The notes beneath the pieces are model-generated. The model did not search any database. It worked only from the letters and a program-made list of their open reading frames with translations, and was not told where the DNA came from. 64,000 nt of DNA from Siphonodentalium dalli (lineage: Eukaryota; Mollusca; Scaphopoda; Gadilida; Siphonodentaliidae): NCBI GenBank assembly GCA_032622095.1, contig CP136062.1:6324001-6388000 (forward strand), read 5' to 3'. The position numbers and the translations under genes are program-made. Below, in pieces: positions 1 through 64,000 of this stretch. Position 1 is the stretch's first letter, and each line of letters opens with the position of its first letter.

Positions 1-1600
1 CGGGCGATGATGGGGGTTGGGTGTGTGCAGTGTGTGTTTGTGGCAGGCCACCCACTCATACCGCCAAATCGGTCGAAATCCGTAACGTTCTCGAAAATGG
101 TCCATACCACCTGCTCATCACCTTGGGGTGTACCCCCGTGGTGAAGGATGGGGGGTCTGGGTGTTTCTACGGTGTATTTGGGGCGGGTAACCGACCCATG
201 CCGTCAAATTGGTCGAAATCTTTTCCGTTATCGAAAATATTCCATACCCCATTTTTACCCCCCCCCCCCTCGAGTGGGTACCACCGGGGTGATTGGTGGG
301 GTCGGGGGTTTCATAGGGTGTATTTGTGGCTGGCCACCGACCCATGCCGTCAAATCGGTCGAAATCCTTACCGTTCTCGAAAATGTTCCATACCCCATTT
401 TCACCCCATCGGGCTGGTACCTCCGGGCTGATTGGTGGGTGTCGGGGTGTTTCTATGGTGTATTCGGGGTGGGCCACCCACCCATGCCATCAAATCGGTT
501 GATGTCCTTACCTTTCTCGATAATGGTCCATACCCCATTTTCATCTCGGGGTGGCCACCGATCCATGCCGTCAAATCGGTCGAAATCCTTACAATTCTCG
601 AAAATGGTCCATATCCCATTTTCACCCCCTCGGGCTGGTACCTCTGGTGGTGATTGGTGGTGTCGGGGTGTTTCGAGTGTGTGGTTTTGGAGGGCCACCC
701 TCCCATCTAGTCAAATCGGTCGAAATCCTTCCTTTTCGAAAATGGTCGATACCTCATTTTCAGCCACTTGCATGGTACCCCCAGCTGACAGGTTGGTGTG
801 TTTTTTCTGTGATGTATTTGATACGGGCCACCCACATTAAAATGCCGTCAAATCGGTCGAAATACTTACCGTTCTCGAAAATGGTCCATACCCAATGTTC
901 ACCCCTTTGTAGTGTTATCCCCCCCCCCCCGTGTGATGGGTGGGGTTCGGGTGTTTCTAGGTTGTATTTTGGGCGGGCCACCCACCCATGACGTCAAATC
1001 GGTCGAAATCCTTACCGTTCTCGAAAATGGTCCATACCCCATTTTCACCCCTCGGGTGGTACTCCCCGGGGATAGGTCGCCTCGCATATATAAGAGAATG
1101 CATTGGCCTAACTGTGGAGTGTTTCTATTGCGCATTGGGTGTGCCACTCGCCCATAACGTCAAATCGGTTGAAATCCTTACCGTTCTCGAATATTGTCCA
1201 TACTCCATTTTTACCCCCTCGTGGAGGTACCCCAGGGGATGATGGTTCGGATAGGTGTGTTTCTAGTTTGTATTTGTGGCTGGCCACCCACCCACGCCGT
1301 CAAATCAGTTGAAATTCTTACCGTTCTCGAAAATGGTCCATACCCCATGTTCACCCCTCGGGTGGTACCCACGTTGGTGATGGGTGTGCGATCGTGTGTT
1401 TACAAATGGCATTTTACAATCAAATTATAACATAATAATATCTATCCCCCCCCCCACCGAGTATGATGGTTGTGGGTAAGTGTGTTTCTAGTTTATATTT
1501 GTGGCTGGCCACCCACCCATGCCGTCAAATCGGTTGTAATCCTCACCGTTATCGAAAATAGTCCTTACCCCATTTTCACCCCCTCGTTGTGGTATCCCCA
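1..1600. repeat. ~141 bp satellite array, about 11 units
   Basis: A core GTCAAATCGGTCGAAATCC followed by a CGTTCTCGAAAATGGTCCAT block recurs near 62, 204, 349, 490, 571, 710, 848, 990, 1158, 1298 and 1523. Most spacings are 138-145 bp. Exceptions are one short unit (81 bp at 490-571), one long by 27 bp (990-1158) and one interrupted near 1380-1520. Each unit also carries a GGGTGTTTCTA..GGCCACCCACCCATGCC block. Open frames run through it in several frames, as expected of a stop-poor repeat, and I do not regard them as genes. The array continues past the left edge of the window. Confidence 0.9.
1081..1108 (+). repeat. 27 bp insertion in one satellite unit (hairpin-arm motif)
   Basis: The unit spanning 990-1158 is 27 bp longer than its neighbours, and the excess matches a segment reading CTCGCATATATAAGAGAATG followed by CATTGGCC. 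The same motif forms one arm of a hairpin at 53,111-53,186 and occurs in altered form at 57,025-57,076. Confidence 0.7.
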
Positions 1601-1650
1601 GTGTGATGGGTGGGGATCGGTGTGTTTACAAATGGCATTTTACAATCAAA
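1395..1650. repeat. Direct repeat of a 30 bp block
   Basis: A 30 bp block beginning TGTGTTTACAAATGGCATTT occurs at 1395-1424 and again at 1621-1650, 226 bp apart. The second copy marks the point where satellite homology ends. Confidence 0.8.
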
Positions 1651-1659
1651 AGGGAGGCC

Positions 1660-2550
1660 TTGGTGGTGGGTATGCTGGTAAAATACTCACCTCCGTTGAA
1701 AACCGCCATAAACAGAAAGAATATTCAAATATAGACATGTTAGTGTATTCCTGATATGGAAATAATAAAGAGCGTTTATATACTTTTTTGTGTGATTATC
1801 CGATAGAATTGCGCTGTCCTCTGTAACGCAGTCAGGTTCTTGTTTAGATAATACATAGTAGATCTTGATGGTAGCATACTATTTACGCGATGATTGTGGT
1901 ATATACAAAACTATGTGCATTGTAATAGTCTCTCTGTTTGTGTGTTGGAACAAATATGAATATTTCGACAACGAAGGCTTCCCATGCTATTAATCTAAAG
2001 ACATATGGCAGTTTGAATCTCAAAATACATGCTTCCCCTTTTAAGTTTTCCCGGTATCGAAATAGGTCTATAAATGCTTGAACTACATTCCTGTATGCAT
2101 TGCCTGTGCCTGCATGTCGCATTGAAGTAAACAAAATATACAATTTTAAACAGGGGGGGGGGGGGTCGGAAAAAATTACAGGATACAAGGACCGGATGGG
2201 TGGGTATCCCAGAGTCCGGAATGCAGATTTGTTCTGATGTCATGCAATTTTTTTCCAAAGTCATTTCTAAGACAAATTACAGCTTCAAACTGAATTGAAT
2301 CATTGAAACAACCAGATGCATGTAGTAGTGCATGCTATAGCCTTATACAAGTGAGGGGGCTCTATATTTATTTATTTGTCCACAATTTCTCCCTTTAACA
2401 GTTGAAATCATGGGTTGGTTCCGGTTTTGGTCGAGGAAAAAAATTGCAATGGAAAAAATCCATTCTCATCTTTTCTCATAGTTTATCATGGCTTTTTTTA
2501 AATGTATTATACATGGAGGATACCTGCGTGTTTTGAGTGAATATTGGAAG
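1660..2550. other. Unique AT-rich stretch, no gene seen
   Basis: I see no long open frame with recognisable content and no tandem structure. It holds a 13-base G run (2153-2165) and an AAAGAGCGTTTAT motif near 1770 that recurs at 63.2-63.5 kb. Confidence 0.5.
2153..2180 (+). repeat. Poly-G/poly-A module
   Basis: Thirteen consecutive G are followed by TCGGAAAAAATT. The same arrangement (G run, then YGGAAAAAA) is found near 20,391, 20,488, 30,847 and, on the minus strand, 30,932-30,962. Confidence 0.6.
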
Positions 2551-2553
2551 TAT

Positions 2554-2645
2554 CTCATTCGTGGCCACAGTGATATACTGGAATCATCACGAGTGGCTAA
2601 AGGCCACGAGTGATGATCCAGTATCTCACTGTGACCACGAATGAG
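2554..2645. repeat. Near-perfect 44 bp inverted repeat (hairpin)
   Basis: The left arm (2554-2597) begins CTCATTCGTGGCCACAGTGA. The right arm (2602-2645) is its reverse complement with a few mismatches, around a loop of about 4 bases. It would form a long cruciform or hairpin RNA. It looks like a tiny fold-back or MITE remnant, with no coding content. Confidence 0.85.
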
Positions 2646-2649
2646 GTAA

Positions 2650-3920
2650 TTCTGGTGTTTTGTTTATTATATGCGCCATTTAATAAAATAGATCGAGGAA
2701 TCAATTCAAAATCGAACTGATTCCGATTCACATCGGCAATACAATTTCTGCACAACAGATAACTCAGAATACACATGCTTCAAATGTGCGTAATATATCA
2801 GATACCTTTATTTCAAATATACCGACTTACTTGCTTGTGTACTATTAGCAATGTGGCATTGCATTTTTGTCTCTTATTGACACAAAATCGTTATTTGAAC
2901 AGTGATTGGAGAATTAAAAGGCTCCAGATCCAATCTCAGAGCATCTAATTTTCAAAATGTTCCGGGGAGGCCCCCTGACCCCCTCCCCTGACCCCATCCC
3001 GTACTCCCCCTCATGCGTTCGTGAGATACTACTCGCCTTGACATTTTGAATGAGAGCTACTCGCCACTCGCCTATAATGATTTTAAGGGGAGCTCATCAT
3101 TGCTCACCAGTGATTTTCCACATGGAGAGGACTGGAACTGTGTTTATTTAATCAAATTGATGGTGTTTTTACTTTACACATGCACATATTTTAACCGATT
3201 GCTAATAAGGGACAGATTAATCCTGTTAAAGTGGGTAATTTGACATTTATAACCATAAATATTTGAGTTTTTAAAGGTTTTGTTGGCATATTTTTCAGGC
3301 ATTTGCTTTGTTTGTTTATTTGTTGTGGGTGTACTTGATCAGCGTTCTCTCAGTTCCGGTGCAGACACAATGAGAGACCCTTACCCTGCCAACAACACAT
3401 TATTTAGTAGAATTTACAAGGTTTTCATCAATTGTGGGGGTGGGTGTCCCAGACCTGGTTGGAAAGAACGTACGGTCCCGGGTTGGTGTCCCAGACCTGG
3501 GTGATAATGAACATTATTTTTTAAAGATCATATGAAGCCAGCATAACATTAATTCGTGCTCGCCAATTTACCCTTTTGAAGATTTAATAAAGTATGTATA
3601 GTTACAACTATTCGCCCGATTCTGGACATTCTTCCTAATAAGTGGGTTTCATAATACTCGGGTACACAGGCGCTGGTGAAATTTCCCAAAAAGGCAGTAT
3701 TACAATTTTATTTTCAAAATGTGTTAAGGTATTGACCCCATGTTACATTTCCGAGTTTTAATTACAACTAGAGGTGTGATTGTCCCAATGGGACTACGGA
3801 TAACCCCCTGTTTGTTTTTAAAATACTAAGATGTTTCACATGTCAGTAAACATTTAGTTAAAATAATAAAATAACAGTTCCCATTGGAAGTGTACAAACA
3901 TAACCCTAATCTTAAACCTA
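2650..3920. other. No gene seen; short local duplication at 3430-3502
   Basis: The stretch is AT-rich. The block GGTGTCCCAGACCTGG occurs twice within 3430-3502. A C/G-rich patch near 2965-3015 resembles a low-complexity insertion. Open frames here are short and unrecognisable. Confidence 0.5.
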
Positions 3921-4512
3921 TTGACCTAAAAATGTAGGAATAAAAGCTTGGAAAAAATTTCTAAGTCGAAAAAGGGGAATAACTCCACACAAAAAATGTC
4001 AGACAGACGTCATAATCGCAGGTGCACAGGTTTCCATGGTACTAAATATCAGTGCCAAGATTAAAAAACATTGACCGAAAAATGTAGGAATAAACGCTCG
4101 GACAAAATTATGCATGTTGCAAAAAAAGTTCTAAGTCGAAAAAGGGGGATAACTCCACCAAAAAATGTCGGACAGACGTCATAATCGCAGGTGCACAAGT
4201 TCCCATGGTACTAAATATCTGTGCCACGTTTTTTAAAAATTGACCTAAAAATGTAGGAATAAAAGATCGGACAAAAGTATACATGTTGCGAAAAAGGGTG
4301 GATAACTCCATCAAAAAATCATAATCGCAGGTGCACAGGTTCCCATGGTGTTTGATGTCTTTGCCAAGTTTCACGGAAATTGATCAAAAAAGGACTGAGA
4401 AAAACTCCGGACAAATTTGTGTCCACGGACGGACGGACGATGGACGGACGTACGGACGGACAAGCTGACTCCAGTATACCCCCATAACTTCGTTGCGGGG
4501 GGGGGGGTATAA
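3920..4512. repeat. Interspersed repeat, three partial tandem units, GGAC microsatellite end
   Basis: AAAAATGTAGGAATAAA and CATAATCGCAGGTGCACA blocks recur three times. The second block sits at 4011, 4181 and 4321, spacings of ~169 and 140 bp. The unit contains GGGGGATAACTCCA. It ends in a GGACGGACGG microsatellite (about 4425-4462), then ACCCCCATAACTTCGTTGC, an 11-base G run (4497-4507) and TATAATAA. A related GGACGGACGG patch lies near 41,890. I recall this repeat style from mollusc genomes, which is an impression and not a database result. Confidence 0.75.
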
Positions 4513-4514
4513 TA

Positions 4515-6190
4515 AAGTTGTCTTGTCCGATTTGACACTATACAACCGTAATGGGTATGTCCTACATTGACCAGAAAATAATTAGATTGGTCCATGTGCT
4601 CATTGGTGAGAGGTTGTCGTGCATGGCCAGATGTCGACATTCGAAATAAGTTTAACACGCTTTGATTTGTTTCCAGCCTAGTATATATAACAGTATGTTA
4701 TAATCTGTGTTATTTTCGGTTACCAAACAGTAAGTGTTATCATGCATGCAGCTAATCTATGTGTAGAGAGTGTCTTTCTCATATCCCAAATGAACTATAT
4801 AAATATGTATAAATATGTAATGTGGATTGCCAAGCTGCACATTTTGACTTATTTCAGCCAACATGACTATCTCAAATGGGTCACTAATTAAATTTTCACT
4901 AATCATGCTCTTAAATAGTCATTAATGTGCAACTAAACCACAAACACTGTATACCATAAGTGTTATTGGAGTGCCAGTCAACAATGTCGGATGGGGCACA
5001 CTTAAGCATGTGGTCGAATCGTTGAATTATGCAATCTTATCAGCAACGAGATTATATATTGGCTCACGTTACCACATCTGTTGATAGAGTTGGGGTTCTT
5101 TTCTCGATCTAGCAAGACAGCGCCTATATCTGTTGGGAGAGTTAGATTCTTTTCTCGATCTGGAGAGATCTAGCTCCATCTCTTGTAACAATAGTATCCC
5201 GCTTTATTTGTAAAGCACATCCATTGTCAAGAGTGTTCAAGGTCGTACAGCGCACGGGTTGTGTTTCTTGGTCAACACACGCCCAACTCTGGATCAACAT
5301 ACATCAAATGAAAGATAAATACAGAAAGAATTATGAAGTTTCCTTTCGTTTATTTTTTATACGAAGCTATTGTTTGTTCAAAACATCGTTTTTTTACGAA
5401 TTTACAACAGATTACGTCGTACGTTGGAAGTGCCTAATAGGGGGCATACCGCCAGTCAATAAATGCTTCCCTCCATGGCTAACTTTGTTCGCGTCCCCTC
5501 CCCCAATTCACTGATTATGGGACCAGCTAGGGGTCATATATGTGTTATGTTAACGTTCCAATCTCCCGTGATCAGATGTAATATCCGTTGATAAAAACAA
5601 ATTTGAACCAAATTTCCAATTGCCATGATTGTCATTCACTCATTGACCGCAAATTCGCAATGTTATGAAGGTCAATGTATTGTACGATAAAATCGGTTTC
5701 TTTTGAACGTAAACTAGTTTATCCGCTTGTCGCCAAATTCGATCAAATGTCAAAAACACAAAAGCAATTAGAACAATAAAAATACATTTTCAGATTCAAG
5801 TTAGCTGATATCCTAAATAATACATACCATGCGCGGCAGACGAAGATTTTCAGACTCTCGAGACGTCAAAAATGGCAGATTTTCAGAAGACGTCGAAAAT
5901 GGCGGCACGAAAACTTTTACGCATGCGCGAAGCTACTAACGCACTTTTCCAGTCACGTCAAAAAGCGTAATGTGTGCATCGAGTGGAAGTGATGACACAC
6001 TTCTGGGGAGAGGGATCAAGATACACTACATTTTGAGGACCAAGTGAAAATACATTATTTTGCCTTCTGCGTTCATCACTTGACCAATTTATGAGGAACA
6101 TTCCGAGGACCCGTGTGTAAGTCCTCACAATGACACAAGGTCATCAGGACGTTGGTGTGAAAACAGGTCGAAGTCCTCCCAAGGTCATAT
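4515..6190. other. Mostly unique sequence; no supported long gene
   Basis: No recognisable protein family in any frame. A duplicated 'ttcttttctcgatct' block lies near 5097-5161. The only part of note is the CpG-containing patch at 5,830-5,990, described separately. Confidence 0.5.
5872..5970 (+). CDS. Candidate 32-codon small ORF in a promoter-like CpG patch
   Basis: An ATG at 5872 opens a 32-codon frame ending in TAA at 5968-5970. The peptide is short, basic and alanine-rich, with an internal second Met-Ala. The surrounding 150 bp carries AAAATGGCGGC (YY1-like) and ACGCATGCGCGA (NRF-1-like) motifs, unusual for this AT-rich neighbourhood. This may be the 5' end of a transcript or chance. No family is recognised and no splice donor was established. 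Confidence 0.2.
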   Translation: MADFQKTSKMAARKLLRMREATNALFQSRQKA

Positions 6191-6194
6191 AAAC

Positions 6195-6560
6195 AAACAC
6201 ACACACAGATAGAAGGGTGACTCGACTTCGTCCGGGCTGTTTCCCCTCTGCTTTCATCCGTCGAAAGGCGGACAAAAGTACCCCTAGGTTTCAAATTTCG
6301 TCGAAATCCGTCGATTCGAAGGTCAAGGTCAGGTCGGGGTCACAATTTGACCCGTCCAAAACACTCCCCGTACAAAATTACCATTAGGTATAAAATAAGT
6401 ACCCGGCAAAAGTACCCGTCGAAATCCATCCGGTTTTACCCGATTTGACCTCGAATTGATCATTTTGAAGGTCAATGTCAGGTTGGGGTCACGATTCGAC
6501 CCGTCGAAAACACTCAGTGACCCGATTTGTTGTTGGAATTCAGGGAATGGGGGCACAGAC
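6195..6560. mobile_element. SINE/MITE-like interspersed repeat, copy 1
   Basis: It begins GGGTGACTCGACTTCGTCCG and carries repeated blocks GAAGGTCAAGGTCAGG, TTTGACCCGTCCAAAACACT and AAATTTCGTCGAAATCC. The same blocks recur at 7,020, 21,800, 25,485 and 26,100-27,118. Non-coding and without long terminal inverted repeats. The class (SINE, MITE or other) is unresolved. Confidence 0.75.
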
Positions 6561-7019
6561 AATTCTCACATTGCCGTAACGATAAATTAGCATTGTGTGT
6601 ATATAGTAAATTTGAACTAATTACATGTATAACTAATTATTTTCTCGTCGTCAAAGTTGAACAATGTCGATGTTGTTGGCATTGACGGCTTGTTGGCACC
6701 GGTAGATTCCATTTCGCAACAGCGAAACAGCATTTCAGATAAATGGATTCTTGGATGAGATTCCAGACCCGCGGGGTAACTGTAAACGACTTGAGCCTAT
6801 GCGTGGTGTGAATATACAAAACAAAAATCTATCGACAATAGACCTACGAATATCATATAAACAAAATAAATATATCGAAAATAGACCTACGAATAGCCTG
6901 CAAATTGACAATATATAATGTAAATGTTATAATTTTGGGATAAATATACGATGCGTAATTGTCTGCAAATTGCTTACGTTCGTCGACGTATGCATATAGA
7001 GTTATCCTCACTGCATCGG

Positions 7020-7199
7020 GTGACTTTAGCACTGCGGATCCCGAGATATGATTTGAAGGTCAAGGTCACGTCGCACGGGTAAATTAGTATGCCTATGCCA
7101 GTTCCCGGCCGAAAGTACCCCCATATACCAAGTTTCATCGAAATCGGGTCGGCCGTTTTCGAGTTCATCGCGATCACACACACACACACACACACACAC

Positions 7200-7235
<36 letters not shown>

Positions 7236-7255
7236 ACATATCTTCCAAAATATAT
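7020..7255. mobile_element. SINE/MITE-like interspersed repeat, copy 2, with CA tail
   Basis: GAAGGTCAAGGTCACGTCGC is followed by CCGGCCGAAAGTACCCCC, AGTTTCATCGAAATCGGGTC and GGCCGTTTTCGAGTTCATCG. A (CA)n tract (about 7175-7240) and the end TCTTCCAAAATATATAATAA follow. The copies at 26.1-27.1 kb share the same 3' order, so the CA tract and CCAAAATATATAA end are part of the element. Confidence 0.75.
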
Positions 7256-7258
7256 AAT

Positions 7259-7302
7259 AAGCCCACGTACGCTCCGCCCCGCAGGGGCGGAGCGGTGGGC
7301 TT
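7259..7302. repeat. Strong GC-rich two-stem hairpin
   Basis: AAGCCCAC (7259-7266) pairs with GTGGGCTT (7295-7302), and inside it GCTCCGCCCC (7271-7280) pairs with GGGGCGGAGC (7284-7293) around a 3-base loop. It lies directly after the CA-tailed repeat and may be its terminal structure or a separate fold-back insertion. Confidence 0.85.
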
Positions 7303-7304
7303 TA

Positions 7305-8105
7305 GTTGGTACTGGGCGTACGCACTCGACGCTGGGAGAGCATTGGATCTGCAATACTGTTAAACGAAAAATAAGTTTCTAAAAATATATCATGACCCCG
7401 ACACACACTTTGAACTTTGAACTCGTCTTCCCAAGCCACATATGCACGATTGGATAATTGCGTTTGTCTTAACCAATCAGAATCAACGTTGCTCACAGAC
7501 GGTTGTTAGGCAAGTGATGCTATTCAAACAAAGTTGAAAATCGCCACCTCGGATTATTATTTCCACGAATTACCAACTACAACACACGCGTTGGGCGAGA
7601 AAAAACTGCTTACATTATGATAATTATACAAGGTGAGTACATGTACATGATCATTATCGGGTGTATGATGTACCATGGTACGCCTTGTTTGGCCGCGAAT
7701 GTAACAAATTCACCAATTCCAGCCAATTCCCAGGCGATGGCAGACTGACTCTTGAAGTTGACCGTTGACTCCAACTTCCAAGTTTAGTGACTGGGGTTCA
7801 AAGTCATAATTCCACGATTCACTCTTGCAACAAATTTAGAAATTACAATTTGAACGAATCAAGCATCTACTTCATTTGTGATTATACTTGCGAGTACTAT
7901 GTCTTGTCTGTTGTTATGTTCCCTCGTTGGTTTTTCGAGGCACCTCAGTGAATGAGTAATCATAATAACTGTTCTCCAGAATCGCGTAATATACAGGTGT
8001 TGGTTTGCAGCTGCAAAGCGTATCGGTTATTGGCATATATACATGTAGTCTTCGTTTTCCTGTAGCTGTGTACTTGAAGTTAGATTAAAAATATTGAGGG
8101 CACTG
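7305..8105. other. No gene seen; probable LINE-A 3' flank
   Basis: Nothing recognisable in six frames. The part next to 8110 should contain the 3' UTR of LINE-A, but I cannot see where that element ends: no poly-A or simple-repeat tail is evident. Confidence 0.4.
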
Positions 8106-8109
8106 ACGG

Positions 8110-8598
8110 TCAGGTTCTCACAGTCTGTTCCACGAGCAGCCGATTTCTTCTCCTGTGTATGTCTGCTAGAAGTTCCCGGCTGTGTAATTCTATCAGCTCT
8201 ATATCTCTGTCATTGAAGTCGGTGATGTTTGATATGGATTGGTGAGTGCAGTCAAGCATAAGATGTGTGAATAGCAGCTGGTCTGACATCAGTGTCAGAT
8301 TTTCTTGTATGATTTCCAGATGCTGTAATTTTTCTTTTACTCTTCTGCGGATGGTATCATAGAGTGAGCAGTTGGCAATAACATGCTGGCGGTCTTCAGT
8401 CTCTGCTCCACAGAGCGGACAGGATTTCTTGATACTGTGCTTGTTGAATGTTGCCCTATTAGACTGCAGTATGTATGTTTCGGTGATAAACCTCGCCTTT
8501 ATTTCAGCCCGGTGTACATCATGGCGATTGTTTCTTATGTGACGAAATATATGATGGATCTTGTTGACTTCTAATGACTTTGCATTTATATAGCTCAA
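8110..8598 (-). pseudogene. LINE-A ORF2, C-terminal segment with zinc knuckle
   Basis: The last part of the LINE-A reverse-transcriptase polyprotein, in the same frame as the two upstream segments. It contains a C-terminal cysteine-histidine cluster, CPLCGAETEDRQHVIANC, of the C-x2-C...H-x4-C type found after the RT domain in many APE-class LINEs, where it probably contacts nucleic acid. The segment is separated from the upstream part by one in-frame TGA near 8674, at a position where Trp would fit. The frame ends normally at 8110-8112. The surrounding text (FRHIRNNRHDVHRAEIKARF) is typical of this region. Decayed only by the upstream nonsense codons. Confidence 0.85.
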
Positions 8599-8673
8599 GG
8601 TAGACTTTGTAGCGATCTCAAAGGACCAGTCTTTCTGAGTCTTGTCGGTGATTGCTTTACACAGTCGGTTCTT

Positions 8674-9462
8674 TCACTCCTCAGGTGTTGGTGGATTTTC
8701 CAGCAGATTATAGGCATTCGGTAGGTCATAAAGTAGAAGGAGTCGTCTGATCATGGAGAACCATATGTTTGCTTCTTTACCGTGAACAGCGAGTTGTCTG
8801 TAGGCGACCTCCCATTCTATGGTGTTCTTGTCAGAGATTATACGATGGAACAAGTTCAAGGCATTTCGGTGGATGACAGTCATGATCGGTAGGGTTCCGA
8901 CAAGCGCAGTTATGGCTACCGACGCAGTCCTTGTAGGTAGATGGAGTATCTGTCGGAGGATTTTGTTCTGGTGCGCCTCTAATTTTTTGCTCTCTGTGTC
9001 GTGGATGTTAAGAATCTCTAGGCCGTAATTGAGGCGAGGTGTAACATAGAGATTCCAGAGTTTTATTTTCACTCTTTGTGTGGCACCTGTTTTCCCATGT
9101 AGTCCGGCACCCATCAGAGAGTATGCTGTCTTCCTGGATAACGCAAGTTTTTTCTCGATGTCTGGCTTGTTGTTATTCTGTCGTATAATCCCGAGATGTT
9201 CTACTGCAGATGGTGTGATTATTTTATTGTCATATATGATGAAATCTTTGCTAATCGAGGAGTCATTGTAGACTAGTAAGTTACTTTTGGTTGGGTTGAT
9301 GGTGTATCTCTCCATCCTTGAGTACTGGTCAACTTCTTTGATCATCAGCGTCATATTTGTTTCCGAGTGTGCCAGGAGGGCAATGTCATCCGCGCAGGTG
9401 ACATGCGGTATCGTAACAGTACCAATTTCAGCACCTCGGTAGCTGGCCTCTAATGTCCTCAA
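8674..9462 (-). pseudogene. LINE-A ORF2, RT palm/thumb segment
   Basis: Continues the reverse transcriptase after a single in-frame TAA (9484-9486) that falls just after the motif GVRQGRILSTGH. Near residues 19-30 of this segment is PHVTCADDIALL, the catalytic A-D-D box of RT motif C (here CADD). TINPTKSNLLVYND and, further on, LWNLYVTPRLNYGLEIL follow, as usual for LINE RT thumb regions. It ends in a TGA near 8674. All three LINE-A segments share one reading frame, so the copy carries nonsense substitutions and no frameshifts and is probably young. A functional enzyme would copy LINE RNA into a nicked target site. Confidence 0.9.
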
Positions 9463-9483
9463 GAGGGGGTTATTGAAGCATTT

Positions 9484-10952
9484 TTAGTGTCCTGTTGAGA
9501 GAATTCTACCTTGCCGTACTCCCTGGAGTATCTTAAATGTTTGTGACAGAGAGCCTTGCCATTTGACTTTACTTGTCATGCTGGTGTATATTTCCTTTAG
9601 TATGAGCCAGTCGTGTCCAGTTATGCCATCTAAAAACAGCTTATGTAGGAGGATATCATGGTCGACTACATCGAAGGCCTTTTGTGCATCAAGGGTGGTG
9701 AAAAGTAGCTTCTTTTTTCCTATCTTCGCCTCGTTAATACATTCTGATACTAGAAGTGCAGCATTAAGGGATGAGGTTCCTTTTGTGAAGCCTTTTTGAA
9801 GTTTTGACTGCGTTGGTAGTAGGAGTTTTTCATGCCTAGTATTCAGTATATGTTCCAAAATTTTGAGGATAGTTGACGTGACGGTTATTCCTCTGTAATT
9901 CGCTGGATTGTGAGGGCAACCTTTTTTGTACACGGGTGTCAAGTGGCCTTCCTTCATTACTTCAGGAATACAGCGTGTGTGTACAATCGCATTCAGCAGT
10001 TTCGTCAGGTATGGTAAGATAACTGTTTGACAGAGTTTTAGATGCTCACTGGTGATGCCTAGGGAGTCAGCTGCTTTGTTGTTACTGAGCTTCTTCATTG
10101 CATGCCGTACCTCTTCGTCTGTTATGTTATTCATACTAGTAATGCTGGCCTGCTTGTGACATGTATATTCTATCGTTTGTAGGTCATTCCTGACACGATC
10201 AATATGTGGGTCATCGAATAGTTCATTTTCGGTCGGAGTGGCGAGAGTTTGAAAGTGCTCCTTCCATCCACTCATTATACCTTCTGTAGTTGTGAGTGTT
10301 TCTCCATTCACGTTGAGTTCAGATATTGCATGTGAGGAAGTAGATCGTTGTTGTTTGACTAGTTGAGAGAAGGTCTTTGGATTCGGTTGAGCTTCCACAA
10401 GTTTCTCAATGGCCTCTGATCGTCTTCTGGCACTCTCTTGTCGTTGTAATTTCTGCAGAGTGAATTTCGCTTGTTTCATTTCTTTGTATTCACTACTCGT
10501 TCTGTCAGGTGTTCCTGCGGTTTTCCACTTCCACCAGACTGCCTTCTCATGCTTAATAGCTGCCTTAATGCCTTCATTCCAGACTTTTGGTTTAGTTTTT
10601 AGCTTTATCTGCTCTTTATGTCCTGGAATGCTGGTCTGAGTTGCTTCGATCAGTACTGTTGTCAGATGTTTTACAGAGAGATGTAGTTGGTACTCGGTGG
10701 TAGGTTCCTCTAGAAAGTGGTGTAACTTTGAGGATACATTCTCGTTGTATAAAGCTTTGTTACAGCGATCCCATTTAGGTTTAGGTGTGATTTTGATGTC
10801 GTTTTCAACCTTCTTCGTGGATATTTGGATAGACGCACGAACTGGGATATGATCAGACGTATTCAGTGGTTCCTTGTTGTCCACTAGCCAGGCGAAAGTC
10901 AGCTTTCTGGCAGAGGGATTGCAGAATATGTAGTCAATTTCTGCTGTATCTC
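9484..10952 (-). pseudogene. LINE-A ORF2, endonuclease C-terminus and RT N-terminal half
   Basis: Minus-strand frame starting upstream of the first Met (10,884), because the coding sequence continues to 10,952. RDTAEIDYIFCNPSARK lies upstream of that Met, followed by the endonuclease motif SDHIPV (residues 10-15 counted from the Met). A basic linker follows, then the RT domain with AADSLGITSEHLK (271-283), NYRGI (329-333), AFDVVDHD (403-410, motif A) and GVRQG (455-459). It is cut at 10,952 by the large terminal-inverted-repeat element. The missing N-terminal side, reading HGGTPTFFHTNE, is found at 35,384 onward and again at 45,282 onward in the compatible frame. Confidence 0.92.
10945..10952. 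repeat. 8 bp target-site duplication, left copy
   Basis: TGTATCTC sits immediately left of the terminus GGGAGTGACTAAAACGCAG. The identical octamer lies immediately right of the inverted terminus at 35,376-35,383 and 45,274-45,281. Confidence 0.9.
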
Positions 10953-11432
10953 GGGAGTGACTAAAACGCAGAATGGGACGATGGGACGGTACGGTATGGG
11001 ACGGTATTGGGACGGTATGGGACGGTATTTGGGACGGCGCGGGACGGTATTGGGACGGTATTAGAAAACCGGCTGTTTATCAATAATACAGCGTGTAGCG
11101 GCATCAAAATGGTTATATATAGTCGGCATTAACATTGCGTACATGGAGCAACAATTTAATAGTCTCATTCGCCAACACAAAGCTCATATTACCGGCTAAA
11201 AATAGACACGACGGAAATAGGCGATTACGGTCAAACGCAGAAAGAAAATGTAAACACCAAATCACCCCATACATTCATATTTCCCTGTCCCACGGTGATA
11301 TTTTTGCATAAAATGTTAGATTAACATCTTATCGACATCACTGTAGCATTTTATTGACCATAATCAAGATGAAAACAACTTTTGTCGTCGATGGGACGGA
11401 AGCGAAATTGCAGAACGAAAATGTAAACAAAC
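10953..11432 (+). repeat. Left terminal inverted repeat, outer ~480 bp
   Basis: It matches the reverse complement of 44,794-45,273 almost base for base. Differences include an indel and a few substitutions in the GGGACGG cluster, and the ACCGG/ATCGG change near 11,211. The 35,165-35,375 copy matches only its outer 210 bp; the inner part continues at 32,571-33,347 from position 11,225 onward, so 62 bp (about 11,163-11,224) is missing from that right arm. Confidence 0.92.
10975..11065 (+). promoter_or_regulatory. Subterminal cluster of GGGACGG motifs
   Basis: GGGACGG occurs about eight times in 90 bp, spaced mostly 10-17 bp, just inside the terminus. It recurs as GGATGGGACGGTATTAG pairs in every unit of the inner array and as CCGTCCC in the right arm. 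Dense subterminal repeats are a known binding platform for transposases of several DNA-transposon groups; that role here is inference. Confidence 0.6.
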
Positions 11433-14400
11433 ACCAAATCATCCCATGCATTCACATTTCCCCGTCCCGCGGCGATATTTTTACATAAAATGTTAGATTA
11501 ACATCTTCTCGACATCATTGTAGCATTTTAATGACCACAATCAAGATTAAAACATGTTTTTATTCGCTGATGGAACTGAACGGAAGCGGTATTAAAGCGC
11601 AGAACAACCGTAGGAAATTGCAGAACGAAAATGTAAACAAACACCAAATCACCCCATGCATTCATATTTCCCCGTCCCGCGGCGATATTTTTGCATAAAA
11701 TGTTAGATTAACATCTTTTCGACATCACTGTAGCATTTTATTGACCATAATCAAGATGAAAACAACCTTTTTCGTCAATGGGACGGAAGCGAAATTGCAG
11801 AACGAAAATGTAAACAAACACCAAATCACCCCATGCATTCACATTTCCCCGTCCCGCGGCGATATTTTTACATAAAATGTTAGATTAATATCTTCTCGAC
11901 ATCATTGTAACATTTTATTGACCATAATCAAGATGAAAACATGTTTTTTTTTCGCTGATGGGACGGAAGCAAAATTGCAGAACGGGATGGGACGGTATTA
12001 GATAGGATGGGACGGTATTAGAAAACGCAGAACAGCTAAGATAGACCCCTAAACTTGCTGTTTAGCAATAATACAGCATGTAGCAGCACCAAAATGGCTC
12101 TATATGGTCATCAGTGCAGCATTTTATTGGTGATCCCATTTTATTGACCATAATCAAGATGAAAACAACTTTTTTCGTCGATGGGACGGAAGCGAAATTG
12201 CAGAACGAAAATGTAAACAAACACCAAATCACCCCATGCATTCACATTTCCCGGTCCCGCGGCGATATTTTTACATAAAATGTTAGATTAATATCTTCTC
12301 GACATCATTGTAACATTTTATTGACCATAATCAAGATGAAAACATGTTTTTTTTCGCTGATGGGACGGAAGCGAAATTGCAGAACGAAAATGTAAACAAA
12401 CACCAAATCACCCCATGCATTCACATTTCCCCGTCCCGCGGCGATATTTTTACATAAAATGTTAGATTAATATCTTCTCGACATCATTGTAACATTTTAT
12501 TGACCATAATCAAGATGAAAACATGTTTTTTTTTCGCTGATGGGACGGAAGCAAAATTGCAGAACGGGATGGGACGGTATTAGATAGGATGGGACGGTAT
12601 TAGAAAACGCAGAACAGCTAAGATAGACCCCTAAACTTGCTGTTTAGCAATAATACAGCATGTAGCAGCACCAAAATGGCTCTATATGGTCATCAGTGCA
12701 GCATTTTATTGGTGATCCCATTTTATTGACCATAATCAAGATGAAAACAACTTTTTTCGTCGATGGGACGGAAGCGAAATTGCAGAACGAAAATGTAAAC
12801 AAACACCAAATCACCCCATGCATTCACATTTCCCGGTCCCGCGGCGATATTTTTACATAAAATGTTAGATTAATATCTTCTCGACATCATTGTAACATTT
12901 TATTGACCATAATCAAGATGAAAACATGTTTTTTTTCGCTGATGGGACGGAAGCGAAATTGCAGAACGAAAATGTAAACAAACACCAAATCACCCCATGC
13001 ATTCACATTTCCCCGTCCCGCGGCGATATTTTTACATAAAATGTTAGATTAATATCTTCTCGACATCATTGTAACATTTTATTGACCATAATCAAGATCA
13101 AAACATGTTTTTTTTTCGCTGATGGGACGGAAGCAAAATTGCAGAACGGGATGGGACGGTATTAGATAGGATGGGACGGTATTAGAAAACGCAGAACAGC
13201 TAAGATAGACCCCTAAACTTGCTGTTTAGCAATAATACAGCATGTAGCAGCACCAAAATGGCTCTATATGGTCATCAGTGCAGCATTTTATTGGTGATCC
13301 CATTTTATTGACCATAATCAAGATGAAAACAACTTTTTTCGTCGATGGGACGGAAGCGAAATTGCAGAACGAAAATGTAAACAAACACCAAATCACCCCA
13401 TGCATTCACATTTCCCCGTCCCGCGGCGATATTTTTACATAAAATGTTAGATTAATATCTTCTCGACATCATTGTAACATTTTATTGACCATAATCAAGA
13501 TGAAAACATGTTTTTTTTCGCTGATGGGACGGAAGCGAAATTGCAGAACGAAAATGTAAACAAACACCAAATCACCCCATGCATTCACATTTCCCCGTCC
13601 CGCGGCGATATTTTTACATAAAATGTTAGATTAATATCTTCTCGACATCATTGTAACATTTTATTGACCATAATCAAGATCAAAACATGTTTTTTTTTCG
13701 CTGATGGGACGGAAGCAAAATTGCAGAACGGGATGGGACGGTATTAGATAGGATGGGACGGTATTAGAAAACGCAGAACAGCTAAGATAGACCCCTAAAC
13801 TTGCTGTTTAGCAATAATACAGCATGTAGCAGCACCAAAATGGCTCTATATGGTCATCAGTGCAGCATTTTATTGGTGATCCCATTTTATTGACCATAAT
13901 CAAGATGAAAACAACTTTTTTCGTCGATGGGACGGAAGCGAAATTGCAGAACGAAAATGTAAACAAACACCAAATCACCCCATGCATTCACATTTCCCGG
14001 TCCCGCGGCGATATTTTTACATAAAATGTTAGATTAATATCTTCTCGACATCATTGTAACATTTTATTGACCATAATCAAGATGAAAACATGTTTTTTTT
14101 CGCTGATGGGACGGAAGCGAAATTGCAGAACGAAAATGTAAACAAACACCAAATCACCCCATGCATTCACATTTCCCCGTCCCGCGGCGATATTTTTACA
14201 TAAAATGTTAGATTAACATCTTCTTGACATCATTGTAACATTTTAATGACCATAATCAAGATGAAAACATGTTTGTTTTCGCTGATGGGACGGAAGGGAA
14301 ATTGCAGAACGGGATGGGACGGTATTAGATAGGATGGGACGGTATTAGAAAACGCAGAACATCTAAGATAGACCCCTAAACTTGCTGTTTAGCAATAATA

Positions 14401-17400
14401 CAGCATGTAGCAGCACCAAAATGGCTCTATATGGTCATCAGTGCAGCATTTTATTGGTGATCCCATTTTATTGACCATAATCAAGATGAAAACAACTTTT
14501 TTCGTCAATGGGACGGAAGCGAAATTGCAGAACGAAAATGTAAACAAACACAAAATCACCCCATGCATTCACATTTCACCATCCCGCGGCGATATTTTTA
14601 CATAAAATGTTAGATTAACATCTTCTCGACATCATTGTAACATTTTAATGACCATAATCAAGATGAAAACATGTTTTTTTTCGCTGATGGGACGGAAGCG
14701 AAATTGCAGAACGGGATGGGACGGTATTAGATAGGATGGGACGGTATTAGAAAACGCAGAACAGCTAAGATAGACCCATAAACTTGCTGTTTAGCAATAA
14801 TACAGCATGTAGCAGCACCAAAATGGCTCTATATGGTCATCAGTGCAGCATTTTATTGGTGATCCCATTTTATTGACCATAATCAAGATGAAAACATGTT
14901 TTTTTTCGCTGATGGGACGGAAGCGAAATTGCAGAACGAAAATGTAAACAAACACCAAATCACCCCATGCATTCACATTTCCCCGTCCCGCGGCGATATT
15001 CTTACATAAAGTGTTAGATTAATATCTTCTCGACATCATTGTAACATTTTATTGACCATAATCAAGATGAAAACATGTTTTTTTTCGCTGATGGGACGGA
15101 AGCAAAATTGCAGAACGGGATGGGACGGTATTAGATAGGATGGGACGGTATTAGAAAACGCAGAACAGCTAAGATAGACCCCTAAACTTGCTGTTTAGCA
15201 ATAATACAGCATGTAGCAGCACCAAAATGGCTCTATATGGTCATCAGTGCAGCATTTTATTGGTGATCCCATTTTATTGACCATAATCAAGATGAAAACA
15301 ACTTTTTTCGTCGATGGGACGGAAGCGAAATTGCAGAACGAAAATGTAAACAAACACCAAATCACCCCATGCATTCACATTTCCCCGTCCCGCGGCGATA
15401 TTTTTACATAAAATGTTAGATTAATATCTTCTCGACATCATTGTAACATTTTATTGACCATAATCAAGATGAAAACATGTTTTTTTTTCGCTGATGGGAC
15501 GGAAGCAAAATTGCAGAACGGGATGGGACGGTATTAGATAGGATGGGACGGTATTAGAAAACGCAGAACAGCTAAGATAGACCCCTAAACTTGCTGTTTA
15601 GCAATAATACAGCATGTAGCAGCACCAAAATGGCTCTATATGGTCATCAGTGCAGCATTTTATTGGTGATCCCATTTTATTGACCATAATCAAGATGAAA
15701 ACAACTTTTTTCGTCGATGGGACGGAAGCGAAATTGCAGAACGAAAATGTAAACAAACACCAAATCACCCCATGCATTCACATTTCCCGGTCCCGCGGCG
15801 ATATTTTTACATAAAATGTTAGATTAATATCTTCTCGACATCATTGTAACATTTTATTGACCATAATCAAGATGAAAACATGTTTTTTTTCGCTGATGGG
15901 ACGGAAGCGAAATTGCAGAACGAAAATGTAAACAAACACCAAATCACCCCATGCATTCACATTTCCCCGTCCCGCGGCGATATTTTTACATAAAATGTTA
16001 GATTAATATCTTCTCGACATCATTGTAACATTTTATTGACCATAATCAAGATGAAAACATGTTTTTTTTTCGCTGATGGGACGGAAGCAAAATTGCAGAA
16101 CGGGATGGGATGGTATTAGATAGGATGGGACGGTATTAGAAAACGCAGAACAGCTAAGATAGACCCCTAAACTTGCTGTTTAGCAATAATACAGCATGTA
16201 GCAGCACCAAAATGGCTCTATATGGTCATCAGTGCAGCATTTTATTGGTGATCCCATTTTATTGACCATAATCAAGATGAAAACAACTTTTTTCGTCGAT
16301 GGGACGGAAGCGAAATTGCAGAACGAAAATGTAAACAAACACCAAATCACCCCATGCATTCACATTTCCCGGTCCCGCGGCGATATTTTTACATAAAATG
16401 TTAGATTAATATCTTCTCGACATCATTGTAACATTTTATTGACCATAATCAAGATGAAAACATGTTTTTTTTCGCTGATGGGACGGAAGCGAAATTGCAG
16501 AACGAAAATGTAAACAAACACCAAATCACCCCATGCATTCACATTTCCCCGTCCCGCGGCGATATTTTTACATAAAATGTTAGATTAACATCTTCTTGAC
16601 ATCATTGTAACATTTTAATGACCATAATCAAGATGAAAACATGTTTGTTTTCGCTGATGGGACGGAAGGGAAATTGCAGAACGGGATGGGACGGTATTAG
16701 ATAGGATGGGACGGTATTAGAAAACGCAGAACATCTAAGATAGACCCCTAAACTTGCTGTTTAGCAATAATACAGCATGTAGCAGCACCAAAATGGCTCT
16801 ATATGGTCATCAGTGCAGCATTTTATTGGTGATCCCATTTTATTGACCATAATCAAGATGAAAACAACTTTTTTCGTCAATGGGACGGAAGCGAAATTGC
16901 AGAACGAAAATGTAAACAAACACAAAATCACCCCATGCATTCACATTTCACCATCCCGCGGCGATATTTTTACATAAAATGTTAGATTAACATCTTCTCG
17001 ACATCATTGTAACATTTTAATGACCATAATCAAGATGAAAACATGTTTTTTTTCGCTGATGGGACGGAAGCGAAATTGCAGAACGGGATGGGACGGTATT
17101 AGATAGGATGGGACGGTATTAGAAAACGCAGAACAGCTAAGATAGACCCATAAACTTGCTGTTTAGCAATAATACAGCATGTAGCAGCACCAAAATGGCT
17201 CTATATGGTCATCAGTGCAGCATTTTATTGGTGATCCCATTTTATTGACCATAATCAAGATGAAAACATGTTTTTTTTCGCTGATGGGACGGAAGCGAAA
17301 TTGCAGAACGAAAATGTAAACAAACACCAAATCACCCCATGCATTCACATTTCCCCGTCCCGCGGCGATATTCTTACATAAAGTGTTAGATTAATATCTT

Positions 17401-19658
17401 CTCGACATCATTGTAACATTTTATTGACCATAATCAAGATGAAAACATGTTTTTTTTCGCTGATGGGACGGAAGCAAAATTGCAGAACGGGATGGGACGG
17501 TATTAGATAGGATGGGACGGTATTAGAAAACGCAGAACAGCTAAGATAGACCCCTAAACTTGCTGTTTAGCAATAATACAGCATGTAGCAGCACCAAAAT
17601 GGCTCTATATGGTCATCAGTGCAGCATTTTATTGGTGATCCCATTTTATTGACCATAATCAAGATGAAAACAACTTTTTTCGTCGATGGGACGGAAGCGA
17701 AATTGCAGAACGAAAATGTAAACAAACACCAAATCACCCAATGCATTCACATTTCCCCGTCCCGCGGCGATATTTTTACATAAAATGTTAGATTAATATC
17801 TTCTGGACATCATTGTAACATTTTATTGACCATAATCAATATGAAAACATGTTTTTTTTCGCTGATGGGACGGAAGCGAAATTGCAGAACGAAAATGTAA
17901 ACAAACACCAAATCACCCCATGCATTCACATTTCCCCGTCCCGCGGCGATATTTTTACATAAAATGTTAGATTAACATCTTCTTGACATCATTGTAACAT
18001 TTTAATGACCATAATCAAGATGAAAACATGTTTGTTTTCGCTGATGGGACGGAAGCGAAATTGCAGAACGGGATGGGACGGTATTAGATAGGATGGGACG
18101 GTATTAGAAAACGCAGAACAGCTAAGATAGACCCCTAAACTTGCTGTTTAGCAATAATACAGCATGTAGCAGCACCAAAATGGCTCTATATGGTCATCAG
18201 TGCTGCATTTTATTGGTGATCCCATGTTATTGACCATAATCAAGATGAAAACAACTCTTTTCGTCGATGGGACGGAAGCGAAATTGCAGAACGAAAATGT
18301 AAACAAACACCAAATCACCCCATGCATTCACATTTCCCCGTCCCGCGGCGATATTTTTACATAAAATGTTAGATTAATATCTTCTCGACATCATTGTAAC
18401 ATTTTATTGACCATAATCAAGATGAAAACATGTTTTTTTTCGCTGATGGGACGGAAGCGAAATTGCAGAACGGGATGGGACGGTATTAGATAGGATGGGA
18501 CGATATTAGAAAACGCAGAACAGCTAAGATAGACCCCTAAACTTGCTGTTTAGCAATAATACAGCATGTAGCAGCACCAAAATGGCTCTATATGGTCATC
18601 AGTGCAGCATTTTATTGGTGATCCCATTTTATTGACCATAATCAAGATGAAAACATGTTTTTTTTCGCTGATGGGACGGAAGCGAAATTGCAGAACGAAA
18701 ATGTAAACAAACACCAAATCACCCCATGCATTCACATTTCCCCGTCCCGCGGCGATATTTTTGCATAAACTGTTAGATTAACATCTTTTGACAACACTGA
18801 AGCATTTTAATGACCATAATCAAGGTTAAAACAATTTTTTTTTGGTCGATGGGACGGCACCTTTGGATATTGCAGAACGGGATGGGACGTTATTATATAG
18901 GATGGGACGGTATTAGAAACCGCAGGACAGCTAAGATAGACCCCTAAACTTGCTGTTTAGCAATAATACAGCATGTATAGCAGCACCAAAATGGCTCTAT
19001 ATGGTCATCTGTGCAGCATTTTACTTGTGATCCCATTTTATTGACCATAATCAAGATGAAAACAACTTTTTTCGTCGATGGGACGGAAGCGAAATTGCAG
19101 AACGAAAATGTAAACAAACACCAAATCACCCCATGCATTCACATTTCCCCGTCCCGCGGCGATATTTTTACATAAAATGTTAGATTAACATCTTCTCGAC
19201 ATCATTGTAACATTTTAATGACCATAATCAAGATTAAAACATGTTTTTTTTCGCTGATGGGACGAAACCTTTGGAAATTGCAGAACGGGATGGGACGGTA
19301 TTAGATAGGATGGGACGGTATTAGAAAACGCAGAACAGCTAAGATAGACCCCTAAACTTGCTGTTTATCAATAATACAGCATGTAGCAGCACCAATATGG
19401 CTCTGTATGGTCATCAGTGCAGCATTTTATTGGTGATCCCATTTTATTGACCATAATTGGGATGGGACGGTATTTGAAAACGCAGAACAGCTAACATCTT
19501 TTCGACGTCATGACCATTAAAGATTAAAACAACTTTTTTCGCTGACGGGATAGCAGCGGCAAAACGCAGAACAACCTTTGGAAATTGCAGAACTAGATGG
19601 GACGGTATTAGATGGGATGGGACGGTATTACATGGGTTGAGACGGTGTTAAAGAACTC
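11240..19658 (+). repeat. Nested tandem array forming the left arm (180 / 402-582 / 2,372 bp)
   Basis: The basic ~180 bp monomer carries GCAGAACGAAAATGTAAACA, CCCGTCCCGCGGCGATA and GACCATAATCAAGATGAAAA. The landmark CTTGCTGTTTAGC falls at about 12,054, 12,636, 13,218, 13,800, 14,381, 14,783, 15,187, 15,590, 16,172, 16,753, 17,155, 17,559, 18,140, 18,542, 18,949 and 19,357. Spacings are therefore 581-582 or 402-408 bp: one landmark block plus two or one monomers. A five-unit block of 2,372 bp is itself repeated: private variants at 14,360, 14,578 and 14,998 reappear at 16,732, 16,950 and 17,370. The small open frames are array artefacts. Confidence 0.93.
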
Positions 19659-20010
19659 GGTACCGTATATATAGCATGCTATGCAAACAAACTGTATGAC
19701 ACTTGATGCTCGAGTACATCGTGTCACCGTAGTTAGCATCACACCTGTCGAAACAATATTCGAATACAATGTAAAATAATTGAGGTGTTGTCCCAGGATT
19801 TTACAGCTTTTTTAATATACCGACACAGAAGAATGTCAGTAGATGATGAGATGAATGTATGGATATCCCGCCATATGTCAGTTTTTATTAGAGAATGCAT
19901 TAAAACAATAGCACAAGCTTCGGACAACACAGCAGCTACACAATATATATATATATTTCAACCGTTGTTTGAACGGGTGATTGTTGCCGACAAAGGTTAA
20001 TGTAATTAAA
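19659..20010. other. Spacer between arm and inner inverted monomers; no gene
   Basis: Homology with the right arm stops sharply after TTAAAGAACTC at 19,658 (right-arm counterpart at 32,571). The spacer contains a TATATAGCATGCTATGC palindrome near 19,666 and nothing recognisable as coding. Confidence 0.5.
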
Positions 20011-20386
20011 GACATATGAACAATAAAATGTTGAATAAAATCCTACAATGTTATCGAGAATATATTTATGTAACATTAATTTTTGTACAGTAATATCGTC
20101 ATGTGACGGCGAAATATTAATGCATTTGTTGTATACATGTTCGTTCTGCAATGTTGTCACGGCTGTTCTGCGTTTTACCGTGTCTGTCCCATCGACGAAA
20201 CAATTTGTTTCAAACTTGATTATGGATGAATAAAATGTTGCACGGATGTCGAGAATATATTATCTAACATTGTGTTTTGCCACTGCTGTCCCATCAGCGA
20301 ATAAAAACATGTTTTAATCTTGATTATGGTCATTAAAATGTTACAATGATGTCGAGAATATATTAATCTAACAATTTATGCCGAAA
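20010..20386 (-). repeat. Diverged array monomers in inverted orientation
   Basis: TGTTCGTTCTGCAATG, GTCCCATCGACGAAACA and CTTGATTATGGTCATTAAAA are the reverse complement of array monomers, more diverged than those in the left arm. With 31,060-31,955 they form an inner, older layer of the element. Confidence 0.75.
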
Positions 20387-20387
20387 T

Positions 20388-20540
20388 ATCCAGGGGGGGG
20401 GCGGAAAAAAACTGCGGGACACAACGTACCGGGGGGGGTACATAGGCGTAAACAAATTACACATAAATTTTGTCCTTATTCATTTACGGGGGGGGGGGGG
20501 GGGGGGGGGGGGGTTGTCGGAAAAAATTTGCATGTAATTT
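20388..20540 (+). repeat. Two poly-G/poly-A modules including a 26-base G run
   Basis: G runs at about 20,391-20,400, 20,431-20,439 and 20,488-20,513 (26 G). Two of them are followed by CGGAAAAAAACTGC or TCGGAAAAAATT. Strong G-quadruplex potential, and such runs are also prone to assembly error. Confidence 0.8.
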
Positions 20541-21480
20541 TTTCCAAATATGTATTTTCAGACTCACAACTTAAATTTTCTCTAATTTGATAGAATATGG
20601 ATTAACCTTAATATCAAAATCATATATACATGAGTAGTACAATCCACATAAAATAATTTTGGATAAACACTGTCTTGGTTTACATGTGATATTGACCCCA
20701 TTAACCTTCTTAATAATGCCGACTATGTCAGTGTCTACCAGTCGAATCCAGAATTCTACCCTGCGATCGCTCATCTGGCAAATTTTTACTGCAGAACTAT
20801 CCCATGTATTAAACAATTTCTCCTCCAATGGTATCAGAAAACATAACTAGAGGTCAGATTCCATGGAATCAGATATACTTCCATGGTATCCCATCCAATC
20901 CCATGTGAGTGTTATGCGTATATGTGTGTTCCTCTTCATGCGAATGCATATTGGAGCTTAATGATCCGATGGTGGACTTGCATTGACATTTCTAAATAAG
21001 AAATATACTCCAAAGGTTTATGTCATGATGATTAATGACTGTCTAATGCATCATGGCCCTGACCAACTGAGTCACCATTCACCCAGCCAATCAGTTCATT
21101 TGTATTCGTAGGGATACATTTTATGGCTAATTATAGCCGCTCCCCTGGACGCCCAAATCCTGTTCAACGGTCACGAAATTTGGTGTGTCTGATTGTAGAG
21201 TAATAGGCATGTATATATATCAAAAGGGTGCAAATCATATTAATGTAAAATGACTCCGTTATATCGCATTTAGTGGATAGTACTTTCAGTTTCGGATTCA
21301 GAATTGTTCGTTTTAATGGAAGAGGAAAGACCGCTTATTAATTAATTCAGAGCGTCATCGCCACACTATACTCATTAACGTCGTTGTAATATAGTTAACA
21401 GTAATCAAGAGATAACTATATCACAATCGATAATGTCATCTGAGTGCCTACCCGTCCGTTTTAAAACTAATGGTGTCCGT
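20540..21480. other. No gene seen
   Basis: Unique AT-rich sequence. A short local repeat 'ccatggaatcagatatacttccatggtatcccatcc' style patch lies near 20,862-20,900. Open frames are short and unrecognised. Confidence 0.45.
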
Positions 21481-21596
21481 ATATATACTACCAAACACAT
21501 GCATTGTTCAAAATATAAAACACTGGATTGAGTAGATTCGCGATTTTCCATTGTTTCGCGCTCCCCTCGGGCAGGTTAATTTCTTGGTAGAGCAGT

Positions 21597-21737
21597 AAAT
21601 CTTTGGGGGCGTATCTATGGTATATCGTTGTACCTGCTCGTGCATTAGCTTGCTCCTTGATAAACCCGTAAAATCTTGGAGGCGTACCTACAGTATACCG
21701 ACGTACATGCTCCTGCATTAAACTAGCTCCTTTATTA
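21597..21737. repeat. ~72 bp tandem duplication
   Basis: Two diverged copies of a block containing AAATCTT..GGCGTA..CTATGGTATA..GCATTA..GCTCCTT, starting near 21,597 and 21,669. Confidence 0.6.
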
Positions 21738-21799
21738 GCACGTTTGGATTTGGGGCTAAAATTAGGTTAGTGATAGACTACTCAAGTATAAATATTTAT

Positions 21800-22215
21800 A
21801 TTATACTAGCAGGGTGACCCGACTTCGTCCGGACTGTTTTCGCTATTGACCATTTTGAAGGTCAAGGTCAGGTCGGGGTCTCAATTTGACCCGTGTAAAA
21901 CATTCCCACGACAAAATTACCCTTGGTATCAATTTCATCAAAATCCCGTCGAAAGGCGCGATTTGACCTTGAATTGACCATTTTAAAACAAACGTACCCA
22001 TAGGTATCAAATTTCGTGGAAATCCATCCATTTTACACGATTTAACATTGAATTTACCATTTTTAAAGTCATGGCCAGGTCGGAGTCAAAAACACTCCCC
22101 GGACAAAAGTAACCCTTGATATAAAATTTTGTCGAAATCCGTCCGGCAGTTTTCCCGGCCATACCTAACAGACAAACAAACAAACAGACAGAAGTCCCAA
22201 AATATATAGTAGATA
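21800..22215. mobile_element. SINE/MITE-like interspersed repeat, copy 3
   Basis: Starts TATACTAGCAGGGTGACCCG, ACTTCGTCCGG, with GAAGGTCAAGGTCAGGTCGG and TTTGACCCGTGTAAAACA blocks. It ends CAAACAGACAGAAGTCCCAA, AATATATAGTAGA. Same family as 6,195 and 25,485. Confidence 0.75.
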
Positions 22216-22404
22216 ACGTTGTCACGAGTGAACCGATCCATCCGGTCGGCGGGTGTTAATTTCGGCGTTTTAGCGTACATTCATAGCGAATTCGGCAGCA
22301 GCGTATGGGGTAATTTATTCACTGCCGCTGCAGCTAGCGACTAGTCCGATCGCCCATGGATGCATATGGGTATTCACTTCATGATATAATGTCCATTTCC
22401 GTTA

Positions 22405-22505
22405 GGGCCCGACGAAGCTTCGAGATTCGATTCGATTTCGAATCTTACGTTTCGATTCGATTCGATTCGAAAGCGGTCGGGTGATTCAGGATATTTCGAA
22501 TCGTT
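22405..22505. repeat. GATTC/GAATC-rich low-complexity patch
   Basis: Overlapping TTCGATTCGATTCGA and CGAATC units, partly self-complementary, about 150 bp upstream of the candidate first exon at 22,653. Confidence 0.55.
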
Positions 22506-22652
22506 ATATACAAGTCTTTTATCACCGGATATAGACTGCATTATCTATAAAAATGTGTTCATTATATCCCTAATACTTAACCCGAGTGTGTTTCCGCGAC
22601 CATCTCACGGGGAATCACGTCGTTTCGAGTTGATGAGTACTACGCATTTAAC

Positions 22653-24081
22653 ATGGCGGAGGCGACAGAAAACACATCGAGAAACGAAGAAAAAGGTAAT
22701 AAACTAGGATATGACGTATTTCAAAGTATTTTGGCAGCTACGAGCATATTTTACACCATTTTTAAAACAAGCTCATACCTCATGTGTGTCCAAATTCACA
22801 TGTGTTTGCTCTAAAATTCTGACCAAAAGTCGTCAGTCGGAGGATTTTCCACGACGTGTTTAATGGTGTATTCCACGAACATTTTCTATTTTCATGCTTT
22901 TAATCTGCTTGGACCAAAAATATTGTTACTAAATTATGTTTATTGAAAGAAAGCACATTTAGTCGTCAATATATTGAACCCTGTTTAAAAAAAAATGTAT
23001 TTTTCCTTGTGAATCGTAGCTTTTTCATTAGTGATGAGTGTCCACACACCACAATTCAGTGATGAGTTACCATGAACTTGTTCAGAATAGATTGAATAAA
23101 TAGAGGATACAAAACGAGTCAAAGGGCTTACAGCGAAATTTACAAAAGAAGATCAGCAAATTGGGTCTGAAACGTTCATATAGGCAAGGTGCAGGTCTAA
23201 TTTACTGGAATTTCGCTCTAAACTGAGTCGACTTGAAGATTATAATTATATTGCTGTATGGCCAAGGCAAACCGCCAAAGTACGGTAGTGTTCATTTGGG
23301 GTAATAAATTAAATTGTGTACCCTAGATGTAAAACATGTGGTTTAAAAAGTTATATATATATGCTACTGGTGCTATATACTGGTAACTCTCTCTTTTGTT
23401 TTGGTGATAACGGTACCCAGGTTCTGAAAATTGTGATAAAGGCACCCAGGCTGTGAAAAATCGTAATAAGCTACCCAGGTTCATCGAATCTCAAATTAAA
23501 CGAGATTTAAATATCTTTGCTTGAAATTCGTTTGATTTTATGCTGTCGCTTTCAGTTTTAAATTGTTTGAACTGCTATAAATCTAAAGAATTTAGTCAAC
23601 TAATGTATCCTTTGATATGTTTTCCTGCAGTGTAACACAAAATTGCCCCGTCGAACGCAGATGAACCTGGGTACCTTTATCACAAAAACCGATACTTTAC
23701 TTTAAACATATTTTATTTGTATATCGAATAATACAAAAGAGATTGGGGACAAGTTACAAAACTTACTAACAAAAACCGACGAGACTGACCAATTCGGCGC
23801 TAGTAATGGTCGTTGATCACCATTTTGTAATGAGTGTAATGACCGTAATAAATGTTTGACCATAAAATAACACGAAATAATGTCACCAAAATATTCTTAC
23901 GCAGGATTTGTGATTTTATTTTTCAGATGAAATGCCCGAGAACAAGTCAGTTGTGTTGTGTAGCACCTGTGGCAAGTAGTTTGGTTCGAAGTCAGGCCTC
24001 GGTGCCCATACACGTGGCTACAGGAAAGAGGATTTAAAGTTTCTGGTTGTTTTTATATTTAATAAAAAGAGAATCTTGTAA
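22653..24081 (+). pseudogene. Decayed two-exon C2H2 zinc-finger gene fragment
   Basis: Exon 1 (22,653-22,695) encodes MAEATENTSRNEEK and ends at a GTAATA donor in phase 1. Exon 2 starts at 23,927 after a pyrimidine-rich TTTTATTTTTCAG acceptor. The joined frame continues DEMPENKSVVLCSTCGK, then hits TAG (23,977-23,979), then FGSKSGLGAHTRGYRKEDLK, ending at TAA 24,079-24,081 next to an AATAAA signal (24,061-24,066). The C-x2-C-x12-H spacing is exact for a C2H2 finger, and the expected second His (H-x3-H) is Tyr. Both the stop and the His-to-Tyr change are single C-to-T steps away from sensible codons (CAG, CAY). The intron (1,231 bp) contains a MITE. Function unknown: a DNA-binding or transposon-derived protein is possible. 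It lies inside the giant element. Confidence 0.5.
23397..23690. mobile_element. MITE-2, ~294 bp, inverted termini
   Basis: The left end GTTTTGGTGATAACGGTACC (continuing CAGGTTC) mirrors the right end, which read in reverse complement is GGTTTTTGTGATAAAGGTAC (continuing CCAGGTTC). Non-coding. It separates two blocks (23,245-23,345 and 23,795-23,885) that lie close together in the inverted copy at 25,170-25,375, which lacks it, so it is a real insertion. Confidence 0.7.
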
Positions 24082-24089
24082 CATTTTTT

Positions 24090-25060
24090 TATTGTTTTGT
24101 TAATTGGTCACACCATCATAGTTTGTTTTACACGAATAATAATATACTGGGTACTATATCTGCAGGAAGTAATCCGTGTTGTTGGAGTCATATCCTGCAA
24201 TAATCATTACCCGACCCCGCGTCTTCTGAATCTATGGCTTCCTCGACCAAATTGTAGACAGTTCCGCGCTTGGTGCAGTACGAAAAGCTCCTATATATAA
24301 AAGGGATTAACTTGGGGACAAATTGCCAAAAAATTTGAAAATAAGAGTAACTCAAACACTAATTATGCGAATATGCAGCTTAGATGTAAATTGAAAACGG
24401 GCTAATAATTAAGATATTATTGTTACACGGACTAGGTATCTATCAGAGAAATGTTTACTGGTTTGTTGAGGTATAATTATGATAGTGCATGGGGTAGGTG
24501 TCATGCATTTAGTGAAACCCGAAAGGTATGATACTTACCTCGCTGGCAGTTAGGCCTACCTCAATAACGAAGTCCACGACACCACATGTCAAATAATCCT
24601 CAAATTTAGAAACGTGTAGACGCTTATACATGCAGTGTATTGTGAATAAACTGATCTGACCACAAATTAGCCCGAGGAAACTTTAAAGCAGCCCCTATGA
24701 TTTTAGCTATCTTGGGAATGCCGTTTCGACGAGATGTGATTGATAGGACCATAGTCCCAAAATTATGACATTACAAGACAGAATAACGCCCTATCGGTGC
24801 CAATGCAGCGAAATTTTTGAACTGCTGCCATTGTGTTCTATATATTACACGTTTTGGGAAATTTGATAACATAATTGACAATGGCTAGTATTATTTTGTT
24901 GCCATTAATCGATTCTGATAACTAAAGCGTATTTTGAAGAAATGTTGTTATTATTGTATCTTGATGATATGGGGACCCCTTGATCGGATTAATCACCTTT
25001 AAATGCGTTAATCAAGTGTGCGTTTTGACACACACGAGGTATCTGATCTGCGTGTTTGAA
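24090..25060. other. No gene seen
   Basis: Unique AT-rich sequence with no recognisable frame or repeat beyond short homopolymers. Confidence 0.45.
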
Positions 25061-25064
25061 TACT

Positions 25065-25375
25065 ATTGTAGCATATGTCCGTAGCTGCCAAAATGCTCTG
25101 TAATATGTCATATCCTATTTGATAGCATTTTTGTTCGTTTCGCGTTGTGTTTTCTGTCGCCTCCGCCATTATTTCGTGTTATTAATTTGTCCAACATTTC
25201 ATATACGGTCAATGCACTCATTGCAAAATGGTGATCAACGACCATTATTGGCACAAGTAGCACAATTATATGTAATTTAACCACATGTTTACATCTGGGG
25301 TACACAGTTTAATTTATTACCCCAATTGAACAGTACCGTAGTTCTGCGGTTTGCTTGGCCAATACAGCAATCTAT
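25065..25375 (-). pseudogene. Inverted, rearranged copy of the zinc-finger gene's first exon region
   Basis: On the minus strand ATGGCGGAGGCGACAGAAAA recurs at 25,169, encoding MAEATENTTRNEQK, and homology to the 22,653 copy continues about 60 bp into its intron (GGATATGAC, TTTTGGCAGCTACG). The donor GT is lost. Upstream of this ATG lie two blocks (25,170-25,260 and 25,279-25,375) that match 23,795-23,885 and 23,245-23,345 inverted. The order of blocks differs from the plus-strand copy, so a simple inversion does not explain it. Confidence 0.6.
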
Positions 25376-25484
25376 GCATTGCGTTCGAAACGGAGCTAGG
25401 TTCCATCCGCGGGGAGATGGGGAACCCGGAGGAAGGGGAAGGTGGAGAGACAATTTTTTGGCGTATAAATAGATAATATATATT

Positions 25485-25745
25485 ATACTAGAAGGTGACC
25501 CGTCTTCGTCCGGGCTTTGACCTTGAATTGACCATTTTGAAGGTCAAGGTCAGGTGGGGTCAAACACCAACACCCCAAAAATGGTGGAAATCGGCCCAGC
25601 GGATACCAGGAAATCGGCCCAGCGGATACCGAGATATCCTATGCATCAAATTTCGTCCGTAAAAATCCGCCAGTTTAACCCGATTTGATTTCCACTCAAG
25701 TATATAAACGCGCCTCATATACACACGCTCATTAATTATCAAGTT
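25485..25745. mobile_element. SINE/MITE-like interspersed repeat, copy 4 (degenerate)
   Basis: TATACTAGAAGGTGACCCG, TCTTCGTCCGGGCTTTGACC and GAAGGTCAAGGTCAGGTGGG mark the 5' part. The 20-base block AAATCGGCCCAGCGGATACC is tandemly doubled near 25,585-25,635. Confidence 0.7.
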
Positions 25746-26100
25746 TCAACGTAAAGATAAATTACCATCGGTGCCCGAGATATCGCCAAGACGTCTGAAA
25801 CAGTCAAATGCATCGGCCGGTTAAGCGTTAACGTGATCTAACGTTATGACCTCTAACGACGTCATAGAAGTTACGCATTGTTTTTATCCTGATGGAAGAT
25901 AGTACCACTTCTTCTTGATAATTGAGGCAGATAACTAAAACGGATACATAGGCATTATATATCGTTGGAAAGAGGACACACGAAAGATTCTCACAGTGTC
26001 ATTATTATGACTGGCATTTTATTATTCGCGCTGTTTCGAATCGATTTGTAAGCACCGAACTCAAATGAAAGTCTCGTAACACAGCGTAAAAACAGATTTG
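25745..26100. other. No gene seen
   Basis: Unique sequence with no tandem or coding signal. Confidence 0.4.
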
Positions 26101-27118
26101 ACCTCGGCACGTGAAAAGGTGACCTCGGATCTGAAAATCAATAGGCCTATGTCACCCCCCGGCCGAAATTACCCCCAAATACCAAGTTTCATCGAAATCG
26201 GGTCGGCCGTTTTCGAGTTCATCGATTACACACACACACACACACCCTAACACACACACAAACAGATCTTCCAAAATATATAAGGTGACCCGACTTCGTC
26301 CGGACTTTGACCTTGAATTGTCCATTTTGAAGGTCAAGGTCAGGTGGGGTCACGATTTGACCCGTCCAAAACACTGCCCGGACAAAAGTACCCGACAAAC
26401 GTGCCCGTCGAAATCCATCCGGTTTTACCCGATTTGACCTCGAATTGATAATTTTGAAGGTCGAGGTTAGTTCAGGGTCACGACTCGACCCGTCCAAAAC
26501 ACTCAGTGGACAATATTAACCCCACGTATCAAATTTCGTCGAAATCCCATCAAAATTCGCGATTTGATCTTGAATTGACCCGATTCCAAGGTCAAGGTCA
26601 CGTCGCACGGCAAACGAATAGGCTTATGAGAATCCCCATACGAAAGTATCCATAGTCACTAAGTTTCATCGAAATCCCGTGATATTCGGGCGTTTGACAT
26701 TGAAATGACCCGATTTCAAGGTCAAGGTCAAGTCGCACGTGCAGATTAATAGCCTATGCCACTCCCCGGCCGAAAGTACCCTCACATACCAAGTTTCATC
26801 GAAATCCCGTGATATTCGGGCATTTGACCTTGAAATCACCCTATTTCAAGGTCAAGGTCACGTCGCACGTGCAAATCAATAGGCCCGTGCCCGGCCCCGG
26901 CCGAACGTACCCCCACATACGAAGTTTCATCGAAATCGAAATGACCCGATTTCAAGGTCAAGGTCACGTTGCACGGACAAATTAATAGGCACATGCCACC
27001 CCCCGGCCGAAAATACCCCCACATGCCAAGTTTCATCGAAATCGGCTCGGCTCGGCTAATCGCGAACACACAGACAGACACACACACACACACAGACAGA
27101 TCTTCCAAAATATATAAT
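26100..27118. mobile_element. Cluster of nested SINE/MITE-like repeats with CA-rich tails
   Basis: At least two elements in tandem. The first ends with a CA tract (26,226-26,262) and CAGATCTTCCAAAATATATA at 26,282, directly followed by the 5' motif GGTGACCCGACTTCGTCCGG of the next. Inside the second, a ~107-132 bp module (CAAGGTCAAGGTCACGTCGC, then CCCCGGCCGAAA, then AAGTTTCATCGAAATC) is repeated about four times (26,588; 26,718; 26,849; 26,954). It ends with CA-rich DNA and CTTCCAAAATATATAATAGA at about 27,118. Open frames here are stop-poor repeat artefacts. Confidence 0.75.
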
Positions 27119-27119
27119 A

Positions 27120-28030
27120 GACTAGCCGATGAGCCCGACGTTGTCCGGGCTATTCAAAAACCAAATTTCAAGTCGATAGCTCTACCCGTTTCCGAGATCT
27201 GGTCTGCGCATGCGCGAAGCTGGCGTCACACGGGCTCGGCGACCCGATAAAATTCGTATCCGGGGCAAGATACATTCACATAGCAAATTTCAAGTCGATA
27301 GCTCCACCCGTTTCCGAGATCTGGTCTGTGCATGCGCGAAGCTGGCGTCGCACGGGCTCGGCGACCCGATAAAATTCGTATCCGGAGCAAGATACATTCA
27401 CATACCAAATTTCAAGTCGATAGCTCTACCCGTTTCCGAGATCTGGTCTGCGCATGCGCGAAGCTGGCGTCACACGGGCTCGGCGACCCGATAAAATTCG
27501 TATCCGGGGCAAGATACATTCACATAGCAAATTTCAAGTCGATAGCTCCACCCGTTTCCGAGATCTGGTCTGTGCATGCGCGAAGCTGGCGTCGCACGGG
27601 CTCGGCGACCCGATAAAATTCGTATCCGGGGCAAGATACATTCACATAGCAAATTTCAAGTCGATAGCTCCACCCGTTTTATGAGATCTCGTCTGCGCAT
27701 GCGTGAAGCGGGCGCCACACGGGCTCGCCAATACGACAAGGTCGACCGCCTGGTCAAAAACGCATGCGCGAAGCTGGCGTCGCACGGGCTCGGCGACCCG
27801 ATACAATTCGTATCAGGGGCAAGATACATTCACATAGCAAATTTCAAGTCGATAGCTCCACCCGTTTCCGAGATCTGGTCTGCGCATGCGCGAAGCTGGC
27901 GTCGCACGGGCTCGGCGACCCGATAAAATTCGTATCAGGGGCAAGATACATTCACATACCAAATTTCAAGTCGATAGCTCCACCTGTTTCCGAGATCTGG
28001 TCTGCGCATGCGCGAATCTGGCGTCCAAAG
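27120..28030 (+). repeat. 122 bp minisatellite, ~7 units, each with an NRF-1-like palindrome
   Basis: Units start AAATTTCAAGTCGATAGCTC and carry CCGTTTCCGAGATCTGGTCT, GCGCATGCGCGAAGCTGGCG and CGGGCTCGGCGACCCGATA. Landmarks at 27,210, 27,332, 27,454 and 27,576 are exactly 122 bp apart. Unit five (27,680-27,770) is rearranged, after which the period resumes (27,764; 27,886; 28,008). Because 122 is not a multiple of three, the long overlapping frames read the same repeat in all three phases, so I do not call a protein. Confidence 0.9.
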
Positions 28031-28049
28031 GTTTAGGTTGAAATAATGG

Positions 28050-29000
28050 AGCCTTTTTCAAAAAGTGAAAACAAATTGAACGACTTTTCTGGAACAGATC
28101 GATTTGGATCCGTTTTGGACTCTGGATTCCACAAAAGTCATCTCCGTTTCGCGTGTAGCATAATATGAATCTTCGTCGGAGATATGATGTAAAGCACATG
28201 GGCCCAACTTGCAAAATTTGAGGGCCCGTAACTTTTGCATTTCTTCTCTGATTTCAAAAATATTTTCTGGTGTAGGTTCTTTTCGTTCAGGGAATCCATC
28301 TACTTAAATACTTAAATAGATGAATGTCAATCAACATTTTTTTTTATTTTGCCCCCACCCCAGCGTCAATAAAACTGACAACGGTCAACACGACTATGAT
28401 ACCCAAATGCAATTATCTGGAATGATACGAGAGGACAGCATAGTAAATCAAATAGAGGTTTGCCTATATATAGGCGGTAACTCCGCAGGGAAAGCGCGGA
28501 CACAAGTGTTGATGCCCGTGGGCAGTGGTGCATATCGAGGTGTCCATATGGTCCAAATTTGGATGCCCTGCTCCTCATAATTTCCGAGATAGTAAAATGA
28601 CATTTTTTCAGATAAAGGAAGATAAGTCTGCGAGGAAAGCGCGGACAATATTCGTTATGCGACTTAGGCATACAACTCAATTTCCTCAACATATTTACCA
28701 ACTTTTAGTTTTCTACTGCTCATACTTTCCGAAATAAAGTGATTATAAAAGTGTGCAGTATTTTAATAATAATAATAATAATAATAATAGTGAAAAATAT
28801 TTTTTTTTTAAATTTCATTCCGTGGCGAAGCGTTGGGCCGAACTCATGATATCTTCATTTTCTGTATCCCTTTGCCTACATTCCCTCGATTTCACGGTCC
28901 TCCTCACATTAGTTTCTGAGTATTTTCAATTAAACAGAAAACGGCCCCAATAGAAAAACAATATACTTCCTTGGTTACACCATGGAAGTATAATAATAGG
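28050..29000. repeat. Interspersed repeat family, copy A
   Basis: Contains CATGGGCCCAACTTGCAAAA, GTAACTTTTGCATTTCTTCT, CGTTCAGGGAATC, TAGAGGTTTGCCTATATATA, a (TAA)n tract (28,764-28,789) and the 3' block ATATACTTCCTTGGTTACAC, CATGGAAGTATAATAATA. The same order recurs at 29,880-30,740. Confidence 0.8.
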
Positions 29001-29439
29001 ATCAATCATGAGTGGAAAGAATAGCAGTTTATGGACGGAAAATATGAAGTATGGTAATTATATGTTGTCCTAATATGTGTAGGTTGATCTCAAGTGTTTG
29101 GACGTGACCCCACCCCTGCCTCGAAATTGGGTGACGGGATTGGGAAAACATCAACCCCTGGCACAAAATGCTAAGCTTGAGGCCCCGTAACTTCGTTAGT
29201 TTCCATCGGATTTAAAAGTTGTTTCCAGTTTTGTGATTTGCGGCTGACATGGATTGCATAGTATAAATTTCATCTGATTTGGAGACGGATAACACTTTGA
29301 TTATTGGAAAGCATATGGGCCCAAATTCAAACTTGGACGGCCAAAATCTCCGCCATTTCCCAACATATTTACGATCTGTTTTCAGCTTCGAGATCGGCTG
29401 ATGTTGCAGATGTTATATTCTAAGTTTCATCTGATTCGG

Positions 29440-29920
29440 AAAAGAATTAAAAATTGGTACCACTGACCACCCCTCCCCAGACACACAATACCGAACCGAC
29501 ACTGGCAAAATTTGGCCCACCGCGTGCCGTCTTCAGTCCGTACGCATTTTCGTATCAGATGACATCCTATGTTCGATATCTTCGGAGGAGATGTGTTATC
29601 AAGCACATGGGCCCAAAATTGCAAAGTTTGAGGGCCCGCGATTCTTTTAGTTTTCGATGGATTTTCGAAATTCTTCCAGTTTCTAGATCGGCTGATGTTG
29701 CAGATGTTATATTCCAAGTTTCATCTGATTCCGAGAATAATTAAAATTTGGTACCACGGACCACCCCTCCCCAGACCCACAATAATGAACCGACACTGGC
29801 AAAATTTGGCCAGCCGCGTGCCCTCTTCCGTCCGCACACGTTGGCGTATCAGTTGACATCCAAACTTCGACATCTTCGGAGGAGATGTGGTCACAAGCAC
29901 ATGGGCCCAAATTGCAAACT
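29440..29920. repeat. ~298 bp tandem duplication
   Basis: CCACCCCTCCCCAGAC at about 29,466 and 29,763, and GGAGATGTG..CAAGCACATGGGCCC at 29,588 and 29,880, give a period near 297 bp. The second unit runs into copy B of the interspersed family. Confidence 0.75.
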
Positions 29921-30740
29921 TTGAGGGCCCGTAACTCTTGCATTTCTTCTCGGATTTCAAAAATCCTTTCCAGTATGGGTTTGTTTTCGTTCAGGGAATC
30001 AACATACTTAAATAGAGGAATGTCAATCAAAACATTTTTTTTTTCGAAAATTTTGCCCCCACCCCAGCGTCAAAATATATGGCCGACCCTGTTCAATTTT
30101 CTTTTTCAGACTAAACTGACAATGGTCAACACGACTATGAAATCCAAATGCAGTTATCTCTAATGATACGAGAGTACAGCATAGTAAATGAAATAGAGGT
30201 TTGCCTATTTATGGGCGGTAACTCCTCAGGAAAAGCGCGGACACAAGTTTTGATGCCCGTGGGCAGTAGGGCATATCGAGGTGTGCATACGGTCCAATTT
30301 TCGATGCTCTGCTCCTTATAATTTCCGAGATAATAAAATGAAATGTTTTCAGATAAAGGGAGATAACTCCTCGGGAAAAATGCGGACACTATGCTTTATG
30401 CGACCTGGGCATACAACTATTTGACCCCAACATACGTACCAAGTTTTAGTGTGCTACTCCTTATACTTTTCGAGTAATAAGGGTTGCAAAAGTGTCAAGT
30501 ATAATAATAATAATAATGAAAAATAATCAAAAAAGGGCCATAACTCCGTCAAGAAACATTGGACCGACATGCGGATACCTTTATTTTTAGTAGACCTCAG
30601 ATGCCTACATATTCGCTACAGGTTTTGTGTTTCTACTGCAATTACTTTCTGAATATTTCCAAATAAACGGAAAACGGCGCCAGTACAAAAACAATATACT
30701 TCCTTGGTTACACCATGGAAGTATAATAATAATAATAATC
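29880..30740. repeat. Interspersed repeat family, copy B
   Basis: Same ordered blocks as 28,050-29,000, including CGTTCAGGGAATCAACATAC, TAGAGGTTTGCCTATTTATG, short (TAA)n and the closing ATATACTTCCTTGGTTACAC followed by (ATA)n. The repeated 3' end with a simple tail suggests a retroposed, SINE-like unit, though this is unproven. Confidence 0.8.
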
Positions 30741-30839
30741 TAAACTAAGTTACCAAGCACCTTCTCGTGAATTGTATGCTCCGGTGTTTTTTTCGGTTTC
30801 CGGTAAAACCGAGTTGTTGTCCGGCTGGGGTAGATTCGA

Positions 30840-30965
30840 TTTTTCTGGGGGGGGGGGGGGGGCAATGGTCAGTGAAAAAAAAACTGCAGGGGGGTACCCA
30901 AACCGAAGAGAACAGTTTTGTTCCACCCTGCAATGTGTCTGCAGTTTTTTCCGCCCCCCCTTGAA
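30840..30965. repeat. Pair of opposed poly-G modules
   Basis: A 16-base G run (30,847-30,862) is followed by GAAAAAAAAACTGCAGGGGG. About 80 bp on comes its inverted partner GCAGTTTTTTCCGCCCCCCC (30,937-30,956 region). The pair mirrors the modules at 20,388-20,540 at the other edge of the interior. Confidence 0.75.
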
Positions 30966-31059
30966 ATATCGTAAGGTAAAGTCGAAATATATATGAATTT
31001 GTTGTTTACATGTTCATTCGGCTTTCTACCACGGCTAGTACCGTCCCATGTATACCGTC

Positions 31060-31955
31060 TTATCCCATCTAATAACGTCCCAAACCGTTCTGCAATATCC
31101 TAAGGTTGTTCTGTGTTTTGCCGCTTCTGTCCCATCGATGAAAAAAGTTGATTTAATCTGAGTATGGTCATTAAAATTCTACAATGATGTCGAAAATTTT
31201 TTTTCATTTATTGGAGATTTGGGAATGACCCGGGATGATTTGGAAGTGGCGAAACCCCTCCCCTACAACCCAATTTTAGGTGAGGGTGTCGAGTTTGATG
31301 CAAAAATATCACCGTGGGACGGGGAAATACGAATGCGGTGAACGATGTTTGTGTTTACCATCTAATACCGTCCCATCCCGTTTTTCTGCGTTTTACGAAA
31401 ACAGTTTTGATCTTGATTATGGTCAATAAAATGCTAAAATGATGCCGAGAAGATGTTGATCTAACATTTTATGCAAAAATATCACCGTGGGACGGGGAAA
31501 TATGAATGTGATGAATGATGTTTTGGAGTAAGCAATATTTGATTACGAACAGAACATGTAATACAAGCCTAAAATCCTTTTATCAAATGAGGTTGTTGTT
31601 TACCATTTCGTTCTGCAATTTCCTAAGCTGTTTCAACTTCCGTCCCATTGGCGAAACAAATTGTTTTAATCTTGATTATGGTCAATAAAATGCTACACAG
31701 ATGTCGAGAAGATATTATTCTAATATTATGTACAGAAATATCGTCATGGGACGGCGGCAAAATATGAATGCATTTATGGTCTACATGTTCGTTCTGCCAT
31801 TACCGCGGCCGTTCTGCGTTTTACCCATCGACGAAACAAGTTATTTTAAACTAGATTAAAATGCTACACTGATGTCGTGAATATATCAATCTAACATATG
31901 TCAAGAATAGTCGTCATAGGACGGCGAAATATGAATGAATTTGTTGTTTTGTAAT
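31060..31955 (-). repeat. Diverged array monomers, inverted orientation
   Basis: Reverse-complement monomer landmarks recur (GTCCCATCGATGAAAAAAGT, TGTTGATCTAACATTTTATG, GTGGGACGGGGAAATATGAA, GTTCTGCAATTTCC). They are more diverged than those in 32,571-33,347 and include a foreign ~80 bp patch near 31,215-31,290. Confidence 0.75.
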
Positions 31956-32570
31956 TATAATAAAGAGCGTTTCTTAGTTTACATTATATAACCCATGAGA
32001 GATGTGTTTGCCATTAACCACATGTTGCTGGTTCGAACAGCGTTCAAATACATGAATAGTAGAATACTCTACACCATTCGTAAGTGCATAACACAAACAG
32101 CGAGTAATTCTCACTGAGACGATATCATCACCCTAAAGAGTCTGTGTCATCTGCCACCAGTTATGCAAACACAAGCTTAGTGCCAACGTAAACTCAAGCT
32201 CAGTGCCGACGTGAACAGAGTGTGAACAACTGAACGCCGTGTCAAACATTTTTGATATTGGTTTCTCCTTGTACGTTCATTAATAGTGAATTCTTATAGT
32301 ACTCGCATGTGATATTTGGATTTACCACACAATTTGTAAGTAAAAACTGATTTTGTTATGTTCGTTCTGCGTTTTACATAGCTCTTCTGTCCCATATCGA
32401 TGACGTAAGCTGTCCCGTCGGCGCGACGAGTTGTTTTGTGCCACACAAATGTCGAGAAAATGTAACATTTTAACATGTCACAATGGGACGGGGAAATGTA
32501 AATGCATTGAATGATTTTGTTGTTTCCAAAGGTTGTTCTGCGTTTTTGTCCCGTCCCATCTTTCTGTTCT
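31956..32570. other. Inner right-arm junction region
   Basis: 31,956-32,320 shows no repeat homology apart from an ATAAAGAGCGTTT motif at 31,959. 32,330-32,570 is another weakly conserved inverted monomer (TTCGTTCTGCGTTTTACATA, AATGGGACGGGGAAATGTAA). No gene is seen. Confidence 0.5.
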
Positions 32571-33347
32571 GAGTTCTTTAACACCGTCTCAACCCATCTA
32601 ATACCGTCCCATCCCATCTAATACCGTCCCATCTAGTTCTGCAATTTCCAAAGGTTGTTCTGCGTTTTGCAGCTGCTATCCCATCAGCGAAAATAGTTGT
32701 TTTAATCTTTAATGGTCATGACGTCGAAAAGATGTTAGCTGTTCTGCGTTTTCTAATACCGTCCCATCCCAATTATGGTCAATAAAAAGGGATCACCGAT
32801 CTAATACCGTCCCATCCCGTTCTGCAATTTCGCTTCCGTCCCATCAGCGAAAAAAAACATGTTTTCATCTTGATTATGGTCATTAAAATGTTACAATGAA
32901 CGAAATATGAATGCATGGGGTGATTTGGTGTTTGTTTACATTTTCGTTCTGCAATTTCATACGGTTGTTCTGCGCTTTAATACCGCTTCCGTTCCGTCCC
33001 ATCAGCGAATAAAAACATGTTTTAATCTTGATTGTGGTCATTAAAATGCTACAATGATGTCGAGAAGATGTTAATCTAACATTTTATGTAAAAATATCGC
33101 CGCGGGACGGGGAAATGTGAATGCATGGGATGATTTGGTGTTTGTTTACATTTTCGTTCTGCAATTTCGCTTCCGTCCCATCGACGAAAAAAGTTGTTTT
33201 CATCTTGATTATGGTCAATAAAATGCTACAGTGATGTCGAAAAGATGTTAATCTAACATTTTATGCAAAAATATCACCGTGGGACAGGGAAATATGAATG
33301 TATGGGGTGATTTGGTGTTTACATTTTCGTTCTGCGTTTGACCGTAA
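32571..33347 (-). repeat. Right arm of the giant element, inner part
   Basis: Reverse complement of the left arm. 32,571-32,800 matches 19,430-19,658 (AGTTCTTTAACACCGTCTCA and following), and about 32,890-33,347 matches about 11,225-11,680. The 7.8 kb of array that lies between these in the left arm is absent here, so the left arm expanded or the right arm contracted. Confidence 0.9.
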
Positions 33348-35164
33348 ACGTAATCCGACGTTTGTTTGTCACAATTGTGAAACCATATTTTCGAGGCTTA
33401 TTACCTTGTGGAAACAACGCTCTTTATTGTTGTTGTTTTCCCAAACAGTAAATAATTCATGTTCAAATGCGTCTGTGTACGTATTCTTGCCCTGTGTTTC
33501 ATACACGACCGATTATACTGAAGAGTCTGACTAACTCAAATAAACACGACGCTCTGAATTATATCATGGTCCATTAATGCTGATAGATAACTGGTTATCT
33601 GAGAGTGTTGTCCTCTTGCTTTGACCGATGTTTATAGAGTTTTCACTGCCTGAGAGTGTAAGGAATAGATACATCCTTTTTGGATTAGATTAAGGGGTAA
33701 TTGATATAATGAAAATAATTTGCTTTTGAGTAAGCATTGAATTTGATTAAGGTGGTAGCTATTATAATATAATATTTTGCTTATGGTTATACATTGGATT
33801 TGATTAAGGGGTAATTGATATAATGACAATAATTTGCTTTTGAGCATGCATTGGACTTGATTAAGGTGGTAGTTAGTATAATAGAATATTGTGCTTAGGG
33901 ATTAAGGGGTAATTGATATAATGGAAATAATTTGCTTTTGAGTATGCATTTAATTTGATTAAGGTGGTAGCTATTATAATATAATATTTTGCTTATGGTT
34001 ATACACTGGATTTGATTAAGGGGTAATTGATATAATGGAAATAATTTGCTTTTGAGTAGGCATTGGATTTGATTAAGGTGGTATTTATTATAATATAATA
34101 TTTTACTTATGGTTATATATTGGATTTGATTAAGGGGTAATTGATATAATGAAAATAATTTGCTTTCGAGTATGCATTGGATTTGATTAAGCTGGTAGTT
34201 ATGCTTTATTATTATTAAGGGGGTGGACTTTGATAAATGTATTTGTTATTATTGGGGTGGGTAGATGAAAAGTTTTAGTTTTTTTGTTATGCCGTGATCA
34301 TATTTTGACGCCCAGAGGTGAATCAGTTATGTCCCGTTATATAAATAACGTAATGAGTTGCTCCCACGATTTTCATGGGGTCGGCTGAGTTTGGATTTCC
34401 GGGAGACTGCCGAGCTGGGATTTCTTAGGGATCCTTACTCAGTTAGCCCTTTATACCACTGGATAACACTTAATAATTTAATATGTATTGAATGATTTCA
34501 TTTATTAATATTTAGACTCCACCTCACTATATTGTCACGGCATATCAAAATAGAAATAATCATCAAATATATATAGACAATAAATCGCATCAATTTTTTA
34601 GTTTTGTTTGTGTTATCTCCCTTTTTCATCAGCCTGGGTATATCCTTGTTAGGTTCCATCAGTGGTAGTCGTCTCTATCTTGCCATGTGAGCAAGACCCT
34701 TTGCTTTAGCTGCTCGTTTCTCTGTTATTAATGGATTGAACCTACATTTCTAAATCCGCTAATTATATTTATAAAATAATCTTAACTTATTCCGAGTGGG
34801 GTCATAGTACAAGTTTCGACTTGGACTTGTGACACTACTGGGGAATAGGTCACAATTTGACTGCATTTTTTTTGTTTTATCTAAAGTTAAGGTATAAGTT
34901 GATCTATATTAAATGACACGTAGTTCCCTTTTTTATTTTTCATTCTTGCACAACAAGTATAATTAGTCTTGACTACATTTTGTTCACCACACATAACAAG
35001 TTTTGAGCTTATAACTGACTCCAAGTTATTCACAATTATGGAGTTCCATCGCTTAGCGCGTCAATGGTAACAATGAACCCCATTCCATTCTTGATTAACG
35101 GTCCTCCCATTAAAAGAGAAATAAAACTGTAGTTTCTATATAACCCTAGAGTACAATTCGCTAC
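33348..35164. other. 1.8 kb insertion interrupting the right arm
   Basis: It replaces 62 bp of arm sequence that is intact at 44,794-45,273. Ends are sharp (after TTTGACCGTAA, before ACTATTAAATTGT). It contains the 114 bp repeat below, then unique AT-rich sequence (34,250-35,164) with no recognisable gene or terminal repeats. Confidence 0.65.
33685..34250. repeat. 114 bp tandem repeat, ~5 units
   Basis: TAAGGGGTAATTGATATAAT starts at 33,691, 33,805, 33,903, 34,017 and 34,131: spacing 114, 98, 114, 114. Each unit is bipartite, with TTGATTAAGGTGGTAG about 50 bp after the start. Confidence 0.9.
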
Positions 35165-35375
35165 ACTATTAAATTGTTGCTCCATGTACGCAATGTTAAT
35201 GCCGACTATATATAACCATTTTGATGCCGCTACACGCTGTATTATTGATAAACAGTCGGTTTTCTAATACCGTCCCAATACCGTCCCGCGCCGTCGCAAA
35301 TACCGTCCCATACCGTCCCAATACCGTCCCATACCGTCCCGTCCCATCGTCCCATTCTGCGTTTTAGTCACTCCC
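35165..35375 (-). repeat. Right terminal inverted repeat, outer 211 bp (copy 1)
   Basis: Reverse complement of 10,953-11,163, ending TTTTAGTCACTCCC, with the CCGTCCC cluster just inside. Followed by the octamer TGTATCTC. Confidence 0.92.
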
Positions 35376-35383
35376 TGTATCTC
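35376..35383. repeat. 8 bp target-site duplication, right copy
   Basis: TGTATCTC directly after the terminus, identical to 10,945-10,952. Confidence 0.88.
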
Positions 35384-35560
35384 TTTCATTTGTGTGAAAA
35401 AATGTGGGCGTTCCTCCGTGTTGTGTAAACAGGTCCTTTTTATTATAGAACTTTATTAAGTTTACTTTATTAAGTACTATGTTACGTACACGGCTACAAA
35501 ATTAATTTATGAACACAGTTTTGTCAAAGGTGTCATTACCTGCGACCAGAAATTATTTAG
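35376..35560 (-). pseudogene. LINE-A endonuclease fragment beyond the insertion (copy 1)
   Basis: On the minus strand the codons leading into the octamer read KVNLIKFYNKKDLF, TQHGGTPTFF, HTNE and then R-D-T using the duplicated bases. This is the conserved late part of an APE endonuclease, just upstream of the DYI motif at 10,9xx. Further upstream the frame has a stop (near 35,508) and a weak LVAG..D match to the GDFN motif near 35,545. The far end is not defined. Confidence 0.75.
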
Positions 35561-35869
35561 ACAGTACGGAAGCGATCGAATTCTCGCATTGTTGACTTTT
35601 CGAATGATAGAACACTGACACACGGCGATGGTAAAATGGTTTTCACGGTGATAATCCTGATGAGAAAGTATGGAATAATACAATAAGTCTGCCGTACACA
35701 ACACTGACTACAGTACAGTACCGTTTATTAAATATAATTAATATAAGTTATAACAGTTTGTAACTTTGTTTTCAGTTTTGAAATGAAACTTGTCAGAGTA
35801 AACTAAAACTGGTATTATTATTAACCATTCTGCAATACCAAATGGCCTCACCTTCACACTACTAGTATG

Positions 35870-36196
35870 GCTGAAGGGGTCACTCTCACCAAAAAAGTGC
35901 TGTTCAAAGGGTACACAGGGTTTGAAAATGTGCTGAAGGGTACACAGGGTTTGTGATCGATCGGCACGAACACCACTACTTAAATTGTGTTTATGAAAGT
36001 CTGGCGCCCATTAGCAGTTTGTTTTCAGTACATTTTAATATTCATTGGAACGTAAACAATTATTCTCTAACAGAAATAATGGCAGATACGAAAACTGAAT
36101 GTCCTTTAGAACGACATTTCAAACCATGTGTACCCTTCAGCACATTTTGAAAATCCTGTGTACCCTTCAGCACTTTTTTTGGTGAGAGTGCCCTTT
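35870..36196. mobile_element. MITE-1, truncated copy
   Basis: Same sequence as the complete element at 45,768-46,098 but cut two bases before its right terminus, with no right-hand target duplication. Confidence 0.75.
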
Positions 36197-36199
36197 AGT

Positions 36200-36830
36200 G
36201 TAAACATATTTTTATTTCCAAATCCAAACATAATACACATAATACACAAATGACATAAATATACAACATATAAGAGATAATGTATGGAAATGAGGATCAG
36301 ACAACAAGCCCGATGGCTTATATGAAGTCTTCTCCTCTTTGGCGACATGCCCCTTCCCCAATAAGTGAGGGAGGGGTATCGATCAGACGGGAAATAATAG
36401 AAATAATATTTTTTAAAGGAGAAGTAACTAAGTTTAAGTTGGGATGGACACAGCGGAAGATAGTGTTAGGGATAGCAGGAGGCAGAGAGAGAGAGAAGAG
36501 AGAGAGAGAGAGAATGAGAGGGAGAGTGAGAAAGTAGAGGGGACAGAGTTTTCAATAATTTAGTTGCTGCGTGATGAAAATTATGCACGTAGTAATATGC
36601 ATGCGTCAGGCTCCATGGGAGGGGGGTCAATCGCAATGGCCAATTCCTATTTCAATGGGGTTCACTGTGAATATCGCTGCATTCTTCATGTAGAATCATT
36701 TCACGTATTATACAGGATAGTGACAAGTAAAGTAACTTACAAAATAATCGTTATCGGAAGACAGTTAGTACTACATATATAATGGAGAACATCGTGCTGC
36801 CGCATAACGCGGCCGGAATCCAAAGCAATT
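36200..36830. other. No gene seen; GA microsatellite at 36,484-36,513
   Basis: Unique sequence with a (GA)n tract, followed by the presumed 3' UTR of LINE-B near 36,780-36,845. The LINE 3' end is not recognisable. Confidence 0.45.
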
Positions 36831-36845
36831 TGTTACCCATACAGA

Positions 36846-37118
36846 TCATGGAAATCTTTTTGTTCTCATAATATATGTCTGTACTGCATTAAATATTTGT
36901 TTGTTTTCGCGAAGACTAAGCTCTCTTGACCCCCGCATTAGTGTATTCTCAGATAAGGCAACATTTGGTAGGGAGTCATATAGTTCTCTTCTTGGCTCTT
37001 GATAAAATGTACATTCAAAGAGATAGTGGTAAGTTGTCTCAAATTCCCCACATAGACAGAAGGGGGAAATTTGTACATGGTTATCTGTCAGGTCACCACT
37101 TAGGTGGCTGCAGTTCAA
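36846..37118 (-). pseudogene. LINE-B ORF2, C-terminal zinc knuckle
   Basis: Carries CLCGEFETTYHYLFEC, the C-x-C..H-x4-C cluster that ends many LINE ORF2 proteins, and a normal stop. Its frame differs by one from the upstream segment. The correct frame can be followed leftward through SHILHTRLRLNCSHLSGD to about 37,230, where the shift lies. Confidence 0.85.
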
Positions 37119-37198
37119 TCTTAACCGGGTATGGAGGATATGAGATTTACGACATTTACTATGATAAAAATAGGCAGGTGGACGTATATTGGCACTGT

Positions 37199-37411
37199 TC
37201 AGTTCCTTTTTGAAGTCTTCGATTGTACTGCTGCTCTTTGTAGTTTCTGACAGTTTGTAATTGCAGATGGTAAGAAAGAATCCATATAATAGTCATAATT
37301 AATATTCGAGGGTAGTCTTATATGTTCAAATCTTAAGTTATATCTGGAATTATTTGCCTGAATTGGTCGTATATAATTTCTTAAAATTGATGGAGCAGTT
37401 CCTCGTATCAT
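37199..37411 (-). pseudogene. LINE-B ORF2, post-RT segment
   Basis: Directly in frame with the 710-codon segment, separated by one TAA (37,412-37,414) within HKLCQFF-stop-MIRGTAPSILR. This resembles the post-RT 'HK..FYK...G..P..L' region of CR1/L2-like proteins. Coding homology ends near 37,230 at a frameshift. Confidence 0.8.
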
Positions 37412-39544
37412 TTAAAAAAATTGGCATAGCTTGTGTTTTCTACGGCGTGAAGAGAGGAGTTCCCAGCCAGTCTCTGACAAAAGGCACGCGTTACTCGTAC
37501 TGATGGTTGCACCTGTTACTATTCGGGCCATTTCATACTGAACCTTTTCAATGTCATCACTAAGATAATCAGGGCAGTTATCCCAAACAGGGGAGGCATA
37601 TTCCAGTATTGGTCGGATAAATGTATAATGTATTTTTTCAAGCGTTACTCTGCTTAGCTTGTATCTGTGTTTACGTACTCGATTTACTCGACTCCATGCT
37701 TTGTCAAGCATAGATCTGATGTGGATACCCCAAGAGCCCATGTTGTCGAAAGTAAGTCCCAGATGTTTATGGCTGTCAACCTCAACAATTGTCGCGGTTC
37801 CCATATTCAAATGTGGATGATATACTGGTGTTTCTTTCCTGGAGATTAAGAGAGATTCCGTTTTCAGGGGATTGAATTTTACAAGCCATTCTGATGCCCA
37901 ACACATGAGAGTTTCGAGGTCATCGTTGATTAGTTTTGCGGCCATGGTGGGGTCTTCGATAGTAAGAAATAGAGAAGTGTCATCAGCAAATAGACGAATG
38001 TTGCACCGTATATTTTCGGTTATATCATTAATATAAATTAAAAACAGAAGTGGGCCTAATACCGAGCCTTGCGGCACACCTGCTGTTACATCTTGTAGTT
38101 CCGAACGTGTGCCGTCTATGACAACCTGTTGTTGTCTACATTCTAGATACGATTTCATCAAGTTATACAAGTTTCCTCTTATACCAATTTTTGTCAGTTT
38201 GTTCAAGAGGCCACGGTGCCAGACTTTATCGAATGCTTTACTTATGTCACAGCATATACACCGGACCTCTTTTCCGTCGTCTAATGATCGACATATATTG
38301 TCATATATTTCGGTAAGTTGAAAAACTGTTGAATCGTTGCGCATGAAACCAGCTTGATAAAATGATAGGAGTTTGTTTTCATCAAGAAATTCCCATAGAT
38401 ATTTATAAATACATTTTTCATAGACCTTTGAGACGCAACTTAGTAGAGAAATTGGTCGGTAATTTGATATAAGACCGGGATCACCACTCTTAAATATAGG
38501 TGTAACATGTGAACGCTTCCACTGGTGTGGGTAGTAATTGTTTTCGGTAAATGTTCTAAAATAGAATTCAAGAGGTTCACAGAGCGAGGAGGCACAACTT
38601 TTCAAAACTCTCGGACTTATTCCGTCGGGCCCACTTGACTTAGATATTTTAAGACTGTTTAACGCTTTGTAAATGTCAGGGGCTGTGATTTTTATATCGC
38701 TTAATGTGGATATGGAGTTATCCGGTTCAAGGACTGGTAGGCGTGTCCCGATGTCATCAACTGATGAAATTTTACAAAAATACGAATTGAAAGCATTTGC
38801 TTTTTCAGTTGGTGAGATCAGGAAGTCGCCGTTGGTGTTCAAGGGGGGTATTGATCTATCACTGGTAGCAAATACTATTTTTTGGAGGGTTTTCCACCAG
38901 GAAGACTGGTCGTGTGATGGGCTATTCAATGTGTTCTCATTCTTGGTGTCATAATCACGTTTGCTTTTTCTAATAGCCGATGTAGTTTCATTACGTTTAG
39001 ATCTGAAGTTTGCCCATGTTTGTGGTGTGTTTTTCCTTTTAGCTATCTTATGTAATCGATTTCGTTGCCTCATCAGTTTCCGTACATTATACGTAAGCCA
39101 TTGGGGACTACCTTTCCGGATAATAACTATCTTATTGGGGATATTGTCACTGCATACCTTTTGAATTTTTGCAGTCAAGTTATCTGCATGAGCTGAAAGT
39201 TCAAATGGTATATTATCATCATAGTTCCAGCTCAAGAAGTCTTCGTTCATGGTATCGAAGTCAGCCAGATTATAATTCCAGATACGTCTAGTGAGAGTTG
39301 TAGCCGATTTATTTTTCAAAAGTTTTATCTGAGCAACGACCGGACAGTGATACCTAATTTTGTTGTCGAATATGTTGCCAAGAACACAAGGGGAATCAAC
39401 AAGGTCAGGGTTGCTAGTCATGAGCAAGTCGAGAATGGATGAGGAATTTTCAGTAAAATGCGTTTTATCAGTGACCAGTTGGGTCAGACCTCGTTCGCTA
39501 CATATGCCGTTTATTTTACCATTAGTTTTCATTGAAATCTCCAC
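37412..39544 (-). pseudogene. LINE-B ORF2, endonuclease end plus complete reverse transcriptase
   Basis: A 710-residue frame. Residues 10-75 are the endonuclease C-terminus (ILDLLMTSNPDLV; RYHCPV in place of the usual SDHxPV). RT landmarks follow in order: SGPDGISPRVLK (304-315), NYRPISLL (361-368), QAGFMRNDST (397-406), ISKAFDKVWH (434-443, motif A), GVPQGSVLGP (489-498, motif B), RLFADDTSLF (517-526, catalytic FADD) and NPLKTESLLIS (558-568). It joins the upstream endonuclease segment by a frameshift near 39,530, inside the GDFNEN motif. LINE enzymes of this type nick the target with the APE domain and prime reverse transcription there. The RT core itself is unbroken. Confidence 0.95.
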
Positions 39545-40226
39545 CTATTATGACATCCAGGTCGCTATCGCGCGCAAGAGAAATGTTATCATTAATTTTT
39601 GTCCACAGGCTTGCGGGGGAGTTGGGAGGGCGATAAAAACATCCTACAAGACAACGTTTTGTGTTAATTGTAACCTCTATCCAGATATTTTCTACTTCGT
39701 CACTGTCAAGTTCATCGCATATTTTGAATGGTATAGTGTCACGAACGTAAATACACACACCCCCTCCTGTTCTGCCATCTATCCTGTCTTTGCGGGCAGG
39801 ATCATGGTAGCCAGGAAGATGGATTTCTGAATCCGGGATAGAATGATCGAGCCATGATTCGGTTAATAGACATATGTCGTATTCCCCACTTGATGTTTCT
39901 GCTGCAAGTATATCTACTTTATTTCTGATACTCTGTGTATTCAGTACAAGTACCGAGTGATTGTGTTGTTCGGTTGAGGGGCCTGGGTTAGTCTCCACGT
40001 CTCCTGCCAGGATCAAAAGAGCCTTTGCTAAAGATACCGCTAATACTGTTAGAAATGTCACGCATGTGAAGAGGAATACAGTTGTGTGTGCCATCGCAAA
40101 TTTAGTGTTCAACTTCGTCTTTTTATCATCGGAATTTGGAGAATTAGATAGTTTCTGGCCTGCCAAGATATGTTTGAGAGCGCAGAATTGTTCCATCGGG
40201 AAGAAAATGAAAACCAACAGTGTCAA
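39522..40226 (-). pseudogene. LINE-B ORF2 N-terminus: hydrophobic leader, 2A motif, APE endonuclease
   Basis: A 234-residue frame from Met 40,226; an internal Met (MAHTT, residue ~45) is an alternative start. Residues 48-74 are strongly hydrophobic (FLFTCVTFLTVLAVSLAK). GDVETNPGP follows at residues 75-83, matching the 2A consensus D-x-E-x-N-P-G-P. The APE endonuclease begins at once: LNTQSIRNK, LLTESWLD, GGGVCIYVR, CFYRPPNSP and GGDFNEN at 228-234, where the frame is lost. 2A sequences at the ORF2 N-terminus are documented in several APE-type LINEs of marine invertebrates, where ribosomes skip the final G-P bond. A hydrophobic stretch before 2A could act as a signal sequence (inference). Confidence 0.93.
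39978..40004 (-). other. 2A-type ribosome-skipping motif
   Basis: Codons for GDVETNPGP. All invariant 2A residues (D, E, N, P, G, P) are present. Predicted skip site between Gly 82 and Pro 83 of the 40,226 frame, releasing the leader from the endonuclease-RT protein. Confidence 0.85.
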
Positions 40227-40229
40227 TGT

Positions 40230-43200
40230 TCAGGCAGTTATAAGATCCAGTCCACGTAAGCGTAACATGATATAAAACAAGCATGTTTTTGATTGTTTCA
40301 CACAGAGACGCCCCCTCCCTGACAGCCTGACAGCAAGATTGTGAAATGCACCGATTCTTGCCCTGTGTAACATTATGTCACTCATTATCAAAAGCCATAT
40401 CAAAATCCTGAGAGCAGTTCTGTTTTGGGCATCCTCGGTGCACAGTAACAAACATATTAATAGAGCATACTCTGGTAATACATGTAAATGTATACATATC
40501 AGTGGTGTGTTTTAAATTTGTTTTCAACCCAGTCTGTTTGCCAGGTAGGTGTGAGTAGGTAGGAGAAAGAGAACAGAGTAGAACAGAAGGGCAGTTGAGT
40601 ATAGTGAATGAGAGTATGAGATAGCAATAGTGAGTGGCAATAGAATGTATACCAATCGTGGTTGTGCAGGCCGGTGGGTTTTTTGAGTCAACCAAACAGG
40701 GGTTCATCTTAAGTTTGATAATCTTAGGGTGTGTTTTGAGCTCGGAGCTCTTCATCACGAAAATGTATATGCAGCCGAAATGACTATAGGAGTTATGTTT
40801 CTAAAGTGAGGGATAGAGATATTCATGTCGTGAACGGTTTTAAGGGGAGCGTGGATCGACGAGGTAAGTCAGGAGTAGATGGGTGTGTGGAATTATAGAA
40901 TGCAATAGGATTGCCTGCATACTTGAGAGAGCCTATCACATACATATGCTACAAATTATTTACAAAACTCAGCAAGGGATACAATTATAAATATAAGCAT
41001 TATAATAATATAATTATTATATAATACATAATTAACTATTTTTAACTACGGTGCCTGGGCAGTTTGAATCATTCATGCTAGTGACCAGAGTCTTAGCGCT
41101 GCAATTATGTGGACACACAGTTAGATTTAAGTGCGATCGATTCATAAGACTAACAGGAAGACAGACCACTACACTTACATATAATTACATAAACACACAC
41201 AGACATATATATGCACATACGCATGCACAAAGACATACGTACATACATATACGTGTGTGTTCCCAGATAACTAAATGTAGTTTTTGATACGCACGATTAT
41301 GTTTTCACAAGAGGTGAGCAGCGTGATTTGAAATATCTGAGAAACGGCGTTTCGAAAATTATAGATGCTACCCATTGGAGAAGACGATTCTGAATTTGTG
41401 GTGACATGCCAGTCCTTCATATCAATGCATGTGCACATGCAATTTGATGATGAACACACATTATATGCCTCTATATACCGGTACACGATCCGTGTGTGCT
41501 CCCTTTTGTTATCAGAGATCAGGGCGACCATACCGGTCGGTTATAAGGCAATCCTTAATACCGCGATATGTGTGTTGCCGCCCCAACCTGCCAATGTGTA
41601 CGGTTTGTGGATAAACACAAGCGCGATTATATACCGGTACATGAGTAATGTGTGATCGCTTCAATTGGTGAATGGGTGCGGATTTAAGGTATATTCCGTG
41701 TGTTTACCATTGTACACAAGGTATATACATGATTATCTAGATGGACATTTAAGAAAAGTGGAGCATGCGCATGCATGTATAAATATCGGAGTCTATGTAA
41801 ACCAACACGCGGGTATGTTTGCTATGAAACGGTCAGAAAGGGTTGAGATATCTCAAATGGAATTAAATAGTTCATAGCCAGTACGGAACGGACAGACGGA
41901 CGGACGGTGTGATGGTATAAGTATGTGCCATACATATCATGTTATGGGGGTATAAATACTGTCGATGAATAATATATGTATACAATGGCTACCATGCATA
42001 ACGATATGACCAGGATAAACAAAACGAATGCACACTCAAATAATAAGACAATATATGCATAGATGCTGGTTGAGTATATATACCTGTATAAAAGTGCGCG
42101 CATATATACGCCCTTCAGTGAATGCCAAATGTTATCGCATATGGGCATGTATTCGTGTCACATAACCTCGGTCTACCAACGCCGTTGTTGGTTTAACATA
42201 ATTACCCAGTCGGACTGACCGCTTGACATGGAAATGATTGTCTCGTGTGAGTTTGACCTGAAAAAGTCGTGATTATACGTCCAATCTACTGGTTGCGTGC
42301 TGGTCGGTTTCATTTCATAATGGTGATGGCAAATTGTGCTTCGTGGTATGAGAATTGTTGTATGTATGCTGAACAAACTGATGTAGTAGACTTTGTGCAT
42401 ACATACTAGTGGATTGAGCACATTCATGTGTGTAATTATGAACGTGATTAATCATTATGCAGTCGTCTCATGTGCATGTACAAGTCAGCTAACATCCGTG
42501 ATACACTCGTTTGTCTGGGTATTTGTGCAAAATTGGATTATTCCATAAGATTTCACCATACAGAGGTCATATTGTAGATTGTCTGGACATTTGTGCAAGA
42601 TTGGATTACTTCATGAGACCATGGATGTCCGTGTGTGTGATATTGTTCATATATGGAGAGTTGACAAGCCTGTTTTCCATAAATGCGTCAAGTCGGAAAA
42701 CTGGACATATTATTAAAAAGAGATGTCCGTTTATCGAATTTAGAGGAAGTAATATGAAGTACACAAAGATTATTTCATGAGATTTCGGCATATATACACA
42801 AGATTCGGTGATAGGTGAGTTTATATGTGCGAATTTCGTGTTTGCTTATGTCCCGCCATGTATAGGATTATATACACATATTAATATATAATTATAATAC
42901 TTAATAGATTGTTTTAAGTCTGGGGGTGTGTCAGATGTTCCAGTTACGGATGGATGTACACTTAAAAGAATAACCGAGCAATAGCTTAGTATGGAAAATA
43001 TTTGAAAATGCTTGCATTCGGCGTATATATAGTTGGGTTTGCTTGGCGGATCTATTGGCTAAAGTAGAAAACATTGAGAGCCGGTGCATTGTACACCTAT
43101 TAAACCATCGCTCATAATAAATGCTGATTATATTCTGTATTTTGAAAAGCAGATTTGCGGTGAGTCCATTCAAAACGGACACCTGACCCCTTCCCCATTG

Positions 43201-43270
43201 ACGTTGTCACTATGTACATTCAGATCGTAAGTTGCATTGATCTGACAGTCCTGTATACTATATGAATACA
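40230..43270. other. Non-coding stretch between LINE-B ORF2 and ORF1
   Basis: AT-rich with no recognisable protein. It contains dinucleotide-like DNA near 41,190-41,260, a GGACGGACGG patch at 41,889-41,907, repeated ATACCGGTAC blocks (41,477 and 41,628) and a ~68 bp duplication (TTTGTGCAAAATTGGATTA at 42,522 and its variant at 42,590). No terminal repeats were found to define an insertion. Confidence 0.45.
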
Positions 43271-43274
43271 TCAT

Positions 43275-44374
43275 CTAGCCACGTAGTTTATTGTCAAGTT
43301 CGTCCATTGCATGTGGCGTGGTTATTCTGATCGGCTTCTCATTTTCTTTAAGTCTGATGAGAATGGCTCCATCAATAGTCCACGTTTCATGGATCAGCTC
43401 GTCTTTACGGAGCTGCCGTGCCCTTTTGTAGATTGCGGCGCGGGTTCTAGTGAGATCCTCATTTATGAAAACCCTTTGGTTGAGGTAGGGTAACTTCAGA
43501 TTTTTACTATCAGTGCGTCTCCCATATAGTTCTCGCCTGATTTTATAGGAGGGAAGCCTGAAGATTATTTGGCGTGGTTGGTTGGGTTTTGGAGCATTGT
43601 TTATCCCTACAGTTTTTGGTTCAGTTGAATCAGAATTGGGTTTTCCTTGTTTCGGGCCAACCCTGTGACTTCGGTAAACATCATAATTACCGAGCGGTAT
43701 ACCTAACTCGTTTGCAACGTCAAGGACAATGTTATCAGTGTTTTCGCCTGATTTTTCTGGAACACCTGATATTCTAAGATTCGTTCTGCGGCCATATTGT
43801 TGTAGGTCGTCGAGTTCGACCTTCACTCCGCGAATGTCGTATTGACGCGCTTCCCTCTCCGCTTTCAGTTCAAGTTTGAGTTCGGATAATTCATGCCTAA
43901 TGTCAGCTATGTCGCTTTCATACTTGTCTCTGGGCACGAAGGCATCTTTAGTTATTTTTGCGACTTCTGACCGCGCCATTTTTGTGATAACGCGCTCAAG
44001 CATGCCTTCCATCATTAAACTAAAGGAACTCTGGACACGATCACTCCCGAGAGCCTTTATTAGGCTTGATTCAAAGTATATGTCTGGCGCATAATTGTCA
44101 TTTTCCATTTCTGATGAGTTTGAATGGTTTAGGCTTTCGTCAACCAGGGAGTCCTGATAGACAGGTCTGGGCTTTTTGTTGTCATTAGATTCGGAGGGTG
44201 AGAACGGAGATTGTCGGTTCCGCTTTAAGTCGGCTGGCTTTTGTCGAATATCAGGAATGAATGTTATTGGTTACTCGCGCCCACTGAGTCAGGTTGTTCT
44301 GCTTCGTTCGGTGTGGAGCTGTCTAAGGGGGCGATAGTTGCTTCGTCGAGTCCCTGTAATTGCAACTCACTCAT
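43275..44374 (-). pseudogene. LINE-B ORF1 (coiled coil plus RRM-like RNA-binding protein)
   Basis: An open frame of 277 codons from an internal Met (44,108) to the stop at 43,275. Residues ~62-102 are heptad-like and highly charged (DIRHELSELKLELKAERE), then YGRRTNLRISGVPE (105-118), the hallmark entry to the RRM-like domain of LINE ORF1 proteins. RQIIFRLPSYKIRREL and a basic C-terminal VFINEDLTRTRAA follow. Coding sense continues upstream of 44,108 (SPSESNDNKKPRPVYQD) to a frameshift near 44,260, then MSELQLQGLDEATIAPL starting at 44,374. Family members coat LINE RNA as trimers and are nucleic-acid chaperones. No cysteine knuckle is seen. Confidence 0.85.
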
Positions 44375-44793
44375 ATTGAGTAGAGTACAGATTTACGAAC
44401 AATTGTCAATAAAGCGATTTGTATGCACGCGCTAAATGCGTAATCGGTTAAATAGTTTTGCGAGGAATGTCAACAGTCGAGATCCACGTATTGTAATATA
44501 TAGTCGAAATTAGAATGGTCTCACCGGATTGTCTTTGTTTGGGTGTTGTCTCTATGGAAATCAAAATGGCCGTTCTTCTTGAAACAAAGAAAACACAAAG
44601 TCGAGAATACAGCATCAAGAAATCAGTTGTACACTTAGATGACACATTGAGAGCGATTTATATTGACACACGAATCCAACTGCACATATAATTATCCCTC
44701 GTAAGGCCTTTTAAATTGGTATTTTATCAATTTTCCCCATCGGTCGACTCCGCGTAAAAATATTTATCTTCCCGTCATCGTGACGTCACTTCC
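44375..44793. other. Presumed 5' flank of LINE-B; no gene
   Basis: No recognisable frame. It may contain the LINE-B 5' UTR. It ends in GTGACGTCACTTCCG at 44,794, where terminal-repeat homology begins abruptly. Confidence 0.4.
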
Positions 44794-45273
44794 GTTTGTT
44801 TACATTTTCGTTCTGCAATTTCGCTTCCGTCCCATCGACGAAAAAAGTTGTTTTCATCTTGATTATGGTCAATAAAATGCTACAGTGATGTCGAAAAGAT
44901 GTTAATCTAACATTTTATGCAAAAATATCACCGTGGGACAGGGAAATATGAATGTATGGGGTGATTTGGTGTTTACATTTTCGTTCTGCGTTTGACCGTA
45001 ATCGCCTATTTCCGTCGTGTCTATTTTTAGCCGATAATATGAGCTTTGTGTTGGCGAATGAGACTATTAAATTGTTGCTCCATGTACGCAATGTTAATGC
45101 CGACTATATATAACCATTTTGATGCCGCTACACGCTGTATTATTGATAAACAGTCGGTTTTCTAATACCGTCCCAATACCGTCCCGCGCCGTGTCAAATA
45201 CCGTCCCATACCGTCCCAATACCGTCCCATACCGTCCCGTCCCATCGTCCCATTCTGCGTTTTAGTCACTCCC
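44794..45273 (-). repeat. Right terminal inverted repeat, second and uninterrupted copy (480 bp)
   Basis: Reverse complement of 10,953-11,432 without the 1.8 kb interruption seen at 33,348-35,164. Its inner ~200 bp is identical to 33,150-33,347. It ends TTTTAGTCACTCCC at 45,273. Confidence 0.93.
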
Positions 45274-45281
45274 TGTATCTC
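45274..45281. repeat. 8 bp target-site duplication beside the second right end
   Basis: TGTATCTC, identical to 10,945-10,952 and 35,376-35,383. Confidence 0.85.
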
Positions 45282-45458
45282 TTTCATTTGTGTGAAAAAA
45301 TGTGGGCGTTCCTCCGTGTTGTGTAAACAGGTCCTTTTTATTATAGAACTTTATTAAGTTTACTTTATTAAGTACTATGTTACGTACACAGCTACAAAAT
45401 TAATTTATGAACACAGTTTTGTCAAAGGTGTCATTACCTGCGACCAGAAATTATTTAG
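45274..45458 (-). pseudogene. LINE-A endonuclease fragment (copy 2)
   Basis: Same HGGTPTFFHTNE-containing sequence as 35,376-35,560, at an offset of 9,898, in the frame that joins RDTAEIDYI at 10,952. Confidence 0.75.
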
Positions 45459-45767
45459 ACAGTACGAAAGCGATCGAATTCTCGCATTGTTGACTTTTCG
45501 AATGATAGAACACTGACACACGGCGATGGTAAAATGGTTTTCACGGTGATAATCCTGATGAGAAAGTATGGAATAATACAATAAGTCTGCCGTACACAAC
45601 ACTGACTACAGTACAGTACCGTTTATTAAATATAATTAATATAAGTTATAACAGTTTGTAACTTTGTTTTCAGTTTTGAAATGAAACTTGTCAGAGTAAA
45701 CTAAAACTGGTATTATTATTAACCATTCTGCAATACCAAATGGCCTCACCTTCACACTACTAGTATG

Positions 45768-46098
45768 GCTGAAGGGGTCACTCTCACCAAAAAAGTGCTG
45801 TTCAAAGGGTACACAGGGTTTGAAAATGTGCTGAAGGGTACACAGGGTTTGTGATCGATCGGCACGAACACCACTACTTAAATTGTGTTTATGAAAGTCT
45901 GGCGCCCATTAGCAGTTTGTTTTCAGTACATTTTAATATTCATTGGAACGTAAACAATTATTCTCTAACAGAAATCATGGCAGATACGAAAACTGAATGT
46001 CCTTTAGAACGACATTTCAAACCATGTGTACCCTTCAGCACATTTTGAAAATCCTGTGTACCCTTCAGCACTTTTTTTGGTGAGAGTGCCCTTTCAAC
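45768..46098. mobile_element. MITE-1, 331 bp, complete with 9 bp target duplication
   Basis: The left terminus GCTGAAGGGGTCACTCTCAC pairs with the right terminus, which in reverse complement reads GTTGAAAGGGCACTCTCACC. ACTAGTATG flanks both sides (45,759-45,767 and 46,099-46,107). The inverted repeats extend inward through repeated GTACACAGGGTTT/GTGCTGAAGG blocks for about 90 bp. Non-coding. Nine-base duplications fit MULE- or Merlin-like elements. Confidence 0.8.
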
Positions 46099-46109
46099 AC
46101 TAGTATGTT

Positions 46110-47540
46110 TATACACTTCATCTTCAAGTTAATCATGATACCAAGGAAATACCGTACGTAGCGGGAATTGTCTTGGATCCAGTTATTATTTTTTTAAACT
46201 TTCATCCTAATAGTTGTAATATTATAATAGTCTCTCTGACACTCTTGAGTCATGTATGAACATTATTATTTTTCGCTCAGTTTTAAATTTACGCAGCTAC
46301 AGATACAGTTCTTAATCGATGTTGAATATATATTTGAGAACCGCCATGCACAACATACATGTAAATGTACTGTGCACATGCACCAGTACCGGTACATATA
46401 AAAAGGCCAAAAAAAATTCCACGTTTTGACTGACAAAAATCCATGTTTAGGACCTCAAGCCTAATTTTGTTTTCCTCGACAGCGATAATTTTTTTGCCGA
46501 ACTTTACCGTTACACACTTTTGCCTCTTCCTGTTTAAATACAAAACAAAATTTCTAACACAAGTCCAAGTGAAAACACTATACATTAAACCGAAACAACT
46601 ATCATGCAAGCCTTCCATCATGATCAGTTAACCATGCATTTTTTCGCTTTCCCCATGTACATGTAGGCCTATCCATGTGTAAGCTGAGATATAAAAATGG
46701 ATTAAAGGGATGGTAAAGTTTGGTCAAGATGGCCACCGCGGATTGCACCCTACCTCCAGATGATCAATAATTACTCACCGGCCATAGAATGGATAAACTT
46801 CATATTTTTCACACATAATAATCAATAATAAACAAAGATCTTGTCATTAGTAGAGAAATTTTAGCTGTTAGAATTTACTCGCGGTAGAGTGACAAAAAAT
46901 CATGTTCCCAAACGGCGTTTCTCCAGTTCCAATGGTTAACTTTTTGTACAAACTGAACAGTCAAAATGGTCCTATAAGAATCTGGCTAGAGACAAGGAGA
47001 CATCATTTTGAGGAAAAACAAGAACTTTCCCAAATACCCTGCCTGTGAAAATAGTACTGTCATCCTGAATAATGGCAAAATGTCCTCCATTTGCATTGTT
47101 TACATTCTTAGGAACTATTTTTCTTGGTATGGGAGACCATAATATCCTAACATTATTTTGCGATAGCCGATACACAAGCCATGGGGGCGGGGCGGCCATG
47201 GTTATGGTTATGGTTATGGTTTATTGGAAATTCCGCCGTTTATTTAACAGCGCACCCCCATATATATGGGGTAAAATACATGTAAAAGACTGTCTAATAA
47301 AAACAAAGCAATGACAGTTCACATGTAGTTCCTAACAGGTTTTTTTGGAACACAGCTGGTACAACAGCGCAGAAGGTGAGGCCGAAAGTTCCGAAACAAT
47401 TTGAGTTGAGTCCAGGATGTTATTGGAGAGCCTGGAACTGCCCTGAATGTCAAGTCCATCCACCGATCCCTCCAGAGAACATATCACATCGCCCGAACTC
47501 TGTACACCAGTGCAAGCTCTTTCATGATGAAGTCAATGTA
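46110..47540. other. No supported gene
   Basis: Unique sequence. A CAAGATGGCCACCGCGG (YY1-like) patch at about 46,724-46,740 and four ATGGTT units at 47,198-47,221 are the only marked features. Confidence 0.45.
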
Positions 47541-47800
47541 TAGACGCATATTCAGATCAATCATGTGAACCGCGAAACTCTGTATACCCAGTTCGAAATA
47601 ACGCATATTCAGATCAACGATCCGCGAAACTCTGTTATACAGAAAAGTACATATAATATAAATAGGCCTATAAATATCACAACAACAAAATACTAGGGTC
47701 TCTGTATAAACGCATTTCAGACCGGAGCGCTGCGAAACTCTGTATCCGAAGCAAAGTATCACGCATATTCAGATCGGCAACATGACTGTGAAACTCTGTA
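47540..47800. repeat. Decayed ~51-57 bp minisatellite
   Basis: ACGCATATTCAGATC followed by GCGAAACTCTGTATA recurs near 47,545, 47,600, 47,710 and 47,761. Spacings of ~57, 110 (two units) and 51 bp. Confidence 0.7.
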
Positions 47801-48185
47801 TATATAAAATCCATTCTGATAGAGTTGGTGCATCGCATATCAATGACAAAAGGTCAAAGTTCACGGAAGAAACAGCAGACCAACGATGACACTGCAACGC
47901 ATAGTTCACACTCCTCAACTGCACCAGCAGGATAATAGCAACCACCCAGGTGGGTGTTTATACCTAAGGCGTGTGTGAATGATGACGTCATATAATTTTT
48001 CTATATATATTTCTATACGATGGAACGATTTTCAGGAAAGAGTGTATGCTATTTAGCGAAATTGACACGTGACTTCCGATTAGCAACTGTTTAAAATTGC
48101 GGAATCGGAAGTGGAACAACGAGATGAAATGCCGCGGCCCATGACGTCATTTACGTCATGTTGGCTTCGTAGGTGCAAAATTAAC
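47800..48185. other. No gene; paired TGACGTCA sites
   Basis: GATGACGTCATAT near 47,980 and CATGACGTCATTTACGTCAT near 48,138 are cAMP-response-element palindromes. No downstream gene is recognisable, because the 37 bp array begins about 40 bp later. Confidence 0.35.
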
Positions 48186-48189
48186 CCTT

Positions 48190-50990
48190 TCACGATGGGA
48201 GACGCGCTAGTGCAGCATTATGTTTTGATTACGGGTGCTGTGCTGGTGCAGCATGAACCATGTCACGACGGGAGCTCTGCTGGGCAGCATTAACCCTTTC
48301 ATGACGGGCAGCTGTGCTGGAGCAGCATTAACCCTTCCATGACGGTAGTTGAGTTGGTGCAGGATTAGTTATTTCATGAAGGGAGCTGCGTTGGTGCGGC
48401 ATTAAATATTTGATGATGGGAGCTGCGTTGGTGCAGCATTAACTCTTTCATGACGGGAGCTGCGCTGGTGCAGCATTAATTATTTCATGAAGGGAGCTGC
48501 GTTGGTGCAGCATTAATTATTTGATGATGGGAGCCCGAGTTGGTGCATCATTAACTATTTGATGGCGGGAGCTGCGCTGGTGCAGCATTAATTATTTCAT
48601 GACGGGAGCTGCGTTGGTGCTACATTAACTCTTTCATGACGGGAGCTGAGCTGGTACAGCATTAATTATTTGATGACGGGAGCTGCGTTGGTGCAGCATT
48701 AATTATTTGCTGATGGGAGCTGCGCTGGTGCAGCATTAGTTATTTCATGACGGGAGATGCGTTGGTGCAGCATTAGTTATTTGATGATGGGAGCTGCGTT
48801 GGGGCAGCATTAATTATTTCATGACTGGAGCTGCGTTGGGCAGCATTAATTCTTTCATTATGGGAGCTGTGCTGGTGCAGCATTAACCTTTTTGTGACGG
48901 GAGCTGTGTTGGTGCAGTATTAACCCTTTCATGACGGGAGCTGCGCTGATGCAGCATTAATTCTTTCGTGACGAGATCTGTGCTGGTGCAGCATTAATTA
49001 TTTAATGACGGGAGCTGCGTTGGTGCAGCATTAACTAATTCATGACGGGAGCGGCGCTGGTGCAGCATTAATTATTTCATGACGGGAGCTGCGTTGGTGC
49101 AGCATTAACTATTTTATGATGGGATATGTGCTGGTGCAGCATTAACCCTTTCATGACGGGTAGCTGTGCTGGTCCAGCATTAACCCTTCCATGGTGGGAC
49201 CATGACGACAGTTGCGTTGTTGTAGCATTAGTTATTTCATGAAGGGAGCTGCGTTGGTGCAGCATTAAATATTTGACGATGGGAGCTGCGTTGGTGCAGC
49301 ATTAACATTTTTATGACGGGAGCTGCGCTGGTGCAGCATTAATTATTTCATGAAGGGAGCTGCGTTGGTGCAGCATTAATTATTTGATGATTGGAGCCAG
49401 CGTTGGTGCAGCATTAACTATTTCATGGCGGGAGCTGCGCTGGTGCAGCATTAATTATTTCATGACGGGAGCTGTGTTGGTGCAGCATTAACCCATTCAT
49501 GACGGGAGCTGCGTTGGTGCAGCATTAACTCTTTCATGACGGGAGCTGCGTGGTGCAGCATTAATTATTTGATGATGGGAGCTGCGTTGAAGCAGCATTA
49601 GCTCTTTAATGACGGGAGCTGCGTTGCTGCAGCATTAATTATTTGATGATGGGAGCTACGTTGGTGCAGCATTAACTCTCTCATGACGGGAGCTGCGCTG
49701 GTGCAGCATTAATTATTTGATGACGGGAGCTGCGTTGGTGCAGCATTAACTCTTTAGTGACGGGATCTGAGCTGGTGCAGCATTAATTATTTCATGACGG
49801 GAGCTGCGTTGGTGCATCATTAATTATTTGATGACGGGAGCTGCGTTGGTGCAGCATTAACTATTTCATGACGGGAGCTGCGCTGGTGCAGCATTAATTA
49901 TTTCACGACGGGAGCTGCGTTGGTGCAACATTAATTATTTGATGATGGGAGCTGCATTGGTGCAGCATTAACTCTTTCATGACGGGAGCTGCGCTGGTGC
50001 AGTTTAATACATTTCATGACGGGAGCTGCGTTGGTGCAGCGTTAATTATTTGATAATGGGAGCTGCGTTGGTGCAGCATTAACTATTTCAGGACGGGAGC
50101 TGCGTTAGTGCAGCATTAATTATTTGATTTTGGGAGCTGCGTTGGTGCAGCATTAACTCTTCCGTGACGGGAGCTGCGTTAGTGCAGCATTAATTGTTTG
50201 ATTATGGGAGCTGCGTTGGTGCAGCATTACTCTATCATGACGGGAGCTGCGCTGGTGCAGCAATAATTTCATGACGGGAGCTGCGTTGGTGCAGCATTAA
50301 TTATTTGATGATGGGAGCTGCGCTGGTGCAGCATTAATTATTTCATGACGGGAGCTGCGTTGCTGCAGCATTAGTTATTTGATGAAGGGAGCTGCGGTGG
50401 TGCAGCATTAACCCTTTCATGACGGGAGCTGCGTTGGTGCATCGTTAACCCTATGGTGACGGGAGTTGTGCTGGTGCAGCATTAATTCTTTCATGACGGG
50501 AGCTGCGTTGGGGCAGCATTAATTCTTTCATGACGGGAGCTGCGTTGGAAAACATTAATTCTTTCATGATGAGAACTGTGCTGGTGCAGCATTAACCTTT
50601 TTATGACGGGAGCTGTGTTGGTGCAGTATTAACCCTTTCATGACGGGAGCTGCGCTGGTGCAGCATTAATTATTTCATGACGGGAGCTGTGCTGCTACAG
50701 CATTAATTATTTAATGACGGGAGCTACGTTGGTGCATCATTAAATCATTCATGACGGGAGTTGCGCTGGTGCAGCATTAATTATTTCATGACGGGAGCTG
50801 CGTTGGTGCAGCATTAACTATTTTATGATGGGATCTGTGCTGGTGCAGCATTAACCCTTTCATACCGGGTAGCTGTGCTGGTCCAACATTAACCCTTCCA
50901 TGGTGGAAGCTGCATTGGTGCAGCATTAACCATTTCATGACGGCAGCTGTGCTGGTGCAGCATTAATTATTTTATGACGGGACCTGCGTT
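48190..50990 (+). repeat. 37 bp minisatellite, about 75 units
   Basis: The consensus cycles TGACGGGAGCTGCGTTGGTG then CAGCATTAATTATTTCA. Measured steps are 37 bp (for example 49,464, 49,501, 49,538). Variants alternate GCGTTGG/GCGCTGG and TTATTTCA/CTCTTTCA/TTATTTGA. GCTGC and GCAGC in each unit can pair around a 6-base loop. 37 is not a multiple of three and stops are frequent, so it is non-coding. Confidence 0.95.
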
Positions 50991-52049
50991 GGTGATGAAA
51001 AGCAAATTCGGGATACAGCATGTGTGGTTGCTCCACTACGTGTCACGTATGATTCATATTATAATGATTGTTCAGTAAAACATAGTTTAAAACAGTTAAA
51101 ACGCAAAGTTGGAGTAAAACAGTCCGAAGGAACGGCTGGGTAAGAAATGGCGGTCTCCCCTATCTTCGTGGCAATGTGCTGTCGGAGAGAATCGTCGAGA
51201 CACAAAACACGAGTCGGATCGACAGAGTTCAGGATCGAACACGCTGGAAACACTTAGGTCCATGCTTGTCATCATCACAAATGAAATTTACAACATTAAA
51301 ATACATTCCGCCACGAAACATCCGAGCAGGCCAGCTCCCGCGTGCCTCCTTCCTCGAACGCTACTTCGTGATTTACAAACAAACCCATCCGTCAATACTA
51401 CAATACGATTACGAATGGAAATCGATCAGTATAGACAATCGCGCATGGGATCAAGCTTTTGATTATGCCCATCAATATATATGGGTTATAAGCTATATGA
51501 TTGTACCTGATAACCGACAATTTCTCTATTAATTTACATTCAAATGTTATTAAACGTATTTTTCTCCACAATGTTTTTATCTCAGTGCACCAAAATAGAA
51601 TTGACCGGAAGTGAACTCGCACAAGGAGTCCGTCGTAAAATATGACATATTTCGTCGGAATACGGTACTTTCCTATTCATAAATATGTTTTTATATACCG
51701 GTAGGCTATTTGATTTTAGAATAATACAATATTCTGAAACATGTAAGTTTTCTATTTATGTGATTTGCGTAATAATACGACATCTTGTAATCTCGCTTTC
51801 GACTATAGACTGGTAATTCTAAAAATAAAATATCAACATTTCCATCTGTAAACAGCACAAAACTACATAAATCGTGGGTAATCAAGCAACTAAATTAATT
51901 CCAACAACTTAAATAAACTGAAAGCATCGATTTCATATCATAAACTTGCCCGATTACAGGATCGAATTGCTTTTCTGGTCGATTTTCATGTACCTGCCGC
52001 GAATTGAAAAATGACAACAACATCATGAACATGTGTTTACAATAGAAAT

Positions 52050-52199
52050 ATGGCGACTGGCTCCCAAGAAAAACTGACACGTTTTAGCGGACGTTTTTCA
52101 AACGATACAGTGAACATTAATCTAAAGCATAGCTCCTTGGTTCTTAACGGTATGTCAATTATCATAATGGGCTGCCTAATGATACTGTTGAAGTTATAG
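52050..52199 (+). CDS. Candidate 49-codon ORF, possible tail-anchored microprotein
   Basis: The ATG at 52,050 (A at -3, G at +4) opens a 49-codon frame to TAG at 52,197-52,199. The first ~30 residues are polar (MATGSQEKLTRFSGRFSNDT). The last ~20 are hydrophobic (LVLNGMSIIIMGCLMILLKL), which looks like one membrane segment at the C-terminus. GTATGT at 52,150 is also a good splice donor, so the first 33 codons could instead be a first exon; an acceptor TTTTCTATTTTCAG at 53,844 would join in phase to another hydrophobic tail. No homologue is recognised. Confidence 0.3.
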   Translation: MATGSQEKLTRFSGRFSNDTVNINLKHSSLVLNGMSIIIMGCLMILLKL

Positions 52200-53110
52200 T
52201 TTTTCACATTTGAATGCAAAAACAATGCTATAATATTGCAGATATACTCTGTTTCAAAGTCATTTTTCTGGTACAAAAAGCTCTTTAGCTCACATCTATT
52301 CGTGGCACCTCCTTTAACGATATATGCTCTATATATTATCTCTATGTTATATCTATTTCTGTCTGCTTTTATGTGAAAAATACCAATTTTGTCAGCCCGT
52401 TTCCAGACATTTTTTATGAAACAGACTTTGCCATCCCCTTAACTTACTGAATGCGAAATCGCTACCATACATGATTTGTGGTTATGTTAAAACCCAATTG
52501 GTCTGTCTTTCAATTCTTTTATTGTTTAGTCAGCTAACGATCAGTGAGAGCAAGTACAATTACATTGTTCTCCTTTCGTTTCACACAAGCTGACACCAGT
52601 AGAACTTTTCTCAAAGTAAATTTATTTTCTCATGTGCATGGTCAGTGGCTCAGTGGACACTGATCCCCAGTGACAAGCCACTGTTCATCGCAGTTACTAG
52701 TACCATGGAAACGTACATGTTAAAACTCAACCATTTTAAGTTACTTGTACCGCTGCAAACTTAGCTTGAAAGATATATGTCTTATTAGCATCATAGTAGC
52801 AACTGTTTAAGTAATGGTTCCCATCACAGAACACATGGCCAACGCTGATAACCCTCAAGCATATTTGGCAAAAAATAATAATACCTGTGGAAATGTGGGA
52901 TAGACATATGTCCAGTTTAACTTTTCACATGCCCATAATTTAACTGATGGGAAAGGTTATAAATATACCTTCGATCAACCTATATACCTTAATCAACTAT
53001 TACAGTGACCGTGAACATTTTGACAAGTGCAAATTTTGGCACCTGCGAACAAAATATTGCCAGTAATTATAGGTGTGGGAGCAATAGCTCCCTTTTCCTG
53101 GGAAAGACTT

Positions 53111-53186
53111 GGCCAATGCATTCTCTTTTATATTAGTAGGTGAGGTGCCATATTGGCGACTCGCATATATAAGAGAATGCATTGGC
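53111..53186. repeat. Hairpin built from the 27-base motif
   Basis: GGCCAATGCATTCTCTT (53,111-53,127) and its complement AAGAGAATGCATTGGC (53,171-53,186) flank a ~43 bp loop. The right arm with its leading CTCGCATATAT equals the insertion at 1,081-1,108. Confidence 0.8.
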
Positions 53187-54767
53187 ACAGGGATTTTGCC
53201 AAATTTCAGGAAGCTCCAGTCAGGAAAGGGTTAATAAATAGCATCAGCTATGAAGTAGTATCAGCTTAGAAAATAATATATGTAGGAAAATTAATACACA
53301 GGGGTACTGTAACGTGACCCATGGATTGTCATGGGATAGGTGCTGTGTTTCTCAGATGATTTTAAAGTGGCACTAATAATTAGCAATAAATACCGGTAGT
53401 GTTTGTCATCAGCTTAGAATATATGTAGGGGGAACTGTCTCATGTGTCTCATGGAATAGGTGCGGCAAATCAAAGAGACACTAATAATTAGCTTGGATGA
53501 CTTGTGAGCACAATAATTATTTAACCCTCATTAAAGCAAACTCATGGTATCCCAGCTACAGTAGTAGTTACTACTGTTTATTTTTAATGTTGACAACAAT
53601 GCTTTTAGATGTCAGCAAAAATTTACATGGTTGTACTCGGTAGTTCAAACTGCTTGGCATAAACAGGACTGTTAGTCGTTCCTTTTATTTAACTGTTCAA
53701 GCTCCATGAAAAGAAGTGAGTACTTACTTACAATGCAGCATACACTTGATCAATTGATTAGTTGTGCAACCACACTTGTTAAAATTATGTCTGTATTGTG
53801 TATGTATTATTGTATACTTAAAGTGTTTTATTTTCTATTTTCAGGGATATTTTGGATCTACATCCTGCTTATCACACATATAACTATATAACTATATCAA
53901 CTATCAGAAGTTCAACTCTGTGATCACTGATCTGACATTTACTGGTTCTGAATACATTTTGAAAAGGCATCAGACAATTTTTTTGAACAGGTGTAAAATT
54001 AAAATTCACAATCAGAGATTAAATGGAACTGTTGTGTCCTGACTATGATGACACAAATGTCAAATCCACTATTTTCTGTGGGCTCTCTTCTTGGAATGTT
54101 ATTCACACACAAAGACAATATCAACACCAAGGACACAAACTTTTAATAACTTGCAACTTCAGCTTTCTTATAATACTACTAGAAAAGGAAATGATGAGAA
54201 AACAGGATAACAGAAAATACATCATCTATTCTAAATTATATTGGAGGTAGTCATGTGTGCAATGGATACTTTTGGGGTGGAGGCATACATGTGTAAAAGT
54301 GATTCTTGACCTGAGGTAACAAGGAATTCACTCCAGGAAGCTGATGTGTAGTTATTTATTCAGTGCAAAACATCTTATGAAAGTACAGGGTATTGATCCA
54401 CTTGTTCTAAGGAAAATATACACTGCTTCAATTCTGGAGAATGTAAATCTTGTTCTATTACGTTTGGAAAGTGTCATAATTTACACTTGAATGTGGCTGC
54501 ACAATGAACATATTTTGTCTAACAGAAAGTGTAATGAAAAGACATGAAGATTCCTGGGTGATGTGATTGCCTTCTGATTAATAAAATATTGGGCCAACAG
54601 TATGATCTTATTATTTTGAACTAAATCCAAATTCACCAATAAGAAATATATTGTTATTAGAATGAGATACTGCCATCATACGATTCATACCGGTTGGTAT
54701 TTTTTCATTCTTGCCACATTTGTCATGTTCCAGGGATCAGGGTGTGCAATAAAGAGAGGATCTACAA

Positions 54768-54902
54768 TGAGTCCCCAGTTTATAGCTGAATTTACAAAAC
54801 GAGTCCAGAATATTAGAACTGGACGAGCCTTTGTTGAGGTCCTGACCTAATGTAGTGGACGAGTTTTGTAAATTCCGCTATAGCCTATACTCTGGGGACG
54901 TG
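54768..54902. repeat. Inverted repeat with ~40 bp arms
   Basis: GAGTCCCCAGTTTATAGCTG (continuing AATTTACAAAACGAGTCCA) is mirrored by GTGGACGAGTTTTGTAAATT (continuing CCGCTATAG..CTCTGGGGAC) about 45 bp later. A small fold-back or MITE remnant. Confidence 0.75.
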
Positions 54903-55789
54903 TTATAGGTTATATTTATTACATGATCTAAAGCCTCGACAAAACCTACTTAAATCAACAAATGGTACGCTAAACTAACATCGGCTTATATAAGACATGG
55001 GATAACTTTTCATGTAACTGTTCATTGTTTGCGTGTGTAAAGAAATAGTCCCAGATAAATAAAGACACTTTGATGTATTTAATGGTGTATATATAATGAC
55101 ATAACTTTTCAAACTCTTCATGATTATAGCTGGTTGGAAAAATATTGGAAGGCATAATATATGGAGTGTAAATAGAAGACAGACCGGAAGTCAAGGGTCA
55201 CCTGGCACTATTTCCTGTTGTTCGTTTAATATCACAAATTATCACATAATTAACTCACAAAACCAGGATCATAATTATTGGTAAGACACACATGTAATAT
55301 TAGCGCGTGCGATGACGTCACGCCATTATTTAAACGACTTGCGATTGCTGACGTTTATGATAGTTTTATTCGATGAATACTTCACGTTGCTTCGCGTTTA
55401 TTTGATCATGTGATAAAATGTATATCAAACTCATTCTACTTTATACGTAATGTATCAACTTTATCCACTAAATTCTATTTGAGTCTCGGTGAACCTCGGC
55501 TCAAATCGAATTTAGTTATCTCGATTGATAGATTCCGTACAAAATATAAACTCATGTGAGATCCTCTACATACAAATATTTACTATAATTTTGCCTTACA
55601 TACATCAGGGTACATGTACTACTATAGCTATATAAGTTCGTGAAACATGACTGCAAACAGCAATTATTATGTTCAATTAGACACTCAAAGAAAGAACATA
55701 CATCGGTGCTATGGCCCCAAGTTTATGAAACTCCTGCGATCCCATAACAATAACGTATGAGGTATTTCACTGTTCGTGCAGAAAATTGT

Positions 55790-57320
55790 GCTATCTTTGC
55801 GCATTTGCACTCATATGGTAAACTGACGACAGGAACACACATAATCAGTTGTGTGTATATATTGCATACCAACGTTTCATATTGATATACCGGTAGTGGC
55901 ACATGCGTCCATGTGCTTGCGATATACACGATGGCAAGAGTCTGTTAATTAGGTCATTTCTATTCTTAACAATGTGTTCCAGACTCGTGATGTTTCAATA
56001 TTTTGGGAGGTGTGTCCACACGGTTGTGACGTTGATGAACACGTCCTGGCATATGGACTGAAAGATCCTTTATTGATGCAGTAGTGCTGTGGAAAATGAT
56101 TGACGTATTTACTCAGTATAACCAAAATAAAACTACAGCTTTAGCATCGTGGCAGTCTAGTAATAACTAGACCAAGGTTTCCTTACAGTCAACTCTCAAC
56201 GTAAGTTGAAAGTAATGAAATTTAGGTCTAATTTTAATAAGACTGGCATCGTGGTATAGCAGTAATGGATAGCAGTGTTCTCAGCTCTACTTGGTATGAT
56301 TGTGATTTAATATTGACGGTTTGTGGTGTCAGTTATATTTAAGCAGGTACCTGTAGCTACAAGCAATTGCATTAAAATCCGAAAAAAATTCAGTTTCAAA
56401 CTGGCAATTTCACGATTCCATTGCACATGCAGGAACAGACACATTGCAAAGATGTTAAGATGCGGCGTGGACTTCCGGAATGTTTATGAAATTCTGTGCG
56501 ATTGTGGAAGTGTATTTGACAGGTCAAGCTATCATTTCGTTATTGCACTTGTCAGATAAACTGACGACACGAGCACACACATGCGGTTTTGTTTATTTCA
56601 TACCAAGCGAGTGATATTGATATGGTGGCAAGTTCTTTCATATGCTTGCGACATACAATATGGAAATAGTCTGCCTACCCATTAGTGGTAGGAAGTTCAA
56701 TGGTGGCTATTTTTAATTTCACAATGCGCTCCATAGTTGGGTATGTCGATATTCCAGAAGGGACGCCCAATCGCCCATATGGTTGCGACATTGATCAACT
56801 CAGACTGAAAATCCTTTATTGGTGTACCAGCGCAGTCTGAAAATGGGTGATGTGAGAGCGCATTAAAATATATAATACGGCCTTAGACTTGTGACATAAC
56901 CAGCAATTGTGTACAGTGTTCTCAACGCTACCTGCTATTAGAGTTTTGATGCTGATAGTGCATGGTGTCTATTAAATTTAACAAGTTCATGACTTGAGTT
57001 TCCGGAAATATTACGAAAAACCCTGTGCCAACGCATTCTCTTACATATACGAGGCTTCATATATAAGGGAAGGCACTGGAACATGGTCTTTAATACCAAA
57101 ACAGTGCAGCACCCAGCATTAAAAGGATAAACAAATATTGCAGGAAAAATACAAACAGTCACTAAAATACTTAAAATTTCCAGGTTGTGTGATTAAATCT
57201 ATGAGTTATAATCGTTATATGTATTTGACACTTTCGTGGAAGAAACCGTGTTGAGCAACATCCATAATGCAGGGATGTAGAGACACTTGTGGGGAAGGGT
57301 CAGTTAGAATATGCCGTTCC
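55790..57320. repeat. Diverged ~735 bp monomers leading into the higher-order array
   Basis: Two degenerate copies of a block (CATACCAA, ATTGATAT, CATATGCTTGCGACATA, TTTCACA, GCGTTCC/GCGCTCC, CATATGG..TGAAA..TTTATTG) occur from about 55,840 and 56,575, ~735 bp apart. The same block occurs again inside each 1,816 bp unit downstream. A degenerate hairpin at 57,025-57,076 resembles that at 53,111. Confidence 0.75.
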
Positions 57321-60300
57321 AATGTGTGATTAACAGCCGCATATGTGTTATTTCCCCCTGGTATATGACATACTTGCATACGTCGCGTAAGGATAACAAT
57401 TTGTATTTGACTGATCGTGCGATCATTACGCCACTGCACTCGTCCGATATACGACAACAGTATCTCGCGCATGCGATTTTGTGTATATATTCCGTACCAA
57501 GCGTGCGATATTGATGTCGTGTCAAGTGCGTCCATATGCGTGCGACATACAGTATATGGCAATAGTTTGACAATCCGTTAGTGGTATACTATGTTCAATT
57601 GTGGTTAATTCTTAATTTCACATTGCATGCGTTCTAGAGTTGGGATACGTCGATATTCCGGTAGGGGCGTTCACATGGTTGCGGCATCGATTAATGGATC
57701 CTGGCATATGGACTGAACATTGCTTTATTGCCGTAGTAGCGCAGTGTACACAAAATGAAGCCTTAAATTGTTTACACAACCAGTAATTGGGTACAGTATT
57801 CTCGACTACGTCTATGACTGAATGCTGGTGCTGATGGTGTTTGGTGTCCGTAATATTTTGAAGCAGATATGACAATTATCGCAAGAAAAATACAAATTAA
57901 GTTACTAAAATGCAGGTTTTATGGTTAAATCTATACGTGTTTTTTTTACCTGAAATTGAGCATTTTCACTCAAGAAACAGTGTTAGGCAACATCTATCTT
58001 GCAGGGATATAGAGACATCGGTGGGGAAGAGTCAGTTAGAATATATCGATCGAGCGTGTGGTAAACAGACCCAGTTGCATGTTTGTTACTGGCCGATAGT
58101 GTATGATAATCATGCATGCATGCGTCTTTTAATGAGAACAATAATGTTTTTGGCAGATTGTGCTATCCTACGCCATTGAACTCGTCCGATATACTGACAA
58201 CAGTAAGACACACGCGTAGTTTTATTCCATACCAAGCATGCGACATTGATATCGTGTCATAAGTGCATCCACATGCTTGCGACATATACTAGTTATGCCA
58301 ATAGTCTGTCCAACCGGTAGTGGGAAATTGTATTTAATCGTGGATACTTCTTAATTTCACATTGCGTTCCGAAGTTGATCAACATATCCTGGTATATATT
58401 GACTGAAAATTGCTTTATTGACGTAGTAGCAGTGTACACATTATTTATGTAGGAACGCTTTACGTACAAACAAATAACGATTATATAACGGTGTGAGTCG
58501 TGTGACATAACCTGTATGACTGAATTTTGGGAATTATGTGCATGCCTGCGTCGCGTAAGGATGACACTTAGGGTTGCACTCGTTCGATATACTGATACCA
58601 GTAACATACGCGTTCGGTTTTGTGTATGTATCCCACATATTGATATAGTGTCAAATGCATGCGTTCATATGCTTGCGACATATACTGTGACATGGGTCTG
58701 TCAATCCGTTAATGTCACTATGTTCAATCGTGCCGGTTAGTTCTTAATGTCACACCTGTGTTCTTTAGTTGGGATATGGGACGAGCACCCATATGCTTGC
58801 GACATGACTGTAACAGGACTTGTCTCTTCGGATTGTGAACTGTACTATACTGTATGACGTCACCATGTGCTCACACAATTCCCTCCAACTTATGCAAATA
58901 AGCATTTCTATCTCAGATTTGAATAGACGTTGGATATTTTCGGACTACATGACTTAGCTGTGTAGCAACACACCATGAGCTATACAGCACACCCTGTCAT
59001 CACTCCACATGTAGTGCAGAATTTCAACACACAACTTGGAGTATTTTGTAATGTAATTTTATTATATTTCCACGTTGTCAAGCAGACCAGATCTTCGGTG
59101 TTAACAGTAAACGAATCGAGTAAAAAATGTTGTGAAAATGTGTGATTAACAGCCGCATATGTGTTATTTCCCCCTGGTATATGACATACTTGCATACGTC
59201 GCGTAAGGATAACAATTTGTATTTGACTGATCGTGCGATCATTACGCCACTGCACTCGTCCGATATACGACAACAGTATCTCGCGCATGCGATTTTGTGT
59301 ATATATTCCGTACCAAGCGTGCGATATTGATGTCGTGTCAAGTGCGTCCATATGCGTGCGACATACAGTATATGGCAATAGTTTGACAATCCGTTAGTGG
59401 TATACTATGTTCAATTGTGGTTAATTCTTAATTTCACATTGCATGCGTTCTAGAGTTGGGATACGTCGATATTCCGGTAGGGGCGTTCACATGGTTGCGG
59501 CATCGATTAATGGATCCTGGCATATGGACTGAACATTGCTTTATTGCCGTAGTAGCGCAGTGTACACAAAATGAAGCCTTAAATTGTTTACACAACCAGT
59601 AATTGGGTACAGTATTCTCGACTACGTCTATGACTGAATGCTGGTGCTGATGGTGTTTGGTGTCCGTAATATTTTGAAGCAGATATGACAATTATCGCAA
59701 GAAAAATACAAATTAAGTTACTAAAATGCAGGTTTTATGGTTAAATCTATACGTGTTTTTTTTACCTGAAATTGAGCATTTTCACTCAAGAAACAGTGTT
59801 AGGCAACATCTATCTTGCAGGGATATAGAGACATCGGTGGGGAAGAGTCAGTTAGAATATATCGATCGAGCGTGTGGTAAACAGAGCCAGTTGCATGTTT
59901 GTTACTGGCCGATAGTGTATGATAATCATGCATGCATGCGTCTTTTAATGAGAACAATAATGTTTTTGGCAGATTGTGCTATCCTACGCCATTGAACTCG
60001 TCCGATATACTGACAACAGTAAGACACACGCGTAGTTTTATTCCATACCAAGCATGCGACATTGATATCGTGTCATAAGTGCATCCACATGCTTGCGACA
60101 TATACTAGTTATGCCAATAGTCTGTCCAACCGGTAGTGGGAAATTGTATTTAATCGTGGATACTTCTTAATTTCACATTGCGTTCCGAAGTTGATCAACA
60201 TATCCTGGTATATATTGACTGAAAATTGCTTTATTGACGTAGTAGCAGTGTACACATTATTTATGTAGGAACGCTTTACGTACAAACAAATAACGATTAT

Positions 60301-62768
60301 ATAACGGTGTGAGTCGTGTGACATAACCTGTATGACTGAATTTTGGGAATTATGTGCATGCCTGCGTCGCGTAAGGATGACACTTAGGGTTGCACTCGTT
60401 CGATATACTGATACCAGTAACATACGCGTTCGGTTTTGTGTATGTATCCCACATATTGATATAGTGTCAAATGCATGCGTTCATATGCTTGCGACATATA
60501 CTGTGACATGGGTCTGTCAATCCGTTAATGTCACTATGTTCAATCGTGCCGGTTAGTTCTTAATGTCACACCTGTGTTCTTTAGTTGGGATATGGGACGA
60601 GCACCCATATGCTTGCGACATGACTGTAACAGGACTTGTCTCTTCGGATTGTGAACTGTACTATACTGTATGACGTCACCATGTGCTCACACAATTCCCT
60701 CCAACTTATGCAAATAAGCATTTCTATCTCAGATTTGAATAGACGTTGGATATTTTCGGACTACATGACTTAGCTGTGTAGCAACACACCATGAGCTATA
60801 CAGCACACCCTGTCATCACTCCACATGTAGTGCAGAATTTCAACACACAACTTGGAGTATTTTGTAATGTAATTTTATTATATTTCCACGTTGTCAAGCA
60901 GACCAGATCTTCGGTGTTAACAGTAAACGAATCGAGTAAAAAATGTTGTGAAAATGTGTGATTAACAGCCGCATATGTGTTATTTCCCCCTGGTATATGA
61001 CATACTTGCATACGTCGCGTAAGGATAACAATTTGTATTTGACTGATCGTGCGATCATTACGCCACTGCACTCGTCCGATATACGACAACAGTATCTCGC
61101 GCATGCGATTTTGTGTATATATTCCGTACCAAGCGTGCGATATTGATGTCGTGTCAAGTGCGTCCATATGCGTGCGACATACAGTATATGGCAATAGTTT
61201 GACAATCCGTTAGTGGTATACTATGTTCAATTGTGGTTAATTCTTAATTTCACATTGCATGCGTTCTAGAGTTGGGATACGTCGATATTCCGGTAGGGGC
61301 GTTCACATGGTTGCGGCATCGATTAATGGATCCTGGCATATGGACTGAACATTGCTTTATTGCCGTAGTAGCGCAGTGTACACAAAATGAAGCCTTAAAT
61401 TGTTTACACAACCAGTAATTGGGTACAGTATTCTCGACTACGTCTATGACTGAATGCTGGTGCTGATGGTGTTTGGTGTCCGTAATATTTTGAAGCAGAT
61501 ATGACAATTATCGCAAGAAAAATACAAATTAAGTTACTAAAATGCAGGTTTTATGGTTAAATCTATACGTGTTTTTTTTACCTGAAATTGAGCATTTTCA
61601 CTCAAGAAACAGTGTTAGGCAACATCTATCTTGCAGGGATATAGAGACATCGGTGGGGAAGAGTCAGTTAGAATATATCGATCGAGCGTGTGGTAAACAG
61701 ACCCAGTTGCATGTTTGTTACTGGCCGATAGTGTATGATAATCATGCATGCATGCGTCTTTTAATGAGAACAATAATGTTTTTGGCAGATTGTGCTATCC
61801 TACGCCATTGAACTCGTCCGATATACTGACAACAGTAAGACACACGCGTAGTTTTATTCCATACCAAGCATGCGACATTGCTATCGTGTCATAAGTGCAT
61901 CCACATGCTTGCGACATATACTAGTTATGCCAATAGTCTGTCCAACCGGTAGTGGGAAATTGTATTTAATCGTGGATACTTCTTAATTTCACATTGCGTT
62001 CCGAAGTTGATCAACATATCCTGGTATATATTGACTGAAAATTGCTTTATTGACGTAGTAGCAGTGTACACATTATTTATGTAGGAACGCTTTACACACA
62101 AACAAATAACGATTATATAACGGTGTGAGTCGTGTGACATAACCTGTATGACTGAATTTTGGGAATTATGTGCATGCCTGCTTCGCGTAAGGATGACACT
62201 TAAGGTTGCAATCGTTCGATATACTGATACCAGTAACATACGCGTGCGGTTTTGTGTATGTATCCCACATATTGATATAGTGTCAAATGCATGCGTTCAT
62301 ATGCTTGCGACACATACTGTGACATGGGTCTGTCAATCCGTTAATGTCACTATGTTCAATCGTGCCGGTTAGTTCTTAATGTCACACCTGTGTTCTTTAG
62401 TTGGGATATGGGACGAGCACCCATATGCTTGCGACATGACTGTAACAGGACTTGTCTCTTCGGGTTGTGAACTGTACTATACTGTATGACGTCACCATGT
62501 GCTCACACAATTCCCTCCAACTTATGCAAATAAGCATTTCTATCTCAGATTTGAATAGACGTTGGATATTTTCGGACTACATGACTTAGCTGTGTAGCAA
62601 CACACCATGAGCTATACAGCACACCCTGTCATCACTCCACATGTAGTGCAGAATTTCAACACACAACTTGGAGTATTTTGTAATGTAATTTTATTATATT
62701 TCCACGCTGTCAAGCAGACCAGATCTTCGGTGTTAACAGTAAACGAATCGAGTAAAAAATGTTGTGAA
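57321..62768 (+). repeat. 1,816 bp higher-order tandem repeat, three exact units
   Basis: Units start at 57,321, 59,137 and 60,953 (AATGTGTGATTAACAGCCGC) and the third closes at 62,768. Units 1 and 2 are nearly identical. The visible substitutions in unit 3 start at about 61,880 and continue to its end (for example near 62,097, 62,182, 62,244, 62,311, 62,463 and 62,706). Each unit contains two or more diverged ~735 bp monomers. Open frames of up to 132 codons repeat with the units and have no recognisable content. Confidence 0.96.
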
Positions 62769-62774
62769 AATGTG

Positions 62775-63000
62775 AACAGTGTCGCACAATAGAACACCTC
62801 TTCGAAAGTTCTATTTGAGCACAGGAAGAAATGTCATTATTTCCCTTTATCTTTGTCACATCAATTTCGTCGACTAATTTCGATACCGGTATAATTCAAA
62901 AGCGGTAATTATTATAAATGTATTTCGTATCGCAAACTGCCAGATTTAATCTACGTGGGCTTTATTACGTTTACGTATGGTCATATTAGAATGTATATAT
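62775..63000. other. No gene seen
   Basis: Short unique spacer with a GATACCGGTAT palindrome. Confidence 0.4.
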
Positions 63001-63009
63001 GTATATATG

Positions 63010-63530
63010 TATGTCCTTTATAGACTCGAAAACGGCTCCACCGATTGAGCCCAAACTTCCTATCTAAGGGTAAAAAACCACGGGAAGTGTCATCGCACCA
63101 TTCGAGCCAGTGCGACCACTCCTTCACCCGTCAACTGCCACCGCAATGGGGAGTGATGGGTTAATCGTGTGATAATTAATGAGCGTTTGTATATGACGCG
63201 TCGCTATTCAAGAGCGTTTATCTACTTTAGGGAAAATATACGGCATTTGACCGTCTCGGAATCAGGGGATATCGAGACGAAAACTGCTGGGCCGATTGAA
63301 CCCAAACTTGCTGTGTAAGGGTAACAAATCCAGAGGCAGTGCACGCGGACCATTCGCGAGCCCGTGCGATCACTCCTTCACTCTTCAACTGCCACCGTAA
63401 TTGGGATTGATGGGTTAATCGCGTGATAATTAATGAGCGTTTGTATATAAGGCGTCGCTATTAAAGAGCGTTTATCTACTTTAGTGAAAATATACGGCAG
63501 GTCAAAACTGGGGGATATCGAGACGAAATT
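63010..63530. repeat. ~240-245 bp tandem repeat, two units plus a partial
   Basis: CCGATTGAGCCCAAACTTCC / CCGATTGAACCCAAACTTGC, CACTCCTTCAC, GGGTTAATCG.GTGATAATTA, ATGAGCGTTTGTATAT and AGAGCGTTTATCTACTTTAG recur. The GAGACGAAA block falls at about 63,270 and 63,511. Confidence 0.85.
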
Positions 63531-63569
63531 TCCTACTTAGAGGTTCCAAGGGACGGGGGAGATTCCGTC

Positions 63570-63830
63570 GGGTCAGTTTGTCCACCCGAGGTGACATTGA
63601 CCTTGAAACGGGTACCCACAAATGACCTTGGGCGGTATCTCGGTAGTCAGCTGTGACATCGATGTGAAATGTGTTATGTATGGTCAACTCGGGACGGGAA
63701 ATATTTTTGTCCGGTTATTTTGTCCACCCAACATGATCTTGACACGGGTACCCGCAAATTACCTTGTGCGATATTTCGGGCATCAGCGGTGGCAGCGACA
63801 TACGGGGTTACCTTGAAAAACAAAAATTAA
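63570..63830. repeat. ~142 bp tandem duplication
   Basis: TGTCCACCC at 63,579 and 63,721, followed in both by CTTGA.ACGGGTACCC, CAAAT.ACCTTG and ATCTCGG/ATTTCGG..TCAGC. Confidence 0.75.
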
Positions 63831-64000
63831 TGGATCGACCAAAGCCATGGGACCAATCCCGCCAGTGGTGGGCTAATCTGCTAGTAGTCTTTATATGGTA
63901 TCGTTCTGTTGGCCTCTCTATATCATATAAATACTTTTTCTAGAAACCATTAAACCAACTCGACGTGCGATTTCCCTGCGCTCCTGTTGCACAAATTCTT

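Follow-up and report, generated by a model that had tools for sequence, protein, structure and literature searches.

Results

Features of the locus

The window, a stretch of 64,000 nucleotides, holds an interrupted LINE (LINE-A), a foldback-type TIR element lying within it and, on the far side of that element, a second LINE (LINE-B) that is full length (Table 1). The 3′ part of LINE-A has an RVT_1 match and a weak zf-RVT match, and its two in-frame stops are visible in the alignment to homologues. LINE-B carries the motif GDVETNPGP, which we take to be 2A-like.

Table 1. Coordinates of features in the window
Feature	Position	Strand	Remarks
LINE-A, 3′ part of EN-RT frame, two in-frame stops	8110–10952	-	ORFs, RVT_1, homologues
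Target duplication TGTATCTC, left copy	10945–10952		
Present foldback-type TIR element, nested DNA counted	10953–35375		24,423 bp
Left terminal 19-mer	10953–10971	+	
Left arm, tandem arrays	10953–20390	+	units of 20, about 179, 402 and 582 bp
Nested 10,572-bp insertion	20391–30962		own 8-bp duplication; short G-rich tips
Right arm, array units	30971–33347	-	
Direct repeat, first copy	33140–36196		33140–33347 plus 35165–36196, solo LTR between
Solo LTR	33348–35164		two copies flank an LTR retrotransposon in the duplicate locus
Right end of element	35165–35375	-	includes terminal 19-mer, 35357–35375
Target duplication TGTATCTC, right copy	35376–35383		
LINE-A EN frame upstream of insertion	35376–35450	-	restored frame; 5′ limit approximate
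Short inverted-repeat, MITE-like flank element entered by LINE-B	35853–36196		inverted match
LINE-B, full length, EN-RT type	36197–44793	-	8,597 bp; domains, both ends
Direct repeat, second copy	44794–46094		right end 45255–45273 (-), octamer 45274–45281

Termini, octamers and the restored LINE-A frame

The 19-bp terminus GGGAGTGACTAAAACGCAG is exact at the three positions claimed in the original prediction (10,953 and, inverted, 35,375 and 45,273), and the octamer TGTATCTC adjoins all three; by shuffling, a mean of 0.02 matches is expected with up to 3 mismatches allowed. Joining the two flanks through one octamer keeps a single minus-strand frame, ..HGGTPTFFHTNERDTAEIDYIF.., with the junction sequence HTNERDTAEIDYI. 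In blastx, a single HSP crosses the joined site, reaching at least some 10 codons past it in either direction, in 31 of the 120 homologues listed (310 proteins were found, and the other 89 of the 120 are not sorted by whether they include this part of the endonuclease). The prediction of a DNA element with TIRs that entered a LINE endonuclease frame and duplicated 8 bp of target is borne out by the termini, the octamers and the rejoined frame, which related LINEs, the only kind aligned here, span in those 31 cases.

A family of termini across the genome

The prediction had also asked for these termini elsewhere in the assembly, and they are there: the exact 19-mer has 105 genomic copies versus 0 for the reversed control, and 230 versus 4 when up to 2 mismatches are allowed. 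Facing termini were examined in 24 pairs. Identical flanking octamers, ten different ones in all, were found in 11 pairs; a further two pairs were one base apart, 11 had no matching octamers, and octamers matched across pairs in 0 of 552 comparisons. The target duplication was 8 bp in all 11 matched pairs, as judged by comparison of octamers, with the ninth base not tabulated. Inverted termini with short target duplications, the trait of the TIR order, are present at several independent sites, and these termini define a family of transposons that duplicate 8 bp of target. The smallest octamer-matched copy is 204 bp long and the largest 24.5 kb, or 33.9 kb if the segmental duplicate of the window locus is counted. 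Duplication of an end together with its flank recurs at other copies (11 groups among 83 termini); one of them, C4:148, has three termini and one octamer, and its end duplication is a plain tandem of 9.8 kb at 99.85–100% identity. The exact 19-mer was not found in viral_contigs or genome_contigs, from which the window's own genome may be missing, and no Rfam match reached gathering scores.

Foldback arms and nested insertions

The element has a foldback architecture, its arms being inverted tandem arrays that are long and unequal in repeat number. Motifs of the left arm are plus-oriented as far as 19658, and one minus-oriented unit lies at 20129–20390. The number of left-arm marker units is variable, 17 in the window and 9 in a second copy of the locus, at least 51 kb long and 2.2 Mb away; in the right arm only the terminal marker unit is present, with none internal.

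Between the arms lies an insertion with a target duplication of its own (GAAATATC, 20383–20390 and 30963–30970) and with short, imperfect tips. When the site is rejoined without this core, 32 of 123 HSPs cross it and an array unit is restored. We had considered a giant element with cargo genes; this was rejected, the core being a nested insertion, and relevant domain matches among the 17 of 88 window ORFs scanned were confined to LINE-A and LINE-B. A solo LTR interrupts the right arm, of which 61 bp are missing at that point in the window. The duplicate locus has, at the same place, two direct LTRs enclosing protease, RT, RNase H and integrase, which identifies an LTR retrotransposon as the source of 33348–35164. 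With the 10.6-kb insertion and the solo LTR subtracted, the element's own DNA would come to about 12 kb. The size that set it apart from a typical MITE in the prediction is accounted for by array arms together with nested insertions; it is not that of a single element.

LINE-B and the second right end

A 1.3-kb (1,301-bp) direct repeat adjoins both ends of LINE-B and includes 0.8 kb of flank past the element's right end. These ends are LINE-B's own: the 3′ end is common to all four matches reaching that point, and five near-identical copies start at most 5 bases from the 5′ junction. The MITE-like element entered by LINE-B shows its inverted match in the region 35872–35953/36196–36120. The arrangement of LINE-B and repeat is identical in the duplicate locus. 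The end at 45,273 is part of this later repeat and not an alternative terminus, and the extent of the insertion is 10953–35375, which resolves the earlier ambiguity of 24–34 kb. The predicted insertion stands, at 24,423 bp, while its reading as one unit does not: about half of it is nested DNA, and the outer end lies in the LINE-B repeat.

Transposase and superfamily

As the prediction had noted, no transposase is visible in the window, none being found among the 17 ORFs scanned. Neither a DDE-type transposase nor an autonomous copy was found in the ORFs scanned, which cover a minority of the large copies. A BED-finger-like ORF, seen by eye in a complete 3.8-kb copy (L049), was not counted as the family's transposase because it has no Pfam match and lies among other repeats. 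The nearest of 150 scored MULE transposase matches (813 candidates) is at least 100 kb from the 100 listed termini. The tips of the family begin GGG; those of hAT elements begin CA or TA. With 5′-GG tips and 8-bp duplications both present, the termini resemble those of Merlin.

Discussion

Jumping DNA elements whose arms are very long and repetitive are already known, and the element at this locus is one of them. We consider the following history very probable. A non-autonomous foldback-type TIR transposon of about 12 kb, with array arms and probably mobilised by a transposase in trans, would have entered the endonuclease frame of LINE-A, duplicating 8 bp; its movement would have been of the cut-and-paste type, and the arrays are putative repeated transposase-binding sites. 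A 10.6-kb element would then have entered its middle with an 8-bp duplication of its own. A full-length LINE-B would have inserted 0.8 kb downstream, with a 1.3-kb target duplication that took in the element's right end, and an LTR retrotransposon would have inserted into the right arm, of which the window copy retains only a solo LTR. The stretch of at least 51 kb is present a second time, 2.2 Mb away; of the two copies, that in the window has more left-arm units. We place the LTR insertion after the 1.3-kb repeat, yet in the duplicate locus the two LTRs (15 mismatches in 1,823) are no less diverged than the repeat (5 and 8 mismatches in 1,032). Also weighing against this history are the 11 facing pairs with unmatched octamers and the two that are one base apart, the failure to find a transposase or autonomous copy in the ORFs scanned, and the short, imperfect tips of the nested core.

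Other accounts of the locus deserve weighing. That termini, octamers and frame should agree by chance, which the prediction had already argued against, is negligible in view of the shuffles, the restored frame, the 105 termini and the ten different matched octamers elsewhere. A single giant element of 34.3 kb (10953–45273), moving whole with LINE-B and an internal copy of the right end, would account for the terminus and octamer at 45273, and three termini with a single octamer are also seen at C4:148; we nevertheless regard such an element as very improbable and reject it, since the repeat meets each of LINE-B's own ends and holds 0.8 kb of flank, which a moving element would not be expected to bring along twice.

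The 1.3-kb repeat itself is most simply the duplication produced by LINE-B insertion. A different origin might hold because duplications of end plus flank occur elsewhere in the family, one of them the plain tandem at C4:148: the repeat could have arisen by ordinary tandem duplication, or be a false copy produced when two haplotypes were assembled, with LINE-B not its cause. We consider this unlikely, as the repeat boundaries coincide with LINE-B's own ends and the duplicate locus is arranged alike.

In the TU elements of sea urchins, foldback arms composed of tandem repeats likewise go with duplications of 8 bp. Tetris, a foldback element of Drosophila virilis, is in its published description (PMC4079207) similar in its long, internally repetitive inverted arms and variable middle, and in having complete copies without ORFs and no autonomous copy found; its target duplications are 8–10 bp, compared with 8 bp in every matched pair here, and it differs in sequence, in host and in its smaller copies. 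Tm1, a Mutator/Phantom foldback family of root-knot nematodes, shares composite inverted repeats of variable length and copies from MITE-like to large, some with nested insertions, but its duplications are mostly of 9 bp, within the 8–10 bp also seen in Tetris, and its MULE transposase is known in the account cited (PMC3169594), whereas duplications here are 8 bp and scored MULE matches stay at the distance given above. Galileo, a P-superfamily foldback element of Drosophila, likewise has arm tandem repeats that vary in number, and that bind its transposase, and chimeric copies without matching duplications; unlike the present family, it has 7-bp duplications and a known transposase, as these sources describe it (PMC3573991, PMC3688188). 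Merlin elements share the 5′-GG tips, have 8- or 9-bp duplications and, in some members, internal tandem repeats; they are not called foldback in the cited text, where the term has 0 occurrences (PMC8101967), while the arms here are foldback, and the likeness to these carriers of an IS1595-type transposase is one of tips, duplications and tandem repeats.

A tentative and somewhat doubtful reading is that, in a mollusc-like animal, a transposon of the Merlin superfamily gave rise to a foldback family, and that a LINE made a 1.3-kb germline target duplication at this locus. It would combine GGG tips and duplications of 8 bp with arms in which tip-like motifs have multiplied into putative transposase-binding arrays; with such arrays in the arms, copies with about 12 kb of their own DNA could still move.

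The value of this nested locus is that rejoined frames and array units, together with direct repeats, make its steps legible. It also shows, for an invertebrate with a large genome, foldback elements that duplicate 8 bp: matched copies span 0.2 to 24 kb, ends are often duplicated, and the arm arrays are not equally long in the two copies of the locus. A single LINE insertion sitting where two direct copies meet has a parallel in LINE-1-made tandem duplications of human tumours; those described in PMC7058536 are somatic and extend up to 22.6 Mb, whereas the present one lies in a reference genome, measures 1.3 kb and involves a full-length LINE-B. As LINE-B's own ends bound the repeat, long LINE-made germline duplications are testable at this locus.

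Insertion into the LINE-A frame

The window covers C2:6,324,001-6,388,000 in an assembly totalling 2.23 Gb and 9 contigs. The termini of the foldback-type transposon and the octamers flanking them are present where the original prediction placed them, and the frame of LINE-A, the interrupted retrotransposon, is restored as claimed: deleting 10953-35383 (element plus one octamer) leaves it unbroken through HGGTPTFFHTNERDTAEIDYIF. Of the 120 listed LINE-A homologues, 31 give a single blastx alignment that spans the junction and extends at least about 10 codons to either side of it; the frame has two in-frame stops elsewhere. The top homologue among the listed proteins is 47% identical; those named come from the bivalves Pinctada, Mytilus and Pecten and from bins of the bivalve-symbiotic bacteria Candidatus Thiodiazotropha and Sedimenticola. 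The host is probably a mollusc. An insertion of the foldback family at a nested locus, of a kind already known, is well supported. The size and the alternative right end originally proposed do not stand, the apparent size and the second end both stemming from later events at this nested locus.

Features of the locus (window positions)
Feature	Coordinates	Description
Left-arm array units		20, about 179 and 402 bp, plus 582-bp spacing
Core (nested insertion)	20391-30962	GAAATATC at both flanks
Solo LTR	33348-35164	
LINE-B	36197-44793	between two copies of 1.3-kb direct repeat
Tandem array	48188-50994	37-bp unit, about 76 copies
Tandem repeat	57321-62774	~1.8-kb unit, three in tandem, 99.5-99.7% identical

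Foldback architecture

The architecture of the element is foldback. Five mapped array motifs occur on the plus strand only in 10953-19658 and on the minus strand only in 31037-35375; a few minus-strand hits at 20131-20357 fall where the left part ends internally. The left end matches the end at 45273 in inverted orientation over 480 bp (98.3%) and the element's own right end at 35375 over 211 bp (98.6%); the left arm has 20 occurrences of the inner part of the tip, AAAACGCAGAA, and the right arm has 10 (≤1 mismatch, tips counted). By eye, a complete 2,030-bp copy at another locus, L047 (TTCAGCTA), consists of arms and little else. Binding of arm repeats by the transposase is described for Galileo (PMC3688188), and by analogy we infer that the arm repeats here are putative transposase-binding sites.

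None of the ORFs scanned showed a transposase. The genome is rich in MULE domains (813 candidates, 150 of them scored), and the nearest of the scored matches lies 100 kb from any of 100 listed termini. The features described for Merlin include 5'-GG tips and 8- or 9-bp duplications (PMC8101967).

The family in the genome

Genome-wide, exact copies of the 19-mer terminus number 51 forward and 54 reverse (reversed-pattern control, 0 and 0), rising to 116 and 114 with ≤2 mismatches (control, 1 and 3). From 100 listed of the 105 exact termini, 24 facing pairs, inverted and ≤34 kb apart, were built. A search for termini elsewhere with other octamers, as originally suggested, bore out the expectation: the outer octamers are identical in 11 of the 24 pairs, representing 10 different octamers because the segmental duplicate at C2:4.13M has the window's TGTATCTC, and cross pairs gave 0 matches in 552 (two window/duplicate combinations left out). 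The remaining pairs differ at one base (2 pairs) or by two to seven bases (11 pairs). Matched copies measure 204, 1512, 2030, 3794, 4147, 9730, 17008 and 18264 bp, the three largest being the window copy (24423 bp), the C4:148 copy measured from the inner of its two left ends (24500 bp) and the duplicate (33893 bp).

An outer inverted repeat, GACGCTAGAGGTCTCTGTCG, is common to ten termini, namely both ends of 4 of the 11 pairs that do not match plus two others, and it looks as though a longer inverted repeat carries the element inside. These termini lie at C9:96.56M, C9:99.81M, C9:103.40M, C5:177.30M, C3:106.74M and C4:117.91M, the repeat being inverted around the four facing pairs. Facing array arms are also seen on C1 (58.99M, 101.50M, 164.93M, 166.49M, 178.99M and 263.34M), where few exact 19-mer tips are listed; these arms probably belong to additional members of the family whose tips have changed.

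Nested insertions and the second right end

The duplicate locus lies at C2:4.12-4.19M and aligns with window positions 7184 to 58739 or further (98.9-99.7% in long blocks), the octamer, core, LINE-B and 1.3-kb repeat being common to both. It has 9 left-arm marker units versus 17 in the window; array length therefore changed after the two copies parted. The core there has the same GAAATATC duplication. In the window, the core's tips are short and G-rich, and its joined empty site aligns without gaps to other array units at ~80% over 147-152 bp (best alignments listed), with ≥20 bases crossing the junction in 32 of 123 HSPs. The solo LTR is so called because in the duplicate locus a pair of copies brackets protease, RT, RNase H and integrase domains. 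Without core and solo LTR, the element is about 12.0 kb, a figure that ignores the 61 bp absent next to the LTR.

The second right end lies in 44794-46094, a second copy of 33140-33347 (all 208 bp identical) plus 35165-36196 (1,032 bp, 5 mismatches); where the solo LTR sits, the first copy lacks 61 bp of this sequence. Within the loci examined, all four matches reaching the LINE-B 3' end (loci L062, L040 and, twice, L041) share the same last base. In the 5'-junction search (40 scored of 447 candidates; junction at 100/101), five genomic copies, 98-100% identical, start at query bases 96, 97, 101, 103 and 104, and most listed array copies end at base 100. LINE-B is therefore full length and adjoins the repeat at both ends, and the simplest reading is that one LINE-B insertion duplicated 1.3 kb of target; tandem duplications made by LINE-1 are on record (PMC7058536). 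An LTR retrotransposon would have entered the first repeat copy afterwards, an order based on the second copy having an intact arm without the LTR.

Some observations speak against this reading, and the repeat could have a cause other than LINE-B. In the duplicate locus, the divergence of the LTR pair (15 mismatches and 3 gaps in 1,823 columns) is not below that of the repeat (8 mismatches in 1,032), and other copies also have duplicated ends with flanks, in 11 groups totalling 33 of 83 termini, two of these groups being the window locus together with its duplicate and a third the GACGCTAGAGGTCTCTGTCG group of ten. The duplication at C4:148 is a plain tandem one. At least five genomic copies of LINE-B have 5' ends 98-100% identical, so LINE-B was recently active.

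Family ends duplicated with flank are frequent among the 83 termini, in inverted order too (C4:177.57/177.58M), and may be assembly artefacts. One independent copy, at C4:148030001-148100000 (L038-L044; octamer ACTAGTGT), has its left end and 8.5 kb of flank duplicated in tandem, with a 9.84-kb unit 99.85-100% identical.
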